Source of the DNA: Chitinophagaceae bacterium
Lineage (GTDB): Bacteria > Bacteroidota > Bacteroidia > Chitinophagales > Chitinophagaceae
Direction: 5' to 3'
NCBI GenBank assembly: GCA_004028765.1
Contig: SAIX01000037.1
Span: forward strand, 1 to 64,000
DNA length: 64,000 bases
Part shown: in pieces, positions 1 to 64,000 of the stretch
Layout of the letters: every line of letters begins with the position of its first letter
How positions within the stretch are numbered: the stretch's first letter is position 1
Position numbers and translations under genes: made by a program
The notes under the pieces: model-generated
Database searches by the model: none
Seen by the model: only the letters and a program-made list of their open reading frames with translations
Told to the model about the DNA's origin: nothing

Positions 1-2911
1 CACTTCCAAACGTAGCCGTAGCTGCAGCACCACCGCCGCCCCTTCGTCCTCGTGTAACACCTTCGAGTGCATTCAGTTCCTGTTCCAGTTTGGTAATGGC
101 ATCGGTATTATTACCTTTCGCAGAAATGTCTTTTAGTTTTTTTGTGGTGGCAGCAATGCTTTCTTTTGCTTTTCTTGCGGCCAACCTTCCTTCATAACAG
201 GTAAGTGAAAGATCATGCAGCTTCTTCAGATCAGCGGCTGTGGTTTTTACCCTTGGGTCCATTGTTACTGCAAAGTTTTGTGAATAGGTTTTTCCGTTCA
301 CCGTAAGCTTTGCTGTATAATTTCCCGGAAGCACCCAGGGCGAATTTTTTTCGGGCGGCGTATTTTCATAAATGGCTGTCATGGGAAAAGAAGCCGGCTC
401 ATCAATGGGCGTGTAATGCATATCCCATAAAAAGCGATGTGATCCCGCTTCGGCAGAAAGTATCTGTTGCGGGCGTATCCAGTACAAAGGGATATTCACT
501 TCAGGTAGGGTATAAGGTTTATCATTGCTGCTGTATTTGCGGATCGGTCTTCCGCCTGCATCCACAATTTCAAGCGTTACTTCGCCCTGCACTTTTTCTG
601 AGAGATAATAATCAATAACAGCACCATCGGGTGGGTTTTGTCCGCCAGGCTCTTCCTGTGGCAGCGGCGTATCGGTGTTCATGTTCCAGCGCACCCTTAT
701 TGCGTTCTGCGGTTTATACAATACTGCTTTTTCTGCTGCAGTTGCTGCTGTAACCTGGCGTAAAGGCGTAATATCATCCAGGATCCAGAACCCGCGGCCA
801 TGCGTGCCGATTACAAGATCATCATCTTTGATCACCAGGTCGCGCACAGAAGTGGCCGGCATATTCAGCCGCAACGACTGCCAGTGTTCCCCATCATCAA
901 ACGAAACGTATACAGCGTTTTCCGATCCTGCATATAACAATCCTTTCCGTTTGGGGTCTTCGCGCACAACATTGATCGGTTCGTTGGAAGGAAGGCCGTT
1001 GGTGATGAGCTGCCAGGTTTTTCCGCCATCATGTGTTTTATAAGCATAGGGATGCATGTCGTCGCAACGGATGCGGTTCACGGCAGCATATACCGTGTTA
1101 TTATCAAAATGTCCGCAATCCATCAATGATATTTTACTCCATGACGTGATTTCTTTCGGTGTTACATTGCTCCATTTTTTTCCACCGTCATGGGTTACCT
1201 GGATAAAACCATCATCGGTACCTGCCCAGATGGTGTTGATGTCTTTATAAGAGGGTGCAACCGTATACACCACACCGCGCCGCGGCATTTTTTTCAGTTC
1301 ATCACTGCTGTAAATACCTACACTGGTGGGCACATCCCAGCTTTCGCGGGTGAGGTCCGGGCTGATGGTTTCCCAGCTGTTACCGCCATCACGGGTTTTA
1401 AAAATCACATTGCCTGCGAAGTATAAGGTTTTGGGATCGATGGGTGAAAACAATACCGGTGCCGTGCGCAGAAAACGGTATTTCCCGCTGCGGGTGGCTT
1501 CGGGTGCAATGTTCTGCACCTGCCCGGTGCGTTTATCATATTTGGTGATCTTTCCGCCATAAATAATATTCGGGTCGAGCGGGTCGGGGGCCACATAACC
1601 ATATTCTTCCACACCTACCGGGTGCCATTCGCGGAAAGTGATCTGCCCGTCATTACCACGTGAAGCAATCCCTACTGAACCGCTCTCCTGCTGGCCGCCA
1701 TACACATTATAAGGGAAAGCATTATCAGTGATCACATGGTAAAACTGTGCAGTTGGCTGGTTATACCAGGAAGAAAAAGTTTCACCACCATTCACCGTTA
1801 CAATGCCGCCCTGATCGAGCGCAATGAGGATGATTTTAGGATCGTTCGGGTTGATCCAGATGCGATGGTAATCATCACCACCGGGTGCGCCCCGAAAGCC
1901 CGTCCATGTTTTACCTGCATCGGTCGATTTCCAGGTAACCACGTTGGCGCTGTAAACAATGTCTGCATTTTTAGGATCGGCCTTTACTTCGGCGAAATCA
2001 CTTCCCCTTCCCCAGAAGCGGCCATCTGCATTGATGAGTTGCCAGCTTTCGCCCGCATCATCACTTCGATAGATGCCGCCATATCTACCCGCATCAACGG
2101 TTGCATATAAACGGTTGCTGTTGCTTGGTGCCACGCAGAATCCAATCCTTCCCAAACCCTGTTGCGGGGTGGGCAGGCCTTTGGTGAGCTGTTTCCAGGT
2201 GTTGCCGCCATCGGTGGATTTATACAATCCGCTTTCAGGGCCATTCCACTGACCATTTTCCCAGGGGCCCTGTCGACCGGCCCACATATCTGCATACAGG
2301 ATATTGGAATTATTCGGATCAAAACTTACCTGTATAGCGCCGGTGTTTTCGTCTTTATACAAAACCCGCTCCCAGGTATTGCCGCCATCATTGCTTCTGT
2401 AAACGCCTCGTTCCGTATTGGGTCCATAAGGATGACCCAATACCGCAACAAAAACACGGTTTTCATTTTTCGGGTCGATGATAATATCGCCGATCTGCTG
2501 GCCATCTTTCAGGCCCATGTTTTTCCATGTTTTGCCACCGTCGGTGGATTTATACACGCCATCGCCCACAGAAAGATCGGGGCGCTGGATGCCTTCACCA
2601 CAACCCACATAAATCACATTCGGGTTAGATTCGGAAACAGCAATATCACCCACAGAACCTGTAGGCATCTGATCGAAAATAGGTTTCCAGGTACGTCCAT
2701 AATCATTGGTTTTCCATACACCGCCATTATTCACCCCGATATAAAATACGCTGGGTTGCGAAGGAACACCAACAGCGCCAACGGTTCGGCCACCACGGTG
2801 TGGACCAATCATCCGCCATTGCATGCTGTTGAATAAAGAAGGAGAAAACGGTTGTGCAAGGGCGATGGTAACAGATACCATGCACCCCAGTAATAAGGAC
2901 AGTTTTTTCAT
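1..2911 (-). CDS. Secreted Asp-box/BNR (VPS10/sortilin-like) repeat protein, C-terminus cut by window edge
   Basis: An open frame runs from an ATG at 2909-2911 to the left edge, so at least 970 residues are visible. It opens with a signal peptide (MKKLSLLLGCMVSVTIALAQ) and continues with motifs such as RGGRTVGAV, GGVWKTNDYGRTW and GVYKSTDGGKTW. The SxDxGxTW Asp-box recurs every 50-60 residues across the whole frame, which indicates one or two beta-propellers of the sortilin/VPS10 or BNR-glycosidase-like fold. The visible C-terminal end is a coiled, Lys/Glu-rich segment followed by a Gly/Ala-rich stretch. Such proteins in Bacteroidota are exported and often annotated as glycosyl hydrolases, but Asp-boxes alone do not show an enzyme activity. 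The long plus-strand frames here are antisense shadows. Confidence is high for the fold and low for substrate. Confidence 0.85.
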   Translation of the reverse strand, partial: MKKLSLLLGCMVSVTIALAQPFSPSLFNSMQWRMIGPHRGGRTVGAVGVPSQPSVFYIGVNNGGVWKTNDYGRTWKPIFDQMPTGSVGDIAVSESNPNVIYVGCGEGIQRPDLSVGDGVYKSTDGGKTWKNMGLKDGQQIGDIIIDPKNENRVFVAVLGHPYGPNTERGVYRSNDGGNTWERVLYKDENTGAIQVSFDPNNSNILYADMWAGRQGPWENGQWNGPESGLYKSTDGGNTWKQLTKGLPTPQQGLGRIGFCVAPSNSNRLYATVDAGRYGGIYRSDDAGESWQLINADGRFWGRGSDFAEVKADPKNADIVYSANVVTWKSTDAGKTWTGFRGAPGGDDYHRIWINPNDPKIILIALDQGGIVTVNGGETFSSWYNQPTAQFYHVITDNAFPYNVYGGQQESGSVGIASRGNDGQITFREWHPVGVEEYGYVAPDPLDPNIIYGGKITKYDKRTGQVQNIAPEATRSGKYRFLRTAPVLFSPIDPKTLYFAGNVIFKTRDGGNSWETISPDLTRESWDVPTSVGIYSSDELKKMPRRGVVYTVAPSYKDINTIWAGTDDGFIQVTHDGGKKWSNVTPKEITSWSKISLMDCGHFDNNTVYAAVNRIRCDDMHPYAYKTHDGGKTWQLITNGLPSNEPINVVREDPKRKGLLYAGSENAVYVSFDDGEHWQSLRLNMPATSVRDLVIKDDDLVIGTHGRGFWILDDITPLRQVTAATAAEKAVLYKPQNAIRVRWNMNTDTPLPQEEPGGQNPPDGAVIDYYLSEKVQGEVTLEIVDAGGRPIRKYSSNDKPYTLPEVNIPLYWIRPQQILSAEAGSHRFLWDMHYTPIDEPASFPMTAIYENTPPEKNSPWVLPGNYTAKLTVNGKTYSQNFAVTMDPRVKTTAADLKKLHDLSLTCYEGRLAARKAKESIAATTKKLKDISAKGNNTDAITKLEQELNALEGVTRGRRGGGGAAATATFGS

Positions 2912-3084
2912 CGCAGAATAATTGGTTGATTTAAGACGGTTAATTTACCACTTTCTGAACGAGTAGAAAAGAATTTCGGAGTGGACACGGAACGTTTACT
3001 TTTTGTAACCTCGTTGACATTGCATAAAAATTATCAGGAAATCACGATAACAATACGCCTGCTTTTTTATTTATGTAACACCAA

Positions 3085-3135
3085 TCGGGCGTTCAGCGTT
3101 ACGCATTTAGCATTCCGCTTTCTAAGCATTCAGCC
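3085..3135 (-). repeat. Heptanucleotide array (GCTGAAy family) overlapping a stop codon
   Basis: Read on the minus strand the segment splits into 7-base units: GGCTGAA, TGCTTAG, (AA), AGCGGAA, TGCTAAA, TGCGTAA, CGCTGAA, CGCCCGA. The TGA of the first unit is the stop codon of the histidine kinase gene that ends here. The unit resembles those at 4746-4804, 5411-5548 and 46882-46925. Confidence 0.7.
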
Positions 3136-4200
3136 CATTGGTAAATAGAAATAAAAATCAGAGCCCTTTCCTTTTTCGCTGGTAAAACCAATGGAACCGT
3201 TATGTAACTCCACCATTTTTTTTGCAATGGCAAGACCAAGCCCCGTTTTTGATTCATGGGCAGTTGGCTGGTTATCCGTGGTGGCAAAGGGATCAAAAAT
3301 GCGGGCATGAAATTTTTCATCGATCCCGAGTCCCTGATCAATTACTTCAGTAAGCAATTGCTGTTTATCGGTAACAGTGACACGAACCTTGACTTTTGTA
3401 TTTTTTTCTGAATACTTGATGGCATTGGTAAGCAGGTTATTGATCACCTGCGACATCCGGTTTTTATCAAATGAAATCCATACCTGTTCCGGAACAAAAT
3501 CCAGCAAAACCGTTTGCTTTTTTTTAGCGGCCAGATGTTGAAGCAGGCCAATATTTTCTTTCAGAAACAGCAGATAGTCCTGTTTTTCTTTTTTCAGGTT
3601 GATGGTTCCGGATTGTATTTTGCTGACGTTGAGTGTATCATTCAGCAAAAGCAGCGAATGGGCCGCGGTATCATATATCATCCGGAGATTCTCTTTCTGT
3701 TCTTCTGTGAGCGACTCTTCTTCCAGCATCATTTCGGCCATCATCTGTATACTCCCTACCGGGTTACGGATATCATGCGCAGCCACTCCGATAAAACGGT
3801 TTAACTGATCGTTACTCTCTTTTAACTCGGCATTTATTTTTTCGAGTGCCACTTTCTGGCTGGCGATAACCTTTCGCTGAACCCTCTCCACATAAAATTT
3901 ATTGGAAGCAACGGCCACCCCGGCTGCCACGAGGATCCTTAACGCCCAGTTCCAATCCCGGAACAGTTCATTTTTATAGGGATGTATACTATAATCGACG
4001 CCGATAGACAAACTGCTTGCGAGCAGGCTAAAACCAAGTATGGCATAGATACCCGGTTGTTCACGATAAGAAAAAACTACGATCGGTAACAGGTAAAGAG
4101 GCGCCAGGTTAAGTTCAAAATTGGTATTGACATCCACAAATACCAATAGAAACAGCAGCAGGAAACAGGCGCTCGTCCGGTAATTCAGTGCTCGCAGCAT
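3130..4200 (-). CDS. Membrane-bound sensor histidine kinase
   Basis: A 356-residue transmitter kinase. About 100 N-terminal residues hold three or more hydrophobic segments forming a small integral membrane sensor, followed by a short coiled linker. The HisKA dimerisation helix carries the phosphorylation site in AAHDIRNP (His near residue 142). The catalytic ATPase domain shows an N box (INNLLTNAIKYS), a G1 box (DQGLGIDE) and a G2 box (KTGLGLAIAKK). There is no receiver or extracellular domain and no adjacent response regulator, so the partner is unknown. The start ATG at 4198-4200 has no better competitor. The stop codon lies inside a heptad repeat array. The kinase function is secure; the signal is not predictable. 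Confidence 0.92.
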   Translation of the reverse strand: MLRALNYRTSACFLLLFLLVFVDVNTNFELNLAPLYLLPIVVFSYREQPGIYAILGFSLLASSLSIGVDYSIHPYKNELFRDWNWALRILVAAGVAVASNKFYVERVQRKVIASQKVALEKINAELKESNDQLNRFIGVAAHDIRNPVGSIQMMAEMMLEEESLTEEQKENLRMIYDTAAHSLLLLNDTLNVSKIQSGTINLKKEKQDYLLFLKENIGLLQHLAAKKKQTVLLDFVPEQVWISFDKNRMSQVINNLLTNAIKYSEKNTKVKVRVTVTDKQQLLTEVIDQGLGIDEKFHARIFDPFATTDNQPTAHESKTGLGLAIAKKMVELHNGSIGFTSEKGKGSDFYFYLPMG

Positions 4201-4220
4201 ACCGATAAGTAATGAATTGT

Positions 4221-4712
4221 TTATTTTTTATCCGGTGCTACAGCAGCGCCTTCTGATATCCCGATATCGCGGTACAGTTTCCATTTCCCGTCTTCTTCTT
4301 TCCAGAGTACAGTGTATTTTCCTTTATCAATGGTTTTGTTATCTGTCCCGGTAAGCTCATATTTTCCTTCCTCGGCCACCAGCTCCTTTCCGCCATATAC
4401 TGCAGTAGTGGTGATCCGGATATTTTTAATTCCCATTTTGGTAAAGCCTTCAGAGAAAAAGTGCGTGAGCGCTGCGGTGCCACAAGTATTTTCGCCGGCG
4501 TGTACCATACAGGCATCTTTTGTGTAGAAAGAGGCTGCCCCAACGCTGTCACCTTTACTGGTTGCCTCTGAGAAAGCCTTGTTTGCAGCATCGATAGCTG
4601 CTTTTACTGAATCTATATTAAACCCGGTATTTCCGGTATCGCTGGCATTGCTCTGCTGTTTGCAGGAAAAAAAGAGTACAGAAGCAGAAAAAATAAACAG
4701 GGTTTTTTTCAT
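4221..4712 (-). CDS. DUF4440/SnoaL-like (NTF2 fold) lipoprotein
   Basis: About 163 residues from the ATG at 4712; a TTG two codons upstream is a less likely start. The N-terminus is a lipoprotein signal with the lipobox LFFSC, so it should be anchored in the cell envelope. The body (DSVKAAIDAANKAF, then GDSVGAASFY, VLWKEEDGKWKLYRD) matches the cone-shaped alpha+beta fold of DUF4440/SnoaL-like proteins. Most members have no known activity; some bind or isomerise small ligands. It starts 20 bases before the histidine kinase gene and reads the same way, so the two could be co-transcribed and the lipoprotein could work with the sensor. That link is inference. Confidence 0.85.
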   Translation of the reverse strand: MKKTLFIFSASVLFFSCKQQSNASDTGNTGFNIDSVKAAIDAANKAFSEATSKGDSVGAASFYTKDACMVHAGENTCGTAALTHFFSEGFTKMGIKNIRITTTAVYGGKELVAEEGKYELTGTDNKTIDKGKYTVLWKEEDGKWKLYRDIGISEGAAVAPDKK

Positions 4713-4745
4713 AAACAATTGTTTCCGGAAAGCTACTGTATGTTA

Positions 4746-4845
4746 TGCAGAAATGCAAGAAAGGCTGAAAGCAGAACGCTTAAGGCCGAAGGCTGAATGC
4801 AAAAATCTTTATTAGTGTTACGAAAACAGGTGTTGGGCAATCAAC
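4746..4845. repeat. Inverted pair of heptanucleotide arrays (GCTGAAy family)
   Basis: The left arm (4746-4804, plus strand) reads in 7-base steps including GGCTGAA, AGCAGAA, CGCTTAA, GGCCGAA, GGCTGAA and TGCAAAA. The right arm (4819-4845) reads on the minus strand as TGCCCAA, CACCTGT, TTTCGTA. The same right-arm units occur at 5514-5548. It lies between the divergent DUF4440 and YdcZ-like genes. Confidence 0.65.
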
Positions 4846-4969
4846 TATTTTATCAGGTTATCTGATTATGCAGAAAATTTATTTCAACGCAATAAATATC
4901 CGGTTACAAAAAACAATCTCTAAGCATTTTGCTTCAAGCGTCTTTCTGCTTATTCCCTATTTTCGAACC

Positions 4970-5416
4970 ATGAAATATATTTTCTTTGTGTTGCCTGCAT
5001 TGGCAGGATTAACCATCACTACACAGGCCGCTGTAAACAGCCAGTTACGTTTTGCCGTGAACAATCCCTGGTTGGCCGCATTTATTTCCTTTCTTGTAGG
5101 TACAGTGTTTCTCGGGGCAGTTATTCTCTTTACAAAACAACCGGTTCCCTCACTTACCACACTTTCTCAGGTATCCTGGTATAAATATACGGGTGGCTTA
5201 CTGGGTGCTTTTTTTGTAACGGTCATTATTTATTCCGTTCCAAAAATCGGTTCAGCCAATGTATTTGCTTTATTGATAGCCGGCCAGTTATTTTTCGCAT
5301 TGTTATACGACCATTTCGGATTGTTTGGTTTTCCGCAGAACAGTATCAGCTGGGTAAAAGTATTGGGCGTGTTGTTGCTCGTAACAGGAGCTTACCTGGT
5401 TAATAAAAGAAGCTGA
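4970..5416 (+). CDS. YdcZ/DUF606-type small DMT membrane protein
   Basis: 148 residues starting at the ATG of MKYIFFVLPALAG; the frame is open 34 codons upstream but that extension is not membrane-like and overlaps the repeat region. Five hydrophobic helices make up almost the whole protein, with the family signature of an early TxxQAAVNSQLR stretch, a central KYTGGLLGAFFV and a terminal VLGVLLLVTGAYLVN. The length is normal for the DUF606 half-size drug/metabolite-transporter relatives. The substrate is unknown. Its TGA stop (5414-5416) is formed by the first unit of a heptad array. Confidence 0.85.
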   Translation: MKYIFFVLPALAGLTITTQAAVNSQLRFAVNNPWLAAFISFLVGTVFLGAVILFTKQPVPSLTTLSQVSWYKYTGGLLGAFFVTVIIYSVPKIGSANVFALLIAGQLFFALLYDHFGLFGFPQNSISWVKVLGVLLLVTGAYLVNKRS

Positions 5417-5548
5417 ATGCAGAACGCTTGATTCGTATTAAACAAATACTAAGCGGGCTTATTGTTATTTTGATTTACCCGGTAATCCATTTTTATGCAA
5501 TACCCATGAGGCTACGAAAAACAGGCGTTGGGCATTCAGCATTCCGCG
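5411..5548. repeat. Inverted pair of heptanucleotide arrays around an 80-bp spacer
   Basis: The left arm (5411-5438, plus) reads AGCTGAA, TGCAGAA, CGCTTGA, TTCGTAT. The right arm (5514-5548) reads on the minus strand CGCGGAA, TGCTGAA, TGCCCAA, CGCCTGT, TTTTCGT. The two arms are inverted about an A/T-rich core with no recognisable gene. The left arm overlaps the stop codon of the YdcZ-like gene. Confidence 0.65.
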
Positions 5549-5557
5549 TCAGGTGTA

Positions 5558-6631
5558 TTACAGTTTTTCATACAATGCCCGCAGTTTCTCCCTGGTCATG
5601 ATCTTTTCCCAGTCTTTCCCAAGGGCATTTTCCCAAAGCGGTTTCATACCGAGGGATACGTTGATCATTTTTTCAAAATCATCGTCAGAAAGCCCTTTAC
5701 AGATACCTGTGGGGATTTCGATCCCGTTCTTTTCCACCATGTATTTGAATTCTTTTACACCGGCAGGGTAATATTCTTCGAGATGGTTCATCACGATACA
5801 ATTCCCAACCCCGTGTTTGGTACCGAGCAGGTAACTGAGCCCGTAACTCACGGCATGTGCAACGCCCACCTGTGAATACGCAATACTCATCCCTCCTGCA
5901 TAAGAGGCCATCATCAACTGGTCGTCACACTCATCATCCCAATGGTTTTTTTCTACAAACACTTTCTGGCAAAGCTGTAAAGCTTTTTCGCCATAGCTCT
6001 TGCTGAACTCATTCAGGTAAGTGCCTTCCAGGCTTTCGATACAATGGATATAACAATCCATGCCTGTATAAAAACGTTGATTCGCCGGGGCGTCCCTGGT
6101 AAGTTCGGGGTCGAGTACGATCTGGTCGAATGGTGTAAAATCACTGTTCATACCCAACTTGCGGGTTGGCCCGGTAAGCACGGTTGTGCGGCTCACTTCC
6201 GCGCCCGTACCGCTCAATGTGGGAATACCTGCTTTGTATACACCGGGCTGTTTTACGAGGTCCCACCCCTGGTAATCAGCAGAAGAACCAGGATTCGTCA
6301 TCATCAGCGATACGGCTTTGGCCAGGTCCATTGTAGAACCGCCCCCGATTCCAATTACACCGCTGATGCTGCCATAGGCTTCCCGCAGCTGGCGTGCCAG
6401 TTCATCCACCTGCGTGGTTTTGGGTTCGTAGGTAACATCTGCAAAAATGATCTTATCTCTTCCGCGGAGCGGGATACGGCCAGCCAGTGGTTTCCCTTCA
6501 AAAAAATGGTCAAGCAGGAAGATCATCGGGGCATCCCCTTTCCGCTGCGGCGCAAGTATTTCATCAAGCTGGTTAAATGAACCCCTTCCATACACCACAT
6601 AACTCACCATTTTGAAATTCCGGAAACTCAT
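5558..6631 (-). CDS. kdnB: Iron-containing alcohol dehydrogenase, KdnB-like 3-deoxy-D-manno-octulosonate 8-oxidase
   Basis: 357 residues with the group III iron-dependent dehydrogenase fold. An N-terminal NAD(P)-binding lobe shows VYGRGSFNQL, GGGSTMDLAKA and PTLSGTGAE, and a helical metal-binding lobe shows FYTGMDCYIHC and the metal histidines in AHAVSYGLSYLLGTKHG. The opening MSFRNFK and long stretches such as NQRFYTGMDCYIHCIESL agree, as I recall it, with KdnB of Shewanella, which oxidises the C8 hydroxyl of Kdo so that KdnA can add an amino group (8-amino-Kdo in lipopolysaccharide). No KdnA-type aminotransferase is visible nearby; kdsB lies 17 kb away. A clear promoter sits at 6697-6727. 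The symbol rests on remembered similarity. Confidence 0.8.
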   Translation of the reverse strand: MSFRNFKMVSYVVYGRGSFNQLDEILAPQRKGDAPMIFLLDHFFEGKPLAGRIPLRGRDKIIFADVTYEPKTTQVDELARQLREAYGSISGVIGIGGGSTMDLAKAVSLMMTNPGSSADYQGWDLVKQPGVYKAGIPTLSGTGAEVSRTTVLTGPTRKLGMNSDFTPFDQIVLDPELTRDAPANQRFYTGMDCYIHCIESLEGTYLNEFSKSYGEKALQLCQKVFVEKNHWDDECDDQLMMASYAGGMSIAYSQVGVAHAVSYGLSYLLGTKHGVGNCIVMNHLEEYYPAGVKEFKYMVEKNGIEIPTGICKGLSDDDFEKMINVSLGMKPLWENALGKDWEKIMTREKLRALYEKL

Positions 6632-6696
6632 AGAATGATTTTAGAAGACGGCACTCCTGAAAAAGGCGCGCTTACCTAATTAAATATACAATACTG

Positions 6697-6727
6697 CAAA
6701 CCTACTTTAGAATAAACGATTTTCAAA
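6697..6727 (-). promoter_or_regulatory. Bacteroidota-type promoter of kdnB
   Basis: On the minus strand a -33 TTTG (plus 6724-6727) is followed after 19 bases by TAGGTTTG (plus 6697-6704). This is the canonical spacing for the Bacteroidota housekeeping sigma factor. It lies about 65 bases before the kdnB ATG. Confidence 0.75.
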
Positions 6728-6826
6728 CAGGCCTTCCGCAAAAACCTTTTTTGTTTGTTTTTGTTTGTGAAATCGCATAAAAGATTGTCTTATTTTTAAT
6801 ACCGAAATTGTTTTACTGAGAAAATA

Positions 6827-7971
6827 ATGCACCTGCTTTTTCCAATTTTACCTATTCCCCCAAACGCGCACGGTATATTACTGGATAATATATTCACCCG
6901 TTCTGTTACACGTTTTATGGACCCCTCGGTATTACTGGATGCAGCAGAGTGGCTGATCCTCGGTATCGGGCTGGTTGTACTCACCATTATGGCTATCTCT
7001 TTGTTAAAAAGACAAGGCATTTTTACACCGACCGTATCCGCAAGCATCTTGAGAACTGGGTTTCGGAAGTGATCATGGAAGATGAAGAAGCTTCGGCCAA
7101 TATTTCACACCGGATCCAAAGGGTTCTTACCACAGATACAGCACGTCAATTCACCATTGATGAACTGATCGTTTGTAAAAAAAACTTTTCCGGCACGGTA
7201 GCTGCCACCATCGTTGCACTATACGAACAACTGGGGTTGCATGATTTTTCTGCAAGGAAACTGAAAAGCCGTCACTGGTACCTTAAAGCAAGGGGCATCC
7301 AAGAATTGTATATGATGGATCAGAAAAAAGCGCTCAAAACGATCTATAAAAACACGAACAGTGCAAACGAATTTGTGCGTATGGAAGCACAGACCGGTGT
7401 AATACACCTTACCGGGTTTTCAGGTCTTCGCTTTCTCGATGTGATTTCCTACCCGCTAACCGAATGGCAGCAATTGAAACTGCTGGAACAGCTGAGGCTG
7501 TACGGGGAAAAAGAAGATATCTCTGAAAAGATCCCGCACTGGCTGCAATCCACAAATCCTTCCGTTGTCATTTTTACTTTAAAACTTGCGGATGAATACC
7601 AGGTATTCTCTGCACGCAATGCGGTTACCGGTTGCCTGGTGCATTCCCACAAAGAAGTGAGGTCACAGGCTGTAAAAACCTTGATCAGGCTGGCCGATGA
7701 AAAAACGCCACAGGTATTACTGGGTTATTTTTCAAAAGAACCCTTCCGCAGCCAGGTGCTGATACTGGATGCATTGCGGAATATGGCGGGTCCGGCACAA
7801 GCCCCATTTATAGAAGGGCTTTTACAACACCCCAATGATACCATCAAACTGAAAGCTGCTGTGCTTTTGGCGGGGATCAAAGAAAACGGCCTGCAACTGA
7901 TCGAACAAAAAGCCAAAGAAATGCCCGAGCCATTTGAAAGGATCTACAACCACATAAAATTTTTTAACTGA
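6827..7971 (+). CDS. HEAT-repeat protein with N-terminal membrane helix, split by a frameshift at an A5 run
   Basis: Two overlapping frames together look like one gene. The first (from ATG 6827, or ATG 6917) encodes a membrane helix (DAAEWLILGIGLVVLTIMAI) and stops at 7072-7074. The second carries a soluble helical-repeat domain to the TGA at 7969-7971. If one base is added to the AAAAA at 7006-7010 the helix runs straight into KKTRHFYTDRIRKHLENW, which is natural juxtamembrane sequence; the second frame upstream of that point is not protein-like. The C-terminal part (about 300 residues) is built of alpha-hairpin repeats of HEAT type, e.g. HSHKEVRSQAVKTLIRLAD. The stop overlaps the ATG of the polysaccharide synthase by one base, so the two are translationally coupled. 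It may be a scaffold for the synthase. The shift may be a sequencing error, a mutation or phase variation. Confidence 0.75.
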
Positions 7972-10900
7972 TGTGGCAAACGATCTCCGATATTCTTTTT
8001 AATATCCTCACTTATGGAGTATTCCTTTACTCCACGCTGCTGTTGCTTTCCTATATTCTCATAGGTCTTTACTCTATCGGCGAAACCCGCAAATACATTC
8101 ACAAAAACAGTTTTACCGATTACAGGGTTCTGGCGGCATCGGTGCATGCACCATCGGTAAGTATCCTCGCGCCTGCCTACAACGAGGGCAAGACCGTTGT
8201 AGAGAATGTAAAATCGCTGCTCTCTATTTATTATGCAAACCTGGAAGTGATCATCATCAACGACGGCAGCAAAGACGACAGCCTGCAAAAACTGATCGAT
8301 GCGTACGATCTTGAAAGAACAGAAATGTTCGTGAACCAGCAACTGGCCACCAAACCGATACGGGGCATTTATAAAAGCAGGAACAGTGTTTATCACAAGC
8401 TTGTTGTGATTGACAAGGAAAACGGGGGCAAGGCCGATGCATTGAACGTGGGCATCAATGTTTCTTCAAACCGCTACCTTGTTTGTATCGATGTGGATTG
8501 TGTACTGGAGCAGGATGCGCTGCTGAAAATGATCAAACCCTTCCTCGAGCAAACTGATAAACGCGTGATCGCTACGGGTGGTGTGGTGCGTATCGCCAAT
8601 TCCTGTGTGATTGAAGACGGTAAACTCATCAAGGTAAAACTCGCCGAAGATTACCTGCCGAGGATGCAAATTCTCGAATACATCCGTGCGTTTATACTGG
8701 GCAGGATGGCCTGGAGCCGTCTCAACGGGCTGATGCTGATCTCGGGCGCATTCGGCGCTTTTGATAAAGAGATCGCAGTACTTGCCGGTGGATACGATCA
8801 CAAGACCGTTGGAGAAGACATGGAGCTCGTGGTTCGCATGCGCCGGTACATGGAGGAGAAAAAAGAAGATTATGTAGTAACCTATATCCCCGATCCGCTT
8901 TGCTGGACGGAAGCGCCGGCCAGCTTTACCATCCTCGGCCGGCAGCGGAACCGATGGATCAGGGGAACCTATGAAACACTGAAGTTTCATAAAGTCATGT
9001 TCTTTAATCCCAGATACCGTTTACTCGGGATGCTCAGTTATCCCTACTGGTTCCTCTTTGAACTCTGTGCACCGGTGATCGAATTTTCTGGCTTTATCCT
9101 TTTCTGCATTTTTGCATGGACGGGTTTTCTCGATTGGGGTTTCTTTTTATCCTTCCTCATCTTCATTGTTTGTTTCGGGTACCTGTATTCCGCCTTCGCT
9201 ATCTTGATGGAGGTGGTTACATTCAACCAATACAAACGAAGGGTGGACATCCTGCGTTTATTGCTGACAGGATTAACAGAACCTTTTTATTATCACCCCT
9301 TCGTTGTATGGAGCGCGATAAAAGGTTATCTCGATCTTTTTAAAAAGAAAAAAGGTTGGGGCGAAATGACAAGACAGGGTTTTGCCAAAAAAACAGCGGC
9401 ACAACCCGTACCTGTTGCAGCCGCTTCTTCGAGTACAGGTACTGCAACGGCAGGCCCCGCACCATCGCCTGTTATATCACCCGATACAGACGAACCCACC
9501 TGGGTGATGGAAAGAACCGTTATCCCGGCCATCGGCAGGTTTTTTTCTTTTATCGGGAAATCGCTTGAATATTATCTCAGCCATGCATTTGTTTTTCTAA
9601 TGCTGCTGGTGCTGGCCAGGGGTTTTGAACTGGTGTACGATATGCTGCTGCACGGGCAGGCGCAGTTATTTGGAAAAGTGATTATTACGGGGCTTACCAA
9701 AGACCTTGTTTTCTGCCTGCGCATCAGTGCCTATTGTTATCCGGTATTTGCACTTTTCTACCTTGTACATAAAAAAGCAGCGCATGTTTTTTATATCGCA
9801 CTTGCAACGGTGCTGCTGCTGGTGCAGGTATCCCTTACGCAGTATTTCCTGAACACATTGGTGCCGCTTGGCGCCGACCTGTGGGGGTATTCCATTGCCG
9901 ATATCAAACAAACCGTTGGTGCTGCCGGAGGTATCAAGGTATCGATGTTGATTGTGTTTGTGGTGCTAATGGCATTGGCCTTATCGATGCTGGTCTTTTT
10001 ACCAAGAAAAATCAAAGTGAACGGATGGGTGGCATTCTTTTTTTTATTCATCTTTTATGCAGCTGCTTTTACCAAAGGTCCCGATCTCGTGAATGAATGG
10101 ATGCCCGGACAGGAATACAGCAATAACCTCTCTTCGAATAAGTCATGGTATTTTTACGACGCCTCTTACCAGCACTTTTTCCCGGGGAAAACAGAAAAGG
10201 ATATTTATTCGGATAATTATTCAGGGGATTATGCAACCAGTGATGCCGACGCAGCGCTTGCACGGATCGATTATACAGATGAAAAGAATTTTCCCTTCCT
10301 GCATAAAACCGACAGCAGCAAAGATGTGCTTACCCCCTTCTTTACAAAAAACAACCGTCCGCCGAATATCGTGATCATGCTGGTGGAAGGTCTTGGAAGG
10401 GCATTCACGAACAAAGGCGCCTACCTTGGCAACTTCACGCCGTTTGTAGATTCGCTTGCTGATAAAAGCCTTTACTGGGAAAACTTTTTAAGCGAGGGAG
10501 GCCGCACATTCGCCGTGCTGCCTTCTGTGCTTGGATCTTTGCCTTTCGCTAAAAACGGTTTTAATGAACTGGGCAGCGCAATGCCCGAACACCCTTCGCT
10601 GCTGAACCTGTTACAGAAAAACGGGTACCATACTTCTTTTTATTATGGCGGCGATTCGAAGTTTGACAACATGAACCAGTATATGAATGTAAACCATATC
10701 AATTCGCTGAATGATGAGTTTACATTCCCGGGCGGTTATACACAGATGCCTTCACAGAATGGTTTTACCTGGGGTTATGGTGACAAAGAACTGTTCCGCC
10801 GGTTTTTTGAGACAAAGAAAGATACCACGAAACCCAGTCTAAGCGTTGTGCTTACGGTTTCAACGCACAATCCATTCCTCATCAACCAGCAGGAATATTA

Positions 10901-11558
10901 TCTGCAGCGCTTTGAGCAGAGAATGACGGAACTGGGTTTTTCAGAACCACAGAAAAAGCAGTACCGCAATTATAAATACCAATATGCCAGTATCCTTTTT
11001 ACAAACGATGCCATCCGGAATTTTATTGAGGAATACCGGAAGCGGCCCGATTTCAACAATACGGTTTTCCTGATTACCGGCGATCACCGGATGCCTGAAA
11101 TACCGATGAGTTCGAAGATCGACCGTTACCATGTGCCATTGATTGTTTACTCACCTTTGCTAAAACGTACCGCAAAATTCTCTTCCGTTTCCACACATTT
11201 TGATATCACGCCCAGTTTGCTTTCCTGGCTGCAGCACAGTTATTCATTACGCTTGCCTTCCCTGGTAAGCTGGATGGGAACGGGGCTTGATACGGCAAAA
11301 CAGTTCAGGAACATACATGCCTATCCCATCATGCAAACGAAAACAGACCTTATAGATTTTGTGATGGGTAATTACCTGCTGAATGGAGACGACCTTTACC
11401 GAATCGAAAGCAATATGAATCTTGTGCAGGAAAAAAATGATGCCAAAGCGGGCGAATTAAAATCGGCTTTCACTAAATTCAAAAACCGCAACACCCAATT
11501 CCTGCAAAGCAGGAAGATCGTTCCCGACAGTCTCTTGCAGCGCTACACATCCCGTTAA
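7971..11558 (+). CDS. Fusion of GT2 polysaccharide synthase and LtaS-like phosphoglycerol transferase/sulfatase-fold domain
   Basis: 1195 residues. An N-terminal membrane helix is followed by a processive family 2 glycosyltransferase (about residues 60-470) of the PgaC/BcsA type: APAYNEG, NDGSKD, the DVDC metal motif, VGEDMEL and QRNRW, then a membrane bundle. A Pro/Ala/Ser-rich linker (about 475-510) leads to a second membrane section of about five helices (530-710). The last 400 residues form an alkaline-phosphatase-fold domain resembling lipoteichoic-acid synthase: PPNIVIMLVEGLG, a Thr in SEGGRTFAV at the nucleophile position, and ITGDHRM as the metal-binding Asp-His. All expected catalytic residues are present in both halves. 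The arrangement suggests a polymer that is made, extruded and then decorated with phosphoglycerol or a similar group. The downstream gene is convergent and overlaps by 4 bases. Confidence 0.88.
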   Translation: MWQTISDILFNILTYGVFLYSTLLLLSYILIGLYSIGETRKYIHKNSFTDYRVLAASVHAPSVSILAPAYNEGKTVVENVKSLLSIYYANLEVIIINDGSKDDSLQKLIDAYDLERTEMFVNQQLATKPIRGIYKSRNSVYHKLVVIDKENGGKADALNVGINVSSNRYLVCIDVDCVLEQDALLKMIKPFLEQTDKRVIATGGVVRIANSCVIEDGKLIKVKLAEDYLPRMQILEYIRAFILGRMAWSRLNGLMLISGAFGAFDKEIAVLAGGYDHKTVGEDMELVVRMRRYMEEKKEDYVVTYIPDPLCWTEAPASFTILGRQRNRWIRGTYETLKFHKVMFFNPRYRLLGMLSYPYWFLFELCAPVIEFSGFILFCIFAWTGFLDWGFFLSFLIFIVCFGYLYSAFAILMEVVTFNQYKRRVDILRLLLTGLTEPFYYHPFVVWSAIKGYLDLFKKKKGWGEMTRQGFAKKTAAQPVPVAAASSSTGTATAGPAPSPVISPDTDEPTWVMERTVIPAIGRFFSFIGKSLEYYLSHAFVFLMLLVLARGFELVYDMLLHGQAQLFGKVIITGLTKDLVFCLRISAYCYPVFALFYLVHKKAAHVFYIALATVLLLVQVSLTQYFLNTLVPLGADLWGYSIADIKQTVGAAGGIKVSMLIVFVVLMALALSMLVFLPRKIKVNGWVAFFFLFIFYAAAFTKGPDLVNEWMPGQEYSNNLSSNKSWYFYDASYQHFFPGKTEKDIYSDNYSGDYATSDADAALARIDYTDEKNFPFLHKTDSSKDVLTPFFTKNNRPPNIVIMLVEGLGRAFTNKGAYLGNFTPFVDSLADKSLYWENFLSEGGRTFAVLPSVLGSLPFAKNGFNELGSAMPEHPSLLNLLQKNGYHTSFYYGGDSKFDNMNQYMNVNHINSLNDEFTFPGGYTQMPSQNGFTWGYGDKELFRRFFETKKDTTKPSLSVVLTVSTHNPFLINQQEYYLQRFEQRMTELGFSEPQKKQYRNYKYQYASILFTNDAIRNFIEEYRKRPDFNNTVFLITGDHRMPEIPMSSKIDRYHVPLIVYSPLLKRTAKFSSVSTHFDITPSLLSWLQHSYSLRLPSLVSWMGTGLDTAKQFRNIHAYPIMQTKTDLIDFVMGNYLLNGDDLYRIESNMNLVQEKNDAKAGELKSAFTKFKNRNTQFLQSRKIVPDSLLQRYTSR

Positions 11559-12754
11559 GGTTTGGAAGGGTGAAGCTGCCCGTAATAATAGTCGTTAAAT
11601 ATTTTTGTTACAAGCGGCTGGTATATCTTCCAGAAAAAACTTTTCCGCTCGAGCGGGTCATGCGTATTGTACATAAAAGAACGGAAAAAGGGAACGCCTG
11701 AAAAACGGGAGGAAGTAAGGCGGATGGGATTATCCGCAAAGTCGGCTGAGAAATAAAAAAAACGATAGTCGTTATTGATATGTGCAGTAACTGCAGGAAA
11801 AATGTACGGGATGCCTTTTGCGGCGAGTTCATTTTTTCCTTTGTCGTTCAGGTCCAGTGTAAACCTCGCAATGATATGGTTATATGATGTGTCTGCGTCA
11901 ATGATATCAAACCAGAAGGAATAACCTGTTTTTTCGGGGAGGTTGTAATGGTTCATCCCCTCTTCTGTTGCGATCAGTTGCGGGAGTTCGTTATTGAGGT
12001 GCGTATCCTTTTCAAGTATCACGATACGGTCATCGGAATGCACAAATGCCACACCACTTTTTGTAAAAGGCCAGGCACCCCGGTGCTGTTGCCGGTAAGC
12101 GCGTACCAGCCATTGCGGCAATTCCTTATTTTTTGTAGTATCAAAAGAACTGAAATAACGGCCAATCCAGCCGCTCCAGCGGATGCCGAATGATTGTTCA
12201 AATCCTGCGCGCACAGCAGGCGACGTAGGGCTGGCAAGACAATTGAATTCGGTTACAACAAGTTTGTGGTTTGCCTGCATTTTACGCAGGAATAACAGAT
12301 CCTGTGCGCTCATGCCCCCGTAAATAATCCCGGATCTTTCTTTGGGGTCACCGTTTTGAAACCATTCGTTCCGGTAAATACCATAAGCATCGGTGATATA
12401 GGCAGCATCTGCATCAGAAGCAAGCTGCGATAACTGGTTATCATTAAACCGCTCAAGTCCTTTCAGCCTGTATTTTTCATTTTCAAGCGGGAAAAAACCA
12501 AAATAGTCTTTGCGGAGGTCATATAAGTCGGTACTGGTTTTCGTGAATTTTTCCTGGTTCAGTACCCAGTTCAGCGATACATGTTCCTGCCCCTCATTGT
12601 TCAATACTGTTTTATCGATGATGGCCACCACGAACTGTCTTTTTTCCTTTAAGAGCCATGCGAACAGCATCCATACCGGTAACAGCAGCAGGATAAAAAT
12701 GAGCGCACGCAGCAAGCCGCCTACGGTGATCTTATTTAAAAACGGAATACCCAT
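11555..12754 (-). CDS. Membrane-anchored protein of unknown function in the exopolysaccharide locus
   Basis: 399 residues. One N-terminal transmembrane helix (about 14-36) anchors a large extracytoplasmic domain. I do not recognise the family. Features include YITDAYGIYRNEW, RSGIIYGGMSAQDLLFL, VVTEFNCLASPT, RWSGWIGRYFSSFD and EKTGYSFWFDIID, with many aromatic residues as in carbohydrate-active proteins. The order strand-Asp, strand-Glu and the many Trp/Tyr would suit a polysaccharide-modifying or polysaccharide-binding domain, but no catalytic motif is certain. Its start overlaps the end of the TPR/barrel gene by 19 bases, so both are co-translated. It could take the place of the deacetylase/hydrolase component of PgaB-type systems; that is a guess from position. 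Confidence 0.75.
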   Translation of the reverse strand: MGIPFLNKITVGGLLRALIFILLLLPVWMLFAWLLKEKRQFVVAIIDKTVLNNEGQEHVSLNWVLNQEKFTKTSTDLYDLRKDYFGFFPLENEKYRLKGLERFNDNQLSQLASDADAAYITDAYGIYRNEWFQNGDPKERSGIIYGGMSAQDLLFLRKMQANHKLVVTEFNCLASPTSPAVRAGFEQSFGIRWSGWIGRYFSSFDTTKNKELPQWLVRAYRQQHRGAWPFTKSGVAFVHSDDRIVILEKDTHLNNELPQLIATEEGMNHYNLPEKTGYSFWFDIIDADTSYNHIIARFTLDLNDKGKNELAAKGIPYIFPAVTAHINNDYRFFYFSADFADNPIRLTSSRFSGVPFFRSFMYNTHDPLERKSFFWKIYQPLVTKIFNDYYYGQLHPSKP

Positions 12755-14535
12755 CCAACACTGATTTGGTATTGATTGCCTTTTGTTTGAGGGAGATATT
12801 CCTGGTTCAGCCAGCCTGCATCAAAGCTTACTACATTGCGTGCAGATACTTTTTTCCGGAAATTGATCCCGGCTTTATAGGAAGTAAGTTTTGCTGCCCC
12901 ATTCAGCAATACCAGGTTTTCACGGTCATCGGGTGAAATGCCATACCCGAAAGAAAAGCCGACCAGGTCATCTGCACCGCCATAATAATATCTTGCAGAT
13001 ACCGTGTACGAGGAGGAAACCGTACTTGTATAAATACCCGGTGTAAGATACGTTCTGAAGCCAAAAAGCCAACTCTTATAATATTTACCGAGATAGGCTG
13101 TATAGATCCAGGTAGGGTCTCCTGAAAATTTGAGGTAACGCACACCGAGTTCTCCTTCAAAACTTGCCGGGAGATTGGCATATAGCGAAAGCCCGCCCCG
13201 CCAATGCGGGAACACGCCTACATTGGCGGAATAGCCGATATCAACATAAGAATAAAATGTGTTGGAGATATGCGGGTATGCTTCCAATTCATACTGCACG
13301 CCGTTTTGTGTAAACCGGTTTGCATAATTCACCCTCCCGGTCACAGAACCGATACCTGTTGTCCTTGTATAATCCAGGCTGACCAGGTGCCAGGGATCGG
13401 GGAACTGTTTATCGAAAGAAACAAGGTCGTAACTCAGGCCGATTTTGTTCAAAGAAGAAAGATCGCGGATACGGTTGGCAAGTGACCGCGCTTCTGCACT
13501 GTTGTGGTTTTTCCGCAATGCTTCATCGATCGCTGTTTGTGCAGCTGCATACTTTTTTTCTGAGATAAGCACACGGGCCTTCTTTATCCAGAGACCTTCG
13601 GATTCCGGGTGGTATTTGATGGCTTCATTCAATACGTCCATTGCCGCCATATATTGATCATTCCAGTATTCCACATCGGCAAGGGCAAAACTGGCATCTG
13701 TATAATCGGGTTTGTCTTTCAGCACCGCATGCAGGTAATAACGCGCACTGTCGTATTGTTTTGTCCAGCTGTAAATACGGCCCAGGAAAATTTTGATATC
13801 GGCATAGGACGGGCTGATCGCCAGTGCCCGCCACAGCCGGGATTTGGCGAGCGCATAATTTTTTTCATCAAAAGCCGCTGTGCGTGCCATTACCAGTAGC
13901 CCATCGGCAGAAAGAGAATCTTCGTTGTTTACAGCAACCGGGTGTGGTATTTCAACCGTGCTGTCGGGTTTATTCCGGTTTTCTTGTATCGTTGCTAATA
14001 AAGCTTTGGCATCATCGTTGTTTTGCGAATTTTTTTGCAATAGCAACAGTTTTTGCAGCGAGCGTTCTGCTTCAATATATTTTTTCTGCTGGTTCAGCAG
14101 TTTTGCTTCCCGGAACATGAGTGCTTCTGAAGACGGGATGGCCTGTAAGCCCTCCCGGACAAGGTATAATGCCCGCTGGTAATTGTCATCAAAAAATTCC
14201 ATATCAGCATAGGCTATATAAAGGTCTTCATAATCTTTCCGTTTATTCAAAACCGAATTAAAATAATAGCGTGCGCTGTCATAGTTTTTGGTCCAGGTGT
14301 GTATCCTTCCAAGAAAGATCTGTATATCCGCATAATCGGGGCTCCTTTGCAGCGCTTTGTACAGGTAGGATTTTGCAAGCGGATAATTGTTTTTATCAAA
14401 AGCGGCTTTACGTGCTTCGGCCAAAAGCCCATCCGTAGAACTGCTGTCCTGCGCATAAAGCGCACCCGTGGTTGCCGCGAACAGCAACAGGACCATGTAG
14501 CGGAAAATATTTTTGTTTTTTATTACAGGCACCAT
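12736..14535 (-). CDS. TPR protein with C-terminal YaiO-family outer-membrane beta-barrel
   Basis: 599 residues with a signal peptide ending at ALYAQ. Residues 30-370 are tetratricopeptide repeats arranged as a tandem duplication: DGLLAEARKAAFDKNNYPLA at about 33 returns as DGLLVMARTAAFDEKNYALA at about 213, each followed by FLGRIxxWTKxYDSARYY. The last 230 residues alternate short polar and aromatic strands (NKIGLSYDLVSFD, WHLVSLDYTRTTG) and end in the outer-membrane signature SVGWVFRF, as in YaiO barrels. TPR plus barrel is the plan of PgaA/BcsC-type exporters that carry polysaccharide through the outer membrane. The neighbouring synthase makes that role likely here. It follows the receiver gene by 27 bases. 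Confidence 0.85.
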   Translation of the reverse strand: MVPVIKNKNIFRYMVLLLFAATTGALYAQDSSSTDGLLAEARKAAFDKNNYPLAKSYLYKALQRSPDYADIQIFLGRIHTWTKNYDSARYYFNSVLNKRKDYEDLYIAYADMEFFDDNYQRALYLVREGLQAIPSSEALMFREAKLLNQQKKYIEAERSLQKLLLLQKNSQNNDDAKALLATIQENRNKPDSTVEIPHPVAVNNEDSLSADGLLVMARTAAFDEKNYALAKSRLWRALAISPSYADIKIFLGRIYSWTKQYDSARYYLHAVLKDKPDYTDASFALADVEYWNDQYMAAMDVLNEAIKYHPESEGLWIKKARVLISEKKYAAAQTAIDEALRKNHNSAEARSLANRIRDLSSLNKIGLSYDLVSFDKQFPDPWHLVSLDYTRTTGIGSVTGRVNYANRFTQNGVQYELEAYPHISNTFYSYVDIGYSANVGVFPHWRGGLSLYANLPASFEGELGVRYLKFSGDPTWIYTAYLGKYYKSWLFGFRTYLTPGIYTSTVSSSYTVSARYYYGGADDLVGFSFGYGISPDDRENLVLLNGAAKLTSYKAGINFRKKVSARNVVSFDAGWLNQEYLPQTKGNQYQISVGWVFRF

Positions 14536-14562
14536 CTTATTATGATTATAACATGCTTGTAT

Positions 14563-14940
14563 TTATCCCTGTATTGTCCGGTATTGCGTGAGCAGCCTTT
14601 TTACCCTTATGGCAAGTTCGTTCAGGCTGAAAGGTTTGGTGATATAATCATCTGCTCCGAGTTCAAATGCTTCCATCACCACTTTTTCCTGTTCCATCGC
14701 CGATAAAATGATCACCGGGATTTTCCGGTTTGCCGGCTGTTTGATCAGCGAAACAATTTCGAGCCCGGATGCATAAGGCATCATGATATCTGTTATCACA
14801 AGATCCGGGTCGTTTTCTTTGATACCTGAAATCGCTTCACGCCCGTCGGTTGTGGCTATCACTTCATAGCCTTCTTTTTTCAGTTTCAGCTCAATGGTTT
14901 TGAGCAACATCGGTTCGTCTTCTGCAACCAGTATTTTCAT
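14563..14940 (-). CDS. Single-domain response regulator (CheY-like receiver)
   Basis: 125 residues, a lone receiver domain. It shows the acidic pair in VAEDEPML, the phospho-acceptor Asp in LVITDIMMP, the Thr/Ser switch in VIILSAMEQ and the conserved Lys in DYITKPFSLNELAIRV. No output domain follows. It lies 38 bases after the hybrid kinase and 27 bases before the TPR/barrel gene, so it probably takes phosphate from the kinase Hpt domain and acts by protein contact, perhaps on the polymer machinery. Confidence 0.92.
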   Translation of the reverse strand: MKILVAEDEPMLLKTIELKLKKEGYEVIATTDGREAISGIKENDPDLVITDIMMPYASGLEIVSLIKQPANRKIPVIILSAMEQEKVVMEAFELGADDYITKPFSLNELAIRVKRLLTQYRTIQG

Positions 14941-14978
14941 GGGTTCTATGGGGGATTGAGTCGTAAAATTAATTCATT

Positions 14979-17969
14979 TCAGCTTCCGCTTCCGGCCTGT
15001 ATTCTTATCTTTTCCATTTCTTCCCGCAGCGGTTTTTCGATCGATGCAAAAAGGGTTACCACTTCGTTTACCATGTTACAGGTCTCTTCGGGGTTTGTAT
15101 TGTTTTTGGCATTGATCTCTATCGTTTTCAGTAAGCCCGTTAAACGCTCCGACTGTATCATGGCCACGGCGCTTTTCAGTTTATGGGCAAGCCGGTATAT
15201 TTCCGGCTGGTTGTTCTCACCCGCCACTTTCGACAATGCTTCTATATCGCCGGGCGTATTTGAGAGGAATAACCCGAGCACTTCCAGTACCGAACCGGGA
15301 TCGTCCAGTTCATGTAATATGGAAAGATTGAAAAGGTTTTCTTTTGCCGATGAATTTGTTTCAGTTTCTGTATGCTTTACTTCCACCTGGTATAACAAAC
15401 GTACCAGCCGGGCATAAAGGTCATTAAAGTCGAACGGCTTCAGCATAAAATCGTTCATGCCTACTCTCTCGCTGTGTTCCTGGTCTTCGCGCAGGGCCGT
15501 TGCCGTCATCGCAATGATGGGCATATCGAGTTTCATCACCTGCCGTATATATTCCGTGGTTTCATAGCCATCCATAACGGGCATCTGCAGATCCATGATG
15601 GCAAGGTCGTAGCGGTTTTTCTCACAAAGCGCTATCGCTTCTTTTCCGTTCGCGGCGAGATCGGGTACTATATTCACTTTTTTCAGTACAAATTCGATGA
15701 GCCGCTGGTTGATGGCATTGTCTTCCACCACGAGTATTTTTTTACCTTTTAAAAGTGTGGTAAAATCTGCTTTGGAATCACTGCTCAGTTCCTGCTCGCC
15801 CGCAATGCCAAAGGGGATGCTGAAAGAAAATACAGAACCCTTACCCGGCTCGCTTTCCACGCCGATCTGTCCGCCCTGTATTTCTACCAGGCCTTTGCTG
15901 ATGGTGAGCCCCAGCCCCGCACCGCCGTAGCCGCTGGAAATATTTTTACCCGCCTGCGCAAAGCTTTCAAAAACGGTCTGCTGTTTGTCTTTGGGGATCC
16001 CGATACCCGTATCCCTTATCCGGAAAAGGATACATACTTCCGTTTCCGTTTTTGATGTAAGTGATACTTCCACACCGATCTCCCCGGCTTCCGTGAATTT
16101 GATGGCATTACCCAAGAGGTTACTGAGTATCTGCTTTAACCGGAAAGAATCTCCCTTAACTTTTTGCGGAACACCCGGTTCAACGGATAAACGGAAGCTG
16201 AGTTTTTTAGCAGATAAAGGATAGGCGATGTATTTTTTGACCTCTTCCAGTGTTTCCGACAGGTCGAATACAAAACTGTCGAGCACCAGTTTGCCTGTTT
16301 TGAGGTTTGAAAAATCAAGTACATTGTTTACGATCACCACCAGGTTATTCAGTGAGCGGCTGATGATATTGGTAAACCGTTTCTGTTCATCTGATAAAGG
16401 TGTTTCCAGCAATAACCTTGTCATACCCTGTATCCCGTTCATGGGTGTACGGATCTCGTGGCTCATATTGGCAAGAAACTGTTCCTGTATCTGCTGGGCT
16501 GTTTCTGCTTTTTCAAGCGCGGCAGCAGTTTGTTTCTGTAATTCGGTTTTATCGGTTATGTCTGTTGCAATACCGCTCACACCCATGAGCGTGCCGTCTT
16601 TTGCAAGCAGCGGGAATTTTTGTATCAGCAGGTTACGGAAGCCCCAGGGTGTTTCAATGTATTCTTCCGTTTCCAGCGGGCGGTGTGTTTGTATCACCCG
16701 CGCATCGGTTTCTTTAAAGTATACTGCAAGTTTTTCGGTGGTGATCTCAAAATCGGTATGCCCGATCACCTGTTCATCCGTAAGGCCAAAGAATGTTTTA
16801 AACCGCTGGTTGATCATTACATATTTCCCTTCCAGGTTTTTGATATAGATCAATGCGGTTGAGTTTTCCATGATAGCATTCAGCCTCGTGTCGTTTTCTT
16901 TCCGCCTGTTCTCCGATTCGCTGAGTTCCTGCTCCACTTTCTTTTTCTCGGTGATGTCTTTTACCATACACTGAAATCCTTTCATCTCATCCCCGTCAAA
17001 TAAAAAATGTGCCGATTGTTCCACCCATTTTTCCTGACCTGTCCGAGTCCGGATGCGGAATTCATGAAAAGAAGCGGGGATATTATCCCTGTACTGTTTT
17101 ACATAGAAGTCAATAACAGGTTGCCGGTTGGCTTCATCGATCAGGTAACCGAAATGTTTCCCGATCAGTTCCTCCTGCGGATAGCCGGTTAATTCCGCCA
17201 CTTTATTATTTACAAAAGTGATCTGCCCTTTTATGTCCGTTGTATACATTACCGCACCGGCATTTTCGATGAGGTTCCGGTATTTCTCTTCGCTAACCAC
17301 CAGTTCGGATTCTGCTTTTTTGCGGAGGTTAATATCAAAATTCAGTTGCGAAAGAATCGCAAGCACCAGTAATAAAGCAAAGACGCCGCCACCAAATGCC
17401 GTATAAATACTGGCACGGTAACTGGTTTCGTTGATAGCCATCCGGCTTGCCAGCAATTCTTCTTCAATATCGCGGATCTTCCTCAGCAGCTGTTTTACTG
17501 CTCGGCTGATAACAGGACCTTCGCCATCGGGCCTGATTTTATATTGAAGTGAATCAGCCTGTATTTTACCGGAAAGCAGCCGTTGTTGAAAAATTTCTTT
17601 TTTATTGCAGAGATCCCGTAATACAACCATATTGGCTACCTGTTGCAGGTTGTCGGATGTTAATTGAGAAAGTACAGATAACGATTCGTTGAGCTTGTTA
17701 TGCAATAAATACGTTTGCTGCTCCCATTCCGCGTTATGAATAACAAGATAGCTGCGGGCAGTTGCTTCGGCCTCTGCAAAAAGCAAGCCGAGTGTATCCA
17801 CTTTTTTGATCACCAGTTGTGTATGATCAACCAGGCGGCGCGAAGCTTCCTGCTTTTTCTTTTGCTCGGATAATACCCACAGGAACAATACAAAAGCGAG
17901 CACAGCGAATACGAGTATCCACCGGATTTTTTTATCGATGATTTGCGTATATAAATTGTTTTTGTTCAT
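14979..17969 (-). CDS. Hybrid sensor histidine kinase (CHASE3-like, 2xPAS, HisKA, HATPase, receiver, Hpt)
   Basis: 996 residues. An N-terminal helix (about 15-32) and a second at about 190-207 enclose an extracytoplasmic helical sensor like CHASE3. Two PAS domains follow (EEKYRNLIENAGAVMYTTD and RLNAIMENSTALIYIKN). The transmitter has its phospho-His in ANMSHEIRTPMNG, a DTGIGIPKDK box and GGAGLGLTISKG. A receiver domain (LVVEDNAINQRL, LAIMDLQMPVMDG, FMLKPF) and a C-terminal Hpt domain (IYRLAHKLKSAVAMI) complete a BarA/TorS-like phosphorelay. It is the first gene of the minus-strand operon that continues with the lone receiver, the TPR/barrel protein and the unknown anchored protein. It probably controls the polysaccharide locus. 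Confidence 0.93.
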   Translation of the reverse strand: MNKNNLYTQIIDKKIRWILVFAVLAFVLFLWVLSEQKKKQEASRRLVDHTQLVIKKVDTLGLLFAEAEATARSYLVIHNAEWEQQTYLLHNKLNESLSVLSQLTSDNLQQVANMVVLRDLCNKKEIFQQRLLSGKIQADSLQYKIRPDGEGPVISRAVKQLLRKIRDIEEELLASRMAINETSYRASIYTAFGGGVFALLLVLAILSQLNFDINLRKKAESELVVSEEKYRNLIENAGAVMYTTDIKGQITFVNNKVAELTGYPQEELIGKHFGYLIDEANRQPVIDFYVKQYRDNIPASFHEFRIRTRTGQEKWVEQSAHFLFDGDEMKGFQCMVKDITEKKKVEQELSESENRRKENDTRLNAIMENSTALIYIKNLEGKYVMINQRFKTFFGLTDEQVIGHTDFEITTEKLAVYFKETDARVIQTHRPLETEEYIETPWGFRNLLIQKFPLLAKDGTLMGVSGIATDITDKTELQKQTAAALEKAETAQQIQEQFLANMSHEIRTPMNGIQGMTRLLLETPLSDEQKRFTNIISRSLNNLVVIVNNVLDFSNLKTGKLVLDSFVFDLSETLEEVKKYIAYPLSAKKLSFRLSVEPGVPQKVKGDSFRLKQILSNLLGNAIKFTEAGEIGVEVSLTSKTETEVCILFRIRDTGIGIPKDKQQTVFESFAQAGKNISSGYGGAGLGLTISKGLVEIQGGQIGVESEPGKGSVFSFSIPFGIAGEQELSSDSKADFTTLLKGKKILVVEDNAINQRLIEFVLKKVNIVPDLAANGKEAIALCEKNRYDLAIMDLQMPVMDGYETTEYIRQVMKLDMPIIAMTATALREDQEHSERVGMNDFMLKPFDFNDLYARLVRLLYQVEVKHTETETNSSAKENLFNLSILHELDDPGSVLEVLGLFLSNTPGDIEALSKVAGENNQPEIYRLAHKLKSAVAMIQSERLTGLLKTIEINAKNNTNPEETCNMVNEVVTLFASIEKPLREEMEKIRIQAGSGS

Positions 17970-18070
17970 TGCCGAAATTGCCTGTGTTCTCTTATGGCAA
18001 ATTAGCTAAAACTGCTGCAGGAATCGCTTTTCTGTTCAACAGAACCTGCTGAAAAAGTTCGCGACCGGTT

Positions 18071-19420
18071 TTAGCTGCTGAGTTGTTTTTCCAGCTCTTC
18101 AAGAGATACCCCTTTTGTTTCCGGCATCTTTGTAAGCACCCAGATCAGCTGCCCGGCCATCATGGCAGCAAAAAAGGCAAAAATCGGCCATGGGTTTTCT
18201 TTAAAGATGCCATCATCTTTATCAAGGAATACAGGTGTGATCAACGTAATCAATGCAGCAAATACCCAATGGATACTGGCACCGAATGATTGGCCGGCAC
18301 TGCGGATCTTATTCGGAAATATTTCTGAGATAAACACCCAGATCACAGCACCCTGGCCAACCGCATGAGCCGCGATAAAAAGTAACAGGAATCCCATCAG
18401 GAACGAAGGCTCTGTATGCCCGTAAAATGCCCAGGCCACCATCGACAAACTGGTGATATATCCCAATGAACCTGTGACCAGCAATGTTTTTCTGCCCACC
18501 CTGTCGATAAAATACAGGCCCACAAAAGTGAAAATGAGGTTGATGCCGCCAATGGCGATGGAATTGAATAAGGATTCTTTTGCAGCAAGACCTGCCTTCT
18601 CAAGTATTTCCGGCGCGTAGTAGAGAATAAAATTAATGCCGGATAACTGGTTAAAGAAAGCGATCATAAAAGCGAGACCGATGATACGCGTATGTTTCCT
18701 GCTGAAAAAAGAAAGGCTGTGCCCGCCACTGGTTTCATGCCTGTTGCTTTCAATGATGGATCTCACTTCTGCTTCCACATCTTCCACGCCGATCGTTTTC
18801 ATCACATCTTTTGCTTTTGTAAGGTCGTTCTTTTTAGAGATCAGCCACCGCGGGCTTTCCGAAACAGTTAATACCAGCAATGTATAGATCACAGAAGGAA
18901 CCGCGAGTACGCCCAGCATCCAGCGCCAGTCGTTCGCGCCACCCACTCCCTGCAGAAAATAATTCGACAGGAAAGCGATGAGGATACCGAATACGATATT
19001 AAACTGGTACAATGCCCCAAGCCTGCCCCGGGTAACCGGTGTGGAGATCTCTGAAATATAAATCGGTGCCACCACGGATGATACGCCGATACCCACACCG
19101 CCGATAAAACGGAAGAAAGAAAAAATGTATGGCCCTGTAGCAAAGGCCGAACCAAATGCTGAAACTGCGAAAAGAATCCCCACCCATAGCAGGGTTGTTT
19201 TCCTGCCCAGTATTTCCGTAGGGATGCCGCCGAAAATAGCACCGAGTACTGTTCCCCAAAGCGCCATCGACATAATAAAAAACCCATGAAACAACGGCGA
19301 GGTATGCCAGAGTTCTTTGATCGGTTGATTGGCGCCGGAGATCACTACGGTGTCAAACCCAAAAATAAAACCGGCCAGTGCCACCACCACCGACCAACGG
19401 AACAATTTGCCCTGCTTCAT
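18071..19420 (-). CDS. Sugar porter, major facilitator superfamily (XylE/GLUT-like)
   Basis: 449 residues from ATG 19420 (a TTG two codons earlier is less likely). Twelve hydrophobic helices and the sugar-porter signatures are present: GFDTVVISGA in helix 1, the PESPRW-like motif SESPRW after helix 6, the QLSGINFILYYAPEI quartet in helix 7, RVGRK loops and PETKG at the C-terminus. These residues place it among proton-coupled or facilitative monosaccharide carriers such as XylE, GalP and AraE. The exact sugar cannot be read. It stands alone between the kinase operon and an outer-membrane receptor in the same orientation. Confidence 0.92.
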   Translation of the reverse strand: MKQGKLFRWSVVVALAGFIFGFDTVVISGANQPIKELWHTSPLFHGFFIMSMALWGTVLGAIFGGIPTEILGRKTTLLWVGILFAVSAFGSAFATGPYIFSFFRFIGGVGIGVSSVVAPIYISEISTPVTRGRLGALYQFNIVFGILIAFLSNYFLQGVGGANDWRWMLGVLAVPSVIYTLLVLTVSESPRWLISKKNDLTKAKDVMKTIGVEDVEAEVRSIIESNRHETSGGHSLSFFSRKHTRIIGLAFMIAFFNQLSGINFILYYAPEILEKAGLAAKESLFNSIAIGGINLIFTFVGLYFIDRVGRKTLLVTGSLGYITSLSMVAWAFYGHTEPSFLMGFLLLFIAAHAVGQGAVIWVFISEIFPNKIRSAGQSFGASIHWVFAALITLITPVFLDKDDGIFKENPWPIFAFFAAMMAGQLIWVLTKMPETKGVSLEELEKQLSS

Positions 19421-19457
19421 GTGCAATCAATTAGAACAGTAAGATAGCAAATGAATG

Positions 19458-19485
19458 GCGAATAACGAACCGGAATACAGAACGG
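19458..19485 (+). repeat. Weak heptanucleotide array
   Basis: Four loosely related 7-base units, GCGAATA, ACGAACC, GGAATAC, AGAACGG, occupy the gap between the outer-membrane receptor gene and the sugar porter gene. The match to a period of 7 is less regular than in the other arrays. Confidence 0.4.
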
Positions 19486-19495
19486 ATGGTAATGA

Positions 19496-21931
19496 CTAAC
19501 CATTCCCAACACGATCCATCTCATCCTTGGCGGCGCCGGTATTTCTGCGTTGTATTTTTAAGGGTTTACCAAAACGGTATGTGAGCGAAAGGTTCACCAC
19601 CCTAGTATCGCGCCTGAGAATAAAATATTCCTGCGCGCCGGGGAAATCGGTGTTCCCTTCCATCGCCTGTGTAAAGAAAATATCGCGCACACTTAGTTTC
19701 AATGTCCCTTTCTTCTGCCATACAGGTCTTGCCACACCGAGTGACAGCTGGCCGGTTGGCGATAAAAGTTCCTGCAGGTCGTTCCTGGCCTGGCCTGTAT
19801 AAAACCCGGAAACCTCGAACACATATTTTTTTCCGGCTTTTAACTGGTTATTCATGCTGAAGTTAAACTGCGATACCGATGAATTGTAATTCACGTTCCG
19901 GTAGCCCTTCAGTTCTTTGTGATTGTACAGTACCTGTCCGCTCAGCGACCACCAGCCAAATGGCGATGCCTGTACCGCAACAGAAATGCCGAGGTTGGTC
20001 ATGCGGCCCACATTGCCATTGGTGTACACAAGGATATCATTGCCTTCATTCAGGAACAACTGCGAAAAATAATCTTTGATGATGCTGTAAGAAATGGTGG
20101 TGGTAAGTAATTGCCTGTACTGGTGTGCCAGCTCCAGGTTCCAGCTGTATTGGGGAAGAAAATAAGGATTGCCTCTTTCGAGTGTGTATTTATTGATGAT
20201 GATCACATAAGGGTTGAGCTTCTGAAATGCCGGCCTGTCGATCCTGCGCCCGGCCGTGAATGTAAAGCTGTTGGACGAATCTGCCTGGTAACTGAAATAA
20301 CCCGAAGGGAAAATACCGGAATAGTTACGGGAGAAAGCAGAATCTTTCTGCCGGCTGTTACCCAGCTGGTGCGCCTGGTACCCGGTGTTTTCATAACGGA
20401 TACCCGCCTGGAAACTGATACGCCCCGATTTTTTTTCAAAAGAACTGTACAGTGCATGTATGTTTTCTTTGTAAAGAAAATGGTTGCTTTTGTTCAGGTC
20501 TTCTTTCCAGTTGGTCCCATCAAATAATTCATAGGCCGCTATATTATCCGTATTGATCGATGAGAGTTTGTAGCCCGATTCCAGTTTCGCTTCTTTTCCG
20601 ATCTGCAGCACATGATCGGCGCGGGCTGTAAAAATGGAAATTGTGGAAGGAAGGGTTCCCCTGGATCCTTCATTGGGTCCGCTGCCGGTAATCAGGCGGC
20701 TGTCAAAAGCCTGTTTGTTGGTAATATCGTATTTCAGGACATCCACATCCACTGAAATATCCTGCTGTTTCGAAATACTGTGTTTTGCATTCAGCGTAAT
20801 ACCGCCATTCCTGAAACGGTTACTGCTTTCTCCCAATGTGCGGATCGTGGAATCAGTAATACCATTGCCCTGCTTCCAGTTAGCGGCGGCATCGCTGCCT
20901 CCTTTTCTGTCAACGGCCACGCCGGTTAACACAATCCCCAGTGTTGTTTTTGCAGAAGCATAAAAATCGAGGCCTGTTTTTATTGTGGTGCTGATATTTC
21001 TTTGCAGGAAAAGTGTTGGCTGATCCAGCATCGAAAGCACGGCACCTGTATTATTAAAATACCGGCGCAGCGCATAAATATCCGTAAACCCTTTATTGAA
21101 ATTATTGCTGATGGTTGCAAAGCCATTGATGCGGCCGTTGCGGTAATTCAACACAAGGCTGTTATTTGTTTTGGGATAACGGCCCTGTGCAAAAGCAGAA
21201 CTGAGGGTGCCGTTAAACCCCACCTGTTTGTTTTTCTTGGTTTTGATATTGATGATACCGGCATTGCCGCTTGCATCATATTTGGCGGAGGGGCTTGTGA
21301 TCAGTTCAATCGTTTCCACCTGCGAAGAACTCATGCCCGATAAAAAATTATTAAGATCGGAACCGGCGAGATAGGTAGGCTTGTCATCGATCAGGATCAT
21401 CACACCCGCTTTTCCCTGCAGGCTTACGCCCCCGTTACGGTCAACCATCACACCGGGTGATTTTTCAAGCACTTCGAGAATCGTGGTACCCGAATTCGTG
21501 ACAGAAGCATCCACATTCACGATGGTTTTGCCCTGGAGCTGCTGTACAAATGGTTTTTTTGTTTGTACACGTACATCAGCCAATTCGGTTGCCTGCGGTT
21601 TTAGTACAAGGTTTATTTGTTTGGTTCGAAGCTGGGCTTCGGTTAAAACGATATCCGCTGTTTCGTATCCCAATGAATAGATATGCAGCGAATAACCCGG
21701 TAAAGGGCCCATGTAAAAAACAGACAAGCCTTTTTTATTGGTAATGGAAGTCTGAACAGCATGGGTGCTGTCTTTTTTTCGGAGATCCACCACGGCACCT
21801 TCGAGTGGTATCCCTTCTGCGGTGGTTACGGTTACAGATAAAACAGGGGTTGTATTTCTTTCCTGTGCCCTGCCCTGCGACTGAAAAAAGAGCAGAACAG
21901 CAAAAAAGAATACCCGGTATTTTTTTCCCAT
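19496..21931 (-). CDS. TonB-dependent-receptor-like outer-membrane beta-barrel protein with carboxypeptidase-like N-domain
   Basis: 811 residues with a signal peptide (cleavage near QGRAQ). Residues 28-110 form a carboxypeptidase-regulatory-like Ig domain (GIPLEGAVVDLRKK). A plug-like domain follows (LEVLEKSPGVMVDRNGGVSLQGKAGVMILIDD split over about 150-180, then SPSAKYDASGNAGIINIKTKK), and the remaining 550 residues are barrel strands (e.g. SFTFTAGRRIDRPAFQKLNP). This is the architecture of the outer-membrane beta-barrel family in Bacteroidota (Omp_b-brl_3). No SusD partner is present. Ligand unknown. The last 20 residues after the barrel are polar, which is unusual but not rare. Confidence 0.9.
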   Translation of the reverse strand: MGKKYRVFFFAVLLFFQSQGRAQERNTTPVLSVTVTTAEGIPLEGAVVDLRKKDSTHAVQTSITNKKGLSVFYMGPLPGYSLHIYSLGYETADIVLTEAQLRTKQINLVLKPQATELADVRVQTKKPFVQQLQGKTIVNVDASVTNSGTTILEVLEKSPGVMVDRNGGVSLQGKAGVMILIDDKPTYLAGSDLNNFLSGMSSSQVETIELITSPSAKYDASGNAGIINIKTKKNKQVGFNGTLSSAFAQGRYPKTNNSLVLNYRNGRINGFATISNNFNKGFTDIYALRRYFNNTGAVLSMLDQPTLFLQRNISTTIKTGLDFYASAKTTLGIVLTGVAVDRKGGSDAAANWKQGNGITDSTIRTLGESSNRFRNGGITLNAKHSISKQQDISVDVDVLKYDITNKQAFDSRLITGSGPNEGSRGTLPSTISIFTARADHVLQIGKEAKLESGYKLSSINTDNIAAYELFDGTNWKEDLNKSNHFLYKENIHALYSSFEKKSGRISFQAGIRYENTGYQAHQLGNSRQKDSAFSRNYSGIFPSGYFSYQADSSNSFTFTAGRRIDRPAFQKLNPYVIIINKYTLERGNPYFLPQYSWNLELAHQYRQLLTTTISYSIIKDYFSQLFLNEGNDILVYTNGNVGRMTNLGISVAVQASPFGWWSLSGQVLYNHKELKGYRNVNYNSSVSQFNFSMNNQLKAGKKYVFEVSGFYTGQARNDLQELLSPTGQLSLGVARPVWQKKGTLKLSVRDIFFTQAMEGNTDFPGAQEYFILRRDTRVVNLSLTYRFGKPLKIQRRNTGAAKDEMDRVGNG

Positions 21932-22042
21932 ACCGGAAGTTAACTGAATGATGACTGGAAAAAAAGTGCAAATGGCTGAGCGGTGTTCTCACAAACTGAG
22001 CTTTGTTGAATTATATTTAATATCTAACCAAGGAGCTGTTTC

Positions 22043-23455
22043 ATGAAAATGTTTCGCACATCAATTTCCTATGAGGGCTATACCGCAGAACAGATGCTGA
22101 TGCTGGTAATGATTTCGCTGAATGATTTGTACTGGAACCATTGCTGTACTGACGAAAAAACCATTTATGCACGTTGTAACCTTCATCTTTTCAGCCGGGG
22201 CGAACAGGTACAGGTTAAATTAAAAGAAAACGAAGTACTGTTGTCATGCATACAGCCCTCACTTAAAATCATCGCCAGTAACCGTTGCCAAACCAATATC
22301 GAAAAACTGGTGGAATACATCGGTTATAACCGGCAGATCTATACTGCAGAACAGTTAGATGAAACCTATCTTTCCTGGAAAGCAGAACGGAAAGACGGGT
22401 TGAGTCCGACAGAAAAAATTGTAATGAGCAACAGTGCCCCGCCTGCTACAATCGGCCTGATCATTGTATGCACCCTTGCTTTTTTCTATTCCATCAGCTA
22501 TGCGGTTTTACACAGGGAGCCTTTGGCCATGGGCCTGTTTCAGCTTGGTGCCAATATCCGTTTGTATACGCTGGGGGATGAAGGCTGGCGGCTGTTCACC
22601 AGTTGTTTCCTGCACATGAACCTTTTTCATCTTGCCGGCAATATGCTGGTGCTGTATTTTATCGGCAGGTATCTTGAGCCCGTTGTGGGCTGGTATCCCT
22701 TGTTGCTTCTTTTTATTTGCACCGGCGCGCTGGGTTCATTAACAAGTGTAATCGTGGCAGGTAACCGCATGAGTGTGGGTGCATCCGGTGCCATCTTTGG
22801 TTTGTATGGTGTGTTTATCGCATTACTTACCACAAAACTGATCACAGGTGAAATCAAACGAACCCTTTTCCAAGGCATCGTGCTGATCTCTGTATACGGC
22901 CTCTATGGCGGAATGGCACAGGGTATTGACAATGCCGCGCATATAGGCGGGCTCATCAGTGGTATCTTGCTGGGATACCTGCTGTACACGGGATTGCAAA
23001 AGAGAGCGGTTTATGTATATAGCGTTACCGGCGCGGTAATGATAACAGCAGGTATCGTGGTTGCGGGATTGTATTTCTTCCATAACGACAGTATCCGGTA
23101 TGAAAGAATGCTGAAACGGCTCCGTGTGTATGAGGGAACAGCACTAAGTGCGAGAACAGATCTTTCACTGAAAACAACATCACAACAGTTAAAGGGGCTC
23201 ACGGATACTGCAGGGCCGCAGTGGCGGCTCTTTATCAACACCCTCGACAGTGCACAACATTTCCGCTTCGGGAAAAACAAACGGTATGCTGTTCAGCGCG
23301 ATCTGTTAAAAAGATATGGGCAATGCCGGCTGGCCGAAAATGAAATATGGATACAGGCATTGCGCTCAGGAAAGCCGATGGAAGGGGCGAAAGACAGTAT
23401 CCGTTTGCTTACGATGGACAAATATGATTCTTTACAAAACCTGCGTTTGTATTGA
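22043..23455 (+). CDS. Rhomboid-family intramembrane serine protease with an extra N-terminal domain
   Basis: 470 residues. The first 125 form a soluble alpha/beta domain that I do not recognise (SYEGYTAEQMLMLVM, HCCTDEKTIYARC). A six-helix rhomboid core follows: the L1 loop region LFTSCFLHMNLFHLAGNMLVL, split here as FTSCFLHMNLFH and AGNMLVL, the catalytic Ser in SVGASGAIFGLYG, and the catalytic His in AAHIGGLISG. The C-terminal 120 residues are a further soluble region after a last helix. The proteolytic dyad is intact, so the enzyme should cleave membrane proteins within the bilayer. It has an AAGGAG sequence 11 bases before the ATG, rare in this window. Confidence 0.9.
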   Translation: MKMFRTSISYEGYTAEQMLMLVMISLNDLYWNHCCTDEKTIYARCNLHLFSRGEQVQVKLKENEVLLSCIQPSLKIIASNRCQTNIEKLVEYIGYNRQIYTAEQLDETYLSWKAERKDGLSPTEKIVMSNSAPPATIGLIIVCTLAFFYSISYAVLHREPLAMGLFQLGANIRLYTLGDEGWRLFTSCFLHMNLFHLAGNMLVLYFIGRYLEPVVGWYPLLLLFICTGALGSLTSVIVAGNRMSVGASGAIFGLYGVFIALLTTKLITGEIKRTLFQGIVLISVYGLYGGMAQGIDNAAHIGGLISGILLGYLLYTGLQKRAVYVYSVTGAVMITAGIVVAGLYFFHNDSIRYERMLKRLRVYEGTALSARTDLSLKTTSQQLKGLTDTAGPQWRLFINTLDSAQHFRFGKNKRYAVQRDLLKRYGQCRLAENEIWIQALRSGKPMEGAKDSIRLLTMDKYDSLQNLRLY

Positions 23456-23480
23456 TGGATGCCAGAAAAGATTGTAAAGG

Positions 23481-24206
23481 TCACAGTAGTCCCGCAGCCC
23501 TCTCAAGATCTTCGGGCGTATCTATTTCGATACCCATATAATCGGTGACCACCATTTTTAAAGGGATACCGTTTTCAAGATAACGCAGGCATTCAATTTT
23601 TTCTGCGGCTTCCAGTGGTGTTATTTCCCAGCTGGTGAAATTCAGCAATGCCTGTTTGCGGAAAGCATATACGCCGATATGTTCATAATATACCGTAGCG
23701 GCTTCTTTGCTACGCGGATAAGGTATCACGCTGCGTGAAAACATGAGAGAATTCATTTGTTTGTCAACCGCCACTTTTACATAATTCGGATCTTCAATAA
23801 AACGCTGCTCCTTCATTACCTGCATCAGCGATGCCACCTGTACTTCCGTTCCTTTTTCTCCTGCAAAAACAGCTAATAATTTCTGCAGGGGTTCTTTTTT
23901 TACGAAGGGTTCATCGCCTTGCACATTTACCACAATATCCACTTCCATTTCCGCAACGGCTTCTGCAATCCGGTCGCTGCCGCTTTCGTGTGCTCTTTTG
24001 CTCATCACTGCCCTGCCACCGTTTGAAGTGATCTCATTAAAAATAATATCGCTGTCTGTTACCACATACACTTCATCAAATAATCCGGTGGCCACTGTAT
24101 TCTCATAAGTATGCCGTATTACGGTTTTACTGCCGAGCTGCTGCATCAGTTTTGCCGGGAAACGGGTGGCCGCATAACGGGCCGGTATCATCGCGATCGT
24201 TTTCAT
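23481..24206 (-). CDS. kdsB: 3-deoxy-manno-octulosonate cytidylyltransferase (CMP-Kdo synthetase)
   Basis: 241 residues, the usual length. It begins MKTIAMIPARYAATRFPAKL, the nucleotide-binding signature of the family, and contains VNVQGDEPF for CTP/Mg binding and YEHIGVYAFRK. The enzyme activates Kdo with CTP for transfer to lipid A in the cytoplasm. It is separated by only 54 bases from the sterol-desaturase gene and may be co-transcribed with it. The presence of kdsB and a KdnB-like enzyme in one window supports Kdo or 8-amino-Kdo in the outer membrane. Confidence 0.95.
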   Translation of the reverse strand: MKTIAMIPARYAATRFPAKLMQQLGSKTVIRHTYENTVATGLFDEVYVVTDSDIIFNEITSNGGRAVMSKRAHESGSDRIAEAVAEMEVDIVVNVQGDEPFVKKEPLQKLLAVFAGEKGTEVQVASLMQVMKEQRFIEDPNYVKVAVDKQMNSLMFSRSVIPYPRSKEAATVYYEHIGVYAFRKQALLNFTSWEITPLEAAEKIECLRYLENGIPLKMVVTDYMGIEIDTPEDLERAAGLL

Positions 24207-24260
24207 GGGATCATTTGCGGTAAAGATAAAACAGGCGCCGGTATCGCTTCAGGTAACCTG

Positions 24261-25082
24261 TCAGTAATCGGTTTTGATCTTTCCGTCAAAAGGAACTTTT
24301 AACTGGTATGCCAGTTTTTCATCGGTCGTATCGTCAAGTACATCCAGTCCGTAATGCACCTGTTCAACAGGCGTGGCATTATAGGTGCCGAATAAGCGGT
24401 CCCAGAACGAAAAGATATTGCCGTAATTACTGTCGGTTTGCGGGCGCATATAGTGGTGGTGCACTTTGTGCATATTGGGTGATACGATAAACCAGGCAAG
24501 AAAATGATCGAGCCACAGCGGCAGGCGGATATTGGCGTGATTGAATTGTGTAAGCACCACACTCAGGCTCTGGTATAACATCACCAGCCAGATGGGTGCG
24601 CCACAAACAAAAACACCGAGTATGGTAAACACCGCGCGGAACACACTTTCACCGGGGTGGTGACGGTTTGCGGTGGTGGTGTCCACATGTGTATCCGCAT
24701 GGTGCACCATGTGAAACTTCCACATCCATTTTATTTTGTGTTCAATATAGTGAACCAGGTAGGCTCCTACAAGGTCAAGCAATAACAGGCCGGCCAGCAG
24801 ATACACCCACAATGGCATCACCACCAGTTGCAGCAAACCGAAATGATGCGCCAATGCCCAATCGCTGGTTTTTACGATCAGCACGGCAAACAAAAAATTA
24901 ATCACGATCGTGGTTGCTGTAAAAAACAGGTTGATGCCTGCATGTTTCCATTTATGGTATTGAAAACGGAACAGGGGATCCGCAGTTTCTACCAGCCAGA
25001 AAAAACTAATGCCTCCCGCCAGTATCAGGGCACGGTGCAAACTGGGGATATGATCAAAATAATGAACGATGTTATCAAGCAT
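24261..25082 (-). CDS. Sterol desaturase/fatty acid hydroxylase superfamily membrane protein
   Basis: 273 residues from ATG 25082; the longer frame would start inside the dnaN terminator, so it is rejected. Four or five hydrophobic helices carry the di-iron histidine clusters of the superfamily: HYIEHK, HMVHHADTHVD, NRHHPGE and HKVHHHY. The enzymes hydroxylate or desaturate lipid chains or sterols with O2. In Bacteroidota such proteins often act on sphingolipid or ornithine-lipid acyl chains, but nothing here decides the substrate. Confidence 0.9.
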   Translation of the reverse strand: MLDNIVHYFDHIPSLHRALILAGGISFFWLVETADPLFRFQYHKWKHAGINLFFTATTIVINFLFAVLIVKTSDWALAHHFGLLQLVVMPLWVYLLAGLLLLDLVGAYLVHYIEHKIKWMWKFHMVHHADTHVDTTTANRHHPGESVFRAVFTILGVFVCGAPIWLVMLYQSLSVVLTQFNHANIRLPLWLDHFLAWFIVSPNMHKVHHHYMRPQTDSNYGNIFSFWDRLFGTYNATPVEQVHYGLDVLDDTTDEKLAYQLKVPFDGKIKTDY

Positions 25083-25112
25083 GGCAACCGTTTGAGCAAA
25101 CAATTTACGGAA

Positions 25113-25140
25113 AATGAAAAACCCCTGCATAACAGGGGTT
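25113..25140 (-). terminator. Rho-independent terminator of dnaN
   Basis: The inverted repeat AACCCCTG (25120-25127) / CAGGGGTT (25133-25140) with a 5-base loop is followed on the minus strand by TTTTTC. It sits 25 bases after the dnaN stop codon. Confidence 0.85.
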
Positions 25141-25164
25141 ATATAAATGGGTTGGTCGGCTGAC

Positions 25165-26280
25165 TTAGTTATTCAGCATCAGGGGCATTACCAGCATCAG
25201 CAGGTCTTCCCCCTCGCCCTGTTCCGTAGGTTTGATCAAACCGGCTTTGGTGGGTGTTGATAATTCCATACGCACTTCCTCGGTATCTGCTGCATTCAGC
25301 ATTTCGATCAGGAATTTGGCATTGAAGGCGATCTGCAAATCTTCGCCGTCATACTGGCAACTCATGCGTTCATTTCCTTCAAAACTAAAATCAACGTCCT
25401 GTGCAGCCATCTGCAATTCGCTTCCGGTAATGCTCAATGCCACCTGGTTGGTGCTTTTATTGCTGAACACGTTCACACGTCGCAAAGCATTCTGGAAATC
25501 GGCTTTGTTTACAATAAGGCGGTAAGGGTTATCTGCCGGGATCACCACTTTATAATCCGGGAAACGCGCATCGATGAGGCGACAGATCATTTGTGTAGAA
25601 CCATGGCTTACAAAGAGGTGGTTGCTGTTATAGCTGATGGTGAGTTCGTCTTCATTATCCGGTAAGGCATTCTTCAGCAGGTTCAGGGGTTTTTTGGGAA
25701 CGATAAAAGAATCTGTTTTGGAAGCCTGTGTGTCGGTTCTTTTGTAACGGACCAGCCTGTGGGCATCGGTGGCCACGAATTGCACGCCATCTTTCGACAG
25801 TTCAAAGAACACACCTGTCATCGCAGGGCGAAGATCATCGCTGCTGACCGCAAAAAGTGTTTTATTAATGGCGGTAAGCAGGGCGCTGCTGTTCATACTG
25901 AAACCCGTAGTATCATCGGCCGCAGGTTCTTTCGGGAAATTATCCGGGTTTTCGCCCATCACTTTGTACTTACCGTTATCGCTGGTGATCTCTACCGCGA
26001 AATTTTTGTCGATATTAAATGTGAGCGGCTGATCGGCAATATTCTTCAGCGAATCCATCAGGATTTTTGCAGGGATACATACTTTGCCGTTGGTTTTACT
26101 TTCCACATCCATCTGAACCCGCATTACGGTTTCGAGGTCGGTGGCCACCACGTTCAGTTTTTTGTCCTGGATCTCGAAAAGAAAATCTTCCAGTATGGGA
26201 AGTACGGTATTGGCATTGATTACACCGCTGATCTGCTGCAGGTGTTTTAAAAGGGAAGAGGAAGAAACAATGAATTTCAT
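25165..26280 (-). CDS. dnaN: DNA polymerase III beta subunit (sliding clamp)
   Basis: 371 residues, normal for the clamp. It begins MKFIVSSSSLLKHLQQISGV and carries conserved clamp segments DFLFEIQDKKLNVVATDLE (split from a longer stretch), FVATDAHRLVRY near residue 170 and LLMLVMPLMLNN at the C-terminus. The three repeated clamp domains are complete. The protein encircles DNA and tethers the replicative polymerase. It is not next to dnaA or recF here, which is common in Bacteroidota. A -7 box is present at 26303-26310. Confidence 0.97.
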   Translation of the reverse strand: MKFIVSSSSLLKHLQQISGVINANTVLPILEDFLFEIQDKKLNVVATDLETVMRVQMDVESKTNGKVCIPAKILMDSLKNIADQPLTFNIDKNFAVEITSDNGKYKVMGENPDNFPKEPAADDTTGFSMNSSALLTAINKTLFAVSSDDLRPAMTGVFFELSKDGVQFVATDAHRLVRYKRTDTQASKTDSFIVPKKPLNLLKNALPDNEDELTISYNSNHLFVSHGSTQMICRLIDARFPDYKVVIPADNPYRLIVNKADFQNALRRVNVFSNKSTNQVALSITGSELQMAAQDVDFSFEGNERMSCQYDGEDLQIAFNAKFLIEMLNAADTEEVRMELSTPTKAGLIKPTEQGEGEDLLMLVMPLMLNN

Positions 26281-26302
26281 TCTGCACTGTTTAAGTTCGC
26301 AA

Positions 26303-26310
26303 CAAACCTA
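26303..26310 (-). promoter_or_regulatory. -7 box of dnaN promoter
   Basis: Minus strand TAGGTTTG lies about 22 bases before the dnaN ATG; a TTG 21 bases further upstream may serve as the -33 element. Confidence 0.5.
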
Positions 26311-26398
26311 ATGTAAAATGTTAATATTCCGCAACAGAAATCACCTTCCATAAACCGCGGCCCTGCAATGTGAATGAGTTGTGGATTGAACAGATTGT

Positions 26399-26815
26399 TC
26401 AGGAAGCCAGTTTTTCCATCAGTTGCTGATAGGTATTCCTGTTCACCGGTTTTACGAGGTAATCGGTAACCGTATCATACAGGCGGGAACGCTGCATATC
26501 GCTGCTGTTCACCGAAGAGCTTACCATATAAAGGGTAATGGGCTTTGGCAGTTGTGGCTGCAGGTTTTTATACTCGTCGAGAAATTGCCAGCCATCCATT
26601 TCCGGCATATTGATGTCAAGGAAAATAACATCCGGAAGGCTTTCATGGTCAGAAACAGAATGGTTCTGAAGATGGGTGAGCGCCTGCCTGCCGTCATAAA
26701 ACGAAAGGATCTTCCCGATCAATCCTGTCGACTCAAGGATAATCCTGGCCGTGTATTGATAGATATTATCATCATCTATCACACAAACAATAGGTTTTTG
26801 CTTTTCAGCATTCAT
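26399..26815 (-). CDS. Single-domain response regulator
   Basis: 138 residues, a lone receiver of the Rcp1-like type common in Bacteroidota. The acidic cluster is in CVIDDDNIYQY, the phospho-Asp in VIFLDINMPEMDGW, the switch Ser/Thr in YMVSSSVNSSD and the Lys in DYLVKPVNRNTY. No kinase is adjacent. It is divergent from recX, 81 bases away. Confidence 0.9.
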   Translation of the reverse strand: MNAEKQKPIVCVIDDDNIYQYTARIILESTGLIGKILSFYDGRQALTHLQNHSVSDHESLPDVIFLDINMPEMDGWQFLDEYKNLQPQLPKPITLYMVSSSVNSSDMQRSRLYDTVTDYLVKPVNRNTYQQLMEKLAS

Positions 26816-26896
26816 GCGGATCTGAAATATTCTGTTATTTTATCGGTCTTATTTCAGGGAGGATAAGTGGGCGGTTACCAAATATAAGTAAAATTT

Positions 26897-27388
26897 GTGC
26901 AAACCAAAAGATTGAAACAGCCTTTAACGGCAGAACAGGCTTACCAGAAGATCAAACAATACTGCGGCTACAGCGAAAGATGCCATTTTGAAGTGCGCGA
27001 AAAATTATATGCCCTGGGCATGCGCCGCAACGAAGTGGAAACGCTGCTGACGCAACTTATTGAAGAAGATTACCTGAATGAGGAACGTTATGCGCGCTTG
27101 TTTGCAGGCGGGCATTTCCGCCAGAAAAAATGGGGCAAAGTAAAAATCGCCCATGCATTGCAGGCCAAAAGGGTGAGCAGCCACAATATCCGCAGCGGGC
27201 TTCAGGAAATCGGGCAGGATGAGTATCTTTCCACCCTGCAAAAGCTTGCCCACGCCAAATGGCAGGCACTGAAAACAGCCCAATACCTGGTAAGGGAAGC
27301 AAAAACAACCGCCTACCTGCAACAGAAAGGTTTTGAACTGCCCAATATCCGGTTTGCGATCCAGTCACTGAAATCCGGTTCCCGATAA
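26897..27388 (+). CDS. recX: RecX regulatory protein
   Basis: 163 residues from a GTG start at 26897. The sequence is a series of three-helix repeats typical of RecX: QAYQKIKQYCGYSERCHFEV, then LIEEDYLNEERYARLFAGGHF split across the second repeat, and a terminal LQQKGFELPNIRFAI. RecX binds RecA filaments and restrains recombination. It is the first of four tightly packed plus-strand genes (recX, LpxR-like, YafV-like, nagA) with gaps of 8-15 bases. Confidence 0.88.
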   Translation: MQTKRLKQPLTAEQAYQKIKQYCGYSERCHFEVREKLYALGMRRNEVETLLTQLIEEDYLNEERYARLFAGGHFRQKKWGKVKIAHALQAKRVSSHNIRSGLQEIGQDEYLSTLQKLAHAKWQALKTAQYLVREAKTTAYLQQKGFELPNIRFAIQSLKSGSR

Positions 27389-27396
27389 CCAATGCC

Positions 27397-28314
27397 ATGC
27401 GATTTTATTGCTGCCTGATATTGATTTTTTTTCTGCCTGTCTTGCTGTTGGGCCAGCAGCAGAACAATACCTATTCCCGCGAGATCAGTATCAGTTCCGA
27501 AAACGACGCATATCTTTTTGCAAAAAAAGATGCCTATTATACCAATGGGCTTTTCTTCTCCCTGCGGAAATCCGTTACAAGACAAAACAGGAAAATACTG
27601 TACGATTATTCGCTCGGGCAGATGATATTCACGCCGCTCATCCGCAAAACAGAAAGCCCTTCCGATATCGACCGGCCTTATTGCGGGTACCTGGGTTTTA
27701 CGGTGAGCAAAACCAGTTTCAATGCTACAAAAAGCCTGCTGGGTTTTTCGGTAACAGTTGCAGAACTGGGTCGCTCCTCTCTCGGCGAAAGCCTGCAAAC
27801 TGCCTATCACCAATGGTTTCACTATGCACGATTTACCGGCTGGGGTTACCAGGTTACAGATGCGATTGGTGTGGATCTTGGTATAAAATATGGCACAACC
27901 CTCTGGGAAGACAGTTGCGGTCTCAAACTCTCGCCGCGTTTGGAAGCCAGTCTCGGTATGAATTTCACACGTGCATCCGCCGGTACCTATTTCTGTGCGG
28001 GTCATTTTGAAAAAAACAGCAACAGCATTTTATGGAATGCAGGATCGGGTAAGAAAGAGTTCTTTATTTTCTGGTACCCGCAACTCATTTTGCAGGGATA
28101 CAATGCCACGATACAGGGCGGTATGTGGCAAAAAGGAACGGGCGCCGTTTTGGGAACACCTAACACCTGGTTATTCCAGCAATCGCTGGGCATTTGTTTT
28201 GCGGCGGGGCGATGGTCGGCAAAGGTTGCATATGTGTACCAGGACCGCGAAGCGGTTGCGCAAACAAACCAGCAGGAATACGGATCTGTACAATTGAGTT
28301 ACCGTTTACAGTAA
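27397..28314 (+). CDS. LpxR-family lipid A deacylase-like outer-membrane protein (DUF2219)
   Basis: 305 residues with a signal peptide ending at LLLGQ. The family core is visible near the N-terminus: ISSENDAYLFAKKDAYYTNG, where an Asn/Asp pair and a following Thr-Asn-Gly shape the calcium-dependent active site, and a later central RPYCGYLGFTVS. The rest consists of amphipathic barrel strands ending in VQLSYRLQ. LpxR removes the 3'-acyloxyacyl chain of lipid A at the outer membrane. Whether this member deacylates lipid A is not established; the catalytic His/Ser were not confirmed by eye. It follows recX by 8 bases. Confidence 0.82.
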   Translation: MRFYCCLILIFFLPVLLLGQQQNNTYSREISISSENDAYLFAKKDAYYTNGLFFSLRKSVTRQNRKILYDYSLGQMIFTPLIRKTESPSDIDRPYCGYLGFTVSKTSFNATKSLLGFSVTVAELGRSSLGESLQTAYHQWFHYARFTGWGYQVTDAIGVDLGIKYGTTLWEDSCGLKLSPRLEASLGMNFTRASAGTYFCAGHFEKNSNSILWNAGSGKKEFFIFWYPQLILQGYNATIQGGMWQKGTGAVLGTPNTWLFQQSLGICFAAGRWSAKVAYVYQDREAVAQTNQQEYGSVQLSYRLQ

Positions 28315-28327
28315 ATTGCAGGCAGCA

Positions 28328-29119
28328 ATGTCCACACTAAGTTTTTCACTCATACAAAGCCCGCTTTACTGGGAAGATAAAAAAGCCAACCTTGCCCTGC
28401 TCGGGAGCAGGATATTATCCATTACAGAAAAAACCGAGATCGTTGTACTGCCCGAAATGTTCAGTACGGGTTTCAGTATGCGGCCACAGGCGCTTGCAGA
28501 AACGATGGAAGGCGAATCGGTGAGCTGGATGAAGCAGATCGCCGCTGCCAAAAAATGTATCCTCACAGGCAGCCTCATCATTTCCGAAAACGACCGGTAC
28601 TATAACCGCCTGCTATGGGTTTTACCGGATGGAAGAACCTGGCATTACGATAAACGGCATCTCTTTGCGTATGCAGGCGAAGATGTTCCCTACTCGGCAG
28701 GAAATAAACGGCTGATCGCACAGGTAAAGGGATGGAAAATAAACCTCCAGGTCTGTTATGACCTGCGTTTCCCTGTTTGGGCTAGGCAACAACCTGCCGG
28801 ATCGCCCGAATATGATGTTTTACTTTATGTGGCCAACTGGCCCGAAAGAAGATCGCATGCATGGAAAACACTGCTCACTGCAAGGGCCATCGAAAACCAG
28901 TGTTATGTGGTGGGTGTGAACAGGATCGGTAACGACGGGAACCATATTTACCATTGCGGAGACAGTGGCGTGATTGATCCATTGGGTGAATGGCTGTATC
29001 ATGCGCAGGACAAAGAATCGGTGCATACCATCACCCTTCATAAAGAAATGCTTGAACAAACAAGGGAAAAATTTCCTTTTTGGAAAGATGCGGATGGGTT
29101 TATCATCACGCAGGAATAA
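28328..29119 (+). CDS. Nitrilase-superfamily amidase, YafV/Nit2-type omega-amidase
   Basis: 263 residues from ATG 28328; a TTG at 28316 in the same frame is a weaker start. The catalytic triad of the carbon-nitrogen hydrolases is visible: Glu in VVLPEMFSTGFSM, Lys in HYDKRHLFAY and Cys in LQVCYDLRFPVW. The FSTGFSM and RFPVWAR signatures match YafV-type omega-amidases, which hydrolyse 2-oxoglutaramate and 2-oxosuccinamate produced by glutamine transaminases. It acts in the cytoplasm and follows the LpxR-like gene by 13 bases. Confidence 0.92.
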   Translation: MSTLSFSLIQSPLYWEDKKANLALLGSRILSITEKTEIVVLPEMFSTGFSMRPQALAETMEGESVSWMKQIAAAKKCILTGSLIISENDRYYNRLLWVLPDGRTWHYDKRHLFAYAGEDVPYSAGNKRLIAQVKGWKINLQVCYDLRFPVWARQQPAGSPEYDVLLYVANWPERRSHAWKTLLTARAIENQCYVVGVNRIGNDGNHIYHCGDSGVIDPLGEWLYHAQDKESVHTITLHKEMLEQTREKFPFWKDADGFIITQE

Positions 29120-29134
29120 TCAGTTATAAAAATT

Positions 29135-30229
29135 ATGGCGACACAATACTTCGCAGAAAAGCTTTTTACGGGAACGCAATGGTTAACGAAGCAATGCATT
29201 ACAGTGGCAGATGGAAAAATTGTTTCTGTAACACCCGCTGAAACAGTTGCAGGAACAAAAGTATATCCTGTTATTGCACCGGCTTTTATCGATATACAGA
29301 TCTATGGTGCCGGCGGAAAACTGCTGGCTGTATATCCCAACGCACAGTCACTTCATCTTTTGGCAGATTATTGCCTTCAAGGCGGCGCTTCACATTTTCA
29401 GCCAACGGTGGCCACCAATTCCTACGATGTTTTTTTTGCCTGTGTGGATGCCGTAAAAACTTATTGGCAGGAAGGCGGAAAAGGCTGTATCGGTTTGCAT
29501 GTGGAAGGGCCCTGGATACACCCGCTGCGCAAGGGGGCGCATATCGAATCTTTTATCCATTCCCCCACCATCGCAGATGTTCACAGGCTGCTGGAATACG
29601 GAAAGGGCGTGATCACCATGATCACCCTCGCACCGGAAGTATGCAGCAAGGAAGTGATCGACCTGGTTAAATCCTATGGCGTGATTATTTCAGCAGGGCA
29701 CACCAATGCCACTTACGAAGAAGCTACCGCTGCCTTCGATGGCGGTATCGGTGCTGCCACGCATTTGTACAATGCCATGAGCCCCCTGCAACACAGGGCG
29801 CCGGGAGTGGTGGGCGCTATTTTTAATCATGGCAAAGCAATGGCCAGTATTGTACCCGATGGGTACCATGTTGATTTTGCCGCGATCCGCATCGCGAAAA
29901 AAATAATGGGCGATCGCCTCTTCGTGATTACCGATGCCGTTACAGAAACAGGTACCGGCGCCTATCCGCACCAGCTCGTGGGCGATAAATACGAATCCGG
30001 AGGCATCCTAAGCGGCTCGGCACTTACGATGGCCAAATCGGTTCAAAACCTTGTACGCAATGTGGGCATACCGCTCGATGAGGCATTGCGGATGGTAAGC
30101 CTTTACCCGGCACAGGTAATGAAACTTGATAACCGTTTGGGAAAAACAGAAGCGGGTTATTCAGCCGATCTTGTTATGCTGGATGAAGAAGCCAATGTTT
30201 TCGATACACTGGTGAGCGGAAATATTTAA
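29135..30229 (+). CDS. nagA: N-acetylglucosamine-6-phosphate deacetylase
   Basis: 364 residues of the amidohydrolase superfamily. Metal and substrate motifs are present: GLHVEGPWIHP with the metal Glu, ISAGHTNAT with a metal His, THLYNAMSPLQHRAPGVVG, and the catalytic Asp in VITDAVTETG. The enzyme removes acetate from GlcNAc-6-phosphate during amino-sugar catabolism or cell-wall recycling. No nagB is beside it. It ends the recX operon and overlaps the convergent gene by 4 bases. Confidence 0.95.
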   Translation: MATQYFAEKLFTGTQWLTKQCITVADGKIVSVTPAETVAGTKVYPVIAPAFIDIQIYGAGGKLLAVYPNAQSLHLLADYCLQGGASHFQPTVATNSYDVFFACVDAVKTYWQEGGKGCIGLHVEGPWIHPLRKGAHIESFIHSPTIADVHRLLEYGKGVITMITLAPEVCSKEVIDLVKSYGVIISAGHTNATYEEATAAFDGGIGAATHLYNAMSPLQHRAPGVVGAIFNHGKAMASIVPDGYHVDFAAIRIAKKIMGDRLFVITDAVTETGTGAYPHQLVGDKYESGGILSGSALTMAKSVQNLVRNVGIPLDEALRMVSLYPAQVMKLDNRLGKTEAGYSADLVMLDEEANVFDTLVSGNI

Positions 30230-30930
30230 TTCCCCGTTTTGTTTTTATTGCGGCCGTATTTGATGTCCGTAAATATTTTATCGAGGAAGATGGCCGTGCC
30301 GATACTCCAGTACCAGCCATCGAAATTGTATTTCAGGTCGCTCTCAAAAACCGCTTTGCGCAAACCGATCATCCCGTTCAATCCCATATAGGTAAGAAAA
30401 TGCAGGCCACGCATATCTGGGATGATAAAATTTACCGAGTATCCCATCCCCGCCGGGATAAATACCTGTGTTTCTGTTTTGGTAAGAAATCGGCCCCGTA
30501 TTTTATTGGACGAGTCCAGTACCGCTTTGCCATAACCCAGTTCAAACACCATGCTCATTTCCCAGCGTTTGCGGCGAAACAAAAAAGGTTCATAATAAAT
30601 GGTCCCGAAATACAAACTTTTTTTAAGCTGGTTAAATGGTATGCCATCCGCATCCACTTTGATACCTGCAGTTTCCTGTTGCAAAAAATAACCACCGATA
30701 CCGGTTTTGAATTTTTCATTTACCAATACGCCGATTCGGTAACCCCAGATGTTTACGCCTTCTTTTTCAATAAACGAAAAACGCTGGTCAAAATCGGTGG
30801 TGGGTTTGAGAGAGAGCCTTTTCCGCGGAACGGTATCTCTTACTGTTTCGGGCACCGAATCAATACCGGTTGCGGCATTGGCGGCACCAACGCTCAGCAA
30901 AAGCAGTAACAGCAGGATCCGGGTTTGCAT
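30226..30930 (-). CDS. Exported hypothetical protein, probable small outer-membrane barrel
   Basis: 234 residues with a signal peptide ending at GAANA. The mature part has short alternating hydrophobic strands (WGYRIGVLVNEKFKTGIGGY, SLYFGTIYYEPFLF, WEMSMVFELGYGK, WYWSIGTAIFLD) spaced as in an eight- to ten-strand beta-barrel. I do not recognise the family. The tail is basic (KYGRNKNKTGN). It is convergent with nagA. Confidence 0.75.
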   Translation of the reverse strand: MQTRILLLLLLLSVGAANAATGIDSVPETVRDTVPRKRLSLKPTTDFDQRFSFIEKEGVNIWGYRIGVLVNEKFKTGIGGYFLQQETAGIKVDADGIPFNQLKKSLYFGTIYYEPFLFRRKRWEMSMVFELGYGKAVLDSSNKIRGRFLTKTETQVFIPAGMGYSVNFIIPDMRGLHFLTYMGLNGMIGLRKAVFESDLKYNFDGWYWSIGTAIFLDKIFTDIKYGRNKNKTGN

Positions 30931-31031
30931 AATGGGTTCACATTAACGGGGGATTGCAAAATAACGATATAGAGCGCAAATCGTTGCCCGGCGTTTGCCG
31001 GAACAGGAAGAAATCGGTTAAAAAAGCTAAA

Positions 31032-32069
31032 TCATCCCTGTTTGGCAAAGGCATTCCAGCCCTGGGCCGTGATATCAAAACGGTTCCCTCCCTTCGTATA
31101 CAACTTGCAACCCTCTTCAATACCGGTCATATAGCCAATCACGCTGATCTCTTCATTAAGCGTGATCTTATCATGGTCTTCCTGTTTCAGCGTAAAAATC
31201 AGTTCATAATCTTCCCCGCCATTCAATGCACAAACGGTTGGATCGAGCCCGAATTTGAAGGCGGCTTTACGGCTGTCGTCTGCCACCGGTATCTTGTCTT
31301 CGTAAATCACGCAGCCGAGGTTGCTTTGCCTGCACAAATGCAGCACTTCGCTGCTGATGCCATCACTTACATCCATCATGGATGTGGGCAGGATATTGTT
31401 CTCGTCAAAAAACGCGATGATCTCTTTTCTTGCTTCCGGTTTTAATAATCTTCCTACGATATAGGCTTCATTTTCCAGGTCGGGCTGCAGTTGTGGGTTT
31501 TCGAGGTAGATCTTTTTTTCCCGCTCCATCAGCGTAAGACCGAGAAACGCACCACCCAGGTCGCCGCTTACACAAATCAGGTCGCCCTTTTGTGCAGTAC
31601 TTCTTTTCACGAGTTTTTCCGGCACCACTTCCCCGATGGCTGTTACAGAAATGATAAACCCTTTGTTGGAAGAAGATGTGTCGCCACCCACCAGGTCAAC
31701 CCCGTGTTTCTCACAGGCGAGGTAAACCCCTTCATAAAATTCATTCAATGCTTCGAGACTGAACCGGTTGCTGATGGCAATGCTCATCGTGATCTGGGTG
31801 GGGCTGGCATTCATTGCATACACATCACTCAGGTTCACCATTACGGCTTTATAACCCAGGTGTTTCAGGGGTGTGTACATCAGGTCGAAATGAATGCCTT
31901 CCACTAACAGATCGGTGGTAACCACGATCTGTTTTCCAAAATGATCGAGCACTGCCGCATCATCACCAACGCCGAGAATAGTTGAGGCGTTTTGTATTTC
32001 AAAATTCCGGGTAAGGTGGTCGATGAGACCAAATTCACCCAGTGTTGCTATTTCTGTTCGTTCTTCCAT
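31032..32069 (-). CDS. thiL: Thiamine-monophosphate kinase
   Basis: 345 residues of the AIR-synthase/PurM-like fold. Seen are LGEFGLIDHLT, the ATP/Mg Asp motif GVGDDAAVLDH, MNLSDVYAMNASP-like VNLSDVYAM, VGGDTSSS and MMDVSDGISSEVLHLC, and NGGEDYELIFT, all diagnostic of ThiL. It phosphorylates thiamine monophosphate to the diphosphate cofactor. No other thiamine gene is near. Its ATG directly abuts the heptad array at 32070-32097, so the normal 5' leader is replaced by repeat units. Confidence 0.95.
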   Translation of the reverse strand: MEERTEIATLGEFGLIDHLTRNFEIQNASTILGVGDDAAVLDHFGKQIVVTTDLLVEGIHFDLMYTPLKHLGYKAVMVNLSDVYAMNASPTQITMSIAISNRFSLEALNEFYEGVYLACEKHGVDLVGGDTSSSNKGFIISVTAIGEVVPEKLVKRSTAQKGDLICVSGDLGGAFLGLTLMEREKKIYLENPQLQPDLENEAYIVGRLLKPEARKEIIAFFDENNILPTSMMDVSDGISSEVLHLCRQSNLGCVIYEDKIPVADDSRKAAFKFGLDPTVCALNGGEDYELIFTLKQEDHDKITLNEEISVIGYMTGIEEGCKLYTKGGNRFDITAQGWNAFAKQG

Positions 32070-32097
32070 AAGTACAAAATACGAGGTACGAAGTACG
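32070..32097 (+). repeat. Heptanucleotide array, left arm flanking the four-helix-bundle gene
   Basis: Plus strand reads as exactly four 7-base units: AAGTACA, AAATACG, AGGTACG, AAGTACG. It ends 2 bases before the stop codon of the four-helix-bundle gene and begins at the base next to the thiL ATG. The matching inverted arm is at 32463-32490. Confidence 0.9.
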
Positions 32098-32099
32098 GG

Positions 32100-32462
32100 T
32101 TATTTAGGCGTTTGATTCATTTTGAATCTGACTGTGTTGATAGACGCAACGATTATTTTTAAAATTTCAGTTCCTTCAGATAGTAAAGTGGATATTACAT
32201 TTTCGAATCCGGGATTCAATTCTTTCAGCAGTTCGAGAAAGTACAGGGTTTCATCGGCTTCTTCTTCAACGATTTTTAATTTATTCAGGAAATCAGCATC
32301 CGACTTCGCTCTCCTGGCAGCCCTGTAATTCGCACCCACCGAAGCTGCACTTCTGATTATCTGTCGCAAGTGAGCCCTGTTAATCATATTGTCCGGTAAA
32401 TCTCTGGCCAGTTTGCTGATGCTTACTGCATAATCGAACGTTCTCTGCTTCAAGTCTTGCAT
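32100..32462 (-). CDS. Four-helix-bundle protein (S23 / 23S rRNA intervening-sequence protein family)
   Basis: 120 residues, all helical. The family signature is clear: RTFDYAVSISKLARDLP, IIRSAASVGANYRAARRAKS and DFLNKLKIVEEEADETLYFL. These are standalone relatives of proteins encoded in 23S rRNA intervening sequences and of the bAvd accessory protein of diversity-generating retroelements; they form pentameric helical barrels that bind nucleic acid. No rRNA, reverse transcriptase or variable repeat is nearby. The start codon directly abuts one heptad array and the stop codon lies 2 bases from the inverted copy, so gene and arrays look like one cassette placed between thiL and suhB. Function of chromosomal members is unknown. 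Confidence 0.93.
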   Translation of the reverse strand: MQDLKQRTFDYAVSISKLARDLPDNMINRAHLRQIIRSAASVGANYRAARRAKSDADFLNKLKIVEEEADETLYFLELLKELNPGFENVISTLLSEGTEILKIIVASINTVRFKMNQTPK

Positions 32463-32490
32463 CGTACTTTGTACTTCTTACTTTTAACTT
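32463..32490 (+). repeat. Heptanucleotide array, right arm flanking the four-helix-bundle gene
   Basis: Plus strand reads CGTACTT, TGTACTT, CTTACTT, TTAACTT, the inverse complement of AAGTACG-type units. It fills the whole gap between the four-helix-bundle ATG (32460-32462) and the suhB stop codon; two bases of the last unit are part of that stop codon. Confidence 0.9.
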
Positions 32491-33274
32491 ATTCTCCAAT
32501 CTCCCCTCCATTCACCACGTGTATCAGCTCGTCGTGGATGTTGCCATTCGTAGCGATGATATGCGGCTGATAGGGGGAATAATAGTCGCCGTTAAAGTCG
32601 GTTACTTTTCCGCCTGCTTCTTCCACCATTAAAAATCCCGCGGCACTGTCCCATGCATTCAGTTTGTGTTCATAAAACCCATCAAACCTTCCGGCAGCCA
32701 CCCAGCAAAGATCAAGTGCAGCGCTTCCGAGCCTCCTGACAGGGATGCCTTTCCGGATCAGCTTTTCAAAAACCTGCAATGGACCGTTGGGCGAATCGAG
32801 ATACGTGTATGGGAAACCCGTGGCAAGACAACTGTGTTTTAATTGCACCTGTTCGCTGATATGGATACGGGTATCGTTCAGCGTGGCGCCAAATCCTTTC
32901 TGTGCAAAAAAGAGTTCATTCATAAACGGGTTGTACACCGCGCCCATGATCATGATACCATTGTGTTCCACACCGATGCTGACACAACAAACCGGGATAT
33001 TATTTGCAAAATTGATGGTGCCATCAATTGGGTCAATGATCCATTTATAGGCCGAATCCATCACGATCTCCCCGGTTTCCTCGCTCAGGATATAGTGACC
33101 GGGAAACTCATCCTGTATCACTTCAAAAATGGCTTTCTCCGCTGCATGATCGGCTTCTGTAACAAGGTTATTCATCCCTTCCTTATTGCTGATCTTGAAT
33201 TCGCCATTAAAAAAACGCGTGAGTTCAGCCGCGCCGGCTTCTGTTGCTTTCAGCAACGTGTGTTTTAACATCAT
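32489..33274 (-). CDS. suhB: Inositol monophosphatase family protein (SuhB-like)
   Basis: 261 residues; two adjacent ATG codons (33274 and 33271) could start it. The metal-binding motifs of the Li-sensitive phosphatases are complete: ILSEETGE, WIIDPIDGTINFAN and LNAWDSAAG. The protein hydrolyses inositol-1-phosphate or related sugar phosphates such as 3'-phosphoadenosine 5'-phosphate in the cytoplasm. A TAAGTTTG box lies only 5-8 bases upstream, so either the leader is extremely short or that match is chance. The stop codon shares two bases with a heptad array. Confidence 0.93.
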   Translation of the reverse strand: MMLKHTLLKATEAGAAELTRFFNGEFKISNKEGMNNLVTEADHAAEKAIFEVIQDEFPGHYILSEETGEIVMDSAYKWIIDPIDGTINFANNIPVCCVSIGVEHNGIMIMGAVYNPFMNELFFAQKGFGATLNDTRIHISEQVQLKHSCLATGFPYTYLDSPNGPLQVFEKLIRKGIPVRRLGSAALDLCWVAAGRFDGFYEHKLNAWDSAAGFLMVEEAGGKVTDFNGDYYSPYQPHIIATNGNIHDELIHVVNGGEIGE

Positions 33275-33332
33275 GCTGCAAACTTACAAAAAAGCCTTGT
33301 GAGGCCGGTGATCCTGCAATAGGTATTACCTT

Positions 33333-35270
33333 GTGTATAAAACGATCCCACTGGAGCTTTCGATCATCATAGTGAGTTACCGTGTCCGTTATTTCCTGGA
33401 ACAATGCCTGTTTACAGTAATGCGGGCTGCACAGGGTTTACAGGTAGAAATACTGGTGGTGGATAATGATTCAGGGGATGATACCGTTACGGTACTGCAG
33501 CAAAAATTTCCTGCTGCCCGTTTTTTAGCAAACACAACCAACCTGGGTTTTGCAAAAGCCAATAACCAGGCGCTTGCTGTTGCAAAGGGTGAATATGTTT
33601 TGTTTCTCAACCCGGATACTTTATTGCCGCCAGACGCATTACAGAAATGCCTTGCATATTTCAAACAGCATCCGGAGGCGGGGGCTATGGGAGTACCGAT
33701 GGTGGATGGCCGGGGCATTTTTCTTCCTGAAAGCAAAAGGAGTTTACCTTCTCCCTGGATATCGTTCTGTAAACTCAGCGGCTTATCCGTTTTATTTCCA
33801 CGGTCAACAGTTTTTAACCGTTATGCACTGGGCTTTCTCAGCCCATACCAGGACCATTCCGTAGAAGTATTGGCCGGGGCTTTTTTGCTGGCGCAAAAAA
33901 AACTGCTCGACCAGTTGAATGGCTTTGACGAAAATTATTTTTTGTATGGGGAAGATATTGACCTCAGCTACCGCATCATACGGGCCGGATATCAAAACCA
34001 CTATTATGCGGGCACTGCCATCATTCATTTCAAAGGAGAAAGCTCTGCCGGGGATCAATGGAAAAAGCTCCGCCATTTTTATAAGGCGATGGCCATATTT
34101 GTATCAAAACACTATCCGGGTGGTTCGGGTAAAGTTTTTAACGCCTTATTAAAAACAGCCATTTTTTTTCGTGGGTTGCTGGCGGCAATATCTGCATTCT
34201 GCAAACCCTTCATTCTTCCGGTTGCTGATGCAGTATGGATGATCCTTTCATTAAAAACGGCGGCATGGCTCTGGGTAGAAAATATACGGGATGGAAAAAC
34301 ATTCGGGGTGGATGCGATCCCGGTATTAATGATATTGTTCGCATTTTCTTTTATAACAGGTGGCGCAGCGGGGGGACTGTATCACCCGGTTCAGCGTTTT
34401 TCGCGGAATATCCTGGCCTGTATGCTGGGCGGCATTTTTGTTCTCGCAGTTTATGCATTGCTGCCCGAATCGCTTCGCTTTTCACGAGGGGTCGTATTGA
34501 TGGGCACCGCAGCTGGCGCCTGCTGTGTGTTATTGTCCAGGATTGTATGGGACAGAAAAAAAAGGATGCCCGCCGCAGATGAAAAATGGCTCGCCGTGGC
34601 AAGCGAAGAAAATTATGAAGCGATCCGGGTTTTGTTACAGGCCGACAGCCGTGATGAAAATTTAGCGGGCCGCGTATCCGTAAACGAAAAACAGGGAAAT
34701 GCTTTGTGTGCGTTCGAAAACCTTCCCGGGTTTGTGCAGCAACATAAGATCACCCATCTCGTGTATTGCCACGATGATACCGACTGGGGGAAAATGCTGC
34801 AACAGATGAGCCTCTTAAAAAAAAACAAACCCTGTTTTCTTTTTTATACCAAAGGAAGCGAAGCGCTGATCAGCAGCCAGGTACAATATCCCGGGATGCC
34901 GCTGGTTACGCATATTGCCGTATTCAGCCTGTCCGATTCCTACCAGCAGCAACTCAAAAGGCTGCTTGATATCAAACTCGCTTTTTTCTCGATCTTATTG
35001 TTGCCGCTGCACTGGGTATTGCATCCCTTCCCGCTGCGTTTTCTCCGCCATGCTTTCTCTGTTTTAAAAGGCGATAAAACCTGGATCGGCTATGCCGGTA
35101 CAGAAAACTTACTGCCAAACATCAAACCCGCAATCCTTTCTTCAGCCGGTACAGTTCCCGTTGATGGTGTTCCTGAAACCGCTTTTCAAAAAACCGATAA
35201 ACAATATGCCCGTCATTATGAATGGTGGATCGACTTCAGGCTCTTTTTCCGTTATTACCGAAAGTTCTGA
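33333..35270 (+). CDS. GT2 glycosyltransferase fused to a degenerate WbaP/FlaA1-like phosphoglycosyltransferase region
   Basis: 645 residues from a GTG start. Residues 1-255 are a rhamnosyltransferase-like GT2 domain: SIIIVSYRV, ILVVDNDSGDDT, the FLNPDT metal motif, and GFDENYFLYGEDIDLSYR. A membrane region of about four helices (275-410) and a Rossmann-like domain (420-520) follow, as in polytopic phosphoglycosyltransferases of the WbaP type. The last 110 residues begin like such an enzyme (QLKRLLDIKLAFFSILLLPL) and end like one (HYEWWIDFRLFFRYYRK), but the catalytic core with the expected Arg-Gln-Glu-Arg and YKFRSM motifs is missing. The second half may therefore be a scaffold rather than an enzyme. 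Alternative: an inactive relic. Confidence 0.82.
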   Translation: MYKTIPLELSIIIVSYRVRYFLEQCLFTVMRAAQGLQVEILVVDNDSGDDTVTVLQQKFPAARFLANTTNLGFAKANNQALAVAKGEYVLFLNPDTLLPPDALQKCLAYFKQHPEAGAMGVPMVDGRGIFLPESKRSLPSPWISFCKLSGLSVLFPRSTVFNRYALGFLSPYQDHSVEVLAGAFLLAQKKLLDQLNGFDENYFLYGEDIDLSYRIIRAGYQNHYYAGTAIIHFKGESSAGDQWKKLRHFYKAMAIFVSKHYPGGSGKVFNALLKTAIFFRGLLAAISAFCKPFILPVADAVWMILSLKTAAWLWVENIRDGKTFGVDAIPVLMILFAFSFITGGAAGGLYHPVQRFSRNILACMLGGIFVLAVYALLPESLRFSRGVVLMGTAAGACCVLLSRIVWDRKKRMPAADEKWLAVASEENYEAIRVLLQADSRDENLAGRVSVNEKQGNALCAFENLPGFVQQHKITHLVYCHDDTDWGKMLQQMSLLKKNKPCFLFYTKGSEALISSQVQYPGMPLVTHIAVFSLSDSYQQQLKRLLDIKLAFFSILLLPLHWVLHPFPLRFLRHAFSVLKGDKTWIGYAGTENLLPNIKPAILSSAGTVPVDGVPETAFQKTDKQYARHYEWWIDFRLFFRYYRKF

Positions 35271-35341
35271 GCCCCATCTCTAAGCCTACAATTGTTAGTT
35301 TTCCGTTAGTTTTGTACATTCAACAAAGCCCGAAAGGAACG

Positions 35342-36886
35342 ATGCCGATACTGGATATACAGCTTCCCAACTCTATTTTAAAAGCCCTGCGATTGCCGCA
35401 AAACAACCCCCGGCGCCAGCAGATCAAAGTGTTGAAGAAGCTGTTGCGGAAAGCGAGGTTTACGGAATTCGGCCAGGAATACCGTTTTGATGAGATTCTG
35501 CTGAGCAAACACCCTGGCAAAAAATTCCAGGAGCTGGTTCCTGCTTATAATTATAACAAGATCTACAAACAGTGGTGGCATAAAACCCTTGAAGGCAAAC
35601 CGGATATCTGCTGGCCGGGTAAAATCCGTTATTACGCACTCAGCAGCGGTACCAGCGAGGCTGCCAGCAAATACATCCCCATTACCAACGACCTGCTGCG
35701 GGGGAATAAAATGGTAATGATCAAACAACTGCTGAGCCTCCGTACCTATGAAGATATCCCGTTTGCATCCATCGGGAAAGGGTGGCTTACACTGGGGGGC
35801 AGCACCGATCTGCAAAAAGAGGAAGGTTATTTTGCAGGAGACCTCAGCGGCATCACCGCCAAAAAAGCGCCTTTCTGGTTCCAGCCCTTTTATAAACCGG
35901 GTAAGAAGATTGCCAAACAGCGCGACTGGAATAAAAAACTGGAAGAGATCGTTGAAAAAGCACCTCAATGGGACATTGGTTTTCTTGTTGGCGTTCCTGC
36001 ATGGATACAGATGTGCATGGAAATGGTGATTGAAAAATACAACCTCGATAATATCCATGAAATATGGCCCAACCTCGCCTTCTTTGTTCATGGCGGGGTA
36101 AGTTTTGAACCCTATAAAAAGGGGTTCGAAAAATTATTGGGCAAGCCCATCACGTATATCGAAACCTATCTTGCGAGCGAAGGCTTTATCGCTTACCAGG
36201 AACGGCAGCATGCGCAGGGCATGAAGCTTGTTACCGGGGAACATATCTTTCATGAATTCGTTCCTTTTGATGATAAAAATTTTGATGCTGAAGGGGAAAT
36301 GATTGAAAACCCGGAAGCACTCATGATCCACGAAGTGGAAGAAGGAAAAGATTATGCCCTGCTCATCAGTACCGCAGCGGGAACCTGGCGATACCTGATT
36401 GGCGATACGATCCGCTTTGTTGACAAAGAACGTTGCGAGATCGTGATCACCGGCCGTACCAAACATTTTCTCAGCCTGGTGGGCGAACACCTGAGCGTGG
36501 AAAACATGAACAAAGCCATCCAGCTTGCGGGTGAAGAACTGAATATCTGTATCCCCGAATTCACAGTGGCCGGTGTTCCCTACGGTAACTTTTTTGCGCA
36601 CCACTGGTATGTGGCCTGTAACGACAGTGTTGACAAAGAAAGACTCTGTAAAAGCATCGATGAAAAACTAAAGCTGCTTAATGATGATTACGCCGTTGAA
36701 CGGAAAAGCGCTTTAAAAGAAGTGCGTTTAAGTATCCTGAGTGAGCAGCAGTTTATGGATTTTATGATGGCGAAAGGAAAAGTGGGCGGGCAGCACAAGT
36801 TTCCACGCGTACTGAAAGGCAGTATCCTTCGCGACTGGGAAGCTTTTCTTGCCGGGCAGAAAATAGAAGCACAGGTTCCAGCATAA
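35342..36886 (+). CDS. GH3 auxin-responsive promoter family protein (acyl-adenylating fold)
   Basis: 514 residues from ATG 35342; 40 codons of open frame upstream overlap the previous gene and are not conserved-looking. The sequence shows ALSSGTSEAASKYIPIT (phosphate-binding loop), YIETYLASEGF, TWRYLIGDTIRF and ITGRTKHFLSLVGEHLS, the signature of GH3-type acyl-acid amido synthetases of the ANL superfamily. Plant GH3 enzymes join jasmonate or auxin to amino acids; the role of the bacterial proteins, common in Bacteroidota, is unknown. It lies 14 bases before the cyclophilin gene. Confidence 0.9.
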   Translation: MPILDIQLPNSILKALRLPQNNPRRQQIKVLKKLLRKARFTEFGQEYRFDEILLSKHPGKKFQELVPAYNYNKIYKQWWHKTLEGKPDICWPGKIRYYALSSGTSEAASKYIPITNDLLRGNKMVMIKQLLSLRTYEDIPFASIGKGWLTLGGSTDLQKEEGYFAGDLSGITAKKAPFWFQPFYKPGKKIAKQRDWNKKLEEIVEKAPQWDIGFLVGVPAWIQMCMEMVIEKYNLDNIHEIWPNLAFFVHGGVSFEPYKKGFEKLLGKPITYIETYLASEGFIAYQERQHAQGMKLVTGEHIFHEFVPFDDKNFDAEGEMIENPEALMIHEVEEGKDYALLISTAAGTWRYLIGDTIRFVDKERCEIVITGRTKHFLSLVGEHLSVENMNKAIQLAGEELNICIPEFTVAGVPYGNFFAHHWYVACNDSVDKERLCKSIDEKLKLLNDDYAVERKSALKEVRLSILSEQQFMDFMMAKGKVGGQHKFPRVLKGSILRDWEAFLAGQKIEAQVPA

Positions 36887-36899
36887 TTTGTTTGCACAT

Positions 36900-37517
36900 A
36901 TGATACGGGTTTTATGTTTGGCCATTTGCATGGGCATCGCTGGTTTGTTTGCGCAGGATATGCGCGTTCTCCAGCAAAAAGCGCCTGAAACTTTCCGCGC
37001 CGTTTTTACCACAACAAAGGGCGATTTCGAGATCGAGGTTTACAGGAAATGGTCGCCCCTTGCCGCAGATCGCCTCTACCAGCTCATCAGTTCCGGTTTT
37101 TATAATAAAGCATTGCTGTTCCGCGTAGAGCCCGGCTTCGTGGTGCAGTTTGGTGTTTCAGCCAGCCGGGCCGACAATCATTTCTGGGACCCCCGTAAAA
37201 TTGCCGATGAACCCATCCTGCATCCCAATAAAAAAGGCACTGTCGCTTTTGCAAGGGAAGGAAAAAACAGCCGCAGCACCCAATTGTTTATCAATCTTGC
37301 CGATAACAAAAAACTCGATACCGTTGTACGTGGTGGTGTAAAAGGTTATCCGCCTTTTGCAAAAGTGATTAAGGGAATGGATGTGATCGAAAAACTGAAT
37401 GCGCAGTATGGCAAAGAGCCACAAAAACTGCAGGACTCTTTATACAAGTACGGCAATTTTTATTTTGAAGAACGTTTCCCAAAACTCGACAGGATCATCA
37501 GCGCCAGGATCCGTTAG
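36900..37517 (+). CDS. Exported cyclophilin-type peptidyl-prolyl isomerase
   Basis: 205 residues from ATG 36900, giving a signal peptide that ends at GLFAQ. The cyclophilin barrel is present: TTKGDFEIEVYRKWSPLAADR, FRVEPGFVVQFG and GTVAFAREGKNSRSTQLFIN, where Arg, Gln and Phe line the proline-binding pocket. It should assist folding in the periplasm. The usual tryptophan of the cyclosporin site is not obvious, as in many bacterial forms. Confidence 0.92.
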   Translation: MIRVLCLAICMGIAGLFAQDMRVLQQKAPETFRAVFTTTKGDFEIEVYRKWSPLAADRLYQLISSGFYNKALLFRVEPGFVVQFGVSASRADNHFWDPRKIADEPILHPNKKGTVAFAREGKNSRSTQLFINLADNKKLDTVVRGGVKGYPPFAKVIKGMDVIEKLNAQYGKEPQKLQDSLYKYGNFYFEERFPKLDRIISARIR

Positions 37518-37594
37518 CCGAAATGGATGAATGGATAAACGGTCACATAAAATTTCGTTGCTTCGCTGTACATTCGTGTCATTAAGATCTGACG

Positions 37595-38251
37595 ATGATA
37601 GCAGCCCTGATAAAAGGATTGGTTTTGGGTATTTTCCTGGCAATATCGGTAGGCCCTGTAATTTTCGCCATTCTCAAACAGAGCATCAACAATGGTCACA
37701 AAGCCGGTTATGTTTTTGTAGCAGGTATTTCGGCCAGCGATATTTCACTTGTATTGATCTGTAATTTTTTCACCTCCCTTTTTAATGAAGCGCTCAGCCA
37801 TAAAACCATGATCGCAATTGCAGGCAGCCTTTTTCTCGTGGTAATGGGTGTGTACACACTTTTTTTTAAGAAAGTAAAAACCGATGAAGACAATAATATC
37901 ATCGATAAAAAATTCCGCAAGCGCGATTTTGTCGCTGTGTTTCTTTCCGGGTATTTTATCAATATCCTGAACCCCGGTGTATTCATTTTCTGGTTTGCGT
38001 GGACGGCCGCCATTCTTGCCGATTCACAAACCTATCCGCACCCCCTGCAATACCGCGCCATTGTTTTTGGTACCTGTCTTGTTTTTGTGCTACTCACCGA
38101 TATCGCAAAAGTTGCGCTCGCTTCAAGGCTGCGCTCAAGATTAACACCTAAAATCCTCACGAATATCAACCGCCTCTCCGGTTTAATCCTTATCGGCTTC
38201 GGTATCGCACTCGGATGGGGTATCATCGCCTATGGCGATCAGATCAAATAG
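37595..38251 (+). CDS. LysE/RhtB-family amino-acid exporter
   Basis: 218 residues with six hydrophobic helices. The N-terminal LGIFLAISVGPVIFAILKQS, with the family GP motif, and the central GYFINILNPGVFIFWFAW, with the NP motif, are typical of LysE-type translocators, which export amino acids or their analogues. It has no regulator beside it. Substrate cannot be read. Confidence 0.9.
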   Translation: MIAALIKGLVLGIFLAISVGPVIFAILKQSINNGHKAGYVFVAGISASDISLVLICNFFTSLFNEALSHKTMIAIAGSLFLVVMGVYTLFFKKVKTDEDNNIIDKKFRKRDFVAVFLSGYFINILNPGVFIFWFAWTAAILADSQTYPHPLQYRAIVFGTCLVFVLLTDIAKVALASRLRSRLTPKILTNINRLSGLILIGFGIALGWGIIAYGDQIK

Positions 38252-38325
38252 GCCATTCAGCAGTAAACCTGTTTTCACCAATACGATTAACAAAAATTTA
38301 GTGTACCCGGCCTTACCTTAGAGAG

Positions 38326-38886
38326 GTGAAACAACTGCTGATCCTCTTTTTATTTTTTGCGACGCAAATCGATGTGAATGCACAGGGCGACCTGCTGGTG
38401 CTCAAAAAAAGAAACCAGACCATGCAGACCTGGATACAGGGATCCTATATCACATTTCAATTCAGCAGCAGGCAGTGGATACAGGGAATGATCAGTCAGA
38501 TCAGGAATGATTCTGTGACGATCGATCAAATTGATATCCGCACGGTTCCCAATCAATTCGGTTTTCCTACGATTGATACCGCCAGGCTGGGGTTATTGAA
38601 ATTACATGTAAACGAAATTTACGGGATGCCCAAACGCAGTTATGGCGGTGATATTTTTACCGATGGCAGTTTGCTGCAACTGGGCAGCGGCGCTTTTGTA
38701 TTCGTGAACCTTATAAACAGCTTTATCAAGGGGTATTCTTTTTTTGGATCGGATAATCTTCCCCGTTTAGGTATCGCCGGCGGGGTGTTTTTGATCGGAT
38801 CGGTTTTGCATACCTGGCACCGCAGCTTTCTTACCATGGGAAATACCTATACCATGCAAACAATCCATACAGCCGCTTCGAAATAA
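38326..38886 (+). CDS. Exported hypothetical protein
   Basis: 186 residues from a GTG start, with a signal peptide ending at DVNAQ. The middle is rich in beta strands (SYITFQFSSRQWIQGMISQI, RNDSVTIDQIDIRTV) and two hydrophobic segments appear near the C-terminus (GSGAFVFVNLINSF, LGIAGGVFLIGSVLH). I do not recognise the family. It precedes mtgA by 33 bases and reads the same way. Confidence 0.75.
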   Translation: MKQLLILFLFFATQIDVNAQGDLLVLKKRNQTMQTWIQGSYITFQFSSRQWIQGMISQIRNDSVTIDQIDIRTVPNQFGFPTIDTARLGLLKLHVNEIYGMPKRSYGGDIFTDGSLLQLGSGAFVFVNLINSFIKGYSFFGSDNLPRLGIAGGVFLIGSVLHTWHRSFLTMGNTYTMQTIHTAASK

Positions 38887-38919
38887 GATCAATGCAAACG
38901 CTTTTGTATCTTGCCCCGG

Positions 38920-39636
38920 ATGAAAATCAAAGCTTTTTTCAGATCCTTTTGGAAATGGACAAAACGTATCCTGTTATGGGGTTTTATTTCTTCTTTCCTG
39001 TATATCCTCATCTGTAAATGGGTAATGCCGCCCATTACGATCACACAGATCGCGAACAGTTTCAGTTATGGTTTGAAAAGGGATTATGTAAGCGCTGACC
39101 AGATCTCACCGAATGCAAGACTTGCTGCGATTGCCAGTGAAGACCAGGCATTCCCCGACCACAGTGGATTTGACTGGGACGCGATTGAAAAAAGCATCAA
39201 GCCGAAAAAGAAAGGAAAAAAAACCAAAATACCTTTGGGTGGCGGTGCGAGCACGATTACACAACAGGTGGCGAAAAATGTTTTTCTATGGCAGGGTGGC
39301 AAATACACCAAATACCTGCGCAAGATCCCCGAAGTATATTTCACTTTTATGATTGAGCTGATCTGGGGGAAGAAACGCATCCTCGAAGTATACCTGAATA
39401 CGATTGAAATGGGCCCGGGTATATTCGGGATAGAAGCAGCTTCTCAGAAAAACTTCGGTAAACATGCAAAAAGTTTAAGCCGTGCGGAAGCCGCAATGAT
39501 TGTTGCAGCATTTCCCAATCCAAAAATATTTTCTGTAAAACCCATGAGCCGTCGTGTTGCCTGGCGTTACCCGCAGATATTGCAGCAGATGCACAATATT
39601 GAAGATGATGAAGACATCCTTGCGCTGATAAAATAA
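38920..39636 (+). CDS. mtgA: Monofunctional biosynthetic peptidoglycan transglycosylase
   Basis: 238 residues from ATG 38920 (a TTG three codons earlier is unlikely). One N-terminal membrane helix anchors a GT51 domain with the catalytic Glu in AIASEDQAFPDHSGFDW, GASTITQQVAKNVFLW, and KKRILEVYLNTIEMGPGIFGIEAAS (in part). The enzyme polymerises lipid II into glycan strands at the outer face of the inner membrane. No transpeptidase domain is attached. It ends 20 bases before the convergent kinase gene. Confidence 0.95.
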   Translation: MKIKAFFRSFWKWTKRILLWGFISSFLYILICKWVMPPITITQIANSFSYGLKRDYVSADQISPNARLAAIASEDQAFPDHSGFDWDAIEKSIKPKKKGKKTKIPLGGGASTITQQVAKNVFLWQGGKYTKYLRKIPEVYFTFMIELIWGKKRILEVYLNTIEMGPGIFGIEAASQKNFGKHAKSLSRAEAAMIVAAFPNPKIFSVKPMSRRVAWRYPQILQQMHNIEDDEDILALIK

Positions 39637-39656
39637 TTCTCTGCAGCGCAGGTGAT

Positions 39657-40250
39657 TTATTGTACAAATTCTTTTACCGCGGCGATGGCCGTAAGCAACC
39701 TGTCTTCATAATCCGTACCACTGATCTCGATCCAGGGAACAGATTGGTTGATGAGGATATCTTTATAGATGTGCAATAGTTCTTTCCGGATTTTTTCATC
39801 CGGGTATTCGCGCAGTTCGTCTTTTACCCAGGGAAGGTCAGTGTTACAAAGCAGGTAGAGATCATATTTTCTTTCCACGATCTGGTCGAGTATAAACTGG
39901 TGGCATTTGCCGAAAACATATTCGCACCACACTTTCATCACATACATATCGGTATCAACGAATAACAAAGGGGAGTGGTGAGAAGTGTGCATCGAATGCG
40001 GGTTCACCCAGGTATGTTCGCTGGTAAGCGACCATTGGCTGTTTACCAATGCGGTGTATTCATCTTCAAGTGCCAATTGTCCTTTTGCAATAGTAAGCAG
40101 ATCATCGAATTGGTAATTCTTGCCATTCGTAAGCAGGTATTCACGAGCAAACTCGGGGCACCATTGCATGCCGTAGTGCTGTGCCAGCAATTCACACAAA
40201 GTGCTTTTACCTGTTGATTCAGGACCGATGATGACGATTTTTTTTAGCAT
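39657..40250 (-). CDS. NadR-type ribosylnicotinamide kinase domain protein
   Basis: 197 residues, an AAA/P-loop kinase. The Walker A motif is IIGPESTGKSTL, followed by CPEFAREYL and LLFVDTDMYVMKVW, LYLLCNTDLPWVKDELRE, which match the C-terminal kinase domain of NadR. The helix-turn-helix and the adenylyltransferase domain of full NadR are absent. With PnuC upstream in the same orientation this gives uptake of nicotinamide riboside and its trapping as NMN. The start ATG directly follows a heptad array. Confidence 0.88.
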   Translation of the reverse strand: MLKKIVIIGPESTGKSTLCELLAQHYGMQWCPEFAREYLLTNGKNYQFDDLLTIAKGQLALEDEYTALVNSQWSLTSEHTWVNPHSMHTSHHSPLLFVDTDMYVMKVWCEYVFGKCHQFILDQIVERKYDLYLLCNTDLPWVKDELREYPDEKIRKELLHIYKDILINQSVPWIEISGTDYEDRLLTAIAAVKEFVQ

Positions 40251-40252
40251 TA

Positions 40253-40280
40253 GAACAGAAGAACAAGGAACAGATGAGTG
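40253..40280 (+). repeat. Heptanucleotide array upstream of the riboside kinase gene
   Basis: Plus strand reads GAACAGA, AGAACAA, GGAACAG, ATGAGTG, starting 2 bases beyond the start codon of the minus-strand kinase gene. Further short purine repeats of similar period (e.g. AGGAGAA) lie near 40425-40460. The 260-base gap up to pnuC holds no other recognisable element. Confidence 0.55.
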
Positions 40281-40510
40281 TTGATTTATAAATGAAAGAT
40301 AGGGCTTATGTTTTTAATTTTTTTGCCGCGCCCTTTTTTTGTGCAGTATTTATCTGTTTTTTTAGGAATTAAGAAAATGTCTCTCGCAACACTCTTTTAC
40401 TCCTTATTCTCTAATTGAAATTTTTCGCAGGAGAAAGACAGGAGAAAAAGAGAATGTACTTACGCCTGTTACACGCTATTCACTACCGCTACTCAGCGCT
40501 TCTTTCATGT

Positions 40511-41134
40511 TTATTTCTTCGTCTTCCTCATCCACTCCCATAACCCTGATATCGCCAATACAAACAGCACTACAAACTGAACGCTCGTAAACACATAGCC
40601 TTTGATAAAATATAACGGTATCGAAGCAGCGTTTGTAGCGATCCACCAGATCCAGCTTTCCACTTTTTTTCTTGCCATCAGCCACATACCCGTATAGGCA
40701 GTTGCCGAAGCAAATGCATCGGCCCATGGAATGGCTTCGGGTGCAAATGCTTTTTTGGCCCAGCTGAGCGCGCCGAAAATAGCGAGGTAAAACGCTATAA
40801 AAAAAATGAACTGGTACAGCCATTCTTTTTTACTGCTGTACGTAATATGTAATAATGCTTCATGTTTTTGCACATCTTTTCTTGCCCATAAAATCCATCC
40901 ATAAATACTCATGATGGTATAATACAGGTTTACACTTGCTTCACCGAGAAGGTTACCTTTTATACTGAGGTAGATATAAAAAACGGTATTGATGAGTCCG
41001 ACAGGATACACCAGGATATTTTCCTTACGGCTGAACCATACGCTTCCGATACCTGCAAATACAGCGATGTATTCCACAGGGCCAGTTTGCTGCATGCCTT
41101 CAATAAATTTTGTATAAACTTCTGCAAATGCCAT
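40511..41134 (-). CDS. pnuC: Nicotinamide riboside transporter PnuC
   Basis: 207 residues, the family's normal size, with about seven hydrophobic segments. The PnuC signatures include WFSRKENILVYPVGLINTVFY (split), NLYYTIMSIYGWILWARK and WWIATNAASIPLYFIKG, with the Trp/Asn residues that line the riboside path. PnuC mediates facilitated entry of nicotinamide riboside, which depends on phosphorylation by a kinase such as the one encoded downstream. No riboswitch was recognised upstream. The methyltransferase gene ends 33 bases before it. Confidence 0.93.
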   Translation of the reverse strand: MAFAEVYTKFIEGMQQTGPVEYIAVFAGIGSVWFSRKENILVYPVGLINTVFYIYLSIKGNLLGEASVNLYYTIMSIYGWILWARKDVQKHEALLHITYSSKKEWLYQFIFFIAFYLAIFGALSWAKKAFAPEAIPWADAFASATAYTGMWLMARKKVESWIWWIATNAASIPLYFIKGYVFTSVQFVVLFVLAISGLWEWMRKTKK

Positions 41135-41167
41135 GCATTAAATGTACGCAAACAAGCGGCTTATTAT

Positions 41168-41899
41168 TTATTTGCCCACACGAAGAAAAAGCGGGAAAAT
41201 GAATAGATGTTTGGCTTCTTTACCCCAGTTTTTCTGAATATGCGCTGAAAGTATGTCCAAAGGATTGGTTCCTGTTTTGCGTTGGTAATTTTTTACGGCC
41301 GACCAGGTACTGATATATCCCATCAGTTGCGGGAACGTCCAGTGATACTGTATCGAAAACGAAGGACTCACAATTGGTTCAAAAGGAAAGGGGATGGTTT
41401 GATATTGTTCATCGATGTATTTTCTTTCCGCATCCCAATACGGGCCAATCACATTCCGGTAAAATTCATGGATCAGTTGCCGGATAGGTTCAGCAGTTTC
41501 TATCAACCCGTACCCGATCACTGCAATGATCCCGTTTTTTGTAAGCAGTCTTTTTACTTCTCCATAAAAATCGTCGAAACTGAACCAATGTATCGCCTGT
41601 GCCACAGTGATCAATGAAAAAAACCGATCAGGAAAATTTGTTGCTTCTGCAGCCTGTACACTGTATTCGATATTTGGCCGCTGAACAGCTTCGGCGAGTT
41701 GCTGGGCACTGATATCCGTTGCATACACTTTTGCAAAATGCTGCGCCAGAACGCCTGCTACCTGCCCGTTTCCGGTTCCGCAATCCCATGCATTTTCCCT
41801 CTCGTTTACCTGTGCAAACAGCCAGTTAAACAATTCTGCCGGGTACTGCGGGCGGAACTTTGCATAATCCGCTGCATACGCTGAAAAACGGTCTTTCAT
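41168..41899 (-). CDS. Class I SAM-dependent methyltransferase
   Basis: 243 residues. The SAM-binding motif I is AWDCGTGNGQVAG, motif II VYATDISAQQL, and later QAIHWFSFDDFYGEV, as in the trans-aconitate methyltransferase-like/UbiE-like group that begins FSAYAADYAKFRPQYP. The acceptor is not predictable. It is 14 bases from the membrane-protein gene upstream and 33 from pnuC downstream, so the four genes may share a transcript. Confidence 0.9.
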   Translation of the reverse strand: MKDRFSAYAADYAKFRPQYPAELFNWLFAQVNERENAWDCGTGNGQVAGVLAQHFAKVYATDISAQQLAEAVQRPNIEYSVQAAEATNFPDRFFSLITVAQAIHWFSFDDFYGEVKRLLTKNGIIAVIGYGLIETAEPIRQLIHEFYRNVIGPYWDAERKYIDEQYQTIPFPFEPIVSPSFSIQYHWTFPQLMGYISTWSAVKNYQRKTGTNPLDILSAHIQKNWGKEAKHLFIFPLFLRVGK

Positions 41900-41913
41900 A
41901 TAATCCTTTTACA

Positions 41914-43425
41914 CTATGGTTTATTGTCAACCCGGTATAAAATGCCATCCTCCAGTTCCTGAACAATCTCCACTCTTTTTTTCTGTTTGATAAAATCCAG
42001 GCTGATCAAATCTGTATTTTCTCCATCTCGGAACCATACAAGATAAAAGCGATCCTGCTGCAAAAAAGTTTCGATCTCTTTGGGGATTTCTTTATGCGGC
42101 AAGGGCAATGCACGGATACCTGTAAGAAAATACACCGCATCATTGGCATTACCGAAAACAGGCGGGATGATTTCCTGTTTGTGTTCCCGGATATAAGCCA
42201 CGGCCGGTGATTGCGTCCACGAATCTTCTGTATAACCGGGCATGCCTGCATCTTTAATTCCTTCCCAGGCTTCTGCATTTAACTGGTAATGATGGTGGTG
42301 AAAAGCTGCCAGCAGCAACAGGCTCCCTCCAATCATTGCAAAGCGGATCGGCTTTTGATAATGCCGGATAAAATATCCTATTATCACAGCGAGCAGCAAC
42401 AGGAGCGGTATATACATCGGTGACAGCAAACGGCTGCTCAGGTTTTCGAATCGGGAAACACTTGCAATGGCGATGATAAAACAGGCATATGTAATAAAAA
42501 ATACAGCAACAATATTTTCAAAACAAGGGTAATACTGTTGTTGCAGCAGGTGAAAAAGAATGATGGCAACTGCGATTATGGCAAGCGCGATAAAAACAAT
42601 ACTGGCGAGGGCTTCTTTTCCTTTCAGAAAAGGAAGCCATTCAGTAAACACGCCGCCTATCTGTAAAAGATTATCACCGATCCCGCGCAATGCTTTTTCT
42701 CTGACGCCTGTGCTGTTCCCCGACGCAATTCTGTTTCTGATAATATTTACCAGTACCAGTGAGATACCCGTACATGTCAGAAAAAATAAATGCTTGATTC
42801 GTTTTCGCAATGGTTGATCTGTGAAAAAGCAAACGAGAAATGCACTGCTTGCAAGCAGGCAGATGCCGGCATATCTTATCACCAAAGCAATGGCGCAAAC
42901 CAGGGCAACGGGAACCAGTGAGCGGATACTAGGTATCAACAGGTAACGCCTCAGCAAAACGATCAGCAAAAAGATGAGAAAAAGAAATACTGTTTCCGAC
43001 CAGAGCATATTGTACACTTCAAGCAAACAGGGGCTGCATGCGATCAATGACAAAACCGGAACCCTGATCCACAGGGAAGATTTGCGGAAACCCAGCATGA
43101 TCTTCGCAGTGAGAAAAATACTCCCGCAAAACAAAATGGCGTTTACAAAAGGCGCAAGCTGGTATACATCGGTACGGAAAAGAAAAGACAGCGATGCAAG
43201 CAGTACCGGGTATCCCAGCGGGAAATCAACCAATGGCAACCCGTTAAAATCGCTAAAAGAAAAATGTTCTTTGATATTGATCGCTGTGCTTCCATACATC
43301 ACCGAATCGGGTGAAATGCCAATGCCACTATGGTGTGTAAAAAGGTATACAAAAATACAGGCAACTGCAGATGCCAAGAAAGCATCCCAATATTTTGTAA
43401 GTAAAGTCCCGGCGCGTGCGATCAT
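41914..43425 (-). CDS. Multi-pass membrane protein, probable GT-C (ArnT/PMT-like) glycosyltransferase
   Basis: 503 residues from ATG 43425; the longer frame runs into the DinB gene and is rejected. About eleven hydrophobic helices occupy residues 10-410, and a soluble C-terminal domain follows. The first loop has ISPDSVMYGSTAINI with an acidic residue at the place where GT-C lipid-sugar transferases hold their catalytic Asp, then VDFPLGYPVLLA. This suggests a mannosyl- or aminoarabinosyl-transferase-like enzyme using polyprenyl-phosphate sugars, but the family is not certain. Confidence 0.7.
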   Translation of the reverse strand: MIARAGTLLTKYWDAFLASAVACIFVYLFTHHSGIGISPDSVMYGSTAINIKEHFSFSDFNGLPLVDFPLGYPVLLASLSFLFRTDVYQLAPFVNAILFCGSIFLTAKIMLGFRKSSLWIRVPVLSLIACSPCLLEVYNMLWSETVFLFLIFLLIVLLRRYLLIPSIRSLVPVALVCAIALVIRYAGICLLASSAFLVCFFTDQPLRKRIKHLFFLTCTGISLVLVNIIRNRIASGNSTGVREKALRGIGDNLLQIGGVFTEWLPFLKGKEALASIVFIALAIIAVAIILFHLLQQQYYPCFENIVAVFFITYACFIIAIASVSRFENLSSRLLSPMYIPLLLLLAVIIGYFIRHYQKPIRFAMIGGSLLLLAAFHHHHYQLNAEAWEGIKDAGMPGYTEDSWTQSPAVAYIREHKQEIIPPVFGNANDAVYFLTGIRALPLPHKEIPKEIETFLQQDRFYLVWFRDGENTDLISLDFIKQKKRVEIVQELEDGILYRVDNKP

Positions 43426-43453
43426 GTATGTGCACGAAGATGCAAATTTTCCA

Positions 43454-43984
43454 CTATCGCTGCAACAATGCATTTTGCACCGAATGCTGGTGGTGGGTCA
43501 CGTGGTAGGTTGTAAAATAAAGCATCTCCCGTATCGTAAGCATGCCCAGCAACGGGTGCGGTAGTTGGTAGCGGTCCAGTTTTTCTTCGGTACTTTTTGT
43601 TATTTTTTCTGAAAGGGCCGATACTGTTCCCCGGAGATTTTCAAGCAATGCTGTTCGGTCGGCAAATGCGATCGCCGGCGGGGGAACGAAAGGCCCGGAA
43701 GCCTTTCCGCCTTCAGCCAGCTTTTGCTGGTAATACTGAACCAGTTCTTCAAAAGTTCTGGACACCCGCCCTGCTTCCCCAAATTTTTCCCGCAGAAAAT
43801 CATCAGGCAGGTCCATCGCGTTGTTTACGGGTGTAACCGATCGGGCAATATGGTCCAGTTGCTGTCCCGCATTCCATTTTTCTGCTGCGGAAAAAGAAAA
43901 TGCTTCTTCACCCAGGCTGCCGAGGAATTGAATAAAATCGGTGTGCGCCGATATCAGTTTGTCAGAAAGTTCGATCCGGTTCAT
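43454..43984 (-). CDS. DinB-family protein
   Basis: 176 residues from ATG 43984 (MNRIELSDK); upstream codons to 44077 run through the nfu terminator and are rejected. A four-helix bundle with the metal-binding histidines in QQLDHIARS and HVTHHQH is visible, as in DinB/YfiT-like proteins. Many such proteins are bacillithiol or similar thiol-dependent transferases or metal hydrolases; the activity here is unknown. Confidence 0.88.
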   Translation of the reverse strand: MNRIELSDKLISAHTDFIQFLGSLGEEAFSFSAAEKWNAGQQLDHIARSVTPVNNAMDLPDDFLREKFGEAGRVSRTFEELVQYYQQKLAEGGKASGPFVPPPAIAFADRTALLENLRGTVSALSEKITKSTEEKLDRYQLPHPLLGMLTIREMLYFTTYHVTHHQHSVQNALLQR

Positions 43985-44060
43985 CGTCGTTTTTTTATAG
44001 TGGAAAATACAGCGGCCGATCTGCAAACCGTACAAAATGCTCACGGGGATCAACCGCCCA

Positions 44061-44087
44061 TAAAAAATGCCGTGCAATACACGGCAT
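44061..44087 (-). terminator. Rho-independent terminator of nfu
   Basis: The hairpin ATGCCGTG (44067-44074) / CACGGCAT (44080-44087) with a 5-base loop is followed on the minus strand by TTTTTT. It lies 29 bases after the nfu stop. Confidence 0.85.
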
Positions 44088-44115
44088 CCTGCAAATGTAT
44101 CCTTCCAACGAAGTT

Positions 44116-44715
44116 TTATTCGGCTTCGGCCACAACTTCGGTTACTTCGGGGATCATTCTCTTCATCATCCCTTCAATACCCGCTTTCAGGGTAATCATC
44201 GAGGAAGGGCAACCGCTGCAGCTTCCCTGCAACATCAGATTCACCACACCATCATTGTAACTTTTGAATTGTATCGCGCCGCCATCCATCTCAACAGCAG
44301 GCTTTACATAATTCTCGAGCAGTTCTTTTACGCGCTTTACCACATCATCGTCATCGGCACTTACGGTATTGCTTGCTTCCTGTTTTAATTTGGATACTTC
44401 GTCATCATTCACCACCACGCCGCCGTTTTCCAGGTATTCTTTCAGGAATTCCTTGATGGTGGGTATCACATCCTGCCAGTCTTCGGTATCCGATGTTTTG
44501 GTAAGTGTTACAAAATTGCTGGCGATGAATACACTTTTGATAAAAGGGAAACTGAACAGTTCCTTTGCGAGCGGTGAGGGGGTCGCCTGTGTTTCATCAG
44601 CAAAGTCAATGCTTTTTCCGGGATACAGCAGTTTATTCGCCACAAATTTCATTGTTTCCGGGTTGGGCGTCATTTCTGTGTAAATGCTGATTACCGGGTT
44701 GCCTGTCTGGATCAT
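44116..44715 (-). CDS. nfuA: NifU/Nfu-type iron-sulfur cluster carrier
   Basis: 199 residues from ATG 44715; a GTG three codons upstream is an alternative. The first 90 residues are the Nfu N-terminal domain (YTEMTPNPETMKFVANK). The C-terminal domain carries the CxxC ligand pair in GSCSGCPSSMITLKAGIE. Such proteins hold a [4Fe-4S] cluster on a dimer interface and pass it to client enzymes. A client, nifJ, with at least two ferredoxin-type clusters, lies 8 kb away. Confidence 0.9.
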   Translation of the reverse strand: MIQTGNPVISIYTEMTPNPETMKFVANKLLYPGKSIDFADETQATPSPLAKELFSFPFIKSVFIASNFVTLTKTSDTEDWQDVIPTIKEFLKEYLENGGVVVNDDEVSKLKQEASNTVSADDDDVVKRVKELLENYVKPAVEMDGGAIQFKSYNDGVVNLMLQGSCSGCPSSMITLKAGIEGMMKRMIPEVTEVVAEAE

Positions 44716-44841
44716 ATCAATCACTTTTGATAAGTCGGGAATAATTTTTCAACTGCAAAAATAAAGAATGAGGGGCAGCCATGCTTTCTCCGCCCGGGTG
44801 GAATGCTCTTTGGGCCCCTATTATTTTCGGATATCGAAACC

Positions 44842-45060
44842 TTACCAGCAGGCAAAACGGGTGGTTCCTTCGAGAAGAGAAGGGGCTTCGCTATTGCAGG
44901 AAGTGTTTTCAGGCTTTTGATGGATTTCGTGCACGCTGAGTTCCGGGGCCTCTTCGGCCACGGCCATGCGGAGAACTGGTACCGTTTGGGTGGGGGCGGC
45001 CCAAACCACACCGGCGAGGCAGAGGATGCCGAACAGGGTATTTTGGACAACGGTTTTCAT
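44842..45060 (-). CDS. Small exported protein with two cysteines in its tail, member of the shared-operator group
   Basis: 72 residues. An N-terminal signal peptide (MKTVVQNTLFGILCLAGVVWAA) leads to a short acidic, Pro/Glu-containing mature part with Cys residues at about 55 and 71, ending FACW. No family is recognised. The reason to call it real, beyond the signal peptide, is a full operator plus TAGTTTTG promoter box upstream (45077-45122) with the same spacing as its neighbours. It may be a small secreted or periplasmic factor. Confidence 0.65.
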   Translation of the reverse strand: MKTVVQNTLFGILCLAGVVWAAPTQTVPVLRMAVAEEAPELSVHEIHQKPENTSCNSEAPSLLEGTTRFACW

Positions 45061-45076
45061 AACGCTTAATTGACAC

Positions 45077-45122
45077 CAAAACTATTCCCGTTTTTGCCGG
45101 TTTGCAATCACATAAATGTGTG
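45077..45122 (-). promoter_or_regulatory. Shared operator and -7 box of the 72-residue exported protein gene
   Basis: On the minus strand the operator CACACATTTATGTGATTG starts at plus 45122; 24 bases after its ATGTG comes the -7 box TAGTTTTG (plus 45077-45084). Same layout as at 46046, 46827, 47653, 52314 and 60062. Confidence 0.75.
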
Positions 45123-45147
45123 AAATGCCGGTTTTTGCAGGTTTGAT

Positions 45148-45175
45148 GCAAAAAACCCGGAATAATCCGGGTTTT
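45148..45175 (-). terminator. Rho-independent terminator of the YD-type lipoprotein gene
   Basis: The hairpin AAAACCCGGA (45152-45161) / TCCGGGTTTT (45166-45175), loop ATAA, followed by T residues on the minus strand, 26 bases after the stop at 45202. Confidence 0.85.
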
Positions 45176-45201
45176 ACGATAAAGGCAATCTATGTTGAGG
45201 A

Positions 45202-46023
45202 CTAATAGTAGAATCGGGCATTCTCGACCTGATCGGGGAAGCCGCTGGTTTTGGTGGTGGTTTTCCGGGTGAGGGGAGCACCATCATTGTCGTATGTATA
45301 GGTATGAATCACGGTTTCTTCCAGCGCACCATTCATATCATAATGCAGTTCCGAAAGCGGGTTATTGGGTATCAGGCTTTCGAGCGGCATAAATGGATTG
45401 TTTTCAAAAATGGCTGAAGTATTGGGTTGGGTGTCGTACTGATCGATCAGGTAATCATTGCTCTTTTCCAGCACACCGGTATTGGTGTTGCGGTAATAAA
45501 GGCTCATTTTTTTCAGGTTTCCATTGGCATAATATTCCTGGCCGTACCGCATAGTAGGGGTGGAAGAAACTGTGCCGCCTGGCAAACGATGGTAACCGTC
45601 TGTACGAACCAGTTTACCATTGGCATATGTGTATTCGTAAAATGCCACGAGGTTACCAGCTGCATACACTTCGGTTTTTACCAGTTGCTGGTTTACATAG
45701 AGGTATTTGAATTTGCTGCCATCACTTCCGCGGAGTTCGGTTGCAAGACCGCCGCTATAGAACATATTGTACACAATATGATCGGGCGTGCCCTGGGAGT
45801 AAGCAATATGCACCGTAATGGTATTAATGGTGCCGTTGCTGTTATAGGTCATGGACTGGTAACTGCCGCCATCGTATTCAATTTTGGCAAGTTTTTTTGT
45901 GCCTCCGGGTTGCGGGGCAGGGTCGGGTGTTACCACAGAATCCTTGGAACAGGCTACCAGTACCAGTGAAAGAAACAAGGCAATCACAATATTTTTCTTT
46001 GTTAGCAGGTTGTAAAAAATCAT
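45202..46023 (-). CDS. YD/RHS-like repeat lipoprotein, paralogue of the gene at 60124
   Basis: 273 residues. The lipoprotein signal ends at the lipobox LVLVAC; a Pro-rich linker (VTPDPAPQPGG) precedes a beta-rich body of short YxxNGxL-type units (MTYNSNGTINTI, YTYANGKLVRTDGY, YYANGNLKKMSLYY), resembling YD-repeat proteins. The C-terminus, GFPDQVENARFYY, is almost the same as in the paralogue (GFPDTQAEAKFHY), and both share YDTxPNTxxxxENxPFxP. It should sit on the cell surface or in the periplasm. The upstream region has the shared operator with a TAGGTTTG box. Function unknown. Confidence 0.85.
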   Translation of the reverse strand: MIFYNLLTKKNIVIALFLSLVLVACSKDSVVTPDPAPQPGGTKKLAKIEYDGGSYQSMTYNSNGTINTITVHIAYSQGTPDHIVYNMFYSGGLATELRGSDGSKFKYLYVNQQLVKTEVYAAGNLVAFYEYTYANGKLVRTDGYHRLPGGTVSSTPTMRYGQEYYANGNLKKMSLYYRNTNTGVLEKSNDYLIDQYDTQPNTSAIFENNPFMPLESLIPNNPLSELHYDMNGALEETVIHTYTYDNDGAPLTRKTTTKTSGFPDQVENARFYY

Positions 46024-46045
46024 CTTCTGTTATTTTAATACAGCA

Positions 46046-46091
46046 CAAACCTACAACAGCTGTTTCCCGCTTTCAATCACATGAAAATGTG
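46046..46091 (-). promoter_or_regulatory. Shared operator and -7 box of the YD-type lipoprotein gene
   Basis: Minus-strand operator CACATTTTCATGTGATTG, then TAGGTTTG (plus 46046-46053) 24 bases after ATGTG. A 25-base block around the operator (46074-46098) is identical to 46855-46879 in front of the cytochrome gene. Confidence 0.8.
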
Positions 46092-46160
46092 GTTGGGACG
46101 AATGGGATTTTTAAAGGAGGAGCGGCAGTTTTTATTTGATCGATCCTTCTTTTCTTACAT

Positions 46161-46188
46161 AAAAAATCCCTTCAGATACTGAAGGGAT
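46161..46188 (-). terminator. Rho-independent terminator of the cytochrome c gene
   Basis: The hairpin ATCCCTTCAG (46166-46175) / CTGAAGGGAT (46179-46188) with loop ATA is followed on the minus strand by a T run, 22 bases after the stop codon. Confidence 0.88.
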
Positions 46189-46210
46189 CTTGAATATACA
46201 CAACAGGATA

Positions 46211-46804
46211 TTATTTGATTTCCGCCAGTGGTACAGGATTGGGCACAGCATTGTGTACCGGCTTGATGGTTTTCAGGTATGCAAAAATGGATCGGATATC
46301 TTCATCCGTCATTTTAGCAAGATTAAACCAGGGCATGGGCGGCAGCAAGGGGCGGTTGCCTGCAAGCCCTTTTGATTTTCCTTCGCGTATGGCACGGAAA
46401 AAATTCTCTTCCTTCCAGTTTCCTAACCCGGTTGAATCGGGTGTAAGATTGGCTGCATAGGAAATACCCCATGGACCTACTGCTGCGGTAAGATCGGGCG
46501 CAAATAAAGCCCATCCTTTCTGAACAGATTTGGTATCGATCCCGGGCAGCTTGCCATCTTTCTGAAAACCGGAGAGCCGTAGTTCTGTGATGAGCTCGGG
46601 ACCATTGGGGCCCATTTTTTTGGGTGAATGACAATCATCACAACCAGCGGTTTGTACAAGGTATTCGCCGCGTGCCACGCGGATAGCAGCAGAATCTTTT
46701 TTCTCTGCCGATGCAGTTTCTTTTCCTGTATTTCCGGTACAGGCAATAATTGCCACAGATGATGCAAAGGCAATAGCAGCCAGTGTATACATTTTCTTCT
46801 TCAT
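46211..46804 (-). CDS. Lipoprotein cytochrome c, monoheme
   Basis: 197 residues. The signal ends at the lipobox-like VAIIAC; the heme c attachment site is AGCDDCHSPKK, near residue 55, and a probable axial Met lies in PLLPPMPWFNLAKMTDEDI, a usual class I cytochrome ending. The fold resembles the c-type domains of sorbitol/alcohol dehydrogenase cytochrome subunits. It likely carries electrons at the periplasmic side. It has the shared operator upstream, so it is probably induced together with the lipoproteins and the two-component genes. A second ATG at codon 5 gives nearly the same product. Confidence 0.9.
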   Translation of the reverse strand: MKKKMYTLAAIAFASSVAIIACTGNTGKETASAEKKDSAAIRVARGEYLVQTAGCDDCHSPKKMGPNGPELITELRLSGFQKDGKLPGIDTKSVQKGWALFAPDLTAAVGPWGISYAANLTPDSTGLGNWKEENFFRAIREGKSKGLAGNRPLLPPMPWFNLAKMTDEDIRSIFAYLKTIKPVHNAVPNPVPLAEIK

Positions 46805-46826
46805 GAGTTGTTATTTTATGAGGCAG

Positions 46827-46872
46827 CAAACCTAACAAGCTTATCAGGCGGGAGCAATCACATGAAAATGTG
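46827..46872 (-). promoter_or_regulatory. Shared operator and -7 box of the cytochrome c gene
   Basis: Minus-strand operator CACATTTTCATGTGATTG (plus 46859-46872 core) and TAGGTTTG (plus 46827-46834), 24 bases apart. Confidence 0.8.
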
Positions 46873-46881
46873 GTTGGGATA

Positions 46882-46925
46882 AGCGGTAAAAGCTGAAGGC
46901 TGAACGCAGAACACTTATTCAGTAA
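46882..46925 (+). repeat. Heptanucleotide array (GCTGAAy family)
   Basis: Plus strand units AGCTGAA, GGCTGAA, CGCAGAA, CACTTAT, TCAGTAA from 46891, with a leading AGCGGTA. It sits just upstream of the cytochrome operator, in the gap to the response-regulator gene. Confidence 0.65.
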
Positions 46926-47000
46926 CACAGCATAAAATTTTCAGGGAAGTTTTTACTTAGTGCTGTTGTAAATACAGTATTGTATTAATGCTGGCAGCTG

Positions 47001-47633
47001 TTAAACGAGTTTGTCTTTAAAAGCTTTGGCCACTGCTTCGCTTTTGCTGTTGACATGCAGTTTTTCGTAGATCTTTTTGATATGACTTCTTACCGTATCA
47101 ATGGCTATAAACATTTCGCTTGCGATCATTTTGTAACTGTATCCTTCCACCAGGAACTGGAGTACCTGTTTTTCACGTTCGGAAAGATTGTAATCTTCAC
47201 CGCGTTCGTTGTTCATCGATGAAAACATTTTCAACACCTGTGTGGCGATGCTGGCTGTCATGGGCGCGCCCCCGCTTTGGGCTTCGGCAATATATTCCAG
47301 CAGTTTGGTGGGCGGCGTTTTCTTCAACACATACCCATTGGCGCCGTTGCTGATTGCCTGAAAAACATTTTTATTGTCATCGAAAACAGTAAGCATGAGA
47401 ATTTTTACCTCATCGTTTACTGCGCGTATTTTTTTCAATCCTTCGATACCATTGATCCCGGGCATATCAATATCCATCAGTATCACATCCGGTTTCCAGG
47501 CAGCCACTTCTTCCACCACATTGTTACAGTTTTTAAATGCAGCCAAAACTTCAAACCCGTCGGATCCGTTGATGAGCATGGTTAGTCCTTCACGCAGCTG
47601 GGGGTTGTCTTCGTAAATCAACAGTTTCGTCAT
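47001..47633 (-). CDS. NarL/FixJ-family response regulator, candidate regulator of the shared operator
   Basis: 210 residues. The receiver domain has the acidic residues in LIYEDNPQLREG, the phospho-Asp in VILMDIDMPGING and the Lys in YVLKKTPP. The C-terminal LuxR-type helix-turn-helix is LSEREKQVLQFLVEGYSYK followed by IAIDTVRSHIKKIYEKL. LuxR-type regulators bind short inverted repeats, usually as activators. Its own promoter has the shared operator (47685-47698), consistent with autoregulation, and the nearest kinase, at 48836, belongs to the HisKA_3 class that pairs with this family. The pairing is inferred from class and position. Confidence 0.92.
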   Translation of the reverse strand: MTKLLIYEDNPQLREGLTMLINGSDGFEVLAAFKNCNNVVEEVAAWKPDVILMDIDMPGINGIEGLKKIRAVNDEVKILMLTVFDDNKNVFQAISNGANGYVLKKTPPTKLLEYIAEAQSGGAPMTASIATQVLKMFSSMNNERGEDYNLSEREKQVLQFLVEGYSYKMIASEMFIAIDTVRSHIKKIYEKLHVNSKSEAVAKAFKDKLV

Positions 47634-47652
47634 TACAGGTTTTTTAACCGGT

Positions 47653-47698
47653 CAAAATTAAACATAGCGGTATTTTTTATCAATCGCATAAATATGTT
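47653..47698 (-). promoter_or_regulatory. Shared operator and -7 box of the response regulator gene
   Basis: Minus strand ACATATTTATGCGATTG and, 24 bases after ATGCG, TAATTTTG (plus 47653-47660). One base of each palindrome arm deviates from the consensus, so this site may be weaker. Confidence 0.75.
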
Positions 47699-47716
47699 AT
47701 CTCCATACTTTCTTTC

Positions 47717-48823
47717 TCAAAATCCCCGCCCTCCGGTGGCCAGGCGGTAGAAGCCGGGCAGCCATTTCCTGGTCAGTGCCCCTATTCCCACACAAAAGAA
47801 AAAAACCAATGCAGGGGCCAGCAGGTAGGTGATCAACCGGTAATTGGGTATATCACCGATATAGTGATACATCAAACGTGTAAAGTATACCACCAGCGGC
47901 GCATGCAACCCGAAAATAAAAAAAGAAAATGCCGACAGCGAAACAAACCAGGGCTGGCGCATACAGAATTTTACCAGCCTGTCTGCACCGAACCAAACCG
48001 CAAGTATCCCTGATAAAACAGCCACATCGTGCAGGATGTTCAGTGTTACAAAAGTTAAATGATTGGCGGGTTCCAGCTCAAACGCCATAAAGGTTTTGAT
48101 AACGCTGAAACCGATAAAGAGCAGCCATGAGATATAAAGGCTCAGCCATTTCGGTTTCCGTTCAAGGTTGAACCCTGTTTTTTGTAACCATACGCCCAGC
48201 GAAAAAAAGAATAAACCACGGCCATCAAAAACAAAAAAGCCGAGTTCGAGTATCCACATCAAAAATGTTACCCCGAACCATACCGCTGCAAAATTTTTAA
48301 GGCACCACCTGATCAGCGGATAAACGAGGTTGGTAATAAACAATGCAAGAATAAACCATAGCTGGAATGAAATGGGTGCGAATAGCCAGCGTGTAAAAAT
48401 GCCGGGCCAGCCAATTTCACGATAGGGCCTGTCATCACCCATCTGGTCAAGTTTTGCATCGAGCACGGCTTGTGCAGTAACCGGGAATTGTTGCCACAGG
48501 TACGTGATCAGCAAACCAACCGCACTCCATACCAGGTATGGTACCACCAATGTGCGGGCCCTTTTCCCGATCAGTGTTTTGTAAGGCTGGTCATCTTTCA
48601 TTGCATATATATAGCCTGATATGATAAAAAGCAGGGGTATGCGGAAACGCAGCACACCATTGGCCATAAAGTATTCGAAGAATGTGGTGAATGTGAGGTC
48701 TTCCCGAACCGTAGTAAAAGGTTGCAGGTAGGTTTGGTCAAGGTTATACCCATGCACCGCTAACAGCAATGCGATTGAAACAAAAGTATAGAAACGTAAT
48801 TTCTGGCTGAGGAACCTGCTCAT
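47717..48823 (-). CDS. Acyltransferase 3 family membrane protein
   Basis: 368 residues with about ten hydrophobic helices. The N-terminal segment RFYTFVSIALLLAVHGYN matches the start of acyltransferase-3 (OafA/WecH-like) proteins, in which a His in this helix is catalytic; LLFIISGYIYAMKDD and FQLWFILALFITNLVYPLI are also family-like. Such enzymes add acetyl or succinyl groups to sugars of surface polymers. It begins 12 bases after the sensor kinase stop, so it is co-transcribed with the kinase. Confidence 0.9.
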   Translation of the reverse strand: MSRFLSQKLRFYTFVSIALLLAVHGYNLDQTYLQPFTTVREDLTFTTFFEYFMANGVLRFRIPLLFIISGYIYAMKDDQPYKTLIGKRARTLVVPYLVWSAVGLLITYLWQQFPVTAQAVLDAKLDQMGDDRPYREIGWPGIFTRWLFAPISFQLWFILALFITNLVYPLIRWCLKNFAAVWFGVTFLMWILELGFFVFDGRGLFFFSLGVWLQKTGFNLERKPKWLSLYISWLLFIGFSVIKTFMAFELEPANHLTFVTLNILHDVAVLSGILAVWFGADRLVKFCMRQPWFVSLSAFSFFIFGLHAPLVVYFTRLMYHYIGDIPNYRLITYLLAPALVFFFCVGIGALTRKWLPGFYRLATGGRGF

Positions 48824-48835
48824 AATGATACTGAT

Positions 48836-51800
48836 TTAATGAACAGGGATATTTAATGTTACTTTGGTTCCTTCACCGGGTTTCGATTGTATGTGTACCC
48901 TGCCATGCATGGCATCAGCACGTTTCTGCATATTACCCAAACCATTTCCGCCATCTGCCGTAACCGGATCGAAACCGATTCCGTCGTCCCCAACAATCAG
49001 TACCAGCCTGCTGTTGTGCAAACCCAGTTGTATGGTAACCATGCTAGCTTTGGAATATTTGGCCGCATTGTTCACAGCTTCTTTAAAGACAAGAAAAAAA
49101 TCACGGCGGGCTTCCATTTCCAGCTTAACATCATACACGGCTTCGTCTACCCGAAAGTCAAGTTCAATTTCTTTTGCTTCGAGCACATTCGTTGCAAACT
49201 CACGCATGCGGGCCGTAATTTTCTGTAAAGTATCGTTGCTGGGTTTGATACTCCATACAATATCATCCATGGCTTCCATCATGCGCTGGCTGTTATCGCT
49301 GATCTTACCTAAGTATTCTGTTGTTTTAACCGGATCGGCCTGTATCCTGCTTTTCGCCATTGAACTAAGGATATTGATGGTACTGAGTGTGCTTCCCATA
49401 TCATCATGGAGGTCCCTTGCCACACGGTTACGTATTTTTTCAACAGCCAGCAGCTTGTTCACCCGCAGCCGGTGTACTGCATAAATACAAAGGGCAACCA
49501 CAAAAAACAAAGTACTGATAAACCAGTATGTGCGCCAGAAAGGTGGTTTGATATAAATATGCAGCTGCGTGATCTCCGGCGAGCGTATGCCATCAATATC
49601 TTCACAATACACACTAAAAGTGTAATTGCCCGGCTGCAGGAGTGTATAGTTGATAATGTTCTGCCGGTCGGCTTTTACCCAGTCGTTATCGATGCCCGAC
49701 ATTTTATAATAGTAGGTGAGCTTCTCCTGCTGCAGGTAACTGAGTGAAGAAAAATAAATGCTGAACGTATTCTGGCTGCTGCTGAGCTGTACGCGTGGAA
49801 GGGTTTGCAGCGAATCCACCGACACATAATTGTTCAGCAGTTTAAAGTCGGTGATCACAACATTCCTGGGTGGCCGGGTCTGGAATATGGCCGGTTTAAA
49901 ATAAAGCAATGCATTGTTACCCGTGAACATAACATATCCATCGCTGCTGAAGAGATCCGCTTCTGTCGTAAGGTGCGCCAGTGTAATGCCGTCTTTCCGG
50001 CTGTAAGCTGTTACTTTCTTTGTAGCCGGGTTATAGCGGCAGAGCCCATCGCGCGTGATCATCCACAGATAGCCGTCTTTGTCCATCCGCATGCGGAGTA
50101 TGGAGTTTCCGGGCAATCCATCTTCGTAGGTAAGCCAGCTTACTTTACCGGTATGCAGGCTGATAAAATTGATCGCACCCGCAGAGAATACAATGGTACT
50201 GTCGTTCAGTTGTTCAATATCCTTTCCAAGGTTCTGAAACAGTCTTTCCTCTGCCGGACCTTCCGTGGTATAATGCCTGATCATCAGTTTCGCTTCTGCA
50301 TCCAGTTTGTATATACCATTCCCTTCGCATGCCACCCATAAATTACCATGCGAATCGGGTAGTATTTTATCGATCACCCCAACGAATTTCTGCATCACGG
50401 TAAATTGTTTACCATCATACCTGATCAGCCTTCCCCGAAAAGTTCCAAACCAGATATTTCCTTTTTTGTCTCCTGTAATGTATTTGATGGTTGATCCGTC
50501 GAAAGCGGGGTCGGTGTAAAAGCGGCTGCTTTTTGTAAGCGTATCGTACACGATATAATTGCCCGACTGGCAGCCTATCCAAACTTTTCCATCCGTATGC
50601 TGGTAGATGGCCCATGCCTGGCGAAATTGTATCCACCGCATTTTAGACATGGCGGGCATATTGTTGTATACACCCGCGTCGTACTTGTGAAAAAAGCGGT
50701 CCATCGAAACAATACCCTTTCCCCAGGTACTGAGCCAGTACTGCCCGCCCTTTAACTGGAAAATATCAGTGAATTCGATACCGCCACGTTTGGGTGAAAG
50801 CATCATATTCACTACAGAATAAGTTCCGCTTCCCGGTGTGGTAAAATACAATCCATTGTCAGTCGAAAGCCAGATACTGCCATCATGATCCTCCATGATA
50901 TTGAATACGAAATGAAACTGTATCCCTGTTTCGCTTCCTGCGCCATGTTCATAATAAAAGAAGCGGCGTTCATTTTTATCATAATTATAGAGCGCATTGG
51001 TTCCGTAAGTCCAGAGTAATCCCTGTTTGGTTTCAAAAATGCCGTACTGTTCCGAATAGTCGGGATTGTAATTCAAACCCGCAGTATCAGGTAGTTCTCG
51101 CCCGGTGGAATCAAAACAGAATTTCAGGTTACCCGCTGCCCAGTTAAATACCCAGAACCTCCTCCTGCTGTCTATGAAAATATTTGCCGTTGCAGGTTTT
51201 ACTTTTTTTACATCCAATAACGGGATCTTTTCCGGATTGTATTCGCTGGTAAATGTTTTACCCGATCGTGCATCGTATACGGCCAGCCCTTTGTTACTGC
51301 AGGGAAACCAGAAACGTTGTGTCGGTGTGTCTTCATAAAAACCCGGCGTAGGGATATAGCCTTCGGGGAAGTGAAAATAATTATCCTCCACAAAAGCGTT
51401 TTGTTTTTTGTCGTAATGAAGTATGCCAAAAAGATAAACGGAAAGAAAGATCTCACCCTTGCTGCTGCGCCATAGTTTTGTAGCGGCGCTGCTTCGTTTG
51501 TAGCGTGTTGATTTTACCGGGATACTGGTATAAGAAAGTGTGGAAGTATTAAAAATACCAAAGTCCAGTTTATCACCAAATGCCAGCCACAGGTTACTGC
51601 TGTCGCCAGGAACAATTTGTGTTAATGCCGAAGAAGTGATATGCTTCGACATTTTAGGTGAACGGAACTGGATGAATTTACTGCCATCGAAACGCTGAAG
51701 ACCGTTAGCGGTTCCCACCCATATAAACCCTTTTTTATCCTGGTAGGTGCAATACACCACATTTGACGCAAGACCAGTGGCATCGTCGGTACTGATTCGG

Positions 51801-51877
51801 TTGAATGTAAAGCCCTGCTGCGATTTTACAGCTGTGTACAAGAATACCCACAGTAAAAGAAAGCTGGTCTTTTTCAT
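48836..51877 (-). CDS. Two-component sensor kinase with periplasmic beta-propeller, Y_Y_Y and HisKA_3 domains
   Basis: 1013 residues. After a signal peptide (to about 19) come propeller repeats (GLASNVVYCTYQDKKGFIWV with GTANGLQRFDG, then IWLSTDNGLYFT, VWIGCQSGNYI, IWFGTFRGRLIRYDG), a Y_Y_Y domain at about 690-755 (LTYYYKMSGIDNDWVKAD), a membrane helix near 765-785, then a HisKA_3 domain with phospho-His in RDLHDDMGSTLSTINIL and an ATPase domain with GNGLGNMQKRADAMHG. There is no fused receiver, so it should signal to a separate NarL-type regulator such as the one at 47001. The Bacteroidota relatives sense carbohydrates or other exogenous ligands. It has the shared operator upstream. Confidence 0.95.
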   Translation of the reverse strand: MKKTSFLLLWVFLYTAVKSQQGFTFNRISTDDATGLASNVVYCTYQDKKGFIWVGTANGLQRFDGSKFIQFRSPKMSKHITSSALTQIVPGDSSNLWLAFGDKLDFGIFNTSTLSYTSIPVKSTRYKRSSAATKLWRSSKGEIFLSVYLFGILHYDKKQNAFVEDNYFHFPEGYIPTPGFYEDTPTQRFWFPCSNKGLAVYDARSGKTFTSEYNPEKIPLLDVKKVKPATANIFIDSRRRFWVFNWAAGNLKFCFDSTGRELPDTAGLNYNPDYSEQYGIFETKQGLLWTYGTNALYNYDKNERRFFYYEHGAGSETGIQFHFVFNIMEDHDGSIWLSTDNGLYFTTPGSGTYSVVNMMLSPKRGGIEFTDIFQLKGGQYWLSTWGKGIVSMDRFFHKYDAGVYNNMPAMSKMRWIQFRQAWAIYQHTDGKVWIGCQSGNYIVYDTLTKSSRFYTDPAFDGSTIKYITGDKKGNIWFGTFRGRLIRYDGKQFTVMQKFVGVIDKILPDSHGNLWVACEGNGIYKLDAEAKLMIRHYTTEGPAEERLFQNLGKDIEQLNDSTIVFSAGAINFISLHTGKVSWLTYEDGLPGNSILRMRMDKDGYLWMITRDGLCRYNPATKKVTAYSRKDGITLAHLTTEADLFSSDGYVMFTGNNALLYFKPAIFQTRPPRNVVITDFKLLNNYVSVDSLQTLPRVQLSSSQNTFSIYFSSLSYLQQEKLTYYYKMSGIDNDWVKADRQNIINYTLLQPGNYTFSVYCEDIDGIRSPEITQLHIYIKPPFWRTYWFISTLFFVVALCIYAVHRLRVNKLLAVEKIRNRVARDLHDDMGSTLSTINILSSMAKSRIQADPVKTTEYLGKISDNSQRMMEAMDDIVWSIKPSNDTLQKITARMREFATNVLEAKEIELDFRVDEAVYDVKLEMEARRDFFLVFKEAVNNAAKYSKASMVTIQLGLHNSRLVLIVGDDGIGFDPVTADGGNGLGNMQKRADAMHGRVHIQSKPGEGTKVTLNIPVH

Positions 51878-51893
51878 GCGCAGGGAAGATATT

Positions 51894-51953
51894 CAAAGCT
51901 AAAAACAATTGGGTAACCATGTGTGAGGGCTGGTAAAATCACATATTTATGTG
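51894..51953 (-). promoter_or_regulatory. Shared operator and -7 box of the sensor kinase gene
   Basis: Minus strand CACATAAATATGTGATTT, a perfect palindrome core (plus 51940-51953), and TAGCTTTG (plus 51894-51901). The spacing is 38 rather than 24 bases, so either the promoter is different or the exact start lies elsewhere (a poorer box, TACCCAAT, is at the 24-base position). Confidence 0.6.
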
Positions 51954-51997
51954 GTGAGGCGGGTGTCTAAAACAGTAAACCAGGTTATAAAGGTGTT

Positions 51998-52108
51998 TGT
52001 GTTTCGGTTCAGCATTCACGGATTTGCGGATAGCGGATCCGCGAATTTATACGCACCATTCACCCGAACTTATATTGTTCCCTGTTCGATATTCAATTGT
52101 TCACCATT
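51998..52108 (+). repeat. Degenerate heptanucleotide-type repeats
   Basis: Part of a 500-base region (51878-52380) without a large gene. It includes 7-base steps such as CGGATTT, GCGGATA, GCGGATC and, further on, a TTC recurring about every 7 bases (TTGTTCC, CTGTTCG, ATATTCA, ATTGTTC, ACCATTC). The regularity is imperfect. The rest of the region holds an operator, a terminator hairpin and a possible 53-codon gene, listed separately. Confidence 0.45.
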
Positions 52109-52109
52109 C

Positions 52110-52140
52110 AAAAAAAACGCCCCGCCAGGACTGACAGGGC
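52110..52140 (-). terminator. Rho-independent terminator without an obvious upstream gene
   Basis: On the minus strand a 9-bp stem (GCCCTGTCA with TGGCGGGGC, two G-U pairs) with a 4-base loop is followed by G and eight T residues. No minus-strand gene lies between it and the nifJ terminator at 52705-52734. Confidence 0.65.
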
Positions 52141-52158
52141 ATATTGTAACTGCGTATT

Positions 52159-52320
52159 ATGAAAAAGCAAAGCGCTTTTTTACAGCTCAAAATTGCCGGT
52201 GGCAAAATTTATAAAATACACAGGAATGATGAATGGGAAATAGTTCTGCTTAAGCGGAAAGCGGGCTCACATAAATATGTGGTTTCGCCCAAACCCTTTA
52301 CCAGAAAGCATTTCACATGA
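52159..52320 (+). CDS. Possible small basic protein
   Basis: 53 codons from ATG 52159 to TGA 52318-52320, starting MKKQSAFLQLKIAGGKIYKI and ending PFTRKHFT. The composition (basic, one domain-like strand pattern) is plausible for a small protein, but there is no family match, no clear promoter, and a copy of the shared operator core (52268-52281) lies inside the frame. It could equally be a chance frame. Confidence 0.35.
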   Translation: MKKQSAFLQLKIAGGKIYKIHRNDEWEIVLLKRKAGSHKYVVSPKPFTRKHFT

Positions 52321-52359
52321 TTGTGTGATTGCGTGTTCAGACTGTTGTCTGCAATTTTA
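52314..52359 (+). promoter_or_regulatory. Shared operator and weak -7 box before a small gene
   Basis: Plus strand operator CACATGATTGTGTGATTG at 52314; 24 bases after GTGTG is CAATTTTA (52352-52359), a weaker -7 box. The start codon of the 62-residue frame follows 21 bases later. A second operator core, CACATAAATATGTG, lies at 52268-52281. Confidence 0.65.
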
Positions 52360-52380
52360 CATCACTAAATCATACCTGAT

Positions 52381-52569
52381 ATGAAAGGAAAATACATCAC
52401 CACCTCTTTAATGCTGGCAGTGCTGGCAGGTGGTAAACACGGCATCAGTATTCTTTGTGACGAAACGCAGGCTGTTGTAAGCGATCATAAAACGATCTGG
52501 AGTAAACAGCATCCGGAAAAACAACATCCGGTTACTGCCGGCATTCCTGATGAACTGAAACTGGCCTGA
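52381..52569 (+). CDS. Small protein of the shared-operator group
   Basis: 62 residues. The N-terminus is a short hydrophobic stretch (TTSLMLAVLAGG) after MKGKYI, followed by a polar His/Lys-rich tail (HKTIWSKQHPEKQHPVTAG). The hydrophobic part is short for a signal peptide. No family recognised. Its support is the operator/-7 arrangement upstream and normal codon use. It may be a small membrane or secreted peptide. Confidence 0.55.
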   Translation: MKGKYITTSLMLAVLAGGKHGISILCDETQAVVSDHKTIWSKQHPEKQHPVTAGIPDELKLA

Positions 52570-52596
52570 GTTGTTAGGAGTAAAAAATTCACGATC

Positions 52597-52701
52597 ATGG
52601 AAAAAAAATTCTGGCAACTGATGGACAGGTTCTTTCATCTGCTGCTCCTGTTATCAGGAGAGGAAGATGTTGAAGCCGTCTCGATCAGTCATATCCTCTG
52701 A
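52597..52701 (+). CDS. Possible 34-residue membrane-active peptide
   Basis: An ATG 27 bases after the 62-residue frame opens MEKKFWQLMDRFFHLLLLLS followed by an acidic tail to TGA 52699-52701. The first part could form an amphipathic or membrane helix. It would be co-transcribed with the preceding small gene. Too short to judge further. Confidence 0.4.
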   Translation: MEKKFWQLMDRFFHLLLLLSGEEDVEAVSISHIL

Positions 52702-52704
52702 TCA

Positions 52705-52734
52705 CAAAAAAGGGGCTCCTGAAGCAATCCCTTT
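52705..52734 (-). terminator. Probable terminator of nifJ
   Basis: On the minus strand AAGGG and GC(T) pair with (A)GC and CCCTT around TTCAGG, followed by TTTTTT. The stem has a small bulge. It could also stop plus-strand reading of the small genes. Confidence 0.6.
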
Positions 52735-52758
52735 ACGGGTCAGTAACCAATCTGCTTG

Positions 52759-55700
52759 CTACAGCGCCTTCAATGCCTGTATCCTGTCCCAGTGCTGCCT
52801 GATACCCTCATTCGCCATTGATAAAAATTCAGTCGCTCTCTCCGGATTGTTATTCCGGATAGTGGCAAACCTGTTCTCATGGTACAGGAATTCATCCAAT
52901 GGTACAGATGGATCTTTGCTGTCGAGTACAAATCTTTGTCCCTGCTCTTTTAACGGGTTAAAGCGGAACAATGGCCAGTACCCGGATTTCACTGCAAGAT
53001 CCTGCTGGTCTAACCCATGGCACATATCATATCCATGCGCAATACAATGGCTGTAAGCAATGATGATAGACGGACCAGGATAAGCTTCTGCTTCAAGAAT
53101 GGTTTTTAAGGCATGTACATCATTCGCGCCCATCGCTATCTGCGCCACGAATGCAGTTCCGTGTGCTATCGCCTGCATGGCAAGGTCTTTTTTGCCGGTT
53201 GTTTTTCCTTTGATAGAGAATTTTGCGCTCGCACCCAGCGGGGAGGATTTTGATTTTTGCCCACCTGTATTGGAATATACTTCTGTATCGAGTACGAGTA
53301 TGTTTACATTCTCCCTGGTTGATAATACATGATCCAGTCCGCTGAAACCAATATCGTAAGCCCAGCCATCGCCACCAACGATCCACATGGATTTGTGTTC
53401 GAGGAAGCCAGCCACCTGCAACAGCAGTTCTGCATTTTCTGTTTTCAAAGAACGCAGCCTTGTTTTTAATGCATCTACATTTTTCCGTTGCTGTATGATC
53501 TCTGCTTCATTCGCTTCCACATTGCTAAGTATAGCATCGGTAAGTTCTGATCCCATTTCTTCGCGGAGTGATTTCAATAAAGCCAAAGCATAACTGCGTT
53601 TCATGTCTGTGGCCAGTTTAATACCGAGCCCGAATTCGGCATTGTCTTCAAAGAGGGAGTTTGCCCAGGCCGGTCCATGGCTCTCACTGTTTTTGCTCCA
53701 GGGTGTTGTCGGTAAATTCCCGCCGAAAATGGAAGAGCAGCCGGTTGCATTGGCAACGATCATCCTGTCGCCGAATAATTGTGTCAATAATTTCAGGTAG
53801 GGTGTTTCTCCGCAACCACTGCATGCGCCGGAGAATTCAAACAGGGGTTCTAACAGTTGAGAACCTTTCACGGTGCTCCTGTTTACACGGGTCCTGTTGA
53901 TATCCGGCAAACCGAGGAAGAAATCCCAGTTGTTTTTTTCGGTTTCCTTCAGCGGCATCACATCCTGCATATTGATGGCTTTATGGCCGGGTTGTGTTTT
54001 GCTTTCAATAGGACAGGCTTCTGCGCAAAGGTTACAGCCAGTACAATCTTCCACTGCCACCTGTAATGTATAGGATTCTGTTTCTTTAAAAAATTCTTTC
54101 CCGATCGGCGCGGTATGCTTAAAGAAATCCGGTGCATTGTTCAGCAGGTCATTGCTGTACACTTTGGGGCGGATGGCAGCATGCGGGCAAACAAAGAAAC
54201 ATTTTCCGCATTGAGAACAGAGGCTGGGATCCCATACCGGAACCTGCTCGGCAATATTCCGCTTTTCAAACCTTGTGGTGGCAGAAGGATACGTGCCATC
54301 TGGCGGAAAAGCACTTACCGGAAGATCGTCACCATCACCGGCAATGATCTTCGCAAGCACATCCTGTACAAAAGCAGGTGCCCGCCCAGAGATAGCGGCA
54401 CCAGAAGCTTTGCTACCAATTGCATAACCGGAATAATCGATCTGTGAAAGGTTCTCGAGTGTTTTATCAACGGCATCATAATTTTTTTGCACCACCGCTT
54501 CTCCTTTACGTCCATAGGTTTTTTTGATCGCTTTCTTGATATAACTGATGGCTTCTTCTTTCGGCATTACATTCGAAATGGCAAAGAAGCAGGTTTGAAG
54601 AATGGAGTTGATGCGTGAACCCATACCCGTTTCCCTGGCCACTTTTGATGCATTGATCACGTAAAGTTTCAATTTTTTTTCAATGATCTCCTCCTGGATC
54701 GTGCGCGGAAGTTTACACCAAACCTCTTCCATGGGATAAGGGGCATTGAGCAGGAATGTGGCACCTTTCTGTACATGCTTCAGTATATCATATTTTTCGA
54801 GGTACTGAAAATGATGACAAGCCACAAAATTTGCAGAATTGATTAGGTAGGTGGATTGAATAGGTTTGTGGCTGAACCGAAGATGCGAAACCGTAAGAGA
54901 GCCGGATTTTTTTGAGTCGTACACAAAATATCCCTGCACATGATTGTCGGTTACATCGCCGATGATCTTGATGGTGTTTTTATTCGCACTCACCGTTCCA
55001 TCGGCACCCAATCCAAAAAACAAGCCGCGGAACAGGTGCTGGTCTTCCAGAGAAAAGGTTTTATCGTAAACGAGGCTGCTGTGTGTTACATCATCGTTAA
55101 TACCAACTGTAAATCTTTTTTTCGGATTTTCTTTTTTGAGTTCTTCAAAAACAGCTTTCACCATTCCCGGATTGAATTCTTTGGAAGCCAGCCCGTAACG
55201 GCCGCCGATCACTTTCGGCATATTCCCATCCCAACCGGCATGCAACGCATTGACCACATCCATATACAAGGGTTCACCGATGGCGCCGGTTTCTTTACAA
55301 CGGTCGAGTACCGCAATATTCTTTACAGTTCTGGGAATTGCATCGATGAAATGTTTTATTGAGAACGGCCGATACAAATACACATGCAGGTAACCTGTTT
55401 TTTCTCCTTTGCCGTTGAGATGGTCAACCGTTTCATGTACCGCACCTGCACCGGATCCCATAATGATGATGATATTTTCTGCCTGCGGATGGCCATAGTA
55501 ATCATATAAGCGATACCTGCGGCCTGTGAGTTCTGCAAACTGCTGCATGGTTGCTTCCACAATGGAAGGAACTTTTTGGTGATAGGGATTGCATGCTTCG
55601 CGGCTCTGGAAATATACATCGGGGTTTTGCGCGGTACCCCGGATAAAAGGATTGTCGGGGTTCAATGCACGCTGACGGTGACGCGTCACATCTTTCGGGT

Positions 55701-56334
55701 CGATCATCGCACGGATGGCATCATCAGGGATAATTGTCACTTCATTCAATTCATGTGATGTACGGAAACCATCAAAAATATTGAGGAAGGGAATGCTGGA
55801 ACGGAGTGTTGCCGCAGTGGCGATCATCGCCATATCATGTGCCTGCTGCGGGCTGGTACCAAACAACATTGCGAAACCGGTTGAACGCACGGCCATCACA
55901 TCACTATGATCCCCGAAAATAGAAAGTGCATGGGTGGCCAATGCCCTTGCTGCGATATGAAAAACCGTTGGTGTTAATTCTCCCGCTATCTTGTACATAT
56001 TCGGGATCATCAGTAACAAACCCTGCGAACAGGTAAACGTGGATGCCAATGCGCCGCCCTGTAAAGCGCCGTGTATCGCGCCAGCAGCGCCCGCTTCACT
56101 CTGCATCTCGATCACTTTGGGTATTTCGCCAAAAATATTTTCGCGGTTATCACTGCTCCACTCATCTGCAAATTCGCCCATCGGAGAAGAGGGGGTGATG
56201 GGATAAATGGCACAGACTTCACTCGTTTTATACGCAATATATACCGCGGCTTCGTTACCATCCATTATGGCGGGAGCCGGTTTTTTTTCCGAAACTTCAC
56301 CGGCGGGTTTATCCTGGACAAGGGTATTTTCCAT
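52759..56334 (-). CDS. nifJ: Pyruvate:ferredoxin (flavodoxin) oxidoreductase
   Basis: 1191 residues from ATG 56334 (MENTLVQDKPAG); the 23 codons upstream are not conserved-looking. All domains of the single-chain enzyme are present in order: the alpha-type pyrimidine-binding domain (YKTSEVCAIYPITPSSPMGE), domain II, the gamma domain, a double [4Fe-4S] ferredoxin insert (CSQCGKCFFVCPHAA and CTGCNLCAEACPI), and the C-terminal TPP-binding domain with SGACSGCGETPYLKL, GGDGWAYDIG and DTEVYSNTGGQKS. The enzyme converts pyruvate and CoA to acetyl-CoA, CO2 and reduced ferredoxin. Its presence suggests low-oxygen metabolism. No nitrogenase genes are nearby despite the name. Confidence 0.96.
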   Translation of the reverse strand: MENTLVQDKPAGEVSEKKPAPAIMDGNEAAVYIAYKTSEVCAIYPITPSSPMGEFADEWSSDNRENIFGEIPKVIEMQSEAGAAGAIHGALQGGALASTFTCSQGLLLMIPNMYKIAGELTPTVFHIAARALATHALSIFGDHSDVMAVRSTGFAMLFGTSPQQAHDMAMIATAATLRSSIPFLNIFDGFRTSHELNEVTIIPDDAIRAMIDPKDVTRHRQRALNPDNPFIRGTAQNPDVYFQSREACNPYHQKVPSIVEATMQQFAELTGRRYRLYDYYGHPQAENIIIIMGSGAGAVHETVDHLNGKGEKTGYLHVYLYRPFSIKHFIDAIPRTVKNIAVLDRCKETGAIGEPLYMDVVNALHAGWDGNMPKVIGGRYGLASKEFNPGMVKAVFEELKKENPKKRFTVGINDDVTHSSLVYDKTFSLEDQHLFRGLFFGLGADGTVSANKNTIKIIGDVTDNHVQGYFVYDSKKSGSLTVSHLRFSHKPIQSTYLINSANFVACHHFQYLEKYDILKHVQKGATFLLNAPYPMEEVWCKLPRTIQEEIIEKKLKLYVINASKVARETGMGSRINSILQTCFFAISNVMPKEEAISYIKKAIKKTYGRKGEAVVQKNYDAVDKTLENLSQIDYSGYAIGSKASGAAISGRAPAFVQDVLAKIIAGDGDDLPVSAFPPDGTYPSATTRFEKRNIAEQVPVWDPSLCSQCGKCFFVCPHAAIRPKVYSNDLLNNAPDFFKHTAPIGKEFFKETESYTLQVAVEDCTGCNLCAEACPIESKTQPGHKAINMQDVMPLKETEKNNWDFFLGLPDINRTRVNRSTVKGSQLLEPLFEFSGACSGCGETPYLKLLTQLFGDRMIVANATGCSSIFGGNLPTTPWSKNSESHGPAWANSLFEDNAEFGLGIKLATDMKRSYALALLKSLREEMGSELTDAILSNVEANEAEIIQQRKNVDALKTRLRSLKTENAELLLQVAGFLEHKSMWIVGGDGWAYDIGFSGLDHVLSTRENVNILVLDTEVYSNTGGQKSKSSPLGASAKFSIKGKTTGKKDLAMQAIAHGTAFVAQIAMGANDVHALKTILEAEAYPGPSIIIAYSHCIAHGYDMCHGLDQQDLAVKSGYWPLFRFNPLKEQGQRFVLDSKDPSVPLDEFLYHENRFATIRNNNPERATEFLSMANEGIRQHWDRIQALKAL

Positions 56335-56502
56335 AACGTGAGATTTAGGATGATGATTGAGTATACAAAATACCAATACTCTAAAGCCGGAAAATATGAC
56401 CAATGTCAGTTCGGGATATGATTTTAATGAGGTTTGAAATGCCTTCCGGGCTATGTATACAGCCGCTCATACACTTATCCACTGGGATTGTATGGCTGTT
56501 TT

Positions 56503-56510
56503 TATCTTTA
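56503..56510 (+). promoter_or_regulatory. -7 box before the DUF4440-like gene
   Basis: TATCTTTA lies 23 bases before the GTG start at 56534. No good -33 element is seen. Confidence 0.4.
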
Positions 56511-56533
56511 GAAAAACCCAAAACCAGGACCAG

Positions 56534-57343
56534 GTGAAAAAAATCCTTACCTGTATTTTATTTGTTTCAGTATCGGCCAGTGCACAAAATGCCCTTCAGC
56601 AAATGGTGGCTGCGGAAAAAGCTTTTGCAGCATTTACCGAAAAGCATACAGTAAAGGAAGGGTTTCTATTATATATGGACAGTGCCGGCGTTTTATTCCG
56701 CAACGGCAAAGCGGTTCGTGCAATAGATGTTTTTGCGAAACAACCTGCAACCGCGGGCGTTTTAAACTGGAAGCCCGATTTCGCGGTGATGGGCAGCTCG
56801 GGTGATATGGGTATCAGTTCCGGCCCGTATAGTTTCAGGCAAACAATGAATGATACCGTAGTATCTGCCGGGCATTTTTCTTCTGTGTGGATCCGGAAGG
56901 GAAATGGTGAGTGGAAAAACCGGGTTGACCTGGGTGTGAATTATGATAAAAATATCCCGCAGAACCAGGAGTCCTTTTTTGAAACCCTTTCTGCTGACAA
57001 TACATCCGGAACGATGGTTGCTGATTTTTTTCCTGCAGAGCAAGCCTTTATTGAAGCAGTATCTGCAGGCGACCGGAAAAAAATAATAACAATGCTTACG
57101 GATCATTCGCGATGGTTACTGGATCAATTCGCCCCCTTCGATGGTAAATCGTCAATTGAAAAAGCATTACAGCAATTACCTGCCAACATACAGTTCAGGG
57201 AAAACACGAGGCTTAGATCAGCCGCAGGTGACCTGGTTTGTATTTACGGCTCTGCTGTATCCGGTGATAAAATATCGGCATATATCCATGTATGGGGCTT
57301 ACAGGCAGATGGCTGGAAATTATTACTGCAAACAATCAAATAA
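56534..57343 (+). CDS. Exported protein of the DUF4440/SnoaL-like group, two-domain
   Basis: 269 residues if started at GTG 56534, which gives a clean signal peptide ending at SVSASAQ; the ATG at 56453 would add 27 residues without a signal. The mature part seems to contain two NTF2-like modules: ALQQMVAAEKAFAAFTEK with WIRKGNGEWKNRVDLG, and PAEQAFIEAVSAGDRKKI with HVWGLQADGWKLLLQ. Role unknown. It is convergent with the barrel-like gene at 57349. Confidence 0.8.
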   Translation: MKKILTCILFVSVSASAQNALQQMVAAEKAFAAFTEKHTVKEGFLLYMDSAGVLFRNGKAVRAIDVFAKQPATAGVLNWKPDFAVMGSSGDMGISSGPYSFRQTMNDTVVSAGHFSSVWIRKGNGEWKNRVDLGVNYDKNIPQNQESFFETLSADNTSGTMVADFFPAEQAFIEAVSAGDRKKIITMLTDHSRWLLDQFAPFDGKSSIEKALQQLPANIQFRENTRLRSAAGDLVCIYGSAVSGDKISAYIHVWGLQADGWKLLLQTIK

Positions 57344-57348
57344 GCCTC

Positions 57349-58185
57349 TTACAATTTTACGCCCACGCTTAAGGTCACATAAAACAGGTTTTTTCCTCTT
57401 TCTGAAAGATCGGGTCTTCCTGCAACAGTAATAAGGTTGCGTGGCATCGTATACGCAGGCGTAACAGATGCATTGAATTTTCCGGCAACCCACACCAACG
57501 GTACAGAAAGTTCATAAGACAAAACATTAAACTGCGTAACCTGTTCTGTGGTTTGTTGTGTTACAGGTATACCAAGCACTGATTTGTTTTCAAAATAAGT
57601 GTTTGAAAATTTCTGGGTCCCAAAATAGGCATAGGCAGAGGGATCGATCGCAAAAGCAACTCCGGGCGTCCCGGTTTTGATCAGGAATAAATGATCAAGC
57701 CCGATCGTGGCACCCACATCTGTCTGGTTGCTGAATTTAAGGTCAACACCTGTGTTTATATTTACTATACCATTCAGGTAATTCAGGTTAATACCTGTCT
57801 GCGACTTCAGTGCCGATTGCACCAATATGCTTTTGTCTTTGTACAGGAACTCTGTCAGGAAAATGTTTCCCGAAAAATGTTCTGACTGCGGAAAACGATA
57901 TCCCGCTTCAACAGTGGTACCGGTATAGGTAAGGGGCAGGCTTTTGTTATTGACAAAAATAAAATTACCCTGTACATACAATCCGGTTGAAGACTGAAAA
58001 CCAACCATTGGAAACAAACCGCTGCTTTGCAAACTATCTGTGCGGCCGAAATAATGCAGGGCCGACTGATAATTGACGCTGGCACTTATTTCATTTTTCT
58101 GCGCCTGTTTTTCATTGCTGTTTTGTCCTTTGGAAAAAAACGGCATTGCCAGTATCATTGCGGAAAAGAAAATATGTGTTTTCAT
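57349..58185 (-). CDS. Exported hypothetical protein, probable outer-membrane barrel
   Basis: 278 residues with a signal peptide ending at FFSKGQ. The mature part has regularly spaced amphipathic strands (GLYVQGNFIFVNN, TGTTVEAGYRF, GATIGLDHLFLI, NLFYVTLSVGVKL) and a final Leu, as in small outer-membrane barrels. No family recognised. It follows the Ala-rich protein gene by 59 bases on the same strand and may share its transcript. Confidence 0.78.
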   Translation of the reverse strand: MKTHIFFSAMILAMPFFSKGQNSNEKQAQKNEISASVNYQSALHYFGRTDSLQSSGLFPMVGFQSSTGLYVQGNFIFVNNKSLPLTYTGTTVEAGYRFPQSEHFSGNIFLTEFLYKDKSILVQSALKSQTGINLNYLNGIVNINTGVDLKFSNQTDVGATIGLDHLFLIKTGTPGVAFAIDPSAYAYFGTQKFSNTYFENKSVLGIPVTQQTTEQVTQFNVLSYELSVPLVWVAGKFNASVTPAYTMPRNLITVAGRPDLSERGKNLFYVTLSVGVKL

Positions 58186-58244
58186 ACAGTTGGTTTTTAT
58201 GGTTACTGTTGAAGCGGGATCGTTGTATTTGTTAAAAGAACCCC

Positions 58245-58838
58245 TTATTGTTTTCCTGTTTTTACAGAACCTTTCGCATCAGCTTCTGCTTTCACTTTTA
58301 CTTCCGGTTTTGCTTTCTCTGCTTTTTCCTTCGCTTTTACTGCAGTTTTTTCAGTGGCCTCTTTTGTTTTTTCGGCTCTTTCTTTCGCATCTGATGCCTG
58401 CTCTTTTGCTTCCTGTTTTACTTCTGTCATCGGAAGTGTGGCATTTGCATTTGCATGCACATCGGCCTGTGAAACAGATTGTGCCCTTACCAGGCCTTTT
58501 TCTTCACCGCCGGCATTGCTGTTCATTTCTGCGCTATTGCTGCTTTTTACATCAGCATCAGCACTGGCATCGGCCTTTGTTCCTGATTTTATTTTTTGTG
58601 AAGAATTTACCGCTGCGTTACCGGCTTTTGAAACAGCGGCCGTAGTTGCACTAACGGCTTTACCCGTAGCAACCGTTGCTTTGTTTGTGGCGTTAACAGC
58701 AGCACTGGCTGCTTTTGTAGCATTTACCGTTGCATTGGCTGCTGCTGTAGTGGTGGTGCGTACACCCAATTGTGCATAAGATGACTGGATAAAAAATACG
58801 GAGGCCGCCATTGCTGAAAATTTGATTAGCGTTTTCAT
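58245..58838 (-). CDS. Exported low-complexity Ala/Lys/Glu-rich protein, LEA-like
   Basis: 197 residues. After a signal peptide (to SSYAQ) the chain is low in complexity: a first half of Ala/Thr/Val/Asn units (ATVNATKAASAAVNATNKAT) and a second half of charged helical units (KEQASDAKERAEKTKEATEK, then VKAKEKAEKAKPEVKVKAEA). The second half has the 11-residue rhythm of group 3 late-embryogenesis-abundant and apolipoprotein-like helices. Such proteins can protect membranes or proteins under desiccation or osmotic stress. Because of the bias, similarity searches would be unreliable. Export to the envelope is the firmest inference. Confidence 0.75.
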   Translation of the reverse strand: MKTLIKFSAMAASVFFIQSSYAQLGVRTTTTAAANATVNATKAASAAVNATNKATVATGKAVSATTAAVSKAGNAAVNSSQKIKSGTKADASADADVKSSNSAEMNSNAGGEEKGLVRAQSVSQADVHANANATLPMTEVKQEAKEQASDAKERAEKTKEATEKTAVKAKEKAEKAKPEVKVKAEADAKGSVKTGKQ

Positions 58839-59150
58839 AGTTTTTCGTTTTAGGTTAAGAATGCTTTCTGTTTTTCGTTTTCAATTTGCGTGCCAAACCT
58901 TTTTTGATATACAGGCAGCGATATATAAGAGATTGTTTTTCAAAAACTTTTCCCTCAAAAAAATAGTATTCCCTTTTGGACCCGGTTCCGGAGATGGATT
59001 TTACCCGGGATTTTTTTAAGAGAATTTTTTTAGAAGTATGAAATCCAGATGGCAGAGAAATACGTAAGCGGCCACACGTTTATGCGGTTTTCTGTAAACC
59101 TTTGCATACAGATATTTGTATCATTGGTCTTATACAGAAAACCATATCAG
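58839..59150. other. 312-base intergenic region
   Basis: Divergent upstream region of the LEA-like gene (minus) and the metallo-hydrolase gene (plus). It is A/T-rich with several T runs. I see no gene, no full TTTG-N19-TAnnTTTG promoter and no copy of the shared operator. An open frame from 59049 joins the metallo-hydrolase but is not conserved-looking. Confidence 0.6.
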
Positions 59151-60026
59151 ATGCGGAAAAATAAAATGACCCGAAGAAATTTTTTACGGGCAACAACTGC
59201 TGTAACGGGTGTGTTTGCGATTGCCCGGGGTTTTTCGGAGCCGCTTTATCATCAAAAAAAGAAAGCAATGCGTTTCAGGTTAATCAGGCATGCAACCATT
59301 CTGCTCAGTGCCGGTCCATACAGTTTCCTGGTTGATCCTATGTTATCCATAAAAGAGGCAATGGATCCGGTTGGCAATGCCGCCAACAAATACCGGATAC
59401 CGATGACCGATCTTCCCATTAACGAAACAGAACTGAAAGAAATGCTGTCAGCCGTAGACGCTGTTTTGGTCACACATACACACCGCGACCATTGGGATAC
59501 TGCAGCACAGCAAATGATTGCAAAAGATAAAAAAATATTCTGTCAGCCAGTCGACGAAGAAAAAATCCGTAAACAGGGTTTTACCAATGTAACTGCTATT
59601 TCCGAACATATTACATGGGAGGATGTACAACTGTTCAGGACCGGAGGTCAGCATGGCACAGGAGAAATCGGCAAACAGATGGGGATCGTTTCCGGTTTTG
59701 TAGTAAAATACAAAGATGCTTCCGTTTATATCGCAGGAGATACGGTTTGGTGCAGTGAAGTGGAAAATGCAATTCAGAAATATTCGCCCGGGCACATTAT
59801 TGTGAATGGCGGCGGTGCAAGATTCCTTACCGGTGATCCCATCACTATGACGATAGATGATGTAGCCAAAGTTGCTGATTATACAGAGGCACCCCTCTCT
59901 GTTGTTCATCTCGATACCGTAAACCACTGTTTACAAAAAAGATCTGATTTCCGGGCCTTCGTTACCGAAAAAAGACTGAGTAAAAAAATACAGGTTCCCG
60001 AGGATGGCGAATGGATAGCTGTCTGA
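59151..60026 (+). CDS. Metallo-beta-lactamase-fold hydrolase with Tat-like signal
   Basis: 291 residues from ATG 59151 (MRKNKMTRRNFLRATT); ATG 59166 is the other option. The twin-arginine motif TRRNFLR with a following hydrophobic stretch suggests export in folded form. The MBL metal site is VTHTHRDHWD, with later GGQHGTGEIG, YIAGDTVW and VVHLDTVNH as the remaining ligands, as in the UlaG/YtnP-like branch. Substrate unknown; possible phosphoesterase or lactonase. Confidence 0.85.
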   Translation: MRKNKMTRRNFLRATTAVTGVFAIARGFSEPLYHQKKKAMRFRLIRHATILLSAGPYSFLVDPMLSIKEAMDPVGNAANKYRIPMTDLPINETELKEMLSAVDAVLVTHTHRDHWDTAAQQMIAKDKKIFCQPVDEEKIRKQGFTNVTAISEHITWEDVQLFRTGGQHGTGEIGKQMGIVSGFVVKYKDASVYIAGDTVWCSEVENAIQKYSPGHIIVNGGGARFLTGDPITMTIDDVAKVADYTEAPLSVVHLDTVNHCLQKRSDFRAFVTEKRLSKKIQVPEDGEWIAV

Positions 60027-60061
60027 ACCGTTGATACCGGATTGATTCCTTTCATCACACA

Positions 60062-60107
60062 CACATATTTGTGCGATTGGCAGAGGCCCTGCAGTAAAAC
60101 ATCTTTG
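60062..60107 (+). promoter_or_regulatory. Shared operator and -7 box of the second YD-type lipoprotein gene
   Basis: Plus strand CACATATTTGTGCGATTG starts at 60062; 24 bases after GTGCG is CATCTTTG (60100-60107), 16 bases before the ATG. The site is on the opposite strand and 8 kb beyond the rest of the group, yet keeps the exact spacing. Confidence 0.75.
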
Positions 60108-60123
60108 CGGCCTAAACCTGAAG

Positions 60124-60903
60124 ATGATGAAAAAAATGATCCGTCAAATATGTATCGTGTACAGCATTCTGTTACTGGTAACATCCTGTTCAAAAAACAA
60201 TAACAGTACTGTAACTGATCCGCCTCCTGCAAATCCGCTGGTCAGCCGCATTGAAAAAGACGGGGAAATATGGACGGTGACTTATAATGCCGACAGTACC
60301 CTGAACACAGTAGACCGGAAATTAGCCGACGGTACGCCTATCAACAGTTATGTTTTTAACTATGCAAATGGCAGACTGGTGGAAGTGAAATCTGCCGGAA
60401 GATGGAAATATTATTATACAGGAGATGAACTCTCGGCGATTGAAACCTATAATAATTTCGGGCAGCTGCGCTACCGCATCACTTTTACTTACAGCAATGA
60501 AAAATTAATTGAGCGGATCGGTTATCTTTCTACTGCAGCTACCACAAACAAGCCCAATGAGAAAATAAAATACAATTATGGCCCCGACGGTAAACTTACC
60601 GGTAAAGAAATGTTTGATTATATAAACGATACCTGGGCAAACTCCGGAGAAGTACACATACTTCAATACGACACCCATCCGAATACTGCGGAGCACCTTG
60701 AAAATTTCCCTTTTATTCCAAAGAAATTTTTCCCTGAGAATAATGTGATCCGCGAGCAGTATGTGAATGATATCGGCCAGGTTTATGGATCAGCCGTACA
60801 TGAATACCAGTATGATGTTTCCGGCAGGCCGGTATCCCGCAAAAGCACTTTCTCATATACCGGGTTCCCGGATACACAGGCGGAAGCAAAATTTCACTAT
60901 TGA
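60124..60903 (+). CDS. YD/RHS-like repeat lipoprotein, paralogue of the gene at 45202
   Basis: 259 residues. Lipobox LLVTSC after MMKKMIRQICIVYSIL, then a Ser/Pro-rich linker and a body of YxxxGxL units (FNYANGRLVEVKSAGRW, YYTGDELSAIETY, KYNYGPDGKLTGKEMF, YQYDVSGRPVSRKSTF). It shares the C-terminal GFPD-x5-A-[RK]-F-[YH]-Y ending and the YDTHPNT block with the lipoprotein at 45202, and both have the same operator. It is probably surface-attached. Function unknown. Confidence 0.85.
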   Translation: MMKKMIRQICIVYSILLLVTSCSKNNNSTVTDPPPANPLVSRIEKDGEIWTVTYNADSTLNTVDRKLADGTPINSYVFNYANGRLVEVKSAGRWKYYYTGDELSAIETYNNFGQLRYRITFTYSNEKLIERIGYLSTAATTNKPNEKIKYNYGPDGKLTGKEMFDYINDTWANSGEVHILQYDTHPNTAEHLENFPFIPKKFFPENNVIREQYVNDIGQVYGSAVHEYQYDVSGRPVSRKSTFSYTGFPDTQAEAKFHY

Positions 60904-60950
60904 TCTCTCTTAACCGCAGAGCAGCGGAGAAGCAGTGGTTTATAATACCA

Positions 60951-60981
60951 AAAAGAAGCGGGTGTTTGACCCGCTTCTTTT
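60951..60981. terminator. Bidirectional terminator between lipoprotein and uvrD genes
   Basis: A perfect 13-bp stem, AAAAGAAGCGGGT (60951-60963) / ACCCGCTTCTTTT (60969-60981), loop GTTTG. T or A runs on both sides let it stop both convergent genes. Confidence 0.9.
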
Positions 60982-60998
60982 TATCGATAAGGTTTTAT

Positions 60999-63353
60999 TT
61001 ACGATTCAACGATGCGGAGCTTGGCATAATTGAGCATGATCTTTTTTTCACCGTTTGTTTCGAATACGATTGTTGCTACGGGGTTGTGTGCCGAGCCTTC
61101 TATTTTCGCTACTTTACCAAAACCGAATTTCTGGTGCTCCACTTTCTGGCCGGCCTGAAGATTGGCAGTATCGCTCGGGATAAAATCTGCCGAAGGCCTG
61201 TGCTCTACGAGTTTTGAGGAAGGCGGTGTAACCGGGAGGTATTCGGGTTTGTTCCGCGCATCCGTTTTTTTAGACGGTGGCGGTCCATATCTTTTTTCAG
61301 CAGCGGCAGTATCTCCAAACCCAAAACCACGCTGCATACGTTCAAAACCAGAACCCCAGTCGGCACCCAGGTTTCTGGCACCGCCGCCTGCATAGCTCTT
61401 ATCAATATATTGTTCCGGCATTTCTTCGATAAACCTGCTGGGTTCATTTTGTACCAGCTGACCAAACCGGTAACGCGTATTGGCGTATGTAAGCCATAGT
61501 CTTTTTTTCGCACGCGTGATAGCTACATAAAACAATCTTCGTTCTTCTTCCAGTTCCTCGCGGGTATTAATGCTCATGGCATTGGGAAAAAGCATTTCCT
61601 CGATACCTGCCACAAATACACATTCAAACTCGAGGCCCTTTGCAGCGTGTATCGTCATCAGCTTTACCACATCACTGTCTTCCTTGTCATCATCCGCATC
61701 TGTAAGCAGCGTGATCTGCTGCAGGTAAGCGCCCATACTTTTATCGCCCAGTTCACCATCTTCATTGCTCGGGCTTTCCGTCCACTCTTTAATTGAGTTC
61801 AGTAATTCCTGGATGTTTTCATATCGTGCAAGCCCCTCTGTGGTTTTATCCGAAAAAAGTTCTTTCACGATATTGGTATGCTTACCCACCTGTATCGCCA
61901 CATCATACGCATTCTTATCCGTAAGCATACTCTGGAAATAACGGATCATTGTCACAAAGTTCTGCAGGGCTTCAAGTGTGGCACCTTTAAAACCAAATTC
62001 ACCGGACCGGACCAGCACATCATACATCGAAATATTCTGTTCGTTGGCAATGATCACCGTTTTTTCGATCGTTGTTTTACCGATGCCACGGGCAGGATAA
62101 TTGATGATACGCTTCAGCGCCTCTTCATCTTTTGTGTTTACGATCACCCGCAGGTAGGCCAGGAAATCCTTGATCTCTTTCCGTTGGTAAAAACTTACGC
62201 CGCCATAAATACGGTAGGCAATGCCCATCCTGCGCAGGCTTTCTTCAAAAGAGCGGCTTTGTGCATTGGTGCGGTATAATATCGCGAAGTCGCGGTTATA
62301 ATAATGGTTGCGCAGTTTTTGTTCCTGTATCATATCCGCCACAAACTTGCCCTCATCATTATCGGTCATGGTACGCACCAGCTGTAATTTTTCTCCCTCG
62401 CTGTTTTCCGTCCAGAGATTTTTGGGGATCTGTCCTTTGTTGTTTTTGATCACCCCATTGGCCACGTGTAAAATGCTCTGGCTGCTGCGGTAGTTCTGTT
62501 CCAGCTTTACCACTTTTACATCATCATAATCTTTCTGGAACTGTAAAATATTTTCGATCGTGGCTCCGCGGAAACTATAGATACTTTGTGCATCATCGCC
62601 CACCACGCAGATGTTCTCATGCGCGGCCGCGAGCAGTTTGGTGATCTGGTACTGGACCGCATTGGTATCCTGGTACTCATCGATCAGGATGTATTTGAAT
62701 TTATGCTGGTATTTATGCAATGCTTCGGGAAACACTTTCAGCAGTTCATACATCTTCAGCAAAAGATCATCAAAATCCATCGCGCCGTTTTTAAAACAGC
62801 GGTTGGCATAGGCGGCATATATCTGGGCGATGGCGGGGCGGTTCGCCCGCATATCTTCCTGCTGGATATAATAATCGGTTGCATATTCTGCAGCGGTTAC
62901 CAATGCATTCTTTGCCGATGAGATCCTGTTATGAACCACGCTGGGTTTATACTGTTTATCATCGAGGTTCAGTTCGTTGATCACCGTTTTGATCACAGAG
63001 CGGCTGTCATCGGTATCGTAGATGGTAAAATTGTTCGGATAGCCGAGGCGATGTGCTTCCCCGCGCAGGATGCGAGCGAATACACTGTGAAAGGTCCCGA
63101 TATATAAATTACGTGCTTCCGAATTGCCGAGTATTTTTTCCACCCGCTCTTTCATTTCGGCCGCAGCTTTATTGGTAAATGTGAGTGCAAGTATGTTAAA
63201 AGCATCCACCCCATTTGCCATCAGGTGGGCAATACGCGTGGTAAGCACTTTTGTTTTACCGCTTCCCGCACCGGCAATGATCATCAATGGCCCGTTGATA
63301 TGCGTTACCGCTTCCCGCTGCGGCTCATTCAATCCCTCTAAATAAAATTGCAT
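60999..63353 (-). CDS. pcrA: UvrD/PcrA-type superfamily 1A DNA helicase
   Basis: 784 residues. The motifs of SF1A helicases are in order: Q motif LNEPQREAV, Walker A GAGSGKTKVL, Ia LTFTNKAAAEM, Walker B ILIDEYQDTN, III VVGDDAQSIYSFRGA, IV LEQNYRSSQ, V LMTIHAAKGLEFECVF and VI FYVAITRAKKRLWLTYA. The C-terminus (HQKFGFGKVAKIEGS) is the Tudor-like domain of PcrA/UvrD that contacts RNA polymerase. The enzyme unwinds DNA 3'-5' in mismatch and nucleotide-excision repair and removes stalled complexes. Confidence 0.96.
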   Translation of the reverse strand: MQFYLEGLNEPQREAVTHINGPLMIIAGAGSGKTKVLTTRIAHLMANGVDAFNILALTFTNKAAAEMKERVEKILGNSEARNLYIGTFHSVFARILRGEAHRLGYPNNFTIYDTDDSRSVIKTVINELNLDDKQYKPSVVHNRISSAKNALVTAAEYATDYYIQQEDMRANRPAIAQIYAAYANRCFKNGAMDFDDLLLKMYELLKVFPEALHKYQHKFKYILIDEYQDTNAVQYQITKLLAAAHENICVVGDDAQSIYSFRGATIENILQFQKDYDDVKVVKLEQNYRSSQSILHVANGVIKNNKGQIPKNLWTENSEGEKLQLVRTMTDNDEGKFVADMIQEQKLRNHYYNRDFAILYRTNAQSRSFEESLRRMGIAYRIYGGVSFYQRKEIKDFLAYLRVIVNTKDEEALKRIINYPARGIGKTTIEKTVIIANEQNISMYDVLVRSGEFGFKGATLEALQNFVTMIRYFQSMLTDKNAYDVAIQVGKHTNIVKELFSDKTTEGLARYENIQELLNSIKEWTESPSNEDGELGDKSMGAYLQQITLLTDADDDKEDSDVVKLMTIHAAKGLEFECVFVAGIEEMLFPNAMSINTREELEEERRLFYVAITRAKKRLWLTYANTRYRFGQLVQNEPSRFIEEMPEQYIDKSYAGGGARNLGADWGSGFERMQRGFGFGDTAAAEKRYGPPPSKKTDARNKPEYLPVTPPSSKLVEHRPSADFIPSDTANLQAGQKVEHQKFGFGKVAKIEGSAHNPVATIVFETNGEKKIMLNYAKLRIVES

Positions 63354-63500
63354 GGCCGCAAGTTAAGGGTTGATTTTGATTGCCCGGGTTTGGGTGAATA
63401 AGTTATCCCTGGAAGAACAGGGCTCTTTGTTAACCCGCAATTGTCTTTTTACGATACCTGAATTTCACGTTTTCGATTACTGGAATTTCAGAATAAATAT

Positions 63501-63543
63501 TAGTCTATAAAATTGGTAGACTATATGAATTCCCCTAATTTTG
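63501..63543 (+). promoter_or_regulatory. Promoter with operator-like palindrome upstream of tRNA-Cys
   Basis: TAGTCTA (63501-63507) and TAGACTA (63517-63523) form an inverted repeat with a 9-base centre that contains a TTG (63513-63515). After about 20 bases comes the -7 box TAATTTTG (63536-63543). The palindrome would overlap the -33 region. Confidence 0.6.
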
Positions 63544-63584
63544 TGCAAGAGAACAAGGGATTGTTTTCGTCAGGTTCTGGTTTT

Positions 63585-63615
63585 CCCGGCAGTTGTGGTG
63601 ACTGCCGGGATTTTT
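63585..63615 (+). terminator. Terminator-like hairpin in the leader of tRNA-Cys
   Basis: A perfect 9-bp stem, CCCGGCAGT (63585-63593) / ACTGCCGGG (63601-63609), with a 7-base loop, followed by TTTTT. It lies between the -7 box and the tRNA, 18 bases before the tRNA 5' end. Confidence 0.75.
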
Positions 63616-63627
63616 AAGAATTTTTTT

Positions 63628-63698
63628 GGCCATGTGACCGAGTGGTTAGGTGCAGGTCTGCAAAACCTTTTACGGCAGTTCGATCCTGCCCGTGGCCT
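63628..63698 (+). tRNA. tRNA-Cys (anticodon GCA)
   Basis: The acceptor stem GGCCATG (63628-63634) pairs with CGTGGCC (63691-63697). The anticodon GCA is at 63660-63662 inside the loop CTGCAAA. The T arm is GGCAG-TTCGATC-CTGCC. The discriminator base is T (63698), as expected for Cys tRNAs. CCA is not encoded. The top pair of the anticodon stem is a mismatch (C/T). Confidence 0.92.
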
Positions 63699-63742
63699 CG
63701 TTAGATATCTGAATGATTTTTTATATGGCAAGCAATCGAAAC

Positions 63743-63773
63743 GGGGCTGTATTTCTATACGGCCCCATTTTTT
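63743..63773 (+). terminator. Rho-independent terminator after tRNA-Cys
   Basis: A 10-bp stem, GGGGCTGTAT (63743-63752) / ATACGGCCCC (63757-63766), loop TTCT, followed by ATTTTTT. Confidence 0.88.
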
Positions 63774-63825
63774 GCAAATTCCTGTTAAAGAACCGTGCTA
63801 ACCACTGGTATTAGCCGCAGAACCC

Positions 63826-63833
63826 TATCTTTG
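63826..63833 (+). promoter_or_regulatory. -7 box upstream of the truncated last gene
   Basis: TATCTTTG matches TAnnTTTG and lies 76 bases before the ATG at 63910. No clear -33 element. Confidence 0.5.
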
Positions 63834-63909
63834 CCGCAACCTTTACCAACCCATTCGCTGTTACAGCAGTTTTACTTATTTGATTTATTGTTGTTTAAAT
63901 GTGCAGGCT

Positions 63910-64000
63910 ATGAAAGTAATTCGTGCGGCAAGGTTCCGTTTTTTAGTGATTATGGCAGTCGTACTTACTGCCGGGGCAGCCCTTGGCTTCACCATACCGG
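63910..64000 (+). CDS. Start of an exported or membrane protein, cut by window edge
   Basis: Thirty codons are visible from ATG 63910, beginning MKVIRAARFRFLVIMAVVLT and continuing AGAALGFTIP. It is a basic N-terminus followed by a hydrophobic helix, so a signal peptide or membrane anchor. Too little is seen to name it. Confidence 0.65.
   Translation, partial: MKVIRAARFRFLVIMAVVLTAGAALGFTIP

Follow-up and report, generated by a model that had tools for sequence, protein, structure and literature searches.

Between thiL and a gene of the inositol-monophosphatase (IMPase) family, the window, which is the whole 64,000-nt stretch of Chitinophagaceae DNA analysed here, contains an inserted unit in which a small gene of the S23 family is bracketed by inverted arrays of a 7-bp repeat (heptads). 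The gene and both arrays were cleanly inserted, the coupling of gene and arrays extends across the protein family, the word that flanks a cassette tends to match arrays dispersed in the same genome, the two arms of a cassette change jointly and the protein is under purifying selection. The reading that we favour, held as somewhat more likely than not, is that the unit is an S23-heptad cassette comparable with REPIN-RAYT systems, with a protein that acts on its cognate heptads; both the binding and the spread in this reading are inferred. The locus has the following features:

31032-32069: thiL; its start codon is the CAT at 32067-32069
32070-32097, + strand: 3′ arm, units AAGTACA AAATACG AGGTACG AAGTACG; reverse complement on the gene strand
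32100-32462, - strand: four-helix-bundle gene, 120 aa, PF05635/TIGR02436 (S23 / 23S rRNA intervening-sequence-protein family)
32463-32490, + strand: 5′ arm, inverted units CGTACTT TGTACTT CTTACTT TTAACTT; pairs with the 3′ arm
32070-32490: whole inserted unit, ~420 bp, between thiL and the IMPase-family gene
32489-33274: IMPase-family gene (inositol monophosphatase, PF00459)

The 3′ arm begins immediately next to the thiL start codon and runs to 2 bases short of the stop codon of the small gene. The 5′ arm adjoins the start codon of this gene (CAT, 32460-32462) and overlaps the IMPase stop codon by 2 bases, and both intergenic gaps are fully occupied by the 4 + 4 inverted heptads. The arms can form a 25-bp pairing that reaches both ends of the unit, with -23.8 kcal/mol as an RNA duplex. 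Three period-7 stretches with ≥16/21 matches are present in the window, as compared with 0.05 expected from a second-order Markov model, and two of these are the arms of the S23 gene. An earlier note, made from the sequence alone, had described four heptads and four inverted heptads at these places, filling both gaps, and this is confirmed; the name suhB that it gave to the neighbouring gene is corrected to IMPase-family gene (PF00459).

The window protein scores 55.8 bits against PF05635 (cut-off 33.8) and 80.4 bits against TIGR02436 (cut-off 24). PF05635 is the only domain found in it, with no Y1_Tnp (HuH Y1) domain, and an Rfam search returned no match near threshold. The AlphaFold2 model (pLDDT 94) is all-helical and matches 2rld and 2gsc (XCC0516); E-values against the Avd proteins of DGRs (4dwl/8ub7) are weaker, with TM up to 0.82. 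Assignment to an S23/bAvd-like four-helix family, also made in the earlier note, is upheld by the PF05635 and TIGR02436 matches and by the Avd-like fold. XCC0516 forms a homopentameric ring (cited in PMC4990558), and members of the PF05635 family are not known to have a catalytic site. With dN/dS of ~0.04-0.17, the protein is under purifying selection.

In at least 20 relatives from the same genus, thiL and the IMPase gene are adjacent, separated by a short gap, with neither the small gene nor heptads. In G010, the nearest relative by thiL (87%), this gap is ~23 bp as compared with ~438 bp in the window. Because gene and arrays are both absent from the site in relatives, they were inserted together, or in quick succession, and the event is a clean insertion of the gene with both arrays as a unit. 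A comparison of the spacing between thiL and its neighbour in relatives had been proposed from the first inspection, along with the possibility that the whole unit moves. The gene-less relatives do have a short gap without arrays, and movement is supported in the sense of an insertion cassette, with how the unit moves being an inference. The site has no pre-existing hairpin in the relatives (at least 20); that a hairpin was gained there shortly before the gene remains possible and is not excluded.

The genome that contains the window (G000) has 12 family members, one truncated by a contig end, and all 11 complete copies are bracketed by inverted short-unit arrays. At L008, the 3′ array falls within an extended reading frame. 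The arm words of the 11 copies are GACCAAA, GAACGCx, CATGAAC, a 9-bp unit, GTGAATC, AACCTGA, GTGAATG, AATTAAx, TCAAAAT, AGTTAAA and AAGTACG; as every copy has its own word, one conserved heptad for all copies is rejected. Arms agree within a locus and not across loci (mean 38.6 vs. 17.4). Among 647 control genes from G000, a single array is present on one flank or the other of 105, strong heptads are present on both flanks of five, and inverted matches in just 2-3, one of which shares its array with an S23 copy. Bracketing by matching inverted arrays is therefore a feature of 11/11 S23 copies vs. 2-3/647 other genes. The proposal of a dedicated gene-array unit would have been refuted by arrays equally common around unrelated genes, and this refutation fails: single arrays are common, but matching inverted bracketing almost always belongs to the S23 family.

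At just 16-31% identity with the window protein, the other members in G000 are not recent duplicates of one element, and the different arm words among copies of one genome also rule out simple duplication of one element. An origin of the copies by recent in-genome duplication is accordingly rejected, although L005 and L007 are 58% identical. In the 0.79 Mb of G000 surveyed, GTATAAATACG occurs four times, always between the 5′ array and an S23 gene and on the gene strand (L004, L005, L008 and L010, 62-94 nt upstream of the match). It is possibly a shared promoter or operator; as a universal internal motif it was rejected, being confined to the G000 copies.

Dispersed arrays were surveyed in these 0.79 Mb, which make up about one fifth of G000 and come mostly from contigs with an S23 copy. 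There are 90 period-7 arrays (≥16/21 matches), whereas each of the other periods in the range 4-11 gives 0-22; period 8 is mildly enriched genome-wide. The arrays fall into few word families, mostly those that flank S23 copies, and many are palindromic hairpins: 31/114 are paired with an inverted array no more than 150 bp away. Of the 95 arrays not at S23 loci, 60 have an 11-mer in common with an arm of one of the genome's own S23 genes. Own arms match a mean of 6.0 solo arrays and arms from foreign genomes match fewer (p=0.0015), with 3 of the 11 own cassettes lacking a cognate solo array in the 0.79-Mb sample. Dispersed arrays in the window itself are:

3087-3137: dispersed array
4760-4805, + strand: GCTGAAC-family array, dispersed; the same word flanks L002, another four-helix gene of G000
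5522-5552, - strand: inverted partner of 4760-4805, GCTGAAC family; the two bracket a small membrane-protein gene
46876-46919, + strand: dispersed heptad array GGTAAAAGCTGAAGGCTGAACGCAGAAC

The sequences at 3087-3137, 4760-4805, 5413-5430 and 5522-5552 are GCTGAAC/GCATTCA arrays, in both orientations, that surround the gene of a small DMT-like membrane protein (4868-5416) and also lie where a histidine-kinase gene ends.

Within the genus, 41 genomes were compared. ATTAAGA-type hits number 145 in G000 (12 S23 genes), 45 in G039 (5 genes), 34 in G031 (2 genes) and 33 in G041 (6 genes), vs. 0-5 in genomes without an S23 gene; the correlation of hits with S23 genes (rho 0.41; 0.35 excluding G000) is without correction for phylogeny. 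There are 214 GTGARTG arrays in G000, 115 in G041 and none in the other 39 genomes. Among the S23 loci compared, proteins that start MFLxLNHxKLDV (L005 and L007; L131 and L136) form a subfamily present only in G000 and G041, and the arms of these genes carry the GTGARTG word. A divergent S23 group from five genomes (L029, L123, L124, L125 and L129) has common flanking sequence and no arrays. Four of these five genomes have no other family member and 0-1 array hits, and so provide a natural negative control. Orthologues without heptads, the other observation that would have counted against the proposal, are found only in this group, which appears to be vertically inherited and might be a domesticated or an ancestral repeat-free form.

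The family is present in 193 of 247 genomes of the phylum. Beyond the genus, we sampled 30 loci from the phylum and 80 named loci, from ~20 phyla, that were picked by similarity to XCC0516 and include Xanthomonas, Luteimonas, Dokdonella, Clostridia, Chloroflexi, Planctomycetota, Acidobacteria and WOR-3 representatives. The same gene-in-inverted-arrays anatomy is found at most of these loci. When 160 loci are pooled, period 7 (≥15/21 matches) is detected within 180 bp at 115/160 (72%), as compared with 11/147 at 900-1080 bp; by origin, the positives are 9/11 own, 11/18 genus, 9/17 order, 18/29 phylum, 56/67 named and 12/18 other copies. No other period, multiples of 7 aside, is enriched near the gene at the 160 loci. 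At 110 of them, the arms complement each other better than 95% of arm pairs drawn from different loci, where 5% of loci would be expected. A census of arrays around S23 genes, suggested at the outset for Chitinophagaceae genomes, here documents gene-array coupling as general for the S23 family (160 loci, ~20 phyla).

Units of 8 or 9 bp are present in the same inverted layout at L004, L139, L146, L163, L165, L166, L332 and L253. Most of ten cyanobacterial plasmid copies likewise have short-unit arms, and the plasmid copies L364, L355 and L357 lie between cas10/cmr3, cas6/cas4 and nrdB/nrdA. In G302, the 4.7-Mb WOR-3 genome of L283, there are 29 PF05635 matches, and those inspected mostly have their own arm words.

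Based on random 20-kb samples from each genome, there are 5.6 arrays per Mb in 12 genomes without S23, 28 in genomes with 1-2 genes and 33 in genomes with ≥4, and other periods are roughly flat across these classes. The cross-genome correlations are moderate (rho ~0.4) and were not corrected for phylogeny. Beyond close homologues, similarity of the word follows similarity of the protein only loosely, and support for a simple protein-to-word code across distant homologues is weak.

An S23 gene is located between accB and accC in all six species of Xanthomonadaceae and near relatives that were compared, with proteins 56-97% identical to the X. arboricola copy. Inheritance at accB-accC is vertical, so that a cassette can be very stable. 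Xanthomonas and L. salinisoli have GGGAATC as the flanking word at this site, Dokdonella and Aquimonas have GGGATTC, and L. cucumeris has GTGATTS. With one mismatch allowed for GGGAATC and GTGATTS, and none for GGGATTC, the genome counts of GGGAATC/GTGATTS/GGGATTC are 319/3/12 in X. arboricola, 157/2/7 in X. dyei, 253/65/0 in L. salinisoli, 31/0/118 in Dokdonella, 36/2/40 in Aquimonas and 121/218/1 in L. cucumeris, and a reversed-pattern control gave 0 hits in all six species. In every one of the six, the commonest of the three words genome-wide is the word that flanks the accB-accC cassette. There are exceptions: the 121 GGGAATC in L. cucumeris are not explained by either of its two S23 genes, nor are the 65 GTGATTS in L. 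salinisoli by its one S23 gene. A second L. cucumeris S23 gene with GGGAATC arms was predicted and not found, the arms of the second gene being TTGTTGGG-like octads. Arm complementarity at accB-accC is 44.5 within a locus vs. 27.0 between orthologues, and at a second site, in another species group, 33.3 vs. 22.0. Since the two arms of one locus complement each other better than arms of orthologous loci do, both arms change jointly at a fixed site. GGGAATC is a published, unexplained Xanthomonas heptad (PMC4692102), and XCC0516 is not mentioned by the authors of that study.

Among described elements, the rRNA intervening sequences (IVS) of Coxiella burnetii and Leptospira resemble the window unit in their size (~420 nt), S23/PF05635 ORF and terminal inverted repeats. 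The Coxiella IVS has 428 nt, an S23p ORF and a 28-bp terminal inverted repeat, with GACAGAT heptamers before the ORF that vary in number among strains, and is excised by RNase III (PMC4990558). Its 28-bp stem (~4 x 7), tandem heptamers and patchy distribution are shared with S23 cassettes. IVS are, however, located inside 23S rRNA whereas the window unit is intergenic, between thiL and the IMPase gene, and, unlike IVS, the present family has dispersed matching arrays, many copies per genome and copy-specific words. Argued by analogy, the Coxiella and Leptospira IVS are likely a special case, produced by insertion of a cassette into a 23S rRNA gene.

As in REPIN-RAYT systems, inverted copies of a repeat enclose the gene, and the repeat is found elsewhere in the genome without the gene, often as palindromes; the type of repeat is tied to the presence of the gene, and the gene-flanking and dispersed repeats change jointly. 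RAYT (TnpA-REP) is a HuH Y1 nuclease that acts on one hairpin motif. The S23 protein, in contrast, is a small four-helix bundle for which no catalysis is known, and its repeat is a 7-bp tandem array that varies among copies. The Avd proteins of DGRs have the same four-helix-bundle fold and form pentamers (4dwl, 8ub7), but their sequence family differs from the PF05635 of the window, and no reverse transcriptase or template/variable repeats were recognised beside the window gene, with only the immediate neighbours, thiL and the IMPase gene, considered.

Published heptads, including GGGGATT in Nostoc (PMC4692102), TAACTGA in Beggiatoaceae (PMC4679880) and those of Xanthomonas, with 70-75 inverted heptad pairs in each of two genomes, are likewise dispersed intergenic 7-bp arrays, often in inverted pairs, as are the cyanobacterial STRR. 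They were described without an associated gene, whereas here GGGAATC is inverted around the Xanthomonas S23 gene (XCC0516 orthologues). In the open-access literature searched, no link of the S23 family to heptad or inverted repeats was found beyond the Coxiella IVS paper. Because the window unit fails one defining feature each of IVS, REPIN-RAYT and DGR, we consider it likely, again by analogy, that it represents a previously undescribed kind of system, operating in the manner of REPIN-RAYT and with the IVS as a probable member. The earlier note knew of no described system of such form; in the open-access literature, the Coxiella IVS is nearest in anatomy.

In the mechanism that we propose, a gene encoding a non-catalytic, ring-forming four-helix protein would insert into intergenic DNA as one piece with inverted arrays of its own word. 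The ring protein would recognise its own heptad arrays, as a hairpin of DNA or of RNA, and, together with host enzymes, would keep, homogenise and spread the cassette and the solo arrays; binding, recruitment and spread in trans are all inferred. Weighing against this mechanism are the lack of a known catalytic site, the stability of the accB-accC cassette, the GGGAATC and GTGATTS hits without a cognate gene, the own cassettes that lack solo arrays, the moderate correlations uncorrected for phylogeny, the loose relation between word and protein, and the missing enrichment of sense-strand G.U pairs. The initial suggestion that the protein acts on the repeats in DNA or RNA gains support from the coupling of gene and arrays, with the action itself remaining an inference. 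Under a bolder reading, S23/IVP proteins are bacteria-wide trans-acting partners, each propagating its own 7-bp word, and this self-spreading protein-repeat class includes the rRNA IVS and accounts for the heptad arrays of Xanthomonas, cyanobacteria and Bacteroidota. Taken as one joint claim, this could as well prove wrong as right.

The arm mismatches bear on whether DNA or RNA is recognised. At 109 loci, 75 transition mismatches would give G.U pairs in the sense transcript vs. 117 of the mirror type (G.U in antisense; p=0.003). Because the arm mismatches are not enriched for sense G.U pairs, selection on a sense-strand RNA stem is disfavoured and, with the bias in the opposite direction, unsupported.

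Three alternatives were evaluated. The one that survives best, itself unlikely, is that heptad palindromes arise independently, by slippage and inversion, and that the S23 gene is a passenger that inserts preferentially into hairpins. Solo palindromic hairpins are indeed common in G000 (31/114 arrays, as above), arrays lie beside many other genes, and polymerase slippage has been put forward as the cause of the heptamer excess in bacteria (work cited in PMC4692102 and PMC4679880). However, arrays are ~20 times rarer in the sampled S23-less genomes (5.6/Mb) than in G000 (90 in 0.79 Mb), GTGARTG is absent from all compared genomes of the genus but the two in which the cognate gene subfamily was found, matching inverted arrays hardly ever enclose a gene of another family and the dispersed word follows the cassette word. 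Slippage alone would make arrays independent of any gene, a criterion that is not met as the words match S23 genes and the density follows S23 content.

Less probable still is that the S23 protein is a resident host regulator, binding RNA or DNA, with the arrays functioning as operators or terminators, the arms serving in autoregulation and mobility being incidental. Purifying selection on the protein, vertical inheritance at accB-accC and the conserved GTATAAATACG upstream of own copies are consistent with this, and regulatory roles have been proposed for the gene-proximal GGGAATC and TAACTGA heptamers (PMC4692102, PMC4679880). Four features are, however, atypical of a host regulon: the patchy presence within the genus, words that change from species to species, the many divergent copies per genome (12 in G000, 29 in one WOR-3 genome) and cassettes that interrupt conserved operons, as at accB-accC and thiL-IMPase and, among plasmid copies, at nrdB/nrdA and cas10/cmr3. 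The least likely alternative, an RNA-level element like the IVS in which RNase III excises the arm stem and the protein binds the hairpin or aids reinsertion, has in its favour the size, S23 ORF, terminal inverted repeats and heptamers shared with the RNase III-cut Coxiella IVS (PMC4990558), the 25-bp pairing of the window arms and a fold similar to Avd, a partner of reverse transcriptase on RNA, but is opposed by the lack of a sense-strand G.U bias in arm mismatches, by cassettes not confined to structured-RNA stems, and by the absence of an Rfam match and of a reverse transcriptase among the immediate neighbours.

Because a cassette can sit inside any operon, caution is needed when PF05635 genes are counted as CRISPR- or DGR-associated, and reports of such links may in part reflect plasmid cassette insertions. 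The preferred reading, an S23-heptad cassette whose protein would act on its cognate heptads, joins two puzzles, the role of the widespread S23/IVP proteins and the origin of the heptads dispersed in bacterial genomes. It gives bacterial 7-bp repeats a candidate protein partner, makes the testable claim that each protein should prefer its own heptad word, and provides a likely origin for the intervening sequences of rRNA.

Follow-up and report, generated by a model that had tools for sequence, protein, structure and literature searches.

A candidate operator at two fixed promoter spacings points to an autoregulated NarL-type two-component system with mostly exported targets in Bacteroidota

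Results

The locus and its promoters

The window, i.e. the whole 64,000-nucleotide stretch of Chitinophagaceae DNA analysed here, encodes a response regulator, a sensor kinase and a membrane acyltransferase, together with several genes preceded by the palindrome CACAT-N4-RTGYG (Table 1). The regulator matches PF00072 with 90.7 bits and PF00196 with 64.5 bits, both above cut-off, and thus comprises a receiver and a LuxR-type HTH. Asp54 (D54, in MDIDMP), which we take to be the phospho-acceptor, is invariant in 15 of 15 aligned sequences. The nearest solved chains are 5hev, 7ve6, 4gvp (deposited as VraR) and 1a04 (NarL); none of the NCBIfam equivalog cut-offs is reached among the 25 families listed (NarL: 145.8 of 250 bits), and relatives at 74-88% identity occur in several Bacteroidota families. 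The kinase shows HisKA_3 (PF07730, 41.7 bits) and HATPase_c (PF02518, 53.9 bits), and relatives of it are present at 39 of 44 regulator loci. The acyltransferase gene, which probably forms one operon with the kinase gene, has relatives at 11 of the 44; in genome G066 (locus L145) another acyltransferase lies under its own operator.

Table 1. Candidate operators and genes (C37, contig coordinates; all other positions refer to the window)
Feature	Position	Strand	Remarks
Operator and promoter, spacing 24	45077-45122	-	before gene 44842..45060
Operator and promoter, spacing 24	46046-46091	-	before YD-type lipoprotein gene 45202..46023
Operator and promoter, spacing 24	46827-46872	-	before cytochrome c gene 46211..46804
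Operator and promoter of regulator gene, spacing 24	47653-47698	-	before 47001..47633
Operator and promoter of kinase and acyltransferase genes, spacing 38	51894..51953 (core 51940-51953)	-	box TAGCTTTG
Palindrome, no promoter assigned	52268-52281		
Operator and promoter, spacing 24	52314-52359	+	before gene 52381..52569
Operator and promoter, spacing 24	59073-59118	+	before metallo-hydrolase gene; overlooked earlier
Operator and promoter, spacing 24	60062-60107	+	before gene 60124..60903
Configured site, spacing 24	C37:69399-69444	+	before hemerythrin-like gene, 5.4 kb past window; overlooked earlier
Small exported-type protein, 72 aa; candidate target	44842..45060	-	conserved C-terminal motif
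YD-type lipoprotein; candidate target	45202..46023	-	
Cytochrome c; candidate target	46211..46804	-	Cytochrom_C; lipoprotein-like signal (by eye)
NarL/FixJ-type response regulator, proposed operator binder	47001..47633	-	Pfam Response_reg, GerE
Membrane acyltransferase	47717..48823	-	Pfam Acyl_transf_3; 12 bases past kinase gene
Sensor kinase	48836..51877	-	Pfam Reg_prop propeller, Y_Y_Y, HisKA_3, HATPase_c
Small exported-type protein, 62 aa; candidate target	52381..52569	+	divergent from kinase gene
Metallo-beta-lactamase-fold hydrolase; candidate target	59151..60026	+	Lactamase_B_2, 44.8 bits; Tat-like signal
YD-type lipoprotein; candidate target	60124..60903	+	YD_repeat_2x; 32% identical to 45202-46023

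A sequence-only reading of this DNA had described six such sites, each 24 bases from a Bacteroidota -7 box, and a seventh with 38 bases before the sensor kinase gene. All seven are present, the six with the boxes as quoted, the gene starts that it named coincide with ORF starts, and the spacing, measured from the last base of the palindrome to the -7 octamer, is 24 bases in all six. Its list was incomplete, as two further sites with spacing 24 lie at 59073-59118 and C37:69399-69444. The motif itself stands as CACAT-N4-RTGYG, while the trailing ATTG that had been included is probably not wholly operator, because its TTG is positioned 20 bases ahead of the -7 box, at the place that the consensus of these promoters gives to the -33 element. 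This TTG, on the 3' side of the palindrome, probably doubles as the -33 box. The Bacteroidota -7 box occupies -12 to -5 (PMC9723704).

Scanning the whole 3.7-Mb assembly for core-N24-TANNTTTG with up to 2 mismatches yields 12 matches, compared to 5 for the reversed control. Eight of the 12 fall in C37:45077-69444, a 24-kb stretch (binomial for the clustering, 1.7e-15). Random scatter of such sites over the genome, named beforehand as the outcome that would speak against a regulon, is thus not what is seen; of 19 looser 18-mer matches genome-wide, 9 sit elsewhere and do not share the spacing geometry. When the 18-mer is allowed 3 mismatches, the window contains 35 matches against a shuffle mean of 22, and 2 of 100 shuffles reach 35; it is the constant spacing that carries the argument.

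Conservation of site and spacing

The core (at most one mismatch) is found within 120 bp upstream of the regulator at 53 of 80 related loci. Of these 53, 40 have the -7 box at 24 bases and 6 at 23 bases, with other distances occurring at most once each; 7 have no box at 23-24. By the same search the other 27 loci yielded no core; most of them belong to more distant relatives, and L168, L186-L188 and L193 are also among them. Core plus box (up to 2 mismatches) lies upstream of 55 of the 80 regulators versus 46 of 1007 other ORFs, a comparison set that includes true targets, and the reversed pattern precedes none of the 80. Comparison of orthologous upstream regions, proposed with the original observation, therefore shows site and spacing conserved before the regulator in many other Bacteroidota.

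Among 237 cases counted for exact cores over 82 loci, 72 show spacing 24, and a second peak at 38-40 (28 in total) stands out against about 2 per spacing. Sites listed at spacing 36-42 run into a kinase gene in 18 of 27 cases. The divergent spacing of the kinase promoter is conserved as well, a kinase-class site at 38-41 preceding 21 of 39 kinase genes; no site within 2 mismatches is found at 13 of the 39 kinase promoters. The consensus across relatives is CACAT-N4-ATGYG. Its arms are conserved partly by construction, since sites were picked at up to 1 mismatch, and the same applies to the initial CACATA of the kinase class; the flanks are free of this effect.

Motif and regulator across genomes

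Among 147 genomes of the family, the motif occurs in 13 of 15 with the regulator versus 5 of 132 without it (Fisher 6e-13, a value that overstates independence as the genomes are related by descent). Because this window supplied the pattern, its own genome, G000, counts itself; without it the figure is 12 of 14. Of the five exceptions, G117 and G124 harbour a diverged regulator relative with its own operator, and in G030, G063 and G130 the motif is present with no adjoining regulator shown. Conversely, G146 and G106 contain the regulator with sites at 2 mismatches only. Four genomes of this sample (G002, G102, G064, G131) appear to be identical to L178, L180, L200 and L169, so that the family and locus comparisons are not fully independent. 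In a sample of the phylum, matches occur in 10 of 198 genomes and, for the reversed control, in none of the 198. Each of the 8 matches outside the family is a single site with 1 mismatch, one of them (L253) beside a propeller gene, and none has a regulator within its 3-kb locus; some of these probably represent chance or other systems.

Target genes

Relatives of the 72-aa protein in L163, L164 and L171 carry the same operator. The lipoprotein 45202..46023 clusters with 60124-60903 and five more members of the target set, giving an alignment of seven rows. Its relatives occur at 12 of 44 regulator loci and those of the cytochrome c at 13; an operator (up to 2 mismatches, 320 bp upstream, operon members not considered) precedes 5 of the 12 and 4 of the 13, respectively. 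The 62-aa protein has a tblastn relative in L162 and, by eye, a similar ORF at L067:12029. The Tat-like signal of the hydrolase scores 17.5 bits with TIGR01409, above the cut-off of 16.7, and 17.5 bits with Pfam TAT_signal, below its cut-off. Beyond the window, the targets include the gene of an HHE (hemerythrin-like) protein. The presence of a cytochrome c and an HHE protein here is unlike the classic envelope-stress set.

The regulon had been described as being of unknown function. This can be narrowed: by a hydrophobicity rule rather than SignalP, 50 of 61 targets are exported-like versus 362 of 1004 comparison ORFs. From the 158 sites, 26 were dropped (no ATG ORF of at least 50 aa within 130 bases) and 42 belong to regulator or kinase genes. 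The other targets number 78 after removal of redundancy, and 6 of these (cut, short or doubtful ORFs) were omitted from the family scan and kept in the export test. Toastrack (DUF2807) genes make up 9 of the 72 targets scanned in relatives. The 25 most frequent of the 42 families among these 72 targets include one TonB-dependent-receptor-like barrel and one 3-keto-disaccharide hydrolase, and a glycan-utilisation regulon was rejected as they contain no SusC/SusD-type pair. Target identity differs between species.

Small exported proteins are a recurring feature next to the regulator. They consist of a signal peptide, a hypervariable middle and a short conserved motif; the comparison of their C-terminal residues was visual and post hoc. 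An operator-linked ORF of this type (at least 40 aa, up to 2.6 kb downstream of the regulator) is found at 11 of 36 loci.

Discussion

We favour, with fair confidence, an autoregulated two-component system in which the NarL-type regulator activates its own gene, its kinase and an envelope regulon. This reading builds on sequence features, namely sites, spacings, conservation, co-occurrence and export bias. Autoregulation by the linked pair, already suggested in the sequence-only reading, gains support from site clustering and conserved spacings, and the operator is very probably bound by the linked regulator. In the proposed mechanism the exported propeller of the kinase would sense an envelope or extracellular signal and the kinase would then phosphorylate the regulator, a dimer of which would bind CACAT-N4-ATGYG-RTT. 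With spacing 24, the dimer would be centred at about -43.5, abutting the -33 element, and could assist sigma-A RNA polymerase in the manner of a class II activator; such promoters would serve the regulator's own gene and mostly exported effectors. With spacing of about 39 it would be centred near -58.5 and, from a position resembling class I, activate the kinase gene. Positive feedback would result, turning on a fast-evolving envelope regulon. A role in envelope state or envelope stress is plausible, and we propose it tentatively.

Activation is the likely mode of action. The regulator might instead repress, with phosphorylation lifting the repression, since the right arm lies directly against the -33 element and a protein bound there could block polymerase; we consider this improbable as the constant position near -43.5 and the second class near -58.5 suit activators, an argument drawn from sites upstream of the -7 box and not decisive. 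Even less probable is an unlinked transcription factor that binds the sites and also controls the regulator gene. It would account for the three genomes with the motif and no adjoining regulator shown, but the motif tracks the regulator over the 147 family genomes and precedes it in several families of the phylum, and the diverged regulators of G117 and G124 have sites of their own. The consensus site is TGTGA-N6-TCACA for CRP and TTGAT-N4-ATCAA for FNR. A regulon of this type is very improbable: the right arm with its flank reads TGTGATTG and a cytochrome c is among the targets, but such an operator was rejected because the arms point outward (CACAT-N4-ATGTG), and the sites are linked to a NarL-type regulator. 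Chance palindromes next to ordinary promoters can be dismissed. Although the loose 18-mer alone exceeds chance only mildly in the window, scans constrained by spacing, the clustering in the genome and the conservation between species reject this explanation.

If an autoregulated NarL-type system is the correct reading, an uncharacterised Bacteroidota regulator family is given its probable operator, two promoter layouts of fixed geometry and candidate targets, so that its regulons become readable from sequence in many genomes. Among the matches listed in open-access PMC, no paper apparently describes this type of kinase and regulator or the operator, and as many relatives share this layout, an undescribed signalling circuit is now directly testable. 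To our knowledge, activation rules of Bacteroidota sigma-A promoters are little studied, and the system would offer a worked example of where an activator sits with respect to their -33 and -7 elements. Its steady regulator and operator with shifting exported targets also make it a good system for studying regulon turnover.

The system can be compared with peptide-controlled two-component systems of Firmicutes. It resembles them in that small secreted-type proteins lie under the operator of the system itself beside the regulator in some genomes, and differs in that a small exported-type ORF is found, within the range given above, at 11 of the 36 loci, whereas peptide quorum sensing would have a secreted peptide with the system in all genomes. 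That these proteins are precursors of secreted peptides sensed by the propeller kinase, in a peptide-autoinduced envelope switch, is a doubtful proposition; among the matches listed for Bacteroidetes peptide signalling in open-access PMC, nothing was apparently relevant by title.

Hybrid two-component glycan sensors of Bacteroidota have a Reg_prop and Y_Y_Y sensor architecture, which the kinase shares. In contrast to these one-protein hybrids, kinase and regulator are separate proteins here, and the kinase has no Pfam match to a receiver or HTH. With NarL and VraR response regulators the regulator shares the combination of REC and GerE.

Lia systems pair a NarL-type regulator with a HisKA_3-type kinase, as is the case here. 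Further likenesses to LiaFSR/CesSR, which respond to envelope stress in Firmicutes, are the two-component pair, the inverted repeat of its operator, flanked on one side by a short A/T tract, and toastrack (DUF2807) genes among the targets of relatives. PMC11237479 unifies DUF4097, DUF2154 and DUF2807 under the toastrack, and the PSP paper calls the LiaR HTH winged. The operators differ, however: the CesR operator is given as TCAGHCTnnAGDCTGA in PMC4447274, compared to CACAT-N4-ATGYG here, which is thus not of the LiaR/CesR type. The same paper reports that S. mutans LiaR does not bind its own promoter. Of the ten proteins scanned from the window, none matched a LiaF-type membrane inhibitor, and the kinase here differs in bearing an exported propeller. 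The best reading is that the system works like LiaSR while not being a member of it.

Conservation and genomic distribution of the operator

The palindrome CACAT-N4-RTGYG accompanies the NarL/FixJ-type regulator gene in several families. Among 80 loci, retained from a larger number fetched from named genomes as regulator relatives, 53 carry this core within 120 bp upstream of the regulator, with a Bacteroidota -7 box at a distance of 24 bases in 40, 23 bases in 6 and neither in 7, any other distance occurring at most once. This upstream comparison of orthologues bears out the shared operator at fixed promoter distance proposed by the sequence-only reading. Sites occur in Chitinophagaceae, Cyclobacteriaceae, Flavobacteriaceae, Prolixibacteraceae, Sphingobacteriaceae and Hymenobacteraceae. 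The combined site (core plus box, up to 2 mismatches) precedes 55 of 80 regulators vs 46 of 1007 other ORFs of the same loci, and the reversed pattern none of the 80 regulators. At L185:10001-10629, in a MAG, the regulator frame is apparently broken by a frameshift, possibly an assembly error.

The draft genome totals 3.7 Mb, and its contig 37 contains the window. The six sites described earlier each match exactly as written, and two more of the same geometry precede the metallo-hydrolase gene (59073-59118) and, 5.4 kb past the window end, an HHE hemerythrin-like gene (contig 37, 69399-69444). Configured sites are concentrated here: core-N24-TANNTTTG with up to 2 mismatches has 12 matches genome-wide, 8 of them in the stretch 45077-69444 of contig 37, vs 5 genome-wide for the reversed pattern. 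The bare 18-mer (core plus flank, up to 1 mismatch) has 19 oriented matches. Ten are on contig 37, where two palindromes count once per strand; the 9 on other contigs are all absent from the 12 configured sites. A perfect 18-mer operator outside that set (contig 57, 4888-4905) is followed by a hairpin that by eye resembles a terminator.

Genes of the window
Feature	Position	Strand
Exported-type protein, 72 aa	last in minus-strand row, after YD-type lipoprotein	-
YD-type lipoprotein	after cytochrome c gene, reading from right	-
Cytochrome c	next after regulator, reading from right	-
Regulator	47001-47633	-
Acyltransferase	begins 12 bases after kinase gene	-
Sensor kinase	48836-51877	-
Exported-type protein, 62 aa	52381	+
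Pyruvate:ferredoxin oxidoreductase (POR_N, POR, EKR, PFOR_II)	52759-56334	-
Exported-type protein, 197 aa, alanine/lysine-rich, low complexity	58245-58838	-
Metallo-hydrolase, Tat-like signal	59151	+
Second YD-type lipoprotein	60124	+

The oxidoreductase gene lies within the cluster; no operator was seen upstream of it by eye, and it was not found at 44 relatives' regulator loci. The 197-aa protein has no Pfam match.

Co-occurrence and history of the regulator

In a family sample of 147 genomes the regulator (at least 64% identity) is present in 15. Of these, 13 carry the motif in promoter configuration (up to 1 mismatch), vs 5 of the 132 others (Fisher 6e-13, relatedness ignored); the reversed motif has 5 matches across 4 genomes. 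In the two regulator-bearing genomes that the scan missed (G146, G106), the regulator is preceded by sites with 2 mismatches. Two of the five exceptions (G117, G124) encode a diverged regulator relative, each with its own site; the other three are G030, G063 and G130, where no regulator was seen next to the motif.

The window's regulator clusters with those of Chitinophagaceae, Segetibacter and Sediminibacterium being closest among genus-named records. In a tree of 210 residues Cyclobacteriaceae are nested in a group with Chitinophagaceae (98/95), beside a group of Flavobacteriaceae and Prolixibacteraceae (90/87; join 84/77). The tree, built on a single short gene, hints at possible horizontal transfer.

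Predicted targets

An ORF was assigned to 132 of 158 configured sites: 40 regulators, 2 kinases and 90 others (78 non-redundant). A simple rule scores 50 of the 61 targets with at least 120 aa as exported-like, vs 362 of 1004 ORFs in the background (p 4e-14), and likewise 13 of 17 smaller targets. Pfam scanning of 72 targets gave DUF2807 in 9, beta-lactamase-type serine hydrolase, OmpA and cytochrome c in 3 each, and S41 peptidase and sigma-70 region 2 in 2 each; none of 10 window proteins scanned has DUF2807. At regulator loci, a site (up to 2 mismatches) lies upstream of 4 of 13 cytochrome c, 5 of 12 YD and 5 of 5 DUF2807 relatives, so that a target's relatives are not always targets themselves. 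Given this variation, the regulator, and in many cases the kinase, keeps the site, while other targets differ by species. Related operator-bearing targets at L186:11795-12124 and L195:10704-11267 resemble ECF sigma factors (2 of 72 targets match Sigma70_r2), which suggests a regulatory cascade in some species.

At 11 of 36 regulator loci an exported-type ORF of 54-81 aa with an operator (up to 3 mismatches) lies downstream of the regulator. Common to the 72-aa protein of the window and three relatives are a signal-like start, a hypervariable middle, the C-terminal motif S-[IL]-L-[ED]-G-[ST]-[AT]-R and a final W; dN/dS between pairs is 0.23-0.49, and every pair has a high dS (1.0-2.2). By eye, the final residue is F, W or Y in most of the Chitinophagaceae small proteins. 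A separate family, with a conserved KTTQTCG, comprises three Algoriphagus sequences (dN/dS 0.36-0.88). Small exported-type ORFs directly follow the regulator in Cyclobacteriaceae (L182:10832-11002, L184, L188, L189, L190), three of them with KTTQTCG and a hypervariable remainder. That these proteins act as a peptide signal is improbable; we keep the reading because of their operator linkage, conserved motifs, hypervariable middle and final F/W/Y.

Promoter geometry and relation to known systems

Among 237 exact cores at 82 loci, 72 have the -7 box 24 bases away and 13 have it 23 away; distances of 38-40 make up a second peak (8, 11 and 9 cores; background near 2). Kinase genes follow 18 of the 27 sites listed at 36-42, and each of these 18 sites starts CACATA. 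For 39 kinase relatives, sites with up to 2 mismatches lie at 38-41 in 21 and at 23-25 in 5; 13 have none. Class II and class I activators of E. coli bind close to -43.5 and -58.5, respectively. With the sigma-A -7 box spanning -12 to -5, as given in a Flavobacterium study (PMC9723704), the operator centre is predicted near -43.5 for spacing 24 and near -58.5 for the second class.

The consensus directly after the arms of 142 spacing-24 sites is A/G-T-T-G (75/24, 92, 86 and 78%); 25 second-class sites share the RTT, followed by T instead of G. We read RTT as a probable part of the operator, and TTG, 20 bases ahead of the -7 box, as a putative -33 element at the same time.

On sequence grounds, assignment of the operator to this regulator is a strong prediction, and activation by it a likely one. 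The whole would represent a real, conserved and autoregulated two-component circuit of known kind with a mostly exported regulon. Searches of the open-access literature for the operator or the kinase/regulator type found no earlier description of this operator. DUF2807 is among the domains brought together under the name Toastrack, found in Lia/Psp envelope-stress systems (PMC11237479). LiaR of Streptococcus mutans is described as requiring an A4 stretch adjoining its inverted repeat (PMC4447274), a possible parallel to the RTT beside the arms here.
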